Source: Planctomycetota bacterium (lineage in GTDB: Bacteria; Planctomycetota; Planctomycetia; Pirellulales; UBA1268). From it: a stretch of DNA of 48,395 nt. Location of the stretch: assembly GCA_003671185.1 (NCBI GenBank), contig QWPN01000110.1, positions 1 to 48,395 of the forward strand, given 5' to 3'. Below, in pieces: positions 1 through 48,395 of the stretch (its first letter is position 1; every line of letters starts with the position of its first letter). The notes under the pieces were generated by a model that was not told the origin of the DNA, made no database searches, and was given only the letters and a program-made list of their open reading frames with translations. The translations under genes and the position numbers were made by a program.

Positions 1-222
1 AGTGCAGCACACCCGCCGACTGCGTCGCCGGACGCGACGCCCTCGAGAGCGACCGGAGGGTCGCCAAGCAAAAATCGCCAGGATGGCGATGTTTTGCGTG
101 CCACGGCTTTGCGATCCGCCACAGTGCAGCACACCCGCCGACTGCGTCGCCGGACGCGACGCCCTCGAGAGCGACCGGAGGGTCGCCAAGCAAAAATCGC
201 CAGGATGGCGATGTTTTGCGTG
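1..222. repeat. Tandem repeat array A, period 122 bp (copy 1 at 1-122, partial copy 2 at 123-222), truncated by the window edge; three hairpins per unit
   Basis: 'agtgcagcacacccgccgactgcgtcgccggacgcgacgc...caaaaatcgccaggatggcgatgttttgcgtg' occurs at 1 and again at 123; ends 3 bp from the corA stop codon (226-228). Confidence 0.97.
68..97 (-). terminator. Terminator-like hairpin in array A copy 1 (second copy at 190-219)
   Basis: + strand GCAAAA-ATCGCCA-[GGA]-TGGCGAT-g-TTTTGC; on the minus strand a 7-bp stem followed by a T-run just after the corA stop. Confidence 0.6.
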
Positions 223-225
223 TAC

Positions 226-1362
226 TCAGTGCCAGCGCTTCAGCCAGCCGCGGCGCCAGAACAGTGCCACCATGCCGATCGTGGTCGCCGCCATCATGCC
301 CAGGGCCACCAGCGAGCCGTAGGGGAAGTTGAGCAGCGGCATGTTCCAGGGTGACGCCGTGTTGAAATTCATGCCGTAGTAGCCGGTGATGAACGTCAGC
401 GGCATGAAGATCGTGGCGATCACCGCCAGCACCTTCATCACGTCGTTCATGCGGTTGTTGAGGCTGGCCAGGTAGATGTCGCGCAGGTCGCTGCCGATCT
501 CCCGGTAGCCCTCGGTGAGATCGAGCAGTTCCATGGTGTGGTCATAGGAGTCGCGAAAGTGCTGGCGGGCGTGGTCGCCTACGAAGGCCGTCGACTCGCG
601 GCCGAGGGCGTGGAGCACGTCGCGAGTGGGCCACAGCGCCCGGCGCAGCGTCATCAGGTCGTTGCGGACGTCGTGAATCTGCCGGAGTAGTCCGCGGGAA
701 GGGTTGTCGAGGGCCTCCTCCTCGATCGTCTCCAGTCGATCGCCGAACCGCTCCAGCACGGGGAAATAGCCGTCGATGACAGAGTCGAGGAGCAGGGCGC
801 AGAGGTGGTCGGCCCCCAGGTGCCCGAGCCTCGTGCGGCCGTGACGGATGCGGTCCCGCACGCCCCCGAAGCCGTCGGGGACGGTGCGGTCGTGGAAGGT
901 GATCACGTAGCGGTCGCCAAGAAAGATCGCCATCGGGTCGGTGGAGATCGCTTCGCCGTCGAAGCGGGCCATGCGCACCGCGATCAGCACCTGGTGGCCG
1001 AAGACCTCCACCTTGGGCCGCTCGTCGGGGGTGATCGCGTCCTCGAGAGCGAGCTCTCCGATCTGGAACACCTCGCCGATCATGCGGATCGTGGCCAGAT
1101 CCTCGAAACCGCTGACGTCGAGCCAGATCACCGGCCACTTTTCCCGGGCGATCGTCAGTTCCTCGGGCCGCATCACGTCGGTCTCGTGCGTGGTCGTGCC
1201 ATCGCAGGCGATCATGCGCAGGTCGGTGGGATGGCCGCTGTGGACGACGGCCTCGGCGATGGCGTCGTCGAGGTGGCGGTGCGGCTCTCTGCGGCGGCGC
1301 CGGCGGCGGTGCTTGCGGGATGACACGGTGAATCGCTCCGGGAGGTGTGTCCCGACGGCCAC
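226..1362 (-). CDS. corA: CorA-family divalent cation transporter
   Basis: C-terminal 'TFITGYYGMNF' GMN motif between two TM segments; exact N-terminus uncertain (Arg/His-rich start). Confidence 0.9.
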   Translation of the reverse strand: MAVGTHLPERFTVSSRKHRRRRRRREPHRHLDDAIAEAVVHSGHPTDLRMIACDGTTTHETDVMRPEELTIAREKWPVIWLDVSGFEDLATIRMIGEVFQIGELALEDAITPDERPKVEVFGHQVLIAVRMARFDGEAISTDPMAIFLGDRYVITFHDRTVPDGFGGVRDRIRHGRTRLGHLGADHLCALLLDSVIDGYFPVLERFGDRLETIEEEALDNPSRGLLRQIHDVRNDLMTLRRALWPTRDVLHALGRESTAFVGDHARQHFRDSYDHTMELLDLTEGYREIGSDLRDIYLASLNNRMNDVMKVLAVIATIFMPLTFITGYYGMNFNTASPWNMPLLNFPYGSLVALGMMAATTIGMVALFWRRGWLKRWH

Positions 1363-1455
1363 GATAGCCGCCCCGCGGCCTGCCGGTCGACCCTCGGGCG
1401 GGTGCAGCCCGCCGATTCACAGGCACCGGCCGCGGTGCCGGGGTATCCTCAGCCC

Positions 1456-1680
1456 ATGGTCCGCGACTCCGGCGTTTCCCCGATCGGCGAAGCCATGGTG
1501 TGGGTGTCCCGCATCATGGCGATTGGAATGACCATGTTCCTGCCCGGCTTGGCGGGCAATTGGCTGGACGCCCGGTTGGGGACCTCGTTTCTCGGGCTGC
1601 TGGGGATCGCGGCCGGGCTGGGAGTGGCGTTCCTTTGGCTGACGCAACTCAAAGGGGCTGCGGGGCGCTCGAAGCGATGA
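1456..1680 (+). CDS. AtpZ/AtpI-like small membrane protein
   Basis: 74-aa two-TM protein immediately upstream of the atp cluster; ATGA overlap with next ORF. Confidence 0.65.
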   Translation: MVRDSGVSPIGEAMVWVSRIMAIGMTMFLPGLAGNWLDARLGTSFLGLLGIAAGLGVAFLWLTQLKGAAGRSKR

Positions 1681-2105
1681 GCCGTGGTCCGCACCCCATC
1701 CCGGCCTCCACGTCCGCCGGGGTTGTCCTGCAACTGACGGCCCTGGCCGTGGCCGCGGGCATCGCGCTGGCGTTTGCAGGCGATCGACCGCATCGCGGCG
1801 CCGCGGTCGCGTTCGCGGCGGGTGTCTGTTGTACGGCGGTCGGGGGGGCGTGGATCGCCGCCCGACGGCCGGGGGGGACGCCGGCGGCCCGCACCGTGGC
1901 TGCGTTGGGTGTGGTCTGCCTGAGGGTTTTTCCGGCCCTCGCAGCACTCGGATGGCTGCAGTCGAGGGGGGGCACGCTGCGCGACGCCGGCGCCGGGGAA
2001 TTGCTGGTGATTTTTTACCTCGTCGTGCTTGCCGTGGACCTGATCCTGAACATCATGGGGAGCGGCGGAGGCCCAGCGAACCCGGGTTCGACAACGGCGA
2101 ATTGA
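1677..2105 (+). CDS. Small membrane protein, possible ATP synthase I-type subunit
   Basis: 142-aa multi-TM ORF between the AtpZ-like ORF and atpB; start overlaps upstream stop (ATGA). Confidence 0.55.
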   Translation: MSRGPHPIPASTSAGVVLQLTALAVAAGIALAFAGDRPHRGAAVAFAAGVCCTAVGGAWIAARRPGGTPAARTVAALGVVCLRVFPALAALGWLQSRGGTLRDAGAGELLVIFYLVVLAVDLILNIMGSGGGPANPGSTTAN

Positions 2106-2196
2106 CGCCGCCGGGCCGCATGAAGCAAACTCTCGACGCCGGTCGAGGATTCATCGCCGCGCCGTACAGGCAGCCAGCCCAGGAAATCCGGCCCCC

Positions 2197-3291
2197 ATGT
2201 CCGATCACAATCCGATCTACCACCTCAAGGACGCCTATTTCTTCGAGGTGCCGAAGGCGCTCTGGCGACAGAACTGGCAGACGCTCGAGGATGTGCCGGA
2301 GTTCCTTCGCGCGCCGTACGACGGCGACCATCTGCCGATGCCGTCCGTCGCCGAGTTCAACCACGCCATGGACGGCAAGATCCTCATCCCCCAGCCGTTT
2401 GGCTCGCTCGACAGCCTGTACGAGAAGAAGTCGGGTTTCTGCATCTCCAAGTACATGCTGCTGGAGGTGCTGCTCGCCGGCATCCTGATTCTCCTGTTCA
2501 CGCGGGTAGCGAAGCGGTTGCGGAGCGGCGAGGCGCCGCGGGGCGCCTTCTCCAACGTGTTTGAGGCGATGATCCTCTTCGTTCGCGACCAGATTGCGCG
2601 GCCGGCGATCGACAGCCACGACCACGGTCATGACGGCCATGGCGGTGAGGACCACGGCCACGAGGGTCACGCCGCAGCAACTGACGCTGGGCACGGGCAT
2701 GCGGCGCCTGTGCTGGCGGCGGCCGGCGGAGCGACGGTCGCGGTCCACCGCGACGTGCATGACGGCGACCGTTTCGTGCCCCTGCTGCTCTCCCTGTTTT
2801 TCTTCGTGCTGGGCTGCAACCTTCTCGGCATGGTGCCCTGGGCCGGATCTCCCACGGCCTCCTTCTCGGTGACGCTGGCCCTCGCCGGAGTCACCTTTTT
2901 GGCGGTCGTGGTGGCGGGGATGCTGAAGTTTGGCGTGCTGGGCTTCTTCGGCAACCAGGTGCCGTCGATGGACTTGCCGCTGCCGCTGGCGATCCTCCTC
3001 AAGCCGATGATTTTTGCCATCGAGATGCTGGGACTGGGCATCAAGCACCTGATTTTGGCCGTACGACTCCTGGCCAACATGGTGGCCGGGCACCTCGTGC
3101 TGCTCGGCATCATGGGACTGATTTCGGCGGCGGCCAGTTATTCGCTGGGCCTGTGGGCTACGGTGACCGGCATCAGCGTGGTGAGTTGCACCCTGTTCAG
3201 TGTGCTGGAACTGTTCGTGGCGTTCCTCCAGGCCTACATCTTCACGTTCCTGTCGGCCCTGTTCATCGGGGCGGCGGTCCACCAGCACTGA
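2197..3291 (+). CDS. atpB: F1Fo ATP synthase subunit a
   Basis: 'AVRLLANMVAGHLVLLGIMGL' subunit-a signature; followed by atpE. Confidence 0.95.
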   Translation: MSDHNPIYHLKDAYFFEVPKALWRQNWQTLEDVPEFLRAPYDGDHLPMPSVAEFNHAMDGKILIPQPFGSLDSLYEKKSGFCISKYMLLEVLLAGILILLFTRVAKRLRSGEAPRGAFSNVFEAMILFVRDQIARPAIDSHDHGHDGHGGEDHGHEGHAAATDAGHGHAAPVLAAAGGATVAVHRDVHDGDRFVPLLLSLFFFVLGCNLLGMVPWAGSPTASFSVTLALAGVTFLAVVVAGMLKFGVLGFFGNQVPSMDLPLPLAILLKPMIFAIEMLGLGIKHLILAVRLLANMVAGHLVLLGIMGLISAAASYSLGLWATVTGISVVSCTLFSVLELFVAFLQAYIFTFLSALFIGAAVHQH

Positions 3292-3505
3292 GCCCCTCCG
3301 GCGGCGGCCGTCGTCCGCCGCAAAGCCGCTTCTGGAAAACCACCCTTCAAAATCCCGGGAAAATCCCTAGAACATGGCTTCCCGGCTGCTCGACGGCACC
3401 GCTTTCCCGACCCGCACAATCAACCTGTTCGTTTCGAGTCGCCAATTCCCAACCCCATCCGGGCGTCCGTCCGGTCCCTCGTTTCGCAAGGAGCATGATC
3501 CAGTG

Positions 3506-3826
3506 ATGATTCGATCCCTGTTTTCGACCCGTTTGCTCGCCGTCGTCGCCGCCTGCGTGGCAACCGTTCTCTGTGCCGACGTCGCCAGCGCCCAGGAGGC
3601 TGCCGCCTCAGGCCGTGCGCTCATCGACCTGACCTCGGCGTTCAGCGTCGGCCTCGTCGTCATCGGCGCCGCTTATGGCATCAGCAAGCTCGCCTCGGCT
3701 GCCTACGAGGGCATGTCGCGGCAGCCCGAGGTGGCCGGCAGCATCCAGACGGCGATGATCATCGCGGCGGCCCTCATCGAGGGTTTCACCTTCTACGCGT
3801 TGTTCATCTGCTCGCAGAAGGCTTGA
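3506..3826 (+). CDS. atpE: F1Fo ATP synthase subunit c with N-terminal signal-like extension
   Basis: 'GISKLASAAYEGMSRQPE...ALIEGFTFYALFI' hairpin; AAGGAG upstream of ATG. Confidence 0.93.
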   Translation: MIRSLFSTRLLAVVAACVATVLCADVASAQEAAASGRALIDLTSAFSVGLVVIGAAYGISKLASAAYEGMSRQPEVAGSIQTAMIIAAALIEGFTFYALFICSQKA

Positions 3827-3833
3827 TCCCCGC

Positions 3834-3861
3834 CCGGCAGGCCGCCCGTGCGGGTTGCCGG
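3834..3861 (+). other. Stem-loop just downstream of atpE
   Basis: CCGGCA-gg-CCGC-ccgt-GCGG-gt-TGCCGG, starts 8 nt after the atpE stop codon. Confidence 0.6.
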
Positions 3862-4047
3862 CAAGCGTCGTTTCACGAGCCGGGGCAGTGGGAGGATCGG
3901 CTTCCCGCCCCGTTCTCGTGGCACGGCGAGTCGATGTCCTGGACGGTCCGCTGGGCATCAGTGAAGCCCGCGTTCACCGGCCGGTTGGCACTGTTCCCGG
4001 TGTCGGCCAACGAAACCTGACAGCCCAATGAGTATCGGAGCCAACAC

Positions 4048-4749
4048 GTGATCCAGAACGAACGCGTCGCCGCCGACCGCAGTCGCTTCCTGATTGCCGC
4101 CTGTGCCCTGACAGCCTGCCTCGTCTTGGGCGGGGAGACGGGGCTTTCGGCCGGCCGGGCGGTGGCGAGCCCCGCGGCTCATGGCGATGCTCATGCCCCC
4201 GAGATCGGCCACAATCCTCCGGCCGGTGTCAGCCAGAAGGACTTCGAGAGCCCGGCCTGGTTCCAGACGGATCTGGCTGTCTGGTCGTTCGCGGTGTTCC
4301 TCGTGCTCTTCGCGCTGCTCACGAAGTTTGCCTGGAAGCCGATCATGCAGGGGCTCGAAAAGCGCGAGGAGGGCATCGCCCGCCAGATCGCCGAGACCAA
4401 GGCGGCCAACGAGGAGGCCAAGCGCATGTTGGCTTCGTACGAGCGGCGGTTGGCCGAGGCCGCGGAGGAGGTTCGCGGCATGCTGGATGAGGCCCGGCGC
4501 GACGCTGAGGGCACCAAGCAGGCGATCGTGGCCGAGGCCCGCAAGGCTGCCGAGGATGAACGGGTCCGGGCCACGCTCGAAATCCGGCGGGCCAAGGATG
4601 ATGCGCTGTCGCAGATCGCCGAGAAGGCCGGGCATCTCGCGGTCGAGGTGGCCGGCAAGTTCCTGCGTGACAAACTCGGCCAGGACGATCAGGCCCGGTT
4701 GGTTCGCGACTCGGTGTCCAGTCTCTCCAGCCGGCCCAGCGTCAACTGA
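4048..4749 (+). CDS. atpF: F1Fo ATP synthase subunit b
   Basis: N-terminal signal/TM then long charged coiled coil 'FAWKPIMQGLEKREEGIARQIAETKAANEEAK'; GTG start. Confidence 0.92.
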   Translation: MIQNERVAADRSRFLIAACALTACLVLGGETGLSAGRAVASPAAHGDAHAPEIGHNPPAGVSQKDFESPAWFQTDLAVWSFAVFLVLFALLTKFAWKPIMQGLEKREEGIARQIAETKAANEEAKRMLASYERRLAEAAEEVRGMLDEARRDAEGTKQAIVAEARKAAEDERVRATLEIRRAKDDALSQIAEKAGHLAVEVAGKFLRDKLGQDDQARLVRDSVSSLSSRPSVN

Positions 4750-4782
4750 ACCCCAGCGTGCCAGTTCCAGGATGACATCAGC

Positions 4783-5387
4783 ATGACCACCGCGACCAAG
4801 GCCAGCCATGTCGACATCGCCGCCGACCGCGTGGCGAAGATCTACGCGCAGGCCGTCGTCGATGCGGCCGAGGCCGCCGGCTGCCGCCGCGAGGTACTCG
4901 TCGAGCTGGCAACGCTGGCCCGTGACGTGCTGCCCAAGGTGCCCGAGGCCGCGGCCGTGTTCTCGTCGCCGAAGGTGGCCCTGGAAGACAAGAACAGGAT
5001 CATTAAGCGGCTCACGGCGGGACGGATGCAGGCCACGACGACCAACGCGCTGCACGTGCTGGCCCGGCACGGCCGGCTCGGCCTGCTGGGGGCCGTCGTC
5101 GACGCCGCCGAGCGGCTGGCCGACGAACGCGAAGGCCGCCAGCAGGCCACGTTCACCACGGCCGTGCCGCTTGATGCAGCAGAGCAATCCCGGCTTGTGG
5201 ACGACACGCAGAAGGCCCTTGCCGCCGCGCTCGTCCCCACCTTCGTCGTTGATCCCGCGATCATCGGCGGCCTCGTCGTCCGCGTCGGCGACACCATCTA
5301 CGACCAGTCGGTCGCCACGGGCCTGGCCCATCTTGGCGGTCGTCTCCAAGACCGAAACATCCGCGCCATCCAGAACGGGGAGTACAC

Positions 5388-5400
<13 letters not shown>
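4783..5400 (+). CDS. atpH: F1Fo ATP synthase subunit delta
   Basis: '[21 protein letters not shown]' OSCP/delta C-terminal signature; overlaps atpA start. Confidence 0.93.
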
Positions 5401-6935
<1,535 letters not shown>

Positions 6936-6975
6936 GAACCGGGATTCGGCACACACCCGCTGAAAGTCGCACATC

Positions 6976-9430
<2,455 letters not shown>

Positions 9431-9470
9431 GCCCGCCGCCCTCCGCCACCGAATCGAGGAACCCATCGCC

Positions 9471-9899
9471 ATGGCCGATGCCAAGCAGTCCGGAACGGTT
9501 CGCTGTGTCGTCGTGACGCCGGAGAGCACGAGCCTCGACACCCAGGCGCGTTCGGTCACGCTCCCTTTGTATGACGGATTGCGGGGCGTGGGCCGCGGTC
9601 ACTCCCCGTTCATCGGGCGCCTCGGTGCCGGGGAGGTGCGGATCGTGGGCGAGCAGGGCGGGCCGGCGGATGCCGTGCGCCGGCTGTTCGTGGAGGGAGG
9701 TTTCGTGGAGGTGTCGCATGATGCCGTCACCGTGATCACTCAGCGGGCGATCGCCGCCGAGAGAATCGACGCCGCTGCGGCACGGGCCGACCTGGCGAGG
9801 ATCATCGGCACCCGCGCCGCCGGTGACGAGGCGATTGAGGCGAAGGAACAGGCCGCTCAGGTGGCCAGGGCCCTCGTGCGGACCGCAGGCGGCCGTTGA
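9471..9899 (+). CDS. atpC: F1Fo ATP synthase subunit epsilon
   Basis: 'SVTLPLYDGLRGVGRGHSPFIGRLGAGEVRI', position at end of the cluster. Confidence 0.9.
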   Translation: MADAKQSGTVRCVVVTPESTSLDTQARSVTLPLYDGLRGVGRGHSPFIGRLGAGEVRIVGEQGGPADAVRRLFVEGGFVEVSHDAVTVITQRAIAAERIDAAAARADLARIIGTRAAGDEAIEAKEQAAQVARALVRTAGGR

Positions 9900-9948
9900 G
9901 CCTGGCATCTGCCGGAGCCTGTCCGACGACTCCCCTGCCGCGAGCGGC

Positions 9949-10941
9949 TCAGTCTCCGACCGGCTTGTCGGCTCCGGGATCGATCCGCAGCGTGCCGCTC
10001 TTCATGGCCACCTGTTTCTCGCGAACGAGGTCCAGCACGCCGGGGGGAAGCTTCTCGTCCCAACCGTGCCAGGGCGCGAGCGACGTGCCGCCGCGGGAGA
10101 CGGCCGAGAAATCGAGCAGACTCTCACCGCGAACCATGCCGGCGGCGGACTGTTTCACGACGTGGTCGACGAGCGGCGTCATGCTCCACACCGGCCCGGA
10201 GATGACCGTTTCGGGTGCCTCCGCGTGCTGGTCGACGAGGTTGCCGAACGCCAGCACGCCCTTCTCGCGGGCCCCGGCGATGGCTCCCTCGCGTTCGGCC
10301 CAGATCAGATCGGCGCCCGCAGCGGCCTGATCGATGGCGGCCTGTCGTGCCTTGGGCGGGTCGTACCAGGAATCGATGAACGTGACCTTCACCTTGACGG
10401 CAGGATTGGCTTCGCGGGCGCCCTGGATGTAGGCATTGATGGCCCGATGCACCTGCACGTCACTCTTTCCGGCCACGACGCCCACGACGTTCGACTTCGT
10501 GAGTTTCCCAGCGACGATGCCGCACAGATAAGCGGGTTCGGACAGGTTGCTGTCGAACACCGAGAGGTTGGGGGGCACCGGTGAGTTGGTCGATCCGACC
10601 ACGAAGGCGGTCGTGGGATTGGCGGCAGCGGCGGCACGGATGCCTGCATCGCCCACGATGCCGTCGGCCAGCACGACGTCGGGCCTCTTTGTCAGAGCCC
10701 CGCGGATGCCGTCCGCCATGGCCGCGTCGGTGGAGAGTTTATCCTGCCAGGAGTAGGTAATGCGTCCGCCGCGCTGTGCTGCGAGCAGTGCGTCGTGAAT
10801 CACCATGTTCCATGGTTCCTCCAGAGGGGTGGCGTACGCGGCGAACACGGCGGGTATTTTCGCCGCTGGGGCCTGGGCCGGCGCATGACTGGCCGCCAGG
10901 CCCAGGCAGAGGATCGAGAGGGCGACAGACAGCGTTCGCAT
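9949..10941 (-). CDS. BMP-family (basic membrane protein) ABC transporter substrate-binding protein, secreted
   Basis: Signal peptide 'MRTLSVALSILCLGLAASHAPAQA'; BMP-like fold motifs 'KSDVQVHRAINAYIQGAREANPAVKVKVTFIDSWYDPPKARQAA'. Confidence 0.85.
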   Translation of the reverse strand: MRTLSVALSILCLGLAASHAPAQAPAAKIPAVFAAYATPLEEPWNMVIHDALLAAQRGGRITYSWQDKLSTDAAMADGIRGALTKRPDVVLADGIVGDAGIRAAAAANPTTAFVVGSTNSPVPPNLSVFDSNLSEPAYLCGIVAGKLTKSNVVGVVAGKSDVQVHRAINAYIQGAREANPAVKVKVTFIDSWYDPPKARQAAIDQAAAGADLIWAEREGAIAGAREKGVLAFGNLVDQHAEAPETVISGPVWSMTPLVDHVVKQSAAGMVRGESLLDFSAVSRGGTSLAPWHGWDEKLPPGVLDLVREKQVAMKSGTLRIDPGADKPVGD

Positions 10942-11022
10942 GGTGACGTCTCCGAGGACGCCTCCAGGGTAGCCGAATACGGAGTCGTCTCGCCATGCGT
11001 GTTGCGGCCGCCGTGGCGGGTG

Positions 11023-11375
11023 GTCCCGCGGCGGACACGAGCAAAAAAGGGCAGGGATGCCTTTTTTGCGCTGCATCGAGCCTGGAGGGCTCGATCCGTC
11101 CGCCCGGGCAACCCTTGGCGTTGTCCCGCGGCGGACACGAGCAAAAAAGGGCAGGGATGCTTTTTTTGCGCTGCATCGAGCCTGGAGGGCTCGATCCGTC
11201 CGCCCGGGCAACCCTTGGCGTTGTCTCGCGGCGGACACGAGCAAAAAAGGGCAGGGATGCTTTTTTTGCGCTGCATCGAGCCTGGAGGGCTCGATCCGTC
11301 CGCCCGGGCAACCCTTGGCGTTGTCCCGCGGCGGACACGAGCAAAAAAGGGCAGGGATGCCTTTTTTGCGCTGCA
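11023..11375. repeat. Tandem repeat array B, period exactly 100 bp, about 3.5 units
   Basis: 'gcaaaaaagggcagggatg' starts at 11041, 11141, 11241 and 11341; units near-identical; ends 1 bp from the cysE stop (11377-11379). Confidence 0.99.
11341..11369 (-). terminator. Terminator-like hairpin of array B closest to cysE (repeated at 11041, 11141 and 11241)
   Basis: + strand GCAAAAAAGGgCA-[GGGA]-TGCCTTTTTTGC; minus strand GGCA-TCCC-TGCC followed by TTTTTT just after the cysE stop. Confidence 0.6.
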
Positions 11376-11376
11376 A

Positions 11377-12378
11377 TCAGATCTGGTAGTCGTTCGACGG
11401 GTCGGGCATTTCGCCGCGCATGCGGAGCTTGGGACGTTCCAGCACCACGGTGGTGTGCGGGTCGATCGAGCGCGTCAGCCAGACGTTGCTGCCGATCACC
11501 GAGTGGTGCCCGATACGCGTGGTTCCGCCCAGCACCGTGGCGTTGGCGTAGATCACCACGCCGTCCTCGATCGTGGGATGGCGTTTCGTGCCACGCACCA
11601 GGTGGCCATCGGCGTCCGTCTGGAAGGAGAGTGCGCCCAGCGTGACGCCCTGGTAGAGCTTCACGTGGCTGCCGATTTCGCACGTCTCGCCGATCACCAC
11701 ACCGGTGCCGTGGTCAATGAAGAAGTGGTCGCCGATCGTGGCACCCGGGTGAATGTCGATGCCGGTGCGCGAGTGGGCCCACTCGGCCATCATGCGCGGG
11801 ATGAGCGGCACTTCGAGTCGGTGCAGCAGATGTGCCAGCCTGTGGATGGTCACCGCCTCCAAGCCGGGGTAGCAGAAGATCACTTCGTCGAGGGTGCGCA
11901 CGGCCGGGTCACCGTCGTAGGCGGCCTGCACGTCGGTGGCGAGCACCCGGCGCAGCTCGGGGATGCGCTCCAGGAACTCCACCGCCTTGGCCTGGCCGAG
12001 CGCCTCGAAGTCACCCTCTTCGCTGCACTGCGACACGGTGTCGGGCACGGCCGGGGCCTCGACGCCCTGCGCCGTGGCGGCCCGCTGTGCCGAGAGACTG
12101 TGCCGCAGGGCGCGGCCGATCTGCGTCGTGAGCTTGTCGTGCAGGCCATCCACGAGGTCACCGACGTGGTAGGTGACGTTGCCGAGGTGCAGATTTTCAC
12201 GGCGCCTGTACCCGGGGTAGAGGATCTCCTTGAGGTCCTCGCAGGCCGAGATGATCGCCTCGTAGTTGGGCAGGGGGCAGTGCCCGAGGTAGTGGATCGT
12301 GGGCACGTCCTGGTACGTGTCGACGATCCGCCGCGTCAGTTCGGGCAACTGCTCTTTGATGCGCACGTCTGTTGACAT
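11377..12378 (-). CDS. cysE: Serine O-acetyltransferase (EpsC/CysE type)
   Basis: Left-handed beta-helix hexapeptide region '[44 protein letters not shown]'. Confidence 0.94.
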
Positions 12379-12577
12379 GGACTTCGATGGTAAAGACGTC
12401 GGGGCGCACCGGCAAACTGCTGCCGAGTACGGTCGGCGGGGAAGCCCCGGGAAATTGAGCGAGTCCCGCGATTCTCCCGGCCCGGGGCGGGCCGGCCGCG
12501 ACTTTCGGGAAGCGGGGCAGAATGGGCGGGAGCAGGCTCGTGCGGTTCATGTCCGGGCGTTCTGCCCGCCGGTTGCG

Positions 12578-13300
12578 TCAGGCCGCTTCACCGGCCGCGG
12601 CGGCGGCCTCTGCCAGTGTCACCGTGCGGTCGTACAGCGCGCGGCCGACGATGCAGCCGTCGGCGCCCAGCGCCGCCACCCGCCGGATGTCGTCGGCGCA
12701 GGAGATGCCGCCGGAGGCAACCACGGGCAGGGGTACGGCCGCCACCATTTCGGTGAGCGCTTCGAGGTTCGGGCCGGCAAGCGTGCCGTCGGTGGCGATG
12801 TCGGTGTACACGATCGCCGCCAGCGGCAGGCCCGCGTGCCGCCGGGCGACCTCGACCGCCAGCAGGTCGCTCGTGTCGAGCCAACCGCGAACCGCCACCC
12901 GGCCGGCGCGGGCGTCGAGCCCGAGCACGATGCGGCCTGGAAAGGTGTCAGCCAACTGCTGCAGGAGGGCCGGGTTTTCGATCGCCACGCTGCCGACCAC
13001 CACCCGGCTGACACCGGCTGCCAGGTAGGCGGCCGCCGTCTCCAGCGTGCGAATGCCGCCACCCAACTGGCAGGGAACACCCGCCGCCGCAACCATGCGG
13101 CCCACCAGTTCCGCCTGCACCGGCTCCCCCGTCTTGGCGCCGTCGAGGTCGACGATGTGCAGGCGCTTGGCACCACCGGCCAGGAACTGTCGGACCATCG
13201 CCACAGGGTCGTCACCGAACACTGTCTCGCGGGCGTAATCACCCTGCAACAGTCGCACGCACCTGCCACCGCGGAGATCGATCGCCGGCCAGAGTTCCAT
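12578..13300 (-). CDS. hisA: ProFAR isomerase HisA
   Basis: 'MELWPAIDLRGGRCVRLLQGDY', 'QLGGGIRTLETAAAYLAAGVSRVVVGS'. Confidence 0.96.
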   Translation of the reverse strand: MELWPAIDLRGGRCVRLLQGDYARETVFGDDPVAMVRQFLAGGAKRLHIVDLDGAKTGEPVQAELVGRMVAAAGVPCQLGGGIRTLETAAAYLAAGVSRVVVGSVAIENPALLQQLADTFPGRIVLGLDARAGRVAVRGWLDTSDLLAVEVARRHAGLPLAAIVYTDIATDGTLAGPNLEALTEMVAAVPLPVVASGGISCADDIRRVAALGADGCIVGRALYDRTVTLAEAAAAAGEAA

Positions 13301-13327
13301 GACTGTGTTCCTGGATGAGGGTGGCCG

Positions 13328-13927
13328 TCAGTCGGCCTGCAGAAAAGCCTGCAGCAACAGCATGCCCGCCGCCTGGCTTTTCTCCGGATGAAACTGGGTG
13401 GCGAACAGCCTGCCGCGAGACACGGCGGAACAGAACTCGCCTCCGTAATCGGTGACGGCGGCCACCACCGCGGCATCGCCGGGTCGGGCGTGGTAGGAGT
13501 GCACGAAGTAGTAGTGGTCGCCGTCCGTGCCGCTGCGGGTCGGGCCGCGCCAGGTGACCGTGTTCCAACCCATGTGCGGCACCTTGAGGCCGGGCGGCAA
13601 TTCGAACCGCACCACCTCGCCGGCCAGCACGGCGAGCCCCTCGTGGCGGCCACCTTCCCAACCGGTCTCGAAGAGCAGTTGCAGCCCCATGCAGATACCG
13701 AAGAAAGGTCGGTCGGCCCGCAGGTGGTCCACGATCGGCGCCACCAGTCCCCGCGTGTGCAGTTCCCGCATGGCGTCGCCGAAGGCGCCGACGCCGGGCA
13801 GCACGAGCCGTTCCGCATCGCCAATGACGTCGGGATCACTCGTGATCCGCGCCGCGGCCCCGAGCCGTTCGAAGGCCTTCTGCACGCTCCGCAGGTTGCC
13901 GCTGCCGTAGTCGACGATCGTGATCAT
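13328..13927 (-). CDS. hisH: Imidazole glycerol phosphate synthase, glutaminase subunit
   Basis: 'MITIVDYGSGNLRSV', 'FFGICMGLQLLFE', 'ATQFHPEKS'. Confidence 0.96.
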   Translation of the reverse strand: MITIVDYGSGNLRSVQKAFERLGAAARITSDPDVIGDAERLVLPGVGAFGDAMRELHTRGLVAPIVDHLRADRPFFGICMGLQLLFETGWEGGRHEGLAVLAGEVVRFELPPGLKVPHMGWNTVTWRGPTRSGTDGDHYYFVHSYHARPGDAAVVAAVTDYGGEFCSAVSRGRLFATQFHPEKSQAAGMLLLQAFLQAD

Positions 13928-14026
13928 GACGTTTCCGGATTTCGTGACAGTCTGCGGACCGCCGCGGGGAAAAGTCAGCCCCGCCACGTTTGGCGGCGGG
14001 AAATCGCCGGTTTGCCACCGCCCGCC

Positions 14027-14881
14027 TCAGTCGGCGGCCGCCGAGTGCTCGGGATAGACGACGAGTTCGATGCGGCGGTTTTTGGCCCGGCCGGCGGCCG
14101 TGGCGTTGGACACCAGTGGATGGTTCGAGCCGTGCGCCACGAGGAACAACTGCCGTTCCTGCATCGACGTACGCGTGGTGAGGAAGTCGAACACGGCCGC
14201 AGCCCGCGCCGCAGTGAGCTGGTGGGGGGACGTCCAGGAGGCGTTGTGCAGGGGCTCGGTGTCGACATGGCCCTCGATGCCGATGAAGTGTCCGGGGTAG
14301 ACGCGATCGAGTTCGGCGGACACCTGCGTGAGGGTCGCCGCGCCTGCCGGCCGGATGTTGGCGGTGCCGTCGTCGAAGAGTTGGTCCGCCGGGATGTCGA
14401 TCCGCACCACCGAACCGTCGAAACGCGGGGCCAGGTCGGGCAGCGACAGTCCTGCCAGCGCCGACTTCATGGTTGCCGGCGAGGTGGCCTTCGGTCCGGC
14501 GGCCACCCCCTCCGCCGCGGTCGCCGGCGCTGGCGGCATGCCGGTGACACGCGCCTGGGCGAGTTGTGTGGATGTGCTTGCCAGTTGCTCGCGGAGTGCC
14601 GTGATCTCGTCCTGCATGACCTGCGATTCCTCGCGACTGCGGCTCAGCGCGGCTGCCACCTGCCGGCCGTCGACATCGGCATAGGAGGGCGTCGCCGGGG
14701 CGATCGCTGCCTGCGGCAGCGTGTGTGCCGGTGCAGCAACACCGGGCGGCGGTTGCAGGCTGAGCGGAGTGGCCGGTGCCGCCGTACGGAACGGGTTGGA
14801 TGCGCAGCCGTTCACGAAGGCGAGCAGGGCCAGGGCCGCTGCGGTCGCCGGCGCGGCGCGGTCACGGACTGTGAGCTTCAT
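14027..14881 (-). CDS. OmpA/MotB-domain lipoprotein
   Basis: Lipobox 'LLAFVNGCASN'; 'IEGHVDTEPL...LTAARAAAVFDFL...KNRRIELVVYP'. Confidence 0.85.
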   Translation of the reverse strand: MKLTVRDRAAPATAAALALLAFVNGCASNPFRTAAPATPLSLQPPPGVAAPAHTLPQAAIAPATPSYADVDGRQVAAALSRSREESQVMQDEITALREQLASTSTQLAQARVTGMPPAPATAAEGVAAGPKATSPATMKSALAGLSLPDLAPRFDGSVVRIDIPADQLFDDGTANIRPAGAATLTQVSAELDRVYPGHFIGIEGHVDTEPLHNASWTSPHQLTAARAAAVFDFLTTRTSMQERQLFLVAHGSNHPLVSNATAAGRAKNRRIELVVYPEHSAAAD

Positions 14882-14983
14882 TCCCGAGCTCCGGCCACTC
14901 TCACCACCATCGATTGCGGGTGGGATGGTAGGCAGGTGTGGAAGTCCGGGCAAGACCGACGAAACCGCCGTCAAAGCCCCGTC

Positions 14984-16108
14984 TCACGCGGTGCGCCAGC
15001 GTTCCCAGAGCCAGAGGCTGGCAGCCGTGAGCAGGATCACGACCACCACCACGAGGGCCGTCTCGCCGGGCCGCTCGAAGGCCGGTTCGGCCCGCTCCCA
15101 GAGCGGCCGCCATGCGACCACGACGGCGGCGGTCGCCAGGCAGAGGCTGGGGCCGAACGGCAGTTCGGACTCGCGACGCACGATCTTCAAGGCCAAGCCA
15201 TGTGCCAGGCCGATGAACACGGCCAGCGTGCAGGCCAGGACGCACGGCTGCCAGCCCAGCCACGCGCCCACCATCGCCATCAGTGTCACGTCGCCGAAGC
15301 CCATCGCCTCCCGGCCGAGCGCCCGCGAGGCCCCGGCCCGCGTGAGCCAGATCATGCCGCCGGCGACGGCGAGTCCCGCCAGCGAGGCGAGCACACCGGT
15401 CCAGTGGTCAGCGCCGACGAACCACGCGGCCGTGATCACGCTCGTGCCCGCCACGGCCACGAGCGTGCGCGGCTGAAGCAGGGAAGACCACGGGCGCCGG
15501 CTGAGCGCTGCGTCGGAGGTGAGCACGGGAGCGGTGGCCACGAGCCACCAGGTGGAGAAAACGGTGAGAGCCGCGACGAGACCGATGACGGCGGGACGCG
15601 GCCCGAGCCATTGCGGAACAGGGATGGCATGCAACCCGCCGCAGAGTCCCAGCACGTCGGGAATGGTCGCCGGCGGCGCGAAGGCCCGAGGCTCCAGGCA
15701 GACGATCGGCAGGAGCGTCGCGGGGCGGAACGCAATCCAGGCCAGACCGAGGAGCACGCCGGGCACGGTGATGGCATCCGGAATGACACGATGACGGAGA
15801 TCCACCCAGGCGGCGGCTGCCAACAGCGTGAACAGGATGGCGTGGGCCGCGTACCGCACGGTGAGCGTTTCACCCGTCGTCCCGGCGGGGGCGGGCGTGC
15901 TGCACACCTCCCACCACCACAGGCCGACCGCCGTGGCAATGGCCGTGACCTCCACCGCACGGTCGATGGTCCGGCCGCGTGCCTGGGCCGGTCCGGCGAG
16001 GTAAGCGACGGTGAATGTCAACAGCCTGCCCAGCACGGCGCCGGCCGCCGCGACGAGCCAGACGCCGGTCGACGTGCAGGTGGGGGCAACCGCCTCGGGG
16101 CCGATCAT
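14984..16108 (-). CDS. Prepilin peptidase (A24-type)
   Basis: 'VDLRHRVIPDAITVPG' and 'MGFGDVTLMAMVGAWLG' catalytic Asp motifs in a polytopic protein; ATGA overlap with aroK. Confidence 0.85.
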   Translation of the reverse strand: MIGPEAVAPTCTSTGVWLVAAAGAVLGRLLTFTVAYLAGPAQARGRTIDRAVEVTAIATAVGLWWWEVCSTPAPAGTTGETLTVRYAAHAILFTLLAAAAWVDLRHRVIPDAITVPGVLLGLAWIAFRPATLLPIVCLEPRAFAPPATIPDVLGLCGGLHAIPVPQWLGPRPAVIGLVAALTVFSTWWLVATAPVLTSDAALSRRPWSSLLQPRTLVAVAGTSVITAAWFVGADHWTGVLASLAGLAVAGGMIWLTRAGASRALGREAMGFGDVTLMAMVGAWLGWQPCVLACTLAVFIGLAHGLALKIVRRESELPFGPSLCLATAAVVVAWRPLWERAEPAFERPGETALVVVVVILLTAASLWLWERWRTA

Positions 16109-16650
16109 GCGCGAGGCCCCCGAGCCGACGGTGCCGTCGCCAGCCAGTCGAGGATTCGTGCGGCGACGCTGTGTGGCGCATCCGATGCGGCATCGAACAC
16201 CGCGTCGGCGCACTCACGGTACAACGGTTCTCGCGTGTGCAGCGCCTCCTCGATCTCGGCCAGCGGATCCGCACCCGACAGGGCCGGCCGTCTGTCGGCC
16301 GTGGCCGGATCGGCTGCCAGCCGCCAACGCAGGACGTCAGCGGGCGCCTCGAGCCAGGCCACGGGACGGCCCCGGCGGCGCAGCAACTCGCGGTTCTCCG
16401 CGCGCAGCACGACGCCACCGCCCGTGGCCAGCACGCCCGGTTGTTCCAGCAGTTCGCGCAGCACCGCGACCTCCTCGTCCCTGAAGGCCGGTTCGCCCCG
16501 CTCCCGGATGAATGCGGCGATCGTGCCGCCAATCCGCGTCTCGAGCACGGCGTCGGCATCGTGCCACGGGCAGTCGAGGTGCCGCGCCAGGATGCCGGCC
16601 ACGGTCGATTTGCCCGTGCCGCGGTAGCCGATCAGCGTGATCCGTGGCAT
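16105..16650 (-). CDS. aroK: Shikimate kinase
   Basis: 'MPRITLIGYRGTGKSTVAGILARHLDCPWHDADAVLE', 'VLATGGGVVLR'. Confidence 0.93.
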   Translation of the reverse strand: MPRITLIGYRGTGKSTVAGILARHLDCPWHDADAVLETRIGGTIAAFIRERGEPAFRDEEVAVLRELLEQPGVLATGGGVVLRAENRELLRRRGRPVAWLEAPADVLRWRLAADPATADRRPALSGADPLAEIEEALHTREPLYRECADAVFDAASDAPHSVAARILDWLATAPSARGPRA

Positions 16651-16690
16651 GGGAAGGTCGTGGCCTCTGGCCGGCGGCCGTGAACGGGTG

Positions 16691-18193
16691 TCAGTCGGGC
16701 GCTTTCGCCGACGCCGTGGCCCGTTTGAGGGCCTCGCGCATCACGCGTTGATCGGGTTCGACCCCGTGCCAGATGCGGAACTGGATGGCCGCCTGCCGCA
16801 CGAACATCTCGACTCCGGTGACGATGCGGCAGCCGATCGTCCTCGCCTCCTTCACCAGCAGCGTGTTTTCCGGGTTGTAGACGGTGTCGAAGACGGCCAT
16901 GTAGGGTCGGAGATGCTCTTTGTCGTAGGGCGTTTCATCGACGTTCGGGTGCATGCCCACGGGCGTGGCATTGACGATGCATTCGTAGGGATGCCGGTAT
17001 CTGGCCTGCCAGTCGACCGCCTTGCAGCCCACCTCGGCCGCGATCTTTTTCGCCCGCTCCAGGGTCCGCGAGGCGATCGTCACGTCGACGTGCTGCCGCC
17101 GCAGGCCGAATGCCAGGGCCCGGGCGGCACCGCCCGCCCCCAGCACCAGCGCATTCTTCACGCCGATGCCATCGGGTGCGGACGCAGGTTGGTCGTTGTC
17201 GACCAACGCGGCAGTGAGGCTCTCCACAGCGGCACCGGCGTCGGAGTTGAAGGCCGAGATCCCCTCGGGGCCGAACGACAGCGTGTTGGCCGCGCCGATC
17301 GAGCGCACGAGGTCGTCCTGTTGCTGGCAGTGCCGCAGCACGGCCTCCTTGTGCGGAATCGTCACGCTCAGGCCCGACAGCGGCCAGCGGGGCGCGCCCG
17401 AAAGGAATTCGTCGAGTTGTTCAGCGGGCACCCGAAACGGCACGTACACCGCGTCGATGCCGGCCGCGGCCAGCGCCGCGTTGTGCACGACCGGGCTCAG
17501 GCTGTGGGCCACGGGGTCGGCCACAACGCCGTAGATGCGGGTCGATCTGCCGATCGAATCGTAGTGGTAGACGTCCTGCATCTGCCGCCAGCCGATCTGG
17601 CCCGGAGCCAGCGCCCGGTCGTCGTTGAAGGTGGCGAATGTGAACGGCGATCCTGCCCTGCCGCCCAGGATCCGGGTGGGCACGCCGATGTCCCCCATGC
17701 AGATGCCGACCGTGGGCACGCGGCTTGCGTGCACCATCTCCAGCATCCGCAGGTTGTCGATGGGGTGGTTGGCCATGGTGGCGATCTTGACCACGTCGGC
17801 GTTGAGGGACGCCAGCCGCTTGTGAAGCAGCGTGAGGTCGGCCGGGGTCTTGTTGAGGTCGTGATGGCTGATGATGCGCTTCGTGGCACCGTAAAGAGGC
17901 ACGTTGCCGGCCACGTCGTCCTCCAGGTCGACGTAGTCCGCCCCCTCGACGATCGCGGTGCGCAGCAGACGCAGGCGGGCATCCTCGGAGTGCTCCCAGC
18001 GGCCACCATCGCGTTTGCGCCGGCAGGTGAGGATCGCCGGGCAGGGGCGGTCCTTGAGCAGCCGCTTGATCTGCACCTCGCCCTGGATGTAGTCGAGCCG
18101 CAGCTCCACGAGGGTCACGCCGTTGGTAGCGAGGTGCTTGTGTTCGGCGATGATGTGCCTGTGCCGGCCGCGCCCGATGCTGACGCAAATCAT
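16691..18193 (-). CDS. aroDE: Bifunctional 3-dehydroquinate dehydratase / shikimate dehydrogenase
   Basis: AroD N-half 'VELRLDYIQGEV...ILTCRRKRDGGRW'; AroE C-half 'GVVADPVAHSLSPVVHNAAL', 'LVLGAGGAARALAFGL'. Confidence 0.95.
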   Translation of the reverse strand: MICVSIGRGRHRHIIAEHKHLATNGVTLVELRLDYIQGEVQIKRLLKDRPCPAILTCRRKRDGGRWEHSEDARLRLLRTAIVEGADYVDLEDDVAGNVPLYGATKRIISHHDLNKTPADLTLLHKRLASLNADVVKIATMANHPIDNLRMLEMVHASRVPTVGICMGDIGVPTRILGGRAGSPFTFATFNDDRALAPGQIGWRQMQDVYHYDSIGRSTRIYGVVADPVAHSLSPVVHNAALAAAGIDAVYVPFRVPAEQLDEFLSGAPRWPLSGLSVTIPHKEAVLRHCQQQDDLVRSIGAANTLSFGPEGISAFNSDAGAAVESLTAALVDNDQPASAPDGIGVKNALVLGAGGAARALAFGLRRQHVDVTIASRTLERAKKIAAEVGCKAVDWQARYRHPYECIVNATPVGMHPNVDETPYDKEHLRPYMAVFDTVYNPENTLLVKEARTIGCRIVTGVEMFVRQAAIQFRIWHGVEPDQRVMREALKRATASAKAPD

Positions 18194-18228
18194 GATGGAA
18201 TCCTGGAGGGCGACGTATGCGATGCGTG

Positions 18229-20007
18229 TCAGGTGCGGCGGAACTGGCGGTCGAGCTCCTGCCGCGACAGGGTCAGGGACGTGGGCCGGCCGTGGGGGCA
18301 GTGGTGGGATTCTCGCACGGCGCGCCGGTCGCGGACCAATGCGTCGACCTCCTCCTGCGAGAGCCGGTCGCCCGCCTTGATGGCGGCCCGGCAGGCCAGG
18401 CCGTGCAGCACCTCGTCGACGAGCATCGCCTCGTCGCCCCCCGCGGCCGAGGTGGCCGCCAGGCGGTCGAGCACCTCACGGACGATCGCGGCCGCCGGCA
18501 CGCTCCCCGCCAAGACCGGCTTCGACGTCACGATCACCGTTGAGCCCCCGAAGGCCTCGATGCGCATGCCAGCGCGCCGCAACGTGTCGGCGTGCTCGCC
18601 CACGAGTTCGAGTTCCTGGGGTGCCAGGTCGATTTTCTCGGGCACGAGGAGCGTCTGGACCTCGAGCCCCTCGGCCGCGACGCCGGCCTTGAGTCGCTCG
18701 TAGAGCACTCGCTCGTGCAAGGCGTGCTGGTCGATGACCTCGATGCCATCCGTGCTCTCGACCACGATGTAGCGATCGTGCATCTGCACGGCCAGTTCGT
18801 CCATGTGAGGCGTGGCAGGCGCGGGCGTCGGCCGCTCCCAGGCAGGGACGGTGTCTGCTGCCGGGGAGGCGGCTGTAAACAGGGAGGGCATGCGACCGAT
18901 GACCGGCGGTGGGGGCGCGGGGAAGGTCCCGGAGGGCAGCCAGCCCGGGGATGCGGGCTGCATGTCAGCCGGCAGGTCAGCTGCGGCGACGGGCGACGGG
19001 GGCCGCAGGCGGCTCGTCATGTCGGCGGTCAGGAACCGTGATCGCAGCGCTGAAAGCACCAAGCGGTAGATCCGCGCCGGCTCGCGGAAGCGAACCTCCA
19101 TCTTGGCCGGATGCACGTTGACGTCGACCATCTCGGGCGGCATCGTGAACCGCAGGAACACGACCGGCTGCCTGCCGGAGAGAAGCAGCCCGCGGTAGGC
19201 TTCCTGGGCCGCGTGCAGGATCGACCGGTCGCGGAAAGGCCTGCCGGCCACGAACAGGTGCTGCCAGCGGGTGCTGGCCACGTCGTCCTCGGGGTGGCCC
19301 ACGAACCCGCTCACCGAGATTTCCTCGTCCTCGGCCTCGACCTCGAGGAGCCGCGCACCGAGTTGGCCGCCGTAGAGGTCGGTGATCCGCGTGCGCCAGG
19401 ATTCCGTCGCCGGCAGGTCGTGGACGTGCCGGCCATTGTGGGCGAGGGAAAACGCCACGCCGGGGTGGGCCAACGCCGTGCGCACGAACGCCTCGCAGGC
19501 GTGCGTCCACTCGGTCTGGGGCGCCCGCAGGAAGGCCCGTCGCGCGGGCACGTTGCCGAACAGTTGCTGGACCTCGATGGTCGTGCCCAGGGCGCAGCCA
19601 TCCGGGGCCACGTCGCCGATGCGGCCGCCGTCCACCACGAGCGTGGCCCCGGTGCCGCTCCGGGGACGCGAACGGATCACGAGCCGCGACACCTCGCCGA
19701 TGCTCGCCAGTGCCTCCCCGCGAAAGCCGAGCGTGCCGATCCGCTCCAGGTCTTCGGCGACACGGAGTTTGCTCGTGGCATGGGGGGCCACTGCCAAAGG
19801 CAGATCCTCGGCCTCGATGCCGCCACCGTCGTCGACGATCCGCACCAAGGCGATGCCGCCCTGTTCGAGCGTGACGTCGATGCGGGTCGGACCCGCGTCG
19901 AGGGCGTTTTCCAGCAACTCCTTGACCACGCTGGCCGGCCGTTCGACGACCTCGCCGGCCGCGATGCGATTGACGACGGACACCGGCAGTTTCTGGATGC
20001 GTCCCAT
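18229..20007 (-). CDS. mutL: DNA mismatch repair protein MutL
   Basis: 'IAAGEVVERPASVVKELLENALDAG', 'TLGFRGEALASI', C-term 'ACRAAIKAGDRLS'. Confidence 0.97.
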   Translation of the reverse strand: MGRIQKLPVSVVNRIAAGEVVERPASVVKELLENALDAGPTRIDVTLEQGGIALVRIVDDGGGIEAEDLPLAVAPHATSKLRVAEDLERIGTLGFRGEALASIGEVSRLVIRSRPRSGTGATLVVDGGRIGDVAPDGCALGTTIEVQQLFGNVPARRAFLRAPQTEWTHACEAFVRTALAHPGVAFSLAHNGRHVHDLPATESWRTRITDLYGGQLGARLLEVEAEDEEISVSGFVGHPEDDVASTRWQHLFVAGRPFRDRSILHAAQEAYRGLLLSGRQPVVFLRFTMPPEMVDVNVHPAKMEVRFREPARIYRLVLSALRSRFLTADMTSRLRPPSPVAAADLPADMQPASPGWLPSGTFPAPPPPVIGRMPSLFTAASPAADTVPAWERPTPAPATPHMDELAVQMHDRYIVVESTDGIEVIDQHALHERVLYERLKAGVAAEGLEVQTLLVPEKIDLAPQELELVGEHADTLRRAGMRIEAFGGSTVIVTSKPVLAGSVPAAAIVREVLDRLAATSAAGGDEAMLVDEVLHGLACRAAIKAGDRLSQEEVDALVRDRRAVRESHHCPHGRPTSLTLSRQELDRQFRRT

Positions 20008-20035
20008 GCGTTTGCACGGCGTGCGGCCCGCGCCG

Positions 20036-21484
20036 TCACGTCAGCTGGTATTCCTTGATCTTGCGGTACAGCGTTCGTTCGCCGATGCCGAGCAGTTCGG
20101 CTGCCTGTTCCCGGTTGCCACCCGTGAGCTTGAGCGTCTCGGTGATAAACAGCCGCTCCACCTCCTCCAACGGCCGGCCCACCAGCGCCGCCAGGCCGGG
20201 CAGTGCTTCGGCTCCGGTCGGCACGGCCTGCGGTGCCGCGGCGGGCTCCAACTCGAGCGGCAGGTCGTCGACGTCCAGCGTCTCGTCACAATCGACCACC
20301 ACCATGCTCTCGACGACGTTGCGCAGCTGGCGCACGTTGCCCGGCCAGCCGTAGGAGCCGAGCCGCATGCGGGCGGCCAGCGACATGCCCTTGATCGTTT
20401 TGCCGTGCCGCTTGGCGAACTGCTTGACGAAGTGCTCGATCAACAGAGGGATGTCGGCCGCCCGCTCCCGCAGGGTGGGAATCGCGATCGTCACCACCTT
20501 GAGCCGGTGGTAGAGGTCGCTGCGGAACGAACCGGCGACGATGGCCTCCTCGAGGTTGCGGTTCGTGGCCGAGAGGATGCGCACGTTGACGCGTAGCGGC
20601 GCGTTCGAACCCACGCGGGTGATCTCTCCCGATTCCAGCACCCGCAGCAGTTTGATCTGCGTCGCCATCGGCATGTCGCCGACCTCGTCGAGAAACAGCG
20701 TCCCGCCGTTGGCGTACTCGAACTTGCCGACGCGGTCGCTGGAGGCGTCCGTGAAGGCCCCTTTGACGTGTCCGAACAGTTCGCTTTCCAGGATGTTCTC
20801 GCTGAGTGCGGCGCAATTGAGCGCCACGAAGGGCTTGTTCTTGCGCGGGCTGTTCTGGTGCACCGCCTGAGCCACCAGCTCCTTGCCCGTGCCGGTCTCG
20901 CCCTGGATCAAAAGGGTGGCGTCCGTGGGAGCGATGCGCTTGAGCCGCTCGATGAGGGCCACCATCTGCGGACTGGAGCCGACGACGCCCTCGAAGCCGA
21001 ACTTCTCGTCTAAGCGGCGGTTCAATTCCAGGTTCTGGCGGCGCAGACGCACGCCGGCCGAGGCCTTCTCCACGGCGGTGCGCAGATGGCCGAGGTCGAG
21101 TGGCTTCTGCAAGTAGGTGAAGGCACCCTGCTGCATGGCGGACACCGCGGAGGGGATCGTGCCGTGGCCGGTGACCACGATCACCTCGGTCTCCGGGGCA
21201 GCCTTCTTGGCCCGGGCCAGGATCTCCAGCCCGCCGATATCGTTCATCATCAGGTCGGTGACGACGACGTCGAACGGCTCCGCCTCGAGCCGGCGGGCGC
21301 CCTCGGCGCCGCCGCCCGCCACGGTCACCAGGCAGCCCAGCCGCCCCAGTCCCTCGCCCATCGTGCGGGCGTGTACGACGTCGTTGTCGACCACCAGGAC
21401 GCGGACGGGATCGGCCGAAACGTCCGCATCGTCGCTCGGTGCGGACGGGTCACCGGATCGGGATGGCACTGAGGGGTTCGCCAT
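20036..21484 (-). CDS. Sigma54-dependent NtrC-family response regulator
   Basis: REC domain, AAA+ '[18 protein letters not shown]', 'GAFTDA', Fis-type C-terminal HTH. Confidence 0.95.
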
Positions 21485-21535
21485 GGTGGGGATGGTACGA
21501 GGCGGTGCGGCGGCACGTCCAGTTGCCGGACGCGG

Positions 21536-22294
21536 TCACGCCGGCTGGCCGTGGCTGGAGGGCGGCAGGCGTGGCGGAGCTGGCAGCCAAATCGTGACTT
21601 TCGTGCCGCGGCCCGGGGCGCTCTCCACGTCGATCGTGCCACCGTGCGCCTCGACGATCTTGCGGGCCGTGGGCAGGCCCAGACCGGAACCACCCTGTTT
21701 GGTCGTGTAGAACGCGCGGAACACCTTGCCGAGCGTTTCCGCGTCCATGCCCGGGCCGGTGTCGATCAGCTCGAGGAGCACTCCCAGGCCGGCGGCACGG
21801 GTGCGCACCACGAGCTGCCCGCCCCCCTCCATCGCCTGCACGGCGTTGATCAGCAGGTTGAGGACGGCCGAGCGGAATGTCTCCCTGTCGAGGCGGACGG
21901 CGGGCAGCTCCGGGTCGAGATAGCGGACGATGTCGACGCCGGCCTCCTGGGCCCGGATCGCGAAGAAATCGAGCAGTTGCTCCACCTCCACGTTGAGGCT
22001 GCCGGGCTCGAGCGTGAGCGACTCCTGGCGGGCGAAGTCGAGAAAATCGCCGAGCAGTTTCTGCAGACGGTCGCATTCCTGCCGGACCAGGTCGATCTTG
22101 GCCTTGGCGCGGCGGTCCCGCTGCTTGGTGGGCGATTCGGGATCGCTGGTCTCGAAGTCCTCGGCCAGCAACTCCATGGTGAGGCGGATGGTGGACAGCG
22201 GGTTGCGGATCTCGTGGGCGAGGCCGCCCACGAGAGCCGCGAACTCCGCATATGTTTCCGCCCGGGAGGTTTCCGGTTCGTCGCCCGCCGACAT
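21536..22294 (-). CDS. Soluble histidine kinase without an obvious sensor domain
   Basis: H-box 'LVGGLAHEIRNPLSTIRLTMELL', 'VLNLLINAVQAM', 'GSGLGLPTARKIVEAHGG'. Confidence 0.93.
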   Translation of the reverse strand: MSAGDEPETSRAETYAEFAALVGGLAHEIRNPLSTIRLTMELLAEDFETSDPESPTKQRDRRAKAKIDLVRQECDRLQKLLGDFLDFARQESLTLEPGSLNVEVEQLLDFFAIRAQEAGVDIVRYLDPELPAVRLDRETFRSAVLNLLINAVQAMEGGGQLVVRTRAAGLGVLLELIDTGPGMDAETLGKVFRAFYTTKQGGSGLGLPTARKIVEAHGGTIDVESAPGRGTKVTIWLPAPPRLPPSSHGQPA

Positions 22295-22327
22295 GGCCGA
22301 TTCCGCCCTCGCCCGCGACCGTGATCG

Positions 22328-24460
22328 TCACTCCGCCGGGGCGCCGCTCCCTGCCTGCTCCCGGAGCACCGCCTTGCGGGAGAGCTTGACCCGGTCCTGA
22401 TCGTCGACGGCGATCACCTTGACCCGCATGATGTCGCCCACACGGCAGATGTCCGTCACGCTCTTCACGAACTCGTCGGACAGTTCGCTGACGTGGCATA
22501 GACCGTCCTTGCCGGGCACCAATTCCACGAAGGCACCGAAGTCCTTGATGCTCGTGACCCGGCCCTCGTAAATACGCCCGATCTGGATCGAGGCGGTGAG
22601 GGCCTCGACCTGGGCCATGGCCGCCATCGCGCCTTCGGCGTCGTGGCTGGCCACGGTGACCGTGCCGTCGTCCTCGACCTCGATGCTGGCACCGGTGGAT
22701 TCCTGGATCGCCCGGATGGTCTTGCCACCAGGACCGATGAGCAGGCCGATCTTCTCGGGGTTGATCCGCGTGCGCAGCAGCCGCGGGGCCCACACGGAAA
22801 TCTCCGGCCGCGGCCGGCGGATCGCCGAGAGCATCGTGCGCAGGATCTCCAGCCGGGCGTCTCGGGACTGCCGCAGCGTGGCCTCGATGATCGCCGGCGA
22901 GATGCCGTCGATCTTGAGGTCGAGCTGGATGCCCGTGATGCCGTTCTGCGAGCCGGCGATCTTGAAGTCCATGTCGCCGTAGTGATCCTCGTCGCCGATG
23001 ATGTCGGTGAGCAGCACCCAACGCTGCTCGGTCTCCTTGACGAGGCCCACCGAGATGCCCGCCACCGGGTGCGAGATCGGCACGCCGGCGGCCATCAGGC
23101 CGAGCGTGGCCCCGCACACCGACGCCATCGAACTCGAGCCGTTCGATTCGAGGATGTCGGAGATCACGCGGATCGTATAGGGAAACACGTCAGGATCCGG
23201 CAGCACCGGCTTCACGCTGCGCTCGGCGAGCGCGCCGTGGCCGAGTTCGCGCCGGCCGGGGCCGCGGATCGGTCGCACTTCGCCCACCGAGAACGACGGG
23301 AAGTAGTAGTCGAGCATGAACTTCTTGGAGTACTCGTCGATCAGGCCGTCGACCCGCTGCTCGTCCTTACCGGTGCCCAGCGTGATCGTGACCAGCGCCT
23401 GCGTCTCGCCGCGCTGGAAGACTGCCGAGCCGTGCACGCGAGGCAGCACGTCGACCTCGCAGTGGATGGACCGCAGGGTCTTGTGGTCGCGGCCATCGGG
23501 CCGCTTGCCCTCCAGGATCAACTCGCGGACCGCACGCTCCTCCAGCCCGTGCCAGACGTGCGCGAAGTCGGCGTCGCTCGTCCCGCCGGCCGCACCCGGC
23601 TTGGGCTGGAAGGCCGGCTCGCTAGGAGCCACCTCCGTCTTCGCCTTCTCCCGCAGCGCCTTCACGGCCTGGCCGCGATCCTGCTTGACGGGCGTGGCCT
23701 TGGCCAGCTTGAGGTCGGCCAGATAGCCGGTGGTGAGCCGTTCACGGAGCGCCGAGTAGTCGGCCAGCACGTACTCCTTCTTGGGCTTACCGGCCTTGCG
23801 GACCAACTCCTCCTGCATCTCGCAGATCGTGCGGATGACGCGGTGGGCCTCGTCGAGGGCCTGCAGCATGCGGTCCTCGGGCATCTCCCGGGCGAAGCCC
23901 TCGATCATGAGCACGGCGGTCGGGCTGCCCGAGACCACCAGATCGAGATCGCTTTCCTCGAGTTGGTCGATCGTGGGGAACGGCACGAAGCGGCCGTCGA
24001 TTTGTGCCAGCCGCACGCTGCCCAGCGGGCCGCGGAAGGGCAGGGGGGAGATGCACAGGGCGGCCGAGGCGCCGATCATGGCCAGCACATCGGGATCGTT
24101 CTGGCGGTCGCTGGCCAGCACGTTGGCCTGCACCTGGACCTCGTCGTAGAAGCCCTCGGGGAAGAGCGGCCGAATCGGGCGGTCCATGAGCCGGCTGGTG
24201 AGCGTCTCCTTGAGCGTGGGGCGTCCCTCACGCTTGAGGAAGCCACCCGGAAACTTGCCCGCCGCCGCCACTCGCTCCCGGTAGTCGCACGTGAGGGGGA
24301 AGAAATCGATGCCGGGGCGGGGCGCTCCCGTGGCCGTGGCCACGAGCACCACCGTCTCCCCGTAGCTTACGAGCACGCTGCCCGCGGCCTGCTTGGCCAG
24401 AAATCCGGTTTCGATCGCCAGTACATGGTCGCCGATCTGTCGTTCAACACGCTGCTTCAC
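22328..24460 (-). CDS. pnp: Polyribonucleotide nucleotidyltransferase
   Basis: Two RNase PH domains, KH 'IGPGGKTIRAIQESTGASIEVEDDG', S1 'YEGRVTSIKDFGAFVEL'. Confidence 0.98.
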   Translation of the reverse strand: MKQRVERQIGDHVLAIETGFLAKQAAGSVLVSYGETVVLVATATGAPRPGIDFFPLTCDYRERVAAAGKFPGGFLKREGRPTLKETLTSRLMDRPIRPLFPEGFYDEVQVQANVLASDRQNDPDVLAMIGASAALCISPLPFRGPLGSVRLAQIDGRFVPFPTIDQLEESDLDLVVSGSPTAVLMIEGFAREMPEDRMLQALDEAHRVIRTICEMQEELVRKAGKPKKEYVLADYSALRERLTTGYLADLKLAKATPVKQDRGQAVKALREKAKTEVAPSEPAFQPKPGAAGGTSDADFAHVWHGLEERAVRELILEGKRPDGRDHKTLRSIHCEVDVLPRVHGSAVFQRGETQALVTITLGTGKDEQRVDGLIDEYSKKFMLDYYFPSFSVGEVRPIRGPGRRELGHGALAERSVKPVLPDPDVFPYTIRVISDILESNGSSSMASVCGATLGLMAAGVPISHPVAGISVGLVKETEQRWVLLTDIIGDEDHYGDMDFKIAGSQNGITGIQLDLKIDGISPAIIEATLRQSRDARLEILRTMLSAIRRPRPEISVWAPRLLRTRINPEKIGLLIGPGGKTIRAIQESTGASIEVEDDGTVTVASHDAEGAMAAMAQVEALTASIQIGRIYEGRVTSIKDFGAFVELVPGKDGLCHVSELSDEFVKSVTDICRVGDIMRVKVIAVDDQDRVKLSRKAVLREQAGSGAPAE

Positions 24461-24671
24461 TACTACTTCCCTTCCTTCCCTTCGCGCCCGCGATCGTGCC
24501 GCGACAACCGTGGTTATCGCCCGGCGGGCATGCCATCCATCTGGAACCGGACGCGACGATGCGCCCGGATGAACCCCACTCCGTTGATCACGACCCTACC
24601 GTACCGGCACGTCCGGGACGGGGGGTGACCAGCAGCAATCAACGCCGTCCGCCGAGAACCCCGAGGGGCTG

Positions 24672-24941
24672 CTACTTGCGGATCTCCAAGCGGCGGATGA
24701 TGTCCAGATAGCGCTGCGGGGTGACCCGCTTCAGATAGTCAAGAAGCCGGCGACGTCGGCTCACCATCATCAGCAGGCCCCGCCGGCTGGCGAAGTCCTT
24801 GCTGTGCTTCTTGAAATGGTCCGTCAGATGCGAGATGCGCCCAGTGAGGAGGGCGATCTGGACTTCGGCGGACCCGGTGTCGGCGGTTCCGCGCCGATGG
24901 GCACCGATCAGTTCTTTTTTGCGTTCTTTCGTGAGCGACAT
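24672..24941 (-). CDS. rpsO: 30S ribosomal protein S15
   Basis: 89 aa 'TGSAEVQIALLTGRISHLTDHFKKHSKDFASRRGLLMMVSRRRRLLDYL'. Confidence 0.98.
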   Translation of the reverse strand: MSLTKERKKELIGAHRRGTADTGSAEVQIALLTGRISHLTDHFKKHSKDFASRRGLLMMVSRRRRLLDYLKRVTPQRYLDIIRRLEIRK

Positions 24942-25086
24942 CACCGACATCCACCCGCCACGGGTGGCATTGATTGTTGGGAGCGAAGTTCGTTGAACGG
25001 CAGTGTATCGGCACCGCCGCAAATTGCAACAGGCCCGTATTTCTTGCGTGCGCCACGCCGCAGGCACCGGCCGTCGTGATCGCGGG

Positions 25087-26136
25087 TCATGTTCGCCGCA
25101 CGGCGGCGGCACCGCGCTTCCTGCCCGTGCCCTGTGGCGTATGCACCACGTCCCAGGCAAGCCCCAACCGTTCCATCGCCAGGATCACCCAGTATGTGGA
25201 GTCAAATTCCCACCACCGATGCCCGTGGGCGGCCATGCGCTGGTAGGCGTGGTGGTTGTTGTGCCAGCCTTCGCCAAAGGCCAGCAGGCCGACCCACCAC
25301 AGGTTACGCGAATCATCCGTGGTCTCGTAGTTGCGATAGCCCCACATGTGGGTCGCCGAGTTCACGAACCAGGTGATGTGGAACACGATCACCATGCGGA
25401 CGGCGAGCCCCCACACGAGCCAGGAGATGCCCGTGAAGCGGTCGTACAGCAGCCAGCCGGAGGCGAGCAAGGCGGTGCCGATGAGAAAGTGCCAGAGCAG
25501 GAACGTGACGTGCAGGAAACGGACGCCGGCGTCGCGTTCCAGGTCCGGGGCCCAGCGCCGGGTGTGGGCGGCGACTTCCTCGGCCGTGTGCCGCGGAAAC
25601 AGCCAGAGCATGTGGGACCACAGGCCGCCATCGCGGGGAGAATGCGGGTCGCCGTCCTGGTCGCTGAAGGCGTGGTGCTTGCGATGATTGGCCACCCACA
25701 CGAGCGCGGAACCCTCGCCGGAAATGCCACCCAGGAAGGCGAACAGGAAACGCACGGGCGCCGACGTGACGAAACTGCCGTGCGTGAGCAGACGGTGGTA
25801 TCCCAGGCACACGCCCAGGCCGCCCGTGATCCAGTACAGCACCATGCAGATGGCGAGGCCCGACCAGGTGAAGAAAAACGGCGCCGCCAGTGCCGCCAGA
25901 TGGACTCCGCCGATCCAGATGAAGACCGCCCAGTCCAGATCGCCCCAACGTTCGCGGCCGCCCTCGCGCCGTGGCTCATGACGGTCGGCGGCCGCCTCGC
26001 CGCCGCCGGACGAGGCCGCTGCCGACAGCGGGTCGTACACCGCGGACCGGCCGAAATCGTCGCCAGCCTCGAGCACCATCGCGGTGGACGAGGCGGTGTC
26101 GTCGGGCTCGGAGGACGTGTCGCGCGGTGGTGTCAT
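25087..26136 (-). CDS. Acyl-CoA/fatty acid desaturase
   Basis: His boxes 'HRLLTHGSF', 'HRKHH', 'HNNHH'; four hydrophobic segments. Confidence 0.93.
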   Translation of the reverse strand: MTPPRDTSSEPDDTASSTAMVLEAGDDFGRSAVYDPLSAAASSGGGEAAADRHEPRREGGRERWGDLDWAVFIWIGGVHLAALAAPFFFTWSGLAICMVLYWITGGLGVCLGYHRLLTHGSFVTSAPVRFLFAFLGGISGEGSALVWVANHRKHHAFSDQDGDPHSPRDGGLWSHMLWLFPRHTAEEVAAHTRRWAPDLERDAGVRFLHVTFLLWHFLIGTALLASGWLLYDRFTGISWLVWGLAVRMVIVFHITWFVNSATHMWGYRNYETTDDSRNLWWVGLLAFGEGWHNNHHAYQRMAAHGHRWWEFDSTYWVILAMERLGLAWDVVHTPQGTGRKRGAAAVRRT

Positions 26137-26272
26137 ATGACGGCCCGTGCCTTTCGCTGGAAGGATGAAGATGCGTCGTGTCCAAAACGACACGTTACCA
26201 CTCTGACGGCAGAGCGGTGATTCCGACAGCGCCGCGGCGTCAGGTTTTGGTCCGACCCGGGTCAAAAATCTG

Positions 26273-27574
26273 TCAAAATGCCCCGCCGCCGCTCGTTGGA
26301 GGGGGGTTCGACGCCCGTTGCCCGTCGCCTGCCGGCGGCGGGACGCCGTCTGGCAACACCGACATCAGCCAGGCACCGGGGCCGGATGCCGGCACGTAGG
26401 CGGTGTCTGGAGCCGCCAACATCCAGGCCAATCGCTCGAACGGCACGACCGTGGTGGGTGCGTCGAGCAACGGTCTGCCCTCCGCTACCACCATCCCCTC
26501 GCGCAGTCCGCCGGCCGGCAGGATCCGGGCCCCGTTCGGGCCGAATCGCAGCACGCATGCCATGGCATCGATCGCCCGCTCCGATCGCGTCGCGGGGGGC
26601 GACGATCGCGGTTGGCAACCCAGGGCCATGCCGATCCTGTCGAGCAGTCGGCCGTCGATCCAGCCTGGGCCGGCCGACCACCCGATCGCGCCGCCGCAGA
26701 GCCGGCCCTGCTGCCACGTCACGTCGTTCAGGTCGACCGTCGCCGTGCCCGCCGCTCGCGATCCCAGAGCCGCCGCGCAGGCGGCCACATCGATCTCGGC
26801 GATGCGGCCCGCGACCGTTCCGCCCCAGGAACCAGCGTCGCGCGTAACCCGCAAGGTGCCGGACGCCAGCGCCGTCGGGCCCAGGGAACTGCCGGCCGTG
26901 GTCCCTCCACCCACCAGGGCGACGACGATCCCCCAAGGGATCGGGTCGGTGCACGAGGCTTCGACCTCGACGCGGTCGATCGCCGCCCCCGTGGCATCGC
27001 GTGACCAGGTGCGCACGATGCGGACCTCGTCGCCGGCGGCAGCGTGGCGTACGACGCGGATCGCCCGCGAACCGGCTTGCGCGACGCACTCCACGCGCAG
27101 CGGCGTCGCCGGCCCAGTGGCCGCAACCGACGCGGCAGACGCATCCCACTGAAAGTCGGCCACCTCGACGACACAACTGCGGGGGAAACGCGCCTCGCCC
27201 TGCAGCCAATCGCGGGCCAAGGCCGCCAGTAGCCTCGCCGCGTGCTCGTCGCAGCGGAGTCGATCGATCAGCAGCCGATCCTCGGTGGCCGCCGACTCGG
27301 CCTCGACGCGCGGGAGGTCGAGCACGCGCTGGCCGGCCGCATCGAGGAGGGTGCAGCGGTCGGCGCGGACGGCGCCGGGCCGCAGATGGGCCACCGCACC
27401 CACCTCCAGGGCCAGCCCCAGACGCTGTTGCCAGGCCTGCCGCAGCGAGTCACGGTGTGAGGCCGAGCGGATGTGCACCGCCCAGGCCAGCAGGGCGACG
27501 CAGGGCAGGAGCCCGGCCGCCAGGAACGCGACACGCGCGCGGCGGACCCGGGCGGCGGACCGTGCGATGAACAT
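26273..27574 (-). CDS. Hypothetical membrane-anchored protein, possibly AsmA-like
   Basis: 433-aa ORF with single N-terminal TM and long repetitive beta-like exterior; no confident family assignment. Confidence 0.6.
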   Translation of the reverse strand: MFIARSAARVRRARVAFLAAGLLPCVALLAWAVHIRSASHRDSLRQAWQQRLGLALEVGAVAHLRPGAVRADRCTLLDAAGQRVLDLPRVEAESAATEDRLLIDRLRCDEHAARLLAALARDWLQGEARFPRSCVVEVADFQWDASAASVAATGPATPLRVECVAQAGSRAIRVVRHAAAGDEVRIVRTWSRDATGAAIDRVEVEASCTDPIPWGIVVALVGGGTTAGSSLGPTALASGTLRVTRDAGSWGGTVAGRIAEIDVAACAAALGSRAAGTATVDLNDVTWQQGRLCGGAIGWSAGPGWIDGRLLDRIGMALGCQPRSSPPATRSERAIDAMACVLRFGPNGARILPAGGLREGMVVAEGRPLLDAPTTVVPFERLAWMLAAPDTAYVPASGPGAWLMSVLPDGVPPPAGDGQRASNPPPTSGGGAF

Positions 27575-27604
27575 CCCTGTTCCTCCGCGTGTGCGGGAAC
27601 TCCG

Positions 27605-28744
27605 TCAGCGGTCGCGTGCCATGTCGTGATACAGCTTCCAGCGGCCGCGCATCTCTTCGACGCTGTCGGCGCCGAACTTGTCCACCAGCGCGGCCGCCAC
27701 CTCGAAGGCCACCACGCTCTCGACGATCACGCTGGCCGCGCTGACGGCGCAGACGTCGCTGCGCTCGTAGGCGGCTTCCTCTGGCTGCTTGGTCCGCAGG
27801 TTCACCGAGTCCAGCGGCTTGCGCAGCGTGCTGATCGGCTTCATCGCGGCCCGCACCACAAGCGGCTGGCCGTTTGTCATTCCCGCCTCCAGCCCGCCGG
27901 CATTGTTCGTGGGGCGGGTGAATCCCAACTGGGGCCCGTCGCGCAGCGCGGGGTCGAAATGGATCGGGTCGTGCACGTCGGAGCCGCGGCGGCGCGCCGC
28001 CTCGAAGCCCATGCCGATCTCCACGCCCTTGATCGCCTGCACGGCCATCACGGCCTGGGCCAGCCGGCCGTCGAGCTTGCGGTCCCACTGCGCGTGCGTG
28101 CCCAGGCCGATCGGCAGGCCGTCGACCCGCACTTCCACGACACCGCCCAGGGTGTCGCCCTCCTTGCCGACGCGGTCGATCAGCGACATCACCTCGGGAT
28201 CCTTGTCGGGATGCAGCGAGTAGATTTCGCTCGAGTCACGAATCGCGCGGAGTTCGGGCAGGGTTCCGGCGCGAGTGCCGAGCACGATGCCGCCGAGTTC
28301 CGTGACCCAGCCGCCGACCTCGATGCCGAACACCGAGAGCAACTGACGGGCCAGGCCTCCGGCCGCGACGCGGGCCGCGGTCTCGCGGGCGCTGGCCCGC
28401 TCCAGCACGGCCCGGACACCGCCCATGTGCTTGATCGAGCCGGGCAGGTCGGCGTGGCCGGGCCGGGGCCGATCGACGTCGTCGAGTTTCTCGAGCTTGG
28501 CGTCCTTGTTGATCACCTCGAGGGCCAGTGGGCTGCCGAGGGTGACGCCGCGCCACAGCCCGGAGAGAAACGCGACGGTGTCGGTTTCGATCCGCTGCCG
28601 GCCGCCGCGGCCATACCCTCCCTGTCGCCGCCGTAACTCAGCGTCGATCGCGGCCACGTCGACTGCCAATCCGGCCGGAAATCCGTCAATCAGGGCCACG
28701 AGCGCGGGGCCGTGCGATTCACCGGCGGTCCAGTAGCGGAGCAT
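27605..28744 (-). CDS. aroC: Chorismate synthase
   Basis: 'MLRYWTAGESHGPALVALIDGFPAGL', 'RPGHADLPG', 'ARETAARVAAGGLAR'. Confidence 0.97.
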   Translation of the reverse strand: MLRYWTAGESHGPALVALIDGFPAGLAVDVAAIDAELRRRQGGYGRGGRQRIETDTVAFLSGLWRGVTLGSPLALEVINKDAKLEKLDDVDRPRPGHADLPGSIKHMGGVRAVLERASARETAARVAAGGLARQLLSVFGIEVGGWVTELGGIVLGTRAGTLPELRAIRDSSEIYSLHPDKDPEVMSLIDRVGKEGDTLGGVVEVRVDGLPIGLGTHAQWDRKLDGRLAQAVMAVQAIKGVEIGMGFEAARRRGSDVHDPIHFDPALRDGPQLGFTRPTNNAGGLEAGMTNGQPLVVRAAMKPISTLRKPLDSVNLRTKQPEEAAYERSDVCAVSAASVIVESVVAFEVAAALVDKFGADSVEEMRGRWKLYHDMARDR

Positions 28745-28898
28745 GGGGGCGGGTCCGTCGGAAGCGGATGAGGGCGGGCGAATGATTCGATTCTAGTTCG
28801 GCCGCCGGGACCACCCTAGAGCGAAACCCCCAGCGAAACCCGGCCCGGATTCGACGCGCGAGCCCCGGCGACCGCCCTGGTGCGGTCTGTCTCGAGCT

Positions 28899-29828
28899 TC
28901 AGGGCGTGTCGTTCGGCAGGCAGCCCGTGATCAGGCGACAGGCTTCCAGGTATTTGTCGCGGGTGCGGTCCACCACATCGGCGGGCAGTGGCGGCGGGGG
29001 GCTCGACTTGTCCCAGCCGCTCGCCTCCAGCCAGTCGCGGACGAACTGCTTGTCGAATGAATCGGGGACGCTGCCGGTGCCGGCGGCCGCGGCCGGCCAG
29101 AATCGTGAACTGTCCGGCGTGAGCACCTCGTCGACGAGCAGCAGTTCACCGGAGGCCGTGCGGCCCCACTCGAACTTCGTGTCGGCGACCACGATGCCGT
29201 GGCCGGCCGCGTGCTCCGTGCCGCGATCGTAGACGTCGACGCTCTTGTCGCGGAGCGTCGCGGCGAGATCGGCGCCGATCCGGGCGGCCATCACGTCGAA
29301 GGACACGTTTTCATCGTGGCCGCTCTCGGCCTTCGTGGCCGGGGTGAAGATCGGTTCCGGCAGCCGGCCGCCGGCGGCGATGCCGGCGGGCAGTGGCACG
29401 CCGCACACGGTGCCAGAGCGTCGGTATTCGGACAGGCCCGAGCCGGCCAGCCAACCGCGGACGACGCACTCGAAGGGGATCACCTCCGCGCGGCGCACGA
29501 GCATCGTGCGGCCACGGAGCGGGGTGAGGTCGATGCCGGCCGGTAGCCCCATCGCGTCGACGTCGGTCGTGAGCAGGTGGTGCGCGACGGGCCGCGCTCC
29601 CCGTGACAGCAGGTCGAACCAGAACCGTGAGATCGCGGTGAGCACCTTGCCCTTGTCGGGGATCGGCGTGGGCAGGATCCAGTCGAAGGCACTGATCCGG
29701 TCGGTGCTCACGATCAGCATCACGTCGCCGAACAATTGCGACTCGAACCGGTAGCAGTCACGTACCTTGCCGCGGAGGGGTGGACCCAGGGGCAGGTCGG
29801 TGTGGACGACGGGGGCGGAGGCGGTCAT
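28899..29828 (-). CDS. purC: SAICAR synthase
   Basis: 'GKVRDCYRF...MLIVSTDRISAFDWILPTPIPDKG', 'LVDEVLTPDSSRFWP'. Confidence 0.96.
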   Translation of the reverse strand: MTASAPVVHTDLPLGPPLRGKVRDCYRFESQLFGDVMLIVSTDRISAFDWILPTPIPDKGKVLTAISRFWFDLLSRGARPVAHHLLTTDVDAMGLPAGIDLTPLRGRTMLVRRAEVIPFECVVRGWLAGSGLSEYRRSGTVCGVPLPAGIAAGGRLPEPIFTPATKAESGHDENVSFDVMAARIGADLAATLRDKSVDVYDRGTEHAAGHGIVVADTKFEWGRTASGELLLVDEVLTPDSSRFWPAAAAGTGSVPDSFDKQFVRDWLEASGWDKSSPPPPLPADVVDRTRDKYLEACRLITGCLPNDTP

Positions 29829-29882
29829 GCGGATGTTCTACGGAGTCGTCTGTCGGCGTCCAAGGGGCTGGCGTGTGGCGCC

Positions 29883-30101
29883 GGCACGAGGCCATGGAGG
29901 GCTCGTGGTTGATGGGGATGCAGGTGAGGAGACCGGCCGCCTGGATGGCGGCCTCACTGCAGCCGGAGGGCTGCCAAGCGGCACGAGGCCATGGAGGGCT
30001 CGTGGTTGATGGGGATGCAGGTGAGGAGACCGGCCGCCTGGATGGCGGCCTCACTGCAGCCGGAGGGCTGCCAAGCGGCACGAGGCCATGGAGGGCTCGT
30101 G
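29883..30101. repeat. Tandem repeat array C, period 97 bp (2 full units plus terminal partial unit); three hairpins per unit
   Basis: 'ggcacgaggccatggagggctcgtg' at 29883, 29980 and 30077; ends 7 bp from the dnaE2 stop (30109-30111). Confidence 0.99.
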
Positions 30102-30108
30102 CCGCGTA

Positions 30109-33100
30109 TCAACAGAAATCGCGAGACATGCGCGGCAGTGATGCCAGAGAAGGGCAGGGAACGGTGCCGGCGGACGATGATCCGGGGCGGCCTGGCACCC
30201 CCGCCTCCAGCCCCGTCGCCAGCACGTGTACGACCGCCCCACGCCGCTGGATGCGGCCCTGCACGAGGAGCACCGCGGCGCGGCGGGTGGCAGACTCGGC
30301 GCGCTCCCAGACATCGGGCCGCACGACGACGTTGGCGGCGCCGGTCTCGTCCTCGAGCGTGAGAAAGATCATTCCCTTGGCCGTGGCGGGTCGCTGCCGC
30401 GTGAGCACGATGCCGGCCACCCGCACACGGCGGCCCTCGGGAGCCGCCGTGGCCGCGGCGATCGCATCCACACCGTGGGCCGCGAGTCGCTCGCGCGCGA
30501 ATTCGAGCGGATGGGCCGCGAGCGAGAGGCCGCCGGTGCGGTAGTCGGCAATCACCTCCTCGTGGGGCGTCGTCGCCGGCAGCAGCTCGCCGTCGCCGTC
30601 GTCATCCTCGGCAATCCCTTCCAGGAGCGGACGGCCGCCCGTGCGTTCCTGGCATTGCATCGCCTCCCAGACGGCGCGGCGGCGGTCGAGCCCGAGCGAC
30701 GCCAGTGCACCGGCGCGAGCCAGATGCAGGAGCGATTCGCGGTCGAGGCCGGCACGCCGGGCCAAATCACGCGGCAGGCGGAACGGGCCGTCGCGACGGG
30801 CGGTCTCGATGTGGGCGGCTGCGTCCTCGCCCAGGCCGTACACCTGCTCCAGCCCGAGCCGGATCGCCGGTTGCGGGGCCCGCGCGGCGCGCGGGCCACT
30901 CTCCACCTCCAGCGTGGCGTGCCAGTGGCTCGCGTTCACGTCGGCCGGCAGCACCCTGACGCCGTGGGCCCGGGCGTCGCGCACGAGTTGCGCGGGGGCG
31001 TAGAAGCCCATCGGCTGGCTGCCCAGGAGCGCCGCCGTGAATGCCGCCGGGTGGTGGCATTTCAGCCATGCCGACACATACACGAGCAGCGCGAAACTCG
31101 CCGCATGCGACTCCGGAAATCCGTACTCCCCGAAGCCGCGGATCTGCGCGAACACCTGCTCGGCGAATTCCCGGGACAGCCCGCGCGAGAGCATGCCTTC
31201 GACGAGCCTGCGGTGAAACTCGTCGATCACTCCCGGCCGCCGCCAGGCGCCCATCGCGCGCCGCAGTTGGTCGGCCTCGCCGGGCGTGAAGCCGGCCGCC
31301 ACCACCGCCAACCGCATCGCCTGCTCCTGGAAGAGCGGCACACCGAGCGTCTTTTCCAGCACCTCGCGGATGGCGTCGTTGGGGTACGTGATGGACTCCT
31401 CGCCTGCCCGTCGCCGCAGGTAGGGATGCACCATGTCTCCCTGGATCGGCCCCGGCCGCACGATCGCCACCTCGATGACGAGATCGTAGAAGCAGCGCGG
31501 CTTGAGCCTGGGCAGCATGCTCATCTGTGCCCGGCTCTCGATCTGGAACACGCCCACCGTGTCGGCCCGTGAGATCATCTCGTAGACGGCCGGATCCTCG
31601 GCGGGAACCGTGGCCAGCGTGAGCCGCGGTCCGCCCGCCGCCGCCACCAGGTCGAATGCCCGGCGGATCGCCGTCAGCATCCCCAGCGCCAGGCAGTCGA
31701 CCTTGAGGATGCCCAGTTCATCGAGGTCGTTCTTATCCCACTGCACAACAGTCCGGCCCGGCATCGACGCCGGCTGGATGGGCACGAGATCGCAGAGGTC
31801 GCCGCGGGTCATCACCATGCCCCCCACGTGCTGTCCCAGGTGACGTGGAAAGCCGACGAGCTGGCCGACGAGCGTCACGAGCCTCGTGCAGGCGTCGCTC
31901 GCCGGGGCCAGCCCCGCCTCGGCCAGTCTCGTCGGCAGATCCTCAACGCCGTCCCCCACGTCGATCACGGCGGCGATGGCGTCCACGCGGTCGAGCGAGA
32001 AGCCCAGCGACTTGGTCACGTCGCGGACGGCCGACCGCAGGCGGTAGCGGATCACCTCGGCCGTGAGCGCCGCCCGGGAGCGGCCGTAGGTCTCGTAGAT
32101 GTACTGGATCACCTCCTCGCGGCGCCGATGCTCGAAGTCGACGTCGATGTCGGGAGCCTCGCACCGCTCCCGACTCACGAACCGTTCGAAGAGCACGTTC
32201 ATCCGCGCCGGATCGACCGATGTGATGCCGAGGCAGTAGCAGACGGCGGAGTTGGCGGCCGAGCCCCGCCCCTGGCAGAGGATGCCGCGGCGCCGGGCGA
32301 ACCTCACGATGTCGAACACGGTGAGGAAGTAGGCCTCGTAGCCCAGTTCGGCGATCAGGGTCAACTCGTGCGCCACGAGGTCGCGGACCTTGTCGGGCAC
32401 GCCCTGCGGATACCGCTTCGCCGCGCCCCGCCAGGCCAATGCGGCGAGATGCTCCGCCGCCGTGCGGCCGGGGGGCACGATCGCGTCGGGGTATTCGTAT
32501 TTCAGTTCGTCGAGCGAGAACCGGCAGCGGCCGGCGATCTCGGCGGATCGCTCCACGGCGCCGGGCAGCACGCTGAACCGCTCGGCGATCCGGCGCCGTT
32601 CGTGCAGGTGCCGCTCGCCGTTGGCCAGCAGCCGGCCGCGGATCGCGTCGACGGTGCTGCCGTGCCGCACGGCGGCGAGGACGTCGAAGAGTGGCAGCCG
32701 CGACCGCTCGTGGTAGCGCACGTCCCCCGCCGCCGCCACCGGCACTTCGGCCTGGCGGGCCAGGCGGTCGAACCACGCCAGCCGGCTCTCGTCGTCTCCT
32801 TCGAGCGCCACCTCCGCCAGCGCCCAGAGCCGGTCGCCGAATGCGTCGTGCCAGCGTGCGATTTCCGCGGCGGCCGCGTGCGGCGACCCGTCGTCGGCCG
32901 GTGCCGAGCCCAGGACCGCAGCCAGCGGCAGGCCCGCCAGTAGGCCGGCCGCATGGGCCGCCACGTCGTCGTATGAAACGATGCAGCCGCCCCCCGACTC
33001 CGCACCGCGGGCGCATCCTCGCGTCAGCAGCTTGCACAGGTTCGCATAGCCCGTGCGGTCGGCAGCCCAGACGACCAGTGGCGCGGCGTCGCAGGGCTCG

Positions 33101-33315
33101 AACTGCGCCCCCACGACCAGCGCGATGCCCGCCTGCCTGGCCGCCGCGTGGGCCCGCACGATGCCTGCAAGCGTGCCGCGGTCGGTGATCGCCAGGGCCT
33201 CGTAGCCAAGCGCAGCCGCCCGGCCGACGAGCTCCTCGGGGTGCGACGCCCCTTGCAGGAACGAGAAGTTGCTCGTGCAGTGCAGTTCGGCGTACCGCGG
33301 CTCCTTCATCGCCAA
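30109..33315 (-). CDS. dnaE2: Error-prone DNA polymerase III alpha subunit DnaE2
   Basis: PHP start '[23 protein letters not shown]', '[19 protein letters not shown]', '[24 protein letters not shown]'; adjacent to imuB/imuA. Confidence 0.97.
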   Translation of the reverse strand: [1068 protein letters not shown]

Positions 33316-33324
33316 CCCTCCGTT

Positions 33325-35064
33325 TCAGGCGAACGCACCGTGCAGAAACCAGTCCCCGTCACGCAGCCGACGAAACAGCCAGAAGCGGGCCCCCGAGTCG
33401 GTTTCCACCACGTAGTAGTCGCGGCGCACGGTCGGGCCGCGCCACCAGGCCGTCTCGATGCGCTCCGGGCCACGGGCTGTGACGATGCGGTGCAGCCGGT
33501 CGCCGAGCCGGAACTGCACCGGTGGCCCGTCGGGTGCCACGGCCACGAGGCCCGCACCCGCGGTCAGCCGCAGCGGCCGTGGTGCCATCCAGATCGGCCG
33601 GCGTCCGGCCGGCATCCGCTGCGGCAGCGCGTCATCGCGGCGGCTGTGTACGCTGCGACGGGCCTGCGTGTTGACGGGCGCGGTTGCCGTGGGCGGCGCG
33701 GCGATCCAGGCATGCTCGGGCTGCGGGTCGGCCACCGCCCGGGGCATGAACACCGCGGCCCTGCCGAGCCGGCCCGAGAGACGGTCGAGCAGCAGGCCGG
33801 TCTCGAGGGCGGAAACCGTGGCCTGATCGTCATGCTCCGCGCCGCCGCTGGCCGCGAACAGGAGGCGCTGCCGGCAGGTGACGCTGCCGGCGGCCACCAC
33901 CTCGACCGCGATGCCGTCGATCCAGTCGGGAGGTCGCGTGCGTCCCAGCCGCAGCCGCACGAGTTCCGCGAGATGGCGGACGGATCCGCTGGGTTGGAAC
34001 AGGCCCACGTCGATCACGTTCGGCGCGCGGCCTGCGCCGCCGCCTCCCCCGGCATGCTCCAGCCGCACCTGCAGCGTCAGCACGCCCCGGCCGCTTGCGG
34101 CCAGCGGCGAGAGACACGCCGCCAGCAATTCCTCCACCACCGCCATGAGCGCATCCTCACTGGCATCGGCGGCCGCCACGGGGGAGTCGAACGACCGGCA
34201 TGCCTGTGGCAATTCGTCCCCACGCGGTCCGATGAGCGGTTCAGCCAGCGTGCCGGCGAATTCCGCGAGCCGACGCGAGAGCAGCGGTGGAAACCGCGAC
34301 GCTAGGCTCTTCGCCGAGAGCCGCAGCACCCCGCCGATCGTGTCGATGCCCACCTCGCGGAGCATGCCGATCGTGGTGACATCGAGCCGCAGGGCGGCCA
34401 CGGGCAGGCCGGACAACACGGCGGCCGCCCCCACCGCGAACCGCTGCGCTCCCGGCGGCACGACAGCCCAGCGGCGGCACTGCCGCGGGGCCTGTGCGTC
34501 GGGGGCCGGGCCGTGCGGTGCGAGGTCGGTGTGGTGTGCCGCGGCCCAGGCCGCAGCACAGGTGTCGGCGACCGCGGCCCGGGCATGCAGGCCGCGGGCC
34601 GCGAGTGTCCATGTGGCCGTGCGGGCGATCGCCGCCTCCCCGCCGAAGAAACCGGCCGTGCCGGTGACGTCCACGTGGATGCACTCCGGCATCGAACCAT
34701 TGGCAGCCTGCTCGACGCCGGCTGTCGGCGAGAACCGGCGGCACCATCGCGCCAGCTTTTCGAGCGCGGCCAGATCGGCGGCCGGATCATCATGATCGAC
34801 TTCGGCGCTGTGGCAGGCACGGGAACCATGAGCGGCCGCCAGCACCGCCATCGCCTCGGCCAGCGACATGCCGGGAGCGATACGCACGGCGGTCGGTGCG
34901 GTGCCCGACCGCGGCGGCTGTGGCCAGGCCCACGACACCACCGTCATCATGCCGCGCCGTTCGCGCCGACAGACGAACGTGGGCACCTTCCGCAATTCGG
35001 GCCTGTCGAGCAGCCGGCGCTGCACAGGCCAGCGCGGCAGCCAGATCGTCATGAAGCGCGGCAC
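33325..35064 (-). CDS. imuB: ImuB, Y-family polymerase homologue
   Basis: 'TIWLPRWPVQRRL', 'IHVDVTGTAGFFGGEAAIA'; N-terminal catalytic Asp of active Y-family enzymes not seen; cassette context. Confidence 0.92.
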   Translation of the reverse strand: MPRFMTIWLPRWPVQRRLLDRPELRKVPTFVCRRERRGMMTVVSWAWPQPPRSGTAPTAVRIAPGMSLAEAMAVLAAAHGSRACHSAEVDHDDPAADLAALEKLARWCRRFSPTAGVEQAANGSMPECIHVDVTGTAGFFGGEAAIARTATWTLAARGLHARAAVADTCAAAWAAAHHTDLAPHGPAPDAQAPRQCRRWAVVPPGAQRFAVGAAAVLSGLPVAALRLDVTTIGMLREVGIDTIGGVLRLSAKSLASRFPPLLSRRLAEFAGTLAEPLIGPRGDELPQACRSFDSPVAAADASEDALMAVVEELLAACLSPLAASGRGVLTLQVRLEHAGGGGGAGRAPNVIDVGLFQPSGSVRHLAELVRLRLGRTRPPDWIDGIAVEVVAAGSVTCRQRLLFAASGGAEHDDQATVSALETGLLLDRLSGRLGRAAVFMPRAVADPQPEHAWIAAPPTATAPVNTQARRSVHSRRDDALPQRMPAGRRPIWMAPRPLRLTAGAGLVAVAPDGPPVQFRLGDRLHRIVTARGPERIETAWWRGPTVRRDYYVVETDSGARFWLFRRLRDGDWFLHGAFA

Positions 35065-35915
35065 GCCGAAACTCCTGTCGCGAACGCCCGCAATGCCCCG
35101 CCGTCGTCTGTCCGGGTGGGGCTGGTGACACGCAGGCCGACAGTGGCCCGCGGTGATCCCTCGACACCCCGGGCCAGATCGATCGAGATTTCCGACCAGC
35201 GTTCCGCATCGGGGTCGGCGCCGGACCAGGCGCCGCCGGCGGCCACGAGCCGCAGGGGGAGTTCGAGGAGTGTGCCGCCCGGCAGCGGCGCGACCGAGAT
35301 CCGCGCCTCAGCCCATGAAGGCTCGCCTCGTGCCGCATGGGGCCGCACGAGCAATCCCACGGCGCCGCTCGTGCGGGCCGCCAGCTGCCAGCGGCGCATG
35401 GCGGTCGTCCAGTGCCGTGGTGACCGCGGTCGGTGAGACGGAGTGGCGGCCTGGCCCCAGGCCGCCGCCCGTGGCCAGGCCAGCACGGCGGCCACGCCGC
35501 GGCTGCGCAGCGACTGGTCGATTGCCCATATTTCATCCTCGTCCCGCGAGGGCCGAGCCACGACCAGTTGCCGCCCGTCCAGCCACGGCAGCACCGCCGG
35601 CGGATGGAACCATCCGGCACGATCGACCACCACGATCGCGCCCTGGCCACGCTGGCCATCGTGCTGCGTGGCCGGGGCCGCCAACCGGCAGGCGACCGCG
35701 AACGCCAGCGTCACCGCCCCGCTGCCCGTGGCATCGCCGTCGCCGGTGATCCATTCGACGAGGCTGCCACGCCGCATGCCGCCGGCGGGCAGGAGGGCGT
35801 CGAGCGGGCGGAATCCGCTCGGCACGACCTCCCTGGCTGACTCGCGGCGCTGCAACTGACCGCCGCTTTCGATCGCCGTTTCCGCCAGCCCGGCCACCAC
35901 ATCGAGCGTCATCAT
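35049..35915 (-). CDS. imuA: ImuA, RecA-like mutasome protein
   Basis: 'GFRPLDALLPAGGMRRGSLVEWI' RecA/SulA-like start; overlaps imuB by 16 nt. Confidence 0.9.
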   Translation of the reverse strand: MMTLDVVAGLAETAIESGGQLQRRESAREVVPSGFRPLDALLPAGGMRRGSLVEWITGDGDATGSGAVTLAFAVACRLAAPATQHDGQRGQGAIVVVDRAGWFHPPAVLPWLDGRQLVVARPSRDEDEIWAIDQSLRSRGVAAVLAWPRAAAWGQAATPSHRPRSPRHWTTAMRRWQLAARTSGAVGLLVRPHAARGEPSWAEARISVAPLPGGTLLELPLRLVAAGGAWSGADPDAERWSEISIDLARGVEGSPRATVGLRVTSPTRTDDGGALRAFATGVSACRAS

Positions 35916-35953
35916 CGCCTGCCTCCGTCCGGTGCGGGCCGCGGGTAAGGAAT

Positions 35954-35965
35954 GAACACATGTAC
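35954..35965 (-). promoter_or_regulatory. Candidate LexA-like box upstream of imuA
   Basis: GAACACATGTAC matches 7 of 8 fixed positions of GAAC-N4-GTTC, about 40 bp upstream of the imuA ATG. Confidence 0.35.
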
Positions 35966-36082
35966 ACTATTCATCGGCGGGGCGACTGTCAACTCCCCGG
36001 CCGTCGTGGCCGGCCGGGCGGCACCCGTACAATCGCGACGGTCGCCGCCGCCCGCAGTCCGTCCTTCAGGAGTCTCCGCACG

Positions 36083-37231
36083 ATGCCCAGACCTTCTTCT
36101 CGCACCTGCCGTGCCGCCTCCGCGGCCGCACCGTTCGTGGCCGCGTTCCTGGCCGTCTGTCAGTCGCCGTGCCCGGGTGCCGATTCATCCGGCACCTCGA
36201 TCCCGACCGACTTCGCCGCGTTCCAGAAGGAGATCGCACCGCTCGTCCTCGACAAGCGTCCCGTTGATGCCAGGCACTGGCGGCAGATCGAACCCGCCCT
36301 TCACCACCTGGCCGTGCAGCATGCCGACCGCCTCACCTCGATGACGCCCGCGGACCGGATCACCGCCCTGGCGGCGCTGGCCGGCTTCATCGATCAGACC
36401 CGCACTGCAGCCGCCGGCACCCCCGTGCTCGCACCCGGGAGAACCGTGATCGGCCTGCTCGATCCCGACCGGGGGCTCGAGCCCCGTGAGATCACGGCCA
36501 TCGTCGGCGCCTACGGCGGCACCACCACCATCTTCAAGAAGGACGAGGATGGCGAGACGCTCGACACCGTGGCCGACGCCTTCCTGGCCGCGGTCCGCAC
36601 CGCCGTGGCCGACGCGGCGCCGCTGACGGTCGTGGTGCTCGGCCATGGCCTGCCCACCGAAATCCAGAGCTATCACATCCGTTTCGAGCGGCTCGCCGAC
36701 GCCCTCATCGCCGGCGCGACGGTGCGGGGAGCGCCGGGCGGGGCTTCGCCGGCGACCGTCGACCTGGGCCGCACCGTCCTCATCTGCGACGACTGCTTCA
36801 GCGCCGACTTTCTCATCAATCTCTGCGAGGGCATCACCACGCGTTGCCGCGACCAAGGCCTGGAACTCGCGTCGCTGCCGGCCTGCGTGGCCGGCACGAA
36901 CCGCAACTGCGTGGGCCACGCCGACGTGGGCGCCAAGTTCGTGCCGCACTTCTGGAAGGACGTGATCGAACTCTACTTCATCCGCCGGCCGCGGCCGCGA
37001 CAGGTGACCTTGCGCGACTTCTTCGAAAACGTCGACAACATGATGTACGGCTACGGCCGGGCGCCGATCGTGGACGGCACGAAGGTGTCGGGTTATCGAC
37101 TCGTCGATGCGGAACTCGTGCAGGACCCGGTCGTGTTCGTGCCCCTGGCGGCCGCCGAATTGGCCGCGCTGCGGGAGATCCTCGGCCTGCCCGCCGACGC
37201 TCCGCTGGCCCGCTGGTTGGACGCGGGATGA
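36083..37231 (+). CDS. Secreted caspase-like (clan CD) cysteine peptidase candidate
   Basis: Signal-like N-term; 'LTVVVLGHGLP' (His188) and 'TVLICDDCFSADFL' (Cys238) in caspase-like order. Confidence 0.6.
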   Translation: MPRPSSRTCRAASAAAPFVAAFLAVCQSPCPGADSSGTSIPTDFAAFQKEIAPLVLDKRPVDARHWRQIEPALHHLAVQHADRLTSMTPADRITALAALAGFIDQTRTAAAGTPVLAPGRTVIGLLDPDRGLEPREITAIVGAYGGTTTIFKKDEDGETLDTVADAFLAAVRTAVADAAPLTVVVLGHGLPTEIQSYHIRFERLADALIAGATVRGAPGGASPATVDLGRTVLICDDCFSADFLINLCEGITTRCRDQGLELASLPACVAGTNRNCVGHADVGAKFVPHFWKDVIELYFIRRPRPRQVTLRDFFENVDNMMYGYGRAPIVDGTKVSGYRLVDAELVQDPVVFVPLAAAELAALREILGLPADAPLARWLDAG

Positions 37232-37244
37232 GCCGCCGGGGCCT

Positions 37245-38051
37245 TCAGCGCACCAGCGGCATGTCGCTGCTGCCGACGTCGGCCGTGATCAGCCGATCTT
37301 CGTCCGGCGAAGCAGGGGCGGGCAGCGTGGCGAACACCCGGGGCCGGCTCAGATCGACGGCCTGCGTCTTGGCGGGCACGTCGCCGGCATCCTTCGAGTC
37401 TCGGCGCTGCTTGCGGATCTGCCGGCCGGCGAACTCCACACGGTCTTCATAGATGTCGCCATCCTGAAACGGTCCGGTGCCGAACATCCAGCGGTCGCGC
37501 GTGTGGCTGGCTACGTTCTGAAAGCCGCTCTGCCAGACCGGTCTGCCCGTGGCCCGCTCGTAGGCAAACAGGCTCACCTTGGCCACCGCCCGCTGGTCGG
37601 TCCGCTTGGCGAGCGCCATCTCCGGCAGGGATGTGCCGTTGCCGGCGATCGACACGCTCGTGGCGGGCACACCGAGGAGCAGGTCATTGCGGTCGGTGCC
37701 CACGGCACCCGCCCGGGCCTCCACGATCACGTCGGCGTCCTCGCGTTTCTCGATCAGACGGCAATCCGAAGCGAGAAGTTGGTGCCGCAGGGCGCTGGTC
37801 AGGTACTTTCCGTCGGCGACGTCGTCCATGAACGCGGCGTCGAGGAACACGTCCATGCCGGCGAGCGGACGCATGTCGATCCGCATCACGGCGCGTTCCA
37901 CCGCGTCAGAGACGAGCAACTGCTCGGTGGCGGTGCGCTTCGTATCGCTCCAGCGGGTCGTGCCGCAACCGCCTGCGAGGAGCGCTGCGGCAGCCAGGGC
38001 GACCAGGCAGCAGGGGCTTGGAATCTGTGCGGGCAGGCGGATGAATCGCAT
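37245..38051 (-). CDS. Secreted lipoprotein of unknown function
   Basis: Lipobox 'LLAGGCGTT'; 268 aa. Confidence 0.75.
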   Translation of the reverse strand: MRFIRLPAQIPSPCCLVALAAAALLAGGCGTTRWSDTKRTATEQLLVSDAVERAVMRIDMRPLAGMDVFLDAAFMDDVADGKYLTSALRHQLLASDCRLIEKREDADVIVEARAGAVGTDRNDLLLGVPATSVSIAGNGTSLPEMALAKRTDQRAVAKVSLFAYERATGRPVWQSGFQNVASHTRDRWMFGTGPFQDGDIYEDRVEFAGRQIRKQRRDSKDAGDVPAKTQAVDLSRPRVFATLPAPASPDEDRLITADVGSSDMPLVR

Positions 38052-38228
38052 GGCGAACCCTTTCGCAGGGGCGGCGAGGGTAGCAGGCGGCAGCCCAGCC
38101 GGCCATTGGAAATCGCGGCCGCAGGAACGTCGGGCCGCGGTTTGTGGCCGGCGCTCATGCCGGAGCCGACGCCCCGGAACCGTGGGTTGCATAGGATGCC
38201 CGCGGAGCCCCGATAGCAGCGTCCTTCC

Positions 38229-38639
38229 ATGTACGAGATGTTCGAGCACACCGCCGACCTGGGAATTCACGTCCGCGCGGCGACACTCGAGTCGCTGCTC
38301 GTCGACGCCGCCCGTGGGCTGACGGCCGTGATCGCGACCGACCCAGGGCGTATCGAGCCCACGGTCGAGGAACACTTCGCCGTGGCCGGCGCTGATCCCG
38401 CCTGGCTGCTGCTCGACTGGGTGGCCGAGGTGCATGCCGCCTTCGAGGTGCGTCGCATGCTGTTTCGTGACTTCGAGGTGGCGGTGAGCGAGTCCGGCCT
38501 CGAGGCCACTGCCCGCGGCGAGCGCTATGATCCGGCGCGACACTCGCTGGCCCACGAGGTGAAGGCGGTGACGCAGCATGACCTCGCCGTGCAGCCGACG
38601 GCGGACGGCTGGGAGGCCCGATTCATCGTCGACATCTGA
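38229..38639 (+). CDS. Archease
   Basis: 'MFEHTADLGIHVRAATLESLLVDAARGL', C-term 'EVKAVTQHDLAV...ARFIVDI'; upstream of rtcB. Confidence 0.93.
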   Translation: MYEMFEHTADLGIHVRAATLESLLVDAARGLTAVIATDPGRIEPTVEEHFAVAGADPAWLLLDWVAEVHAAFEVRRMLFRDFEVAVSESGLEATARGERYDPARHSLAHEVKAVTQHDLAVQPTADGWEARFIVDI

Positions 38640-38761
38640 CCCATCCGCCAGGGACGCGGCGCGGGTGTCCGCCGCGGTCCGGCCGAACTCCTCTCCCGTC
38701 GGGGACGACGCGGGATGCGGACTTCTATGATGGTGTCCTGGCACAGACGAGGACACATGAC

Positions 38762-40246
38762 ATGGCCGCAGCGGCGAACACACCCCGCGACCGCGGTTTC
38801 AGCGGGCCGTTGGAACGCATCGACGACTGCACCTGGCGGATCCCACGATCCTACAGGCCCGACATGCGCGTCGATGGGGTGATCTTCGCCGACGAGCGGC
38901 TGCTGCCGCAGCTGCGCAGCGACAGGGCGCCGGAGCAGGTGGCCGACGTGGCCTGCCTGCCCGGAATCCAGCGGGCCAGCCTGGCCATGCCTGATATTCA
39001 CTGGGGCTACGGGTTCTGCATCGGGGGCGTGGCGGCCACCGACCCGGCCGCGGGCGGCGTGGTGTCGCCGGGCGGCGTGGGCTACGACATCAACTGCGGC
39101 GTGCGGTTGATGCGCACCGACCTCGATCTCGAGGATGTGCGTCCGCTGCTCGTGCCCTTGATCGAGCAGTTGCTGCGTGACGTCCCCGTGGGCGTGGGAC
39201 AGGGAGGGCGTCACGTGTTCCCGGCGGACGACCTGCGGTTGCTCATGCAGCGCGGCGTGCCCTATCTGCATGACCTCGGCCTGGCCACGGCCGATGACGT
39301 GTCCTGCACCGAGGCCGAGGGCTGCATCGCCGATGCGGTGCCGGGCTCCGTCAGCGACCGGGCGCTGGCGCGGGGAGCCGACCAGTGCGGAACGGTGGGG
39401 GCCGGAAACCACTTCATCGAGGTGCAGGTGGTGGACCGCGTCGAAGACCCGCAGGCGGCCGCGGCTTTCGGTCTGCGCGAGGGGCAGGTTTGCGTCCTCA
39501 TCCACTCCGGGTCGAGGGGCCTCGGTTACCAGGTGTGCGAGGATGCGCTCCGGTCGCTGCGCGACGCACCGGCGAAGTACGGCCTGTCGCTCCCCGACCG
39601 GCAACTCGTCTGCGCGCCGGTGGAGAGCCCCGAGGGCCGGCACTACCTGGGGGCCATGCGGGCCGCGGCCAACTACGCCTTCTGCAACCGGCAACTGCTC
39701 ATGTGGCAGGTCCGCGAGGTGTTTGCCCGCGTCCTGGGCCGGTCCTGGGAATCGTTGGGCATGACGCTCCTCTACGACGTGGCCCACAACATCGCCAAGG
39801 TGGAGACGCACGAGGTGCAGGGAACCGCCCGCGAACTGTGCGTGCATCGCAAGGGTGCGACGCGGGCGTTTCCGGCGGGGCATCCGCAGATTCCCGTGCG
39901 CTATCGCGACACGGGGCAGCCGGTGATCATTCCTGGCGACATGGGCCGGGCCAGCTGGGTGATGGTGGGGGGACCGCGGTCGCTGCAGCGGTCGTTCGGC
40001 ACCACCTGCCACGGGGCGGGCCGCTGCATGAGCCGCACGGCGGCCACGAAGGCGGCCCGGGGGCGCAACATCGGCGCCGAACTGGAGCGCGGCGGCGTGA
40101 TCGCGAGGTCACGGAGCCGCGAGGGACTCGCCGAGGAACAGCCGCAGGCCTACAAGGACGTGGACGTGGTGGTCGACGTGGTGCACCGGGCTGGCCTGTC
40201 GTTGAAGGTGGCTCGGCTTCGCCCGCTGGGGGTGATCAAGGGCTGA
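38762..40246 (+). CDS. rtcB: RNA-splicing ligase RtcB
   Basis: 'MPDIHWGYGFCIGGVAA', 'SPGGVGYDINCGVRLMRT', 'GAGNHFIEVQ', 'HSGSRGLGYQ'. Confidence 0.97.
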   Translation: MAAAANTPRDRGFSGPLERIDDCTWRIPRSYRPDMRVDGVIFADERLLPQLRSDRAPEQVADVACLPGIQRASLAMPDIHWGYGFCIGGVAATDPAAGGVVSPGGVGYDINCGVRLMRTDLDLEDVRPLLVPLIEQLLRDVPVGVGQGGRHVFPADDLRLLMQRGVPYLHDLGLATADDVSCTEAEGCIADAVPGSVSDRALARGADQCGTVGAGNHFIEVQVVDRVEDPQAAAAFGLREGQVCVLIHSGSRGLGYQVCEDALRSLRDAPAKYGLSLPDRQLVCAPVESPEGRHYLGAMRAAANYAFCNRQLLMWQVREVFARVLGRSWESLGMTLLYDVAHNIAKVETHEVQGTARELCVHRKGATRAFPAGHPQIPVRYRDTGQPVIIPGDMGRASWVMVGGPRSLQRSFGTTCHGAGRCMSRTAATKAARGRNIGAELERGGVIARSRSREGLAEEQPQAYKDVDVVVDVVHRAGLSLKVARLRPLGVIKG

Positions 40247-40273
40247 CCGGCCACGGCGGCAATCCGGCCCGGC

Positions 40274-40981
40274 CTACGCGGGGCCGGCTACGGCGTGCTC
40301 CCACTTCGTGGCCGGCATGCCGTAGTCGCGTAGCAGTTCCACGACGCGTTCGTCCTCGACCTGTTCGAAGTCGCGGTAGAACTGGCCGATGGCCCAGAAG
40401 GCGGCCGGCTCGTGCAGACAGACCACGCGATCACACGAAGCGCGGATGGCGTCAAGCCGGTCGGGCGAGGCGACCGGCACCGCCACGACGATCTCCCGCG
40501 CGCCGCCCGCGCGGACGGTGTGCAGCGCGGCGATCATGGTGGCCCCCGTGGCGATGCCGTCGTCGGTGATGATCACGGTCCTCCCGGCCACCGGGACCTG
40601 CGGACGGACCGCACGATACATCTCCCGCCGGCGGGAGATCTCCGCCATCTGCCGCGTCCGTTCGGCCTCGATGAAGGCGTCGCCGGCGTCGGTCATGGCG
40701 CTGGCGAAGTGGTTGAGGTACACGTGGCCGTCCTCAGCCACGGCGCCCAGGGCCAGTTCGGGCTGTCGCGGGGCGCGGAGTTTCCGCGACAACACCACGT
40801 CGAGGTCGGCCCCCAGCCCCCGCGCCAAGACCGCGCCGATCTCCACGCCGCCGCGCGGGATCGCCAGCACCAGCAGCCTGTCGGCCGCGGCGCGCCGCGA
40901 CGCCGCCAGTCCGGCGGCCCGCAATCGTTCCACGAGCATCCATCCGGCCTCGGCCCGGTCGGTGAACAACGGTCGTGTCAT
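40274..40981 (-). CDS. Phosphoribosyltransferase
   Basis: PRPP loop 'TVIITDDGIATGATMIAAL'. Confidence 0.88.
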   Translation of the reverse strand: MTRPLFTDRAEAGWMLVERLRAAGLAASRRAAADRLLVLAIPRGGVEIGAVLARGLGADLDVVLSRKLRAPRQPELALGAVAEDGHVYLNHFASAMTDAGDAFIEAERTRQMAEISRRREMYRAVRPQVPVAGRTVIITDDGIATGATMIAALHTVRAGGAREIVVAVPVASPDRLDAIRASCDRVVCLHEPAAFWAIGQFYRDFEQVEDERVVELLRDYGMPATKWEHAVAGPA

Positions 40982-40991
40982 GGCAGGATCC

Positions 40992-41657
40992 TCAGTCGTG
41001 CAGGTAACGGGCGAACCATTCGGCAGCCAGCCGGGCCGCTTCTTCGAGGGTGCCCGGTTCCTCGAAGAGATGCGTGGCCCCGGGCACAACGGCCAGTTGT
41101 TTCTCACCCTCCAGCATGGCCAGGGCCTTGCTGTTGAGGGCCAGCACGTCGGTGTCGTCGCCACCCACCACGAGCAGGGTGGGCGTGGTGACGGCCCGCA
41201 GCCTGGGACCGGCCAGATCGGGCCGGCCGCCGCGGGAAACGACCGCCCGCACGCGCGGTTCGCGGGTGGCCGCCACCAGCGCCGCGGCCGCGCCAGTGCT
41301 GGCCCCGAACAGTCCGAGCGGCAGATGTCGCGTCAGTTCCAACTCGGCGACGAACCGCACCGCGGCCAGCAGCCGCTCCGCCAACAGCGGCACGTCGAAC
41401 ACGTTGACGCGGTCGGTGGCCTCCTGGGCGGTGAGCAGATCGAAGAGCAGCGTGCCGATCCACGACTCGTGGAGCACCGCCGCCACCTGCGCGTTTCGCG
41501 GGCTACTGCGGCTCGACCCGCTGCCATGTGCGAACAGCACGAGCGCCGTGGGCGGGGCGGGCAGGCAGAGCCGGCCGGGAAGCTCGATCGTCTCCCCCCG
41601 CCGGCCGGCGGCCGGCACCATTACGTCGAACGTTTCGACGGCGTTGACGAGCGTCAT
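40992..41657 (-). CDS. Dienelactone hydrolase-like alpha/beta hydrolase
   Basis: 'LVLFAHGSGSSRSSPRN', nucleophile elbow 'GLFGASTGAAAAL', 'LVVGGDDTDVL', 'GATHLFEEPG'. Confidence 0.88.
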   Translation of the reverse strand: MTLVNAVETFDVMVPAAGRRGETIELPGRLCLPAPPTALVLFAHGSGSSRSSPRNAQVAAVLHESWIGTLLFDLLTAQEATDRVNVFDVPLLAERLLAAVRFVAELELTRHLPLGLFGASTGAAAALVAATREPRVRAVVSRGGRPDLAGPRLRAVTTPTLLVVGGDDTDVLALNSKALAMLEGEKQLAVVPGATHLFEEPGTLEEAARLAAEWFARYLHD

Positions 41658-42256
41658 CAGGACTCCTCCCGGGGAGCGTGGTCGGCGTAGCGGGTGGCCG
41701 CGCCGTGAGGCCGGACGAGGTGCACGGCGGAGGCCTGGGGCCCCTCGTCTCCGTCCTCCTCGCAGAAGAACACCGGCGCGCCCACGTCGGCCAGCCGGAA
41801 GTCGTGATCGGAGATCGCGTGGCGATGGAAGTAGACCTCGCGGCCGTCGGGCGTCTCGATGAAGCCGTAGCCGTGCAGCGGGAACAGCTTCGAGATCCGG
41901 CCACGGCTGCGCGCGGCGTGCGCTTTCTCGGTGCCACGCAGGCGCCGCACGTGATCCTCCAGCCGTCGTCGCGCCGCCAGGAACGAGTCCCGCAGCGCGA
42001 CGTAGACGTCCTCGTGGGCGTGGTCGAGGTGATGGTCGCGGTTGACGACGATTTCGGCGCCCGGCACCACCAGGTCGATGCGAATCGAGTACAGCCGGCC
42101 CTCGCGGTGATGGCGGTGGGGCTGTGCGATGACGACGTGGCAGCCGGTGATGCGGTCGGAAAGCCGCTCCAACTGCTCGATGTGGTCGAGCGCGGAATCC
42201 CGCACCGCATCGTCGATGGGCAGGTCGTCGAACGACACCTGGGGAGTGGTCTGCAT
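41657..42256 (-). CDS. HPF/RaiA-like ribosome-associated domain fused to a cold-shock-like domain
   Basis: N-half 'HIEQLERLSDRITGCHVVIAQPHRHHREGRLYSIRIDLVVPGAEIVVNRDHHLDHAHEDVYVALRDSFLAARRRLED'; C-half 'RGRISKLFPLHGYGFIETPDGREVYFHRHAI'. Confidence 0.87.
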   Translation of the reverse strand: MQTTPQVSFDDLPIDDAVRDSALDHIEQLERLSDRITGCHVVIAQPHRHHREGRLYSIRIDLVVPGAEIVVNRDHHLDHAHEDVYVALRDSFLAARRRLEDHVRRLRGTEKAHAARSRGRISKLFPLHGYGFIETPDGREVYFHRHAISDHDFRLADVGAPVFFCEEDGDEGPQASAVHLVRPHGAATRYADHAPREES

Positions 42257-42558
42257 GGCTCGTCTCTCCGGCCGGAATCCTCGCGGATCGGGGAAAAGAC
42301 GCCACGTCCTGCACGCGTCGCGACACTCTATCCCCAGGCGGACGCGGCGGGCCGCGGCCGCGGTCCGTGGGGCGGGTTTCGTGGGGGATCGTGCGGCGGA
42401 CACTTGGCCGTGGTCTTGCCAGGCCCCCGCAGCCCCCCCCAGGGGCCGCGACTCCGCCCCCGGGCGGTGATTTTCCCGCTCGCACCGGCTGGAGCGCCTG
42501 CGGAAGAAGTGCCGAAGAAAAGGGTTGTATCCCGGGCGGACGAAAGGTGCTGACGCGC

Positions 42559-44073
42559 ATGCAGACAGGCCAGCAACGCATCTCCGGCGCCCTCGTGGCG
42601 ACGCTGCTCGCGGCGTTGAGTATGAACTTTGCGGTCGGTCCGCCGGGCGGCCGCTGTCGTGCCGACGAGTGGCCGCAGTCGTCACCGGCCCTCCGGGTCG
42701 ACGCTCCCCGGATGCCGCTGGCAGCGGCAGCGGACGAGGGCGTCGTGCCCGTCGGACCCACGCCGCGCACGCTCGCCGAGTTCGTGGCCCTGGCCGAGCG
42801 CAGCCATCCGAAACTGCGGGCGGCGGCGGCGGCCGTGGAGGCGGCCCGCGGCAAAGCGGTGCAGGCCCGGCTCTACCCCAACCCGGTCATGGCCGGCTTC
42901 TCGCCGCAGATCGCCGGCGATCAAAGCCAGTGGAGCGGCACCGTCGCCCAGGATCTCGTCACGGCCGGCAAGCTCCGGCTCGCCCAGCAGGCCGCCCTCC
43001 GGGAGGTGCAAAAGGCTGAATATGAACTGGTCCGTACCCGCTACGACGTGCTGGCGCAGGTGCGTCAGAACTTCTACGCCCTGCTCGTGTCGCAGCGACG
43101 GCTGGAGATCTACCGCCTGCTGCTCGACATCTCCAAGCGGTCGTACGAGATCGGCTCGCAACTTGCCGAAGCAGGAGAGGGGACGAAGGCCGACGTGCTG
43201 TTCTGGAGCATCGAGCGCGATCGGGCCGAGGTGCGCCTCATCAACGCCACCGTGTTCATCGAAACCGGGCGGCGGCAGTTGGCCGCGGCCGTGGGCCTGC
43301 CGCGGGCCGACGTGGGCACGATCGAGGGCGACCTGTTCCAGCGGCTGCCGAACTACGACCTCAAGCAGTTGCAGGAGGCCATCGTGAGGGCCAACTCGCT
43401 GCCACGGGCCGCCGAGGCCGATGTCGCCCGCGCGCAGTGGGCGCTGGAGCGGTCCGTCGTGCAGCCGATTCCGAACATCAACGTGATGGGCGGTTACCAG
43501 CGGCAGGTCGGCATCCCCGCCATGGACCAGGGACTTGTGCAGGTGATGGCGGCGGTGCCGCTGTTCGACCGCAACCAGGGCAACATCCGCTCCGCCCGTG
43601 CCGACATCGCCACCTCGCGGGCAGTGCTGCGGAACACAGAACTCGATCTGGCGACGCAGGCGGCCCAGGCCATCGCCGGCTACCGCACCTCGCAGCGGCT
43701 TGTGGCTTGGTACGAACGCTACATCCTGCCCAAGGCCCGCGAGACGCTGCAGATCACGCAGCGACTCTACGCGCGGGGCGAGGTGACGTTCCTGAGTCTG
43801 CTGCAGGCGCAGCGCATCCTCACGGAGACGGAACTGGCGTTCGTCGAATCGCAGGCCGACCGCTGGACCGGGGCCGTGACGATCGCCAGCCTGCTGCAGG
43901 AGGAAGAGTTTCCGCCGGCCCCGGATGCCGCCGGCGGCCCGATCGTGGAGGGTGACCTGGAGGGCTTCCCGCCTGCCGGTGCGGAGAACGTGCCGCTGCC
44001 GGCCGATCCCGCCGCGGGGCCGCCGCGGCAGTTCCCCGACGAGCCGCCCATCGCACCTCTGCCGCAGCCCTGA
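42559..44073 (+). CDS. TolC-family outer membrane efflux protein
   Basis: Paired coiled-coil repeats 'LAERSHPKLRAAAAAVEAARGKAVQARLYPNP' and 'RQVGIPAMDQGLVQVMAAVPLFDRNQGNIRSARADI'. Confidence 0.9.
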   Translation: MQTGQQRISGALVATLLAALSMNFAVGPPGGRCRADEWPQSSPALRVDAPRMPLAAAADEGVVPVGPTPRTLAEFVALAERSHPKLRAAAAAVEAARGKAVQARLYPNPVMAGFSPQIAGDQSQWSGTVAQDLVTAGKLRLAQQAALREVQKAEYELVRTRYDVLAQVRQNFYALLVSQRRLEIYRLLLDISKRSYEIGSQLAEAGEGTKADVLFWSIERDRAEVRLINATVFIETGRRQLAAAVGLPRADVGTIEGDLFQRLPNYDLKQLQEAIVRANSLPRAAEADVARAQWALERSVVQPIPNINVMGGYQRQVGIPAMDQGLVQVMAAVPLFDRNQGNIRSARADIATSRAVLRNTELDLATQAAQAIAGYRTSQRLVAWYERYILPKARETLQITQRLYARGEVTFLSLLQAQRILTETELAFVESQADRWTGAVTIASLLQEEEFPPAPDAAGGPIVEGDLEGFPPAGAENVPLPADPAAGPPRQFPDEPPIAPLPQP

Positions 44074-44079
44074 GCAGCG

Positions 44080-45078
44080 TCACTCGGCCGCGGTGATTTC
44101 CAGTGGCACGGCGGCTGTGGCGGAGTTGCCCGCCAGTGCGTCGGTGACGACCAGTTCCAGCCGCCCGTCGCCCACGGGGGCGGCTGCCGGAATCGTCACC
44201 ACGTAGCGGGCGAAGTAGTCGTGCCGCGGCAGACGGCAGGTTTCGGCGATCGGTTCGAAACTCCACGCCTTGACGAGCGTGCCGTCGGCGGCCATGAGCC
44301 GCAGTTCGGCGTCGATGCAGGTCGTGTGTCCGGCAGGCGCCGCTTCGGACGAGAGATTATCGAGCTCGAAGTACACGATCACCTCCTGGCCAGGCCGAAA
44401 GCGATCGGTCGGGAACCGCTCCACGAGGCCCCAGCCCTGGACGCGCGAGGCGAAGCAGGCGTTCTGCACGGCGAGCGGCCGCGGGGCGGGAGCAGCGGGG
44501 GGTTCCGGCTCGGGCACCTGGGGTGCGGCTGGTGCTTCCGGGAGCGTCGCGGCGGCTGCGGTTGGCTCGAGTCCGGCAACGGCGGAACCGCTGGCGACGG
44601 TGGCGGCAGCGGCGCCGGCAGGTGCGGCGGTGCCGATCGCCGCCGGAGCCGCCTGGTCGAGATCCGCTTTGGCGACGACGTGCGGCAGGGTGGCGCTCGC
44701 CTCGAGCGAACTCGCGAACGCCTCGATGACAGCCGGCCAGTCTTCCTGCTGCGTACGGTGCAGCGTGTCGACGAGAGACGCTCGCGTGGCCTCGTCGAGC
44801 GTGCCCAGTCTGGCCAGCCGGTTTTCCGCCTCCTCGACCGCCGCCTGTCGGCGTTCCCCATCGGCTTCGGCCGCCGCGGCGGGGGCAGTCGCGTCTTCGT
44901 CGGCTTCCGCCACAACCGCGGACTCGGCGGCGTGGTCGGCCGAATCCCAGAGCGTGTCTCGCAGGTAGGTGGTGCTGAGCGCCGAGGTGCAACCCGTGCC
45001 ACAGGCCAGCGGGAAGAAACCGACAAGCAGGAGCCACGGAGCGAGAACCGGCGGGCGCGAGGTGTGCAGGAATGCCAT
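44080..45078 (-). CDS. Hypothetical lipoprotein with C-terminal beta domain
   Basis: '[11 protein letters not shown]' lipobox-like; low-complexity Ala/Glu/Pro linker; C-terminal '[17 protein letters not shown]'. Confidence 0.65.
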
Positions 45079-45252
45079 GAACTGTGTCGCTGCGGGATGG
45101 CGGCAGGATTGCGGCCGTCCGAGGAAGGTAGAGCGGGCCGGGTTTGGCGGGCAAGGCCAGCCACGGCCGGCATCCAGATCGTGGCAAACTGCGCAGGTCT
45201 GTTAGAATCCGTGGCCGATCTTCAGGGTTTTTCCGGCAGGCGACCCCCTCCC

Positions 45253-46254
45253 ATGAGCAGTCCCACGTTCGATCAGCAGGCGGTGCCGTCGCAGTGGACG
45301 CACCGTCACCTGCTCGACCTGGAGCGCCTCACCCCCGACGAGATCCGTCTGTTGCTCGACACGGCGACGCTCTTCAAGGAGGCCACCGGCGGCTGTCGTC
45401 GCAAACTCGCCGTGCTCACGGGCACCACGGTGGTGACGCTGTTCTTCGAGAACTCCACGCGGACGAAGACGAGCTTCGCACTGGCGGCGCGCCGGCTCGG
45501 CGCGGACGTCGTCGATTTCTCCGCGTCCTCCAGCAGCCTCTCCAAGGGGGAGTCGTTCATCGACACTGCGCGGAACCTGGAAGCCATGGGCATCGACGCG
45601 GTGGTGGTGCGGCACGGCACGCCCGGCACGCCGCACCTGCTCGCCCAGCACCTCTCGGTGGGCGTGATCAACGCGGGTGACGGACCGCACGAGCATCCCA
45701 CGCAGGGCCTGCTCGACATCTTCTCGATCCGCGAGCGGCTCGGCGACCTGCAGGGCGTGACCGTGGGCCTGGTGGGGGACATCGCCCACAGCCGCACGGC
45801 CCGGTCGAACCTCTGGGGGTTGGTGAAGCTCGGGGCCCGCGTGATCGTCTGCGGGCCGCCCACGCTCGTCTCCGACCGCTGGCGGGAACTGGGCGTGGAG
45901 GTGTCGCACGACCTCGATGCGATCGTGCCGCGCTGCGACGTGCTCAACCTTCTGCGCATCCAGTTCGAGCGGCAGAACACCCGGCCGTTCCCCTCCGTCC
46001 GCGAATACGCGCACCTCTACGCCATGACGCGTGAGCGGCTCAAGCGGGCCAAGAAAGACCTCCTCATCCTGGCGCCGGGGCCGATCAACCGGGGCGTGGA
46101 GGTGAGTGCGGAGGTGGCCGACTGCCCGCAGTCGCTGATCCTCGACCAGGTGGCCAACGGTCTCGCGGTGCGCATGGGCGTGCTCTGGCTGACCTGCGGG
46201 CCCCGCGCCGCCGACGCGGTGCCGGCGGCGATTCCGACCCGGGGAGGCTTCTGA
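45253..46254 (+). CDS. pyrB: Aspartate carbamoyltransferase catalytic subunit
   Basis: '[40 protein letters not shown]', 'HPTQGLLD'. Confidence 0.97.
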
Positions 46255-47549
46255 TGGGAACGCTGCTGATCCGCGGCGGCCGGGTAGTCGATCCCTCGCA
46301 GGGCATCGACCGCGTCGACGACGTGCTCGTGCGCGACGGGCTGGTGGTGTCGATCGGCCATGCCGGCACGCAGCCGATCGGCAAGGCCGATGAGACGATC
46401 GACGCCACCGGACTGGTGGTCACGCCGGGCCTCATCGACATGCACGTCCACCTCCGCGAACCCGGTCGCGAGGAGGACGAGACGATCGAGAGCGGCACGC
46501 GGGCAGCCCTGGCCGGCGGGTTCACCAGCGTGGCCTGCATTCCCAACACGGAGCCGCCGCTCGACACGCAGGCGGCCGTGGAGTTCGTGCATCAGAAGGC
46601 GGCCCGCGCCGACACCTGCAACGTGTTCGTGGTGGCCTGCGTGAGCCGCAACCGCGAGGGCAAGGAACTGGCCGAGATCGGCCAGCTCGTCGAGGCCGGC
46701 GCGGTGGCGTTCAGCGACGACGGCGCCCCCGTCTACGACGCCGAGCTGATGCGCCGGGCATTCGAGTACTGCCGGATGTTCGACAAGCCGATCCTGGCCC
46801 ACGAGGAGGTGCTGGAACTGTCTCGTGGGGGCGTGATGCACGAGGGCCTGGTGTCGCTCGTGCTGGGCCTGACGGGCATGCCGGCAGCGGCCGAGGAGGT
46901 GATGATCGGCCGCGATATCGCCCTCTCTGAGGTCACCGGCGGCCGGCTGCACGTCATGCACGTCTCCACGGCCGGCGGCGTGGCCCTGATTCGCGCGGCG
47001 AAGGCCCGCGGTGCCCGGATCAGTGCCGAGGCCTGCCCGCACCACTTCACCCTCACCGACGACGGCCTGCGTGGCTTCGACTCGAACTTCAAGATGAGCC
47101 CGCCCCTGCGAACCGCGGTCGACGTGGAGGCGATCATCGCGGGGATCGTGGACGGCACGATCGACTGCATCGCCACCGACCATGCCCCACACGCCCGTGA
47201 GAAAAAGATGCTGGAACTGGACCGGGCGCCGTTCGGCATCCTCGGCCTGGAGACCGCCGTCGGCCTGGCGGTGACGCGGCTGGTGGCCACCGGGCGCATC
47301 GGCTGGCCGCGGCTGGTGGAGGCGATGAGCACGCTGCCGGCGCGAATCCTGGGTCTGAACCGGGGCACGCTGCGGCCGGGCGCCGTCGCCGACATCACGA
47401 TCATCGACCCCGCCGTGTCGTGGCGGGTGGACGTGCAGCAGTTCCGCTCCCGCAGCATCAACTCGCCATTCCACGGCTGGACGCTGCAGGGCAGGGCGGC
47501 GTTCACGATCGTGGGCGGCCGCGTGAAGCATCGCCTCGACCGCGGCTGA
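46254..47549 (+). CDS. pyrC: Dihydroorotase
   Basis: 'GLIDMHVHLREPGREEDETIESGTRAALAGGFT', 'CIATDHAPHAREKK'; 1-nt overlap with pyrB. Confidence 0.97.
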   Translation: MGTLLIRGGRVVDPSQGIDRVDDVLVRDGLVVSIGHAGTQPIGKADETIDATGLVVTPGLIDMHVHLREPGREEDETIESGTRAALAGGFTSVACIPNTEPPLDTQAAVEFVHQKAARADTCNVFVVACVSRNREGKELAEIGQLVEAGAVAFSDDGAPVYDAELMRRAFEYCRMFDKPILAHEEVLELSRGGVMHEGLVSLVLGLTGMPAAAEEVMIGRDIALSEVTGGRLHVMHVSTAGGVALIRAAKARGARISAEACPHHFTLTDDGLRGFDSNFKMSPPLRTAVDVEAIIAGIVDGTIDCIATDHAPHAREKKMLELDRAPFGILGLETAVGLAVTRLVATGRIGWPRLVEAMSTLPARILGLNRGTLRPGAVADITIIDPAVSWRVDVQQFRSRSINSPFHGWTLQGRAAFTIVGGRVKHRLDRG

Positions 47550-47592
47550 TGCGGGTCGGGGTTGGCGGAGCCGCGCGGCGGCCGAGGCGGCC

Positions 47593-48078
47593 ATGACGCT
47601 GATCATCGACGGCTACAACCTGTTGCACGCATCGGGCGTGTTCGGCGTCGCACGCGGCCCGCGCGGATTCGAGCAGTCGCGCACGGCGCTGCTTGACCTG
47701 ATCGTGGACTTGTTGGGAACGGATGCGGCAAACGCGATCGTGGTGTTCGACGCGGCGCGGGCCCCCGACGGCCTGCCGGCGCGGCTCGTGCACGGGGGAG
47801 TCCGGGTGTGGTTCGCCCGCGAGTATCCCGACGCCGACTCGCTGATTGAGGAACTCGTGGCCGACGACACGGCGCCCGGTCACCTGGTGGTGGTGTCGAA
47901 CGACCGGCGGCTGCAGGCGGCGGCCCGGCGTCGCCGGGCCCGGGCGGTGGGCTGCGAGGAATGGCTGGCCGATGCCCGTGCCGCCCGCCGCGACAGCAGG
48001 CGGCCGCCCGCCGACGCCAAGCCACCGGAGCCAGGCCCGGAGGGCGTCGACGAGTGGAAACGCTACTTCGACCTGTGA
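47593..48078 (+). CDS. YacP-like NYN-domain nuclease
   Basis: 'MTLIIDGYNLLHASGVFG', 'LVVVSNDRRLQAAARRRRAR'. Confidence 0.88.
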   Translation: MTLIIDGYNLLHASGVFGVARGPRGFEQSRTALLDLIVDLLGTDAANAIVVFDAARAPDGLPARLVHGGVRVWFAREYPDADSLIEELVADDTAPGHLVVVSNDRRLQAAARRRRARAVGCEEWLADARAARRDSRRPPADAKPPEPGPEGVDEWKRYFDL

Positions 48079-48169
48079 CCGCCGTGGTTGACGACGAGGG
48101 CGGACCGTCGCCGAAAGCCCTCTCGTTTGAGTGAGCGGGGCTGCAAGGGCCGTAGCGAACGTTCGACGA

Positions 48170-48215
48170 CGGGGCCGGACAGCCCCGACCCACGGGAACG
48201 AGTGCCCTCCGTGGG
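48170..48215. terminator. Two consecutive hairpins between convergent genes
   Basis: CGGGGC-CGGACA-GCCCCG (48170-48187) and CCCACGG-N13-CCGTGGG (48189-48215). Confidence 0.5.
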
Positions 48216-48242
48216 GAGTCTCACAGGCTGCCCCCCTGGACG

Positions 48243-48395
48243 CTACGCGCGGGCCCACTTGGCGAGCTTGCGGTCCAGGGTCGAGCGCTCGATGCCCAGC
48301 ATCGCCGCCGCCTTCGTCTTGTTGCCTCCCACGGCCTCCAGCGTCTCCAAGACGTGGCGCTTCTCGATCTCCTCGATCGTCGCCGGCACGAAGCC
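48243..48395 (-). CDS. C-terminal Fis-type HTH of an NtrC-family regulator, truncated at window edge
   Basis: Minus-strand translation GFVPATIEEIEKRHVLETLEAVGGNKTKAAAMLGIERSTLDRKLAKWARA*. Confidence 0.85.
   Translation of the reverse strand, partial: GFVPATIEEIEKRHVLETLEAVGGNKTKAAAMLGIERSTLDRKLAKWARA

Follow-up and report, generated by a model that had tools for sequence, protein, structure and literature searches.

The three tandem arrays of the window (the whole 48,395-nt stretch of DNA analysed here, one contig of a 2.75-Mb metagenome-assembled genome, G000, that is 85% complete) are copies of a single ∼105-nt repeat that lies on the minus strand and faces the same way as the upstream gene (Table 1). 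The repeat is confined to one freshwater family of Pirellulales, starts at gene 3′ ends in a constant orientation, keeps the same anatomy through compensatory changes in its stems and occupies sites common to several species. Its role can be proposed more tentatively: the reading we favour, at slightly less than even confidence and by analogy with known repeats, is a REP-like element that would act at gene 3′ ends as a roadblock behind the stop codon and as a shield of the 3′ end.

Table 1. Arrays, hairpins and upstream genes of the window.
Feature	Coordinates	Strand	Description
Array A	1..225	−	TRF 1–222, period 122, 100% match; window holds two copies, truncated at the contig end
Array A, first copy		−	Begins at the corA stop codon; R1 matches 186–225 and 64–103
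H1 of array A	186..225	−	Stem begins 6 nt past the corA stop
H2 of array A, short	171..186; second copy 49–64	−	GCGACC-CTCC-GGTCGC; from the sequence
H3 of array A	144..162; second copy 22–40	−	GCGTCGC-GTCCG-GCGACGC; from the sequence
Array B	11023..11376	−	TRF 11023–11375, period 100, 98% match; 3.5 copies
Array B, first copy		−	Begins immediately 3′ of the cysE-like stop codon; R3 11266–11376
H1 of array B (B1 of the preliminary description)	11337..11376	−	Loop ATCCCT
Array C	29882..30111	−	TRF 29882–30101, period 97, 100% match; 2.3 copies
Array C, first copy		−	3-nt overlap with the dnaE2 stop codon; R2 30071–30111, R3 30022–30111
H1 of array C	30071..30111	−	R2 match, 51.9 bits (winC, an R2 seed)
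corA, upstream of array A	226..1362	−	PF01544, 3.4e-60
Hexapeptide acyltransferase (cysE-like), upstream of array B	11377..12378	−	PF00132; site common to five relatives
dnaE2-like DNA polymerase III alpha subunit, upstream of array C	30109..33315	−	PF07733, PF17657, PF02811

TRF and the sequence bore out the coordinates, periods and hairpins given for the arrays in a preliminary description of the window, together with their distances of 3, 1 and 7 bp from the stop codons of corA (226), the cysE-like gene (11377) and dnaE2 (30109), respectively. Sense-strand folds of the arrays lie well below those of dinucleotide shuffles (z of −7.9 for B, −5.8 for C and −4.2 for A). The cysE-like protein itself is ∼90% identical to proteins from many freshwater Planctomycetes (Pirellulales).

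The repeat consists of three hairpins in fixed order, H1, H2 and H3, where H1 carries the loop AUCC[A/C/U]U between the flanks YUUYACG and CUUG, H2 the loop GCC[A/G]AGG and H3 the loop [C/U]UCC. The 130 nt past stop codons accordingly read as the stop, YTTYACG, a stem with loop ATCC[A/C/T]T or ATCCT, CTTGG, and the second and third hairpins. All models run in the same direction as the upstream gene. The pentaloop and hexaloop forms of H1 were modelled separately, as R1 (array A being a seed) and R2, from alignments A2 and A3, because a combined alignment (A1) misaligned the loops. Compensation was strong in the stems of both models. Among matches from other genomes, in an alignment that was fitted to the model and nearly all of whose sequences lay outside model building, 97.9% of cells pair, with 59 double-sided changes against 16.4 in shuffles. 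A full-unit alignment of 17 sites from many genomes (A8), aligned by sequence only, gave a consensus fold of three hairpins with compensatory change in 26 of 35 pairs and a covariation score of 0.519, compared with 0.147 when shuffled and at most 0.108 when slid.

A full-unit model built from A8 without any window sequence (R3) recognized array B at 69.4 bits (11266–11376) and 60.4 bits (11066–11175) and array C at 50.3 bits (30022–30111) and 31.6 bits (29925–30010). Its matches to array A were weak (13.0 and 12.5 bits; E of 0.007 in 1.5 kb, filters off), and here a short second hairpin replaces the GCC[A/G]AGG hairpin; because of this difference we assign array A to the repeat mainly on its H1 and the shared flanks. 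The arrays had been described as not obviously related in sequence, which the R3 matches contradict, and as a family defined by architecture and not by primary sequence. A structured family it is; however, loops and unpaired flanks are kept in sequence and variation is confined to the stems, where it proceeds through compensation. Likewise the hairpin B3, previously singled out as an exception, is the conserved second hairpin, whose GCC[A/G]AGG-type loop recurs 37 times in 57 arrays. Pairing of the CUUG tail of H1 with the H2 loop in a pseudoknot is possible by eye, showed no clear covariation and is not claimed. In several arrays (L292, L323 and L343 among them) the 5′ arm of H1 is present in the first copy alone and later copies start at the loop or 3′ arm, so that what is repeated in tandem falls short of the complete element.

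Structure-aware models found 48 copies of H1 in the source genome (E up to 0.1) and 57 in its relative G019 (E up to 0.01). The best 30 matches per genome correspond to 25 and 19 arrays, respectively, in intergenic positions as judged with a simple codon-usage gene caller that was checked on the window with Pfam. A sense stop codon lies no more than 5 nt from the start of the first copy in 20 of the 25 arrays of the source genome and 17 of 19 in G019, and 33 of the 44 start at 0 or +1 relative to it. Because its seeds came from post-stop sites, R2 might favour such leaders, but the model contains no stop codon and the whole-genome matches were not picked by position. Orientation and post-stop placement, both proposed for the window, thus extend genome-wide (37/44 arrays, far above chance). 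In most arrays the stem begins 3–8 nt behind the stop codon, and the next called gene is always at least 120 nt away. Other gene ends are used in the same way: one array of the source genome starts 1–3 nt past the tmRNA gene, and in other genomes the 3′ ends of tRNA-Ala, tRNA-Met and tRNA-Val have elements starting at −1 to +2 nt. Among the remaining source-genome arrays, one adjoins the 5′ end of an opposite-strand tRNA-Val (L307), one is cut by a contig edge, its remaining 33 nt holding a stop codon (L297), and two have no gene-end explanation (L299 and L320). In the latter locus (L047/L320, ∼311–515) the tandem repeat seemingly includes the 3′ part of a tRNA-Arg gene, recalling the RtT repeats of E. 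coli.

Genes that carry the element end unusually. An NWC codon precedes the stop in 55 of 71, compared with 12.6% of 970 genes, and TTC does so in 34%, compared with 2.6% of genes. This upstream motif alone cannot explain the placement, since only 24 of 122 WWCTRR sites open to intergenic DNA in the source genome, and 36 of 276 in G019, are stop codons.

The loops, too, are strand-specific. Genome-wide statistics, covering 0.6 Mb of the source genome and 0.8 Mb of G019, showed that, of 32 trimer classes, GGA/TCC has the strongest excess in intergenic hairpin loops of the source genome (609 kb), with 36 unique hairpins against 9.2 in shuffles, and a share of 22% of intergenic loops against 6.6% in coding hairpins. 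In G019 the excess was smaller (46 versus 20.2) and GGA was not the top class; in stretches from other families GGA/TCC was absent from the top loop list. The excess is therefore real and lineage-bound. The preliminary description had stressed GGA apical loops, which are indeed present on the plus strand and above background; the sense strand, however, reads UCC. In the hairpins behind H1, which had no role in building R1 or R2, sense loops across 57 arrays comprise 48 UCC, 2 GGA and 37 of the GCC[A/G]AGG type, compared with 186 UCC and 190 GGA in random intergenic windows, so that the GGA loops are the complement of a conserved UCC feature. Counting loops by flanking-gene class alone gave no clear strand bias, because other hairpins are mixed in; the bias appears once arrays are defined.

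R2 matches occur in all 22 genus members searched (4–82 copies per genome) and in 33 of the family's 37 genomes, the source genome included; the four family genomes without a match are G023, G026, G031 and G034. There were none in 23 genomes from other families of the order and none in 293 further genomes across the Planctomycetes phylum, searched with stricter filters. The conservation in relatives that the preliminary description had made a test of its proposal is thus found, and it extends to individual sites. A cysE-like stop codon is directly followed by the element in six species (the window and L066, L069, L086, L087 and L088), these five relatives' sites accounting for five of seven matches in 714 kb, and sites behind a P-II gene, a Rieske gene and others are also common to several species. 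By matching coordinates between searches, one gene (L306) was seen to carry the element in at least G018, G009, G019, G020 and the source genome, with L283 in another genus, and a second (L308) in G005, G017, G019 and the source genome, with L266 in another genus. Orthologous sites carry differing stems in different species. Within a genome, in contrast, copies are more alike than those of other genomes (0.845 versus 0.764 over 115 nt, and 0.801 versus 0.745 for G019, with matched sampling), which makes partial homogenization or recent spread likely. One ortholog set illustrates gain or loss at a site: the source-genome gene ends in -VEF and TTCTGA, followed by an element array and another repeat, while 17 genus relatives are without the element, most of these empty-site orthologs ending in -W and continuing straight to the promoter-like TATAMT of the next gene. 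We infer that the element spreads, partly homogenized within each genome, as a non-autonomous palindromic (REP-like) repeat.

The driver of this spread does not appear to be a RAYT. Some other genomes hold one to a few RAYT/Y1_Tnp genes, but there was no match in G000, G006, G012, G013 or G018, where incomplete genomes may hide one; the absence from copy-rich genomes (G012, G013 and G018, 93–97% complete, with 57, 27 and 21 copies) speaks against this candidate.

A selected RNA stem normally tolerates G-U pairs, for which a DNA palindrome has no use. In the element G-U makes up 0.7% of standard pairs, compared with 7.0% in 30 tRNAs of the same loci (p of 4e-9), and one-sided stem changes are rare. 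Both features are more readily expected of a DNA palindrome than of an RNA under selection, and they count against the RNA part of the proposal; the scarcity of G-U is the main reason why we rate an RNA function at slightly below even, at best. Both readings can nevertheless be combined in a DNA-hairpin repeat that is transcribed once it lies behind a stop codon. That the element is instead a new kind of mobile or homogenizing DNA hairpin, homing with precision to gene 3′ termini (stop codon, tRNA or tmRNA) through a non-RAYT enzyme and keeping its palindromes perfect at the DNA level, strikes us as a rather doubtful but serious proposition.

Comparison with known systems placed the repeat closest to REP/BIME sequences. 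Rfam release 15 gave no match above the gathering cut-off in the window and only tRNA and tmRNA in the relatives' loci, a permissive scan of array A returned a DUF3577 RNA at 18.3 bits (cut-off 42.6) and nothing else, and in the literature we found no paper describing this three-hairpin family. Like REPs, the repeat comprises short, stable, clustered palindromes that are extragenic, dispersed in high copy number and often at gene 3′ ends. The GTAG- and CGTC-tagged REP super-families are defined by their tags and transposase, and tagged REPs have been reported from Planctomycetes (PMC3733652). Here, however, there are three different hairpins in a ∼105-nt unit, no unpaired GTAG or CGTC at the stem foot (the A8 flanks being YTTYACG and CTTG), almost no G-U pairs and no RAYT in several copy-rich genomes; for want of tags and transposase we set the repeat apart from the described super-families despite its REP-like habit. 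A distance of 15 nt or less from a stop codon is seen for only ∼11% of REPs in E. coli (PMC12306157), whereas this element starts 0–1 nt from it. RtT repeats, tandem repeats of ∼100–200 bp that start from the tRNA 3′ end behind E. coli tyrT, share the tandem layout, the size range and the tRNA boundary but occupy a single locus, whereas the element is found at many, mostly behind protein genes. Integron attC sites are single-strand-folded palindromes just past stop codons whose structure is conserved more than their sequence; the element resembles them in fold and position but is dispersed behind housekeeping genes, with no cassette array.

In the mechanism we favour, a non-autonomous REP-like palindrome would spread, begin at a gene's 3′ end and face the same way as the gene, so that the transcript would carry a very stable stem 3–8 nt behind the stop codon. 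Such a stem may shield the 3′ end from exonucleases and get in the way of ribosomes at termination; in E. coli, REPs situated less than 16 nt past a stop codon have the latter effect and lower translation (PMC12306157). By this analogy, hindered termination and 3′-end protection would be the best-supported function, although ribosome hindrance cannot account for everything, because tRNA and tmRNA sites have no stop codon. Among the functions suggested in the preliminary description, mRNA stabilization and a mobile palindromic repeat both stay plausible. Bacterial repeats are normally loosely placed in 3′ intergenic DNA, whereas this one starts at the last base of mRNA, tRNA and tmRNA genes, and the same genes carry it in different species while its stems are rewritten. 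This raises testable questions of how a repeat recognizes gene ends and whether a post-stop hairpin can serve as a genome-wide regulatory device.

In an unlikely alternative, the element would be a purely selfish single-strand hairpin, brought to gene 3′ ends by a recombinase or transposase and of no benefit to the host. The almost purely Watson–Crick stems, strand-specific loops, NWC motif, filled and empty orthologous sites, copy-number range and within-genome similarity all agree with it, but it has no candidate enzyme, Y1_Tnp/RAYT being missing from the source genome, G012, G013 and G018, stop codons are favoured far beyond the motif, and the same genes keep the element in several species despite differing stems. 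Transcription termination would explain the sense orientation, the 3′ position (also behind tRNA and tmRNA genes), the strong stems, the distance to the next gene and the A/T-rich lower stems of some H1 copies (A and B). Yet a U-tract follows H1 in none of 57 arrays, contrary to the multi-hairpin termination suggested earlier if this is of the U-tract type. Terminators of the U-tract-less tandem (‘I-shaped’) kind are what this explanation calls for, and we consider them quite improbable, given that only ∼1–2% of genes carry the element (estimated from copy number) and that neither conserved loops nor a 0–1-nt spacing is needed for termination.

Two further proposals turn on the loops, and both are considerably weaker. 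Pairing of UCC with the GGA of ribosome-binding sites, in cis or in trans, would make the element an anti-Shine–Dalgarno 3′ untranslated region; most copies retain UCC in both H1 and H3, but only three to six loop bases would be available and the H2 loop differs, leaving this very improbable. Least credible of all is a sponge that titrates CsrA/RsmA with GGA-loop hairpins. Multi-hairpin arrays with GGA loops on one strand do recall CsrB/RsmZ-type RNAs, the plus-strand GGA sometimes lies in CARGGAUG-like hairpins, and the source genome encodes three CsrA paralogues (PF02599; L159, L160 and L161, on contigs C121 and C93). The element is, however, tied to the sense strand of its upstream gene, at whose stop most arrays begin, its GGA is antisense to that gene, and it is not a free sRNA gene. 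To act as a sponge, it would have to be transcribed antisense, starting from its far end, and of this there was no sign. We reject the sponge on strand, which equally opposes a GGA-binding (CsrA-type) version of the protein-binding array suggested earlier.

The arrays may also explain assembly breaks in these genomes. Window positions 1–222, contigs C96, C40, C15 and C153 and other contig ends fall inside such arrays, and contig C96 ends in the same repeat as array A, itself at a contig end, from which we infer that assembly breaks there. Array copy numbers have probably been collapsed in the assembly, given these contig ends.

A second repeat of ∼170–200 bp was seen at L065, L107, L064 and L184 (10419–11263) and downstream of the L293/L358 element. 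It has outer arms GGGGCTGCCCGTGCC...GGCACGGGCAGCCCC and a CCGGACGTTCGC motif, and its inner hairpins likewise have TCC/GGA loops. At L067 this second repeat appears to be inserted in the H1 stem beside the cysE-like stop.
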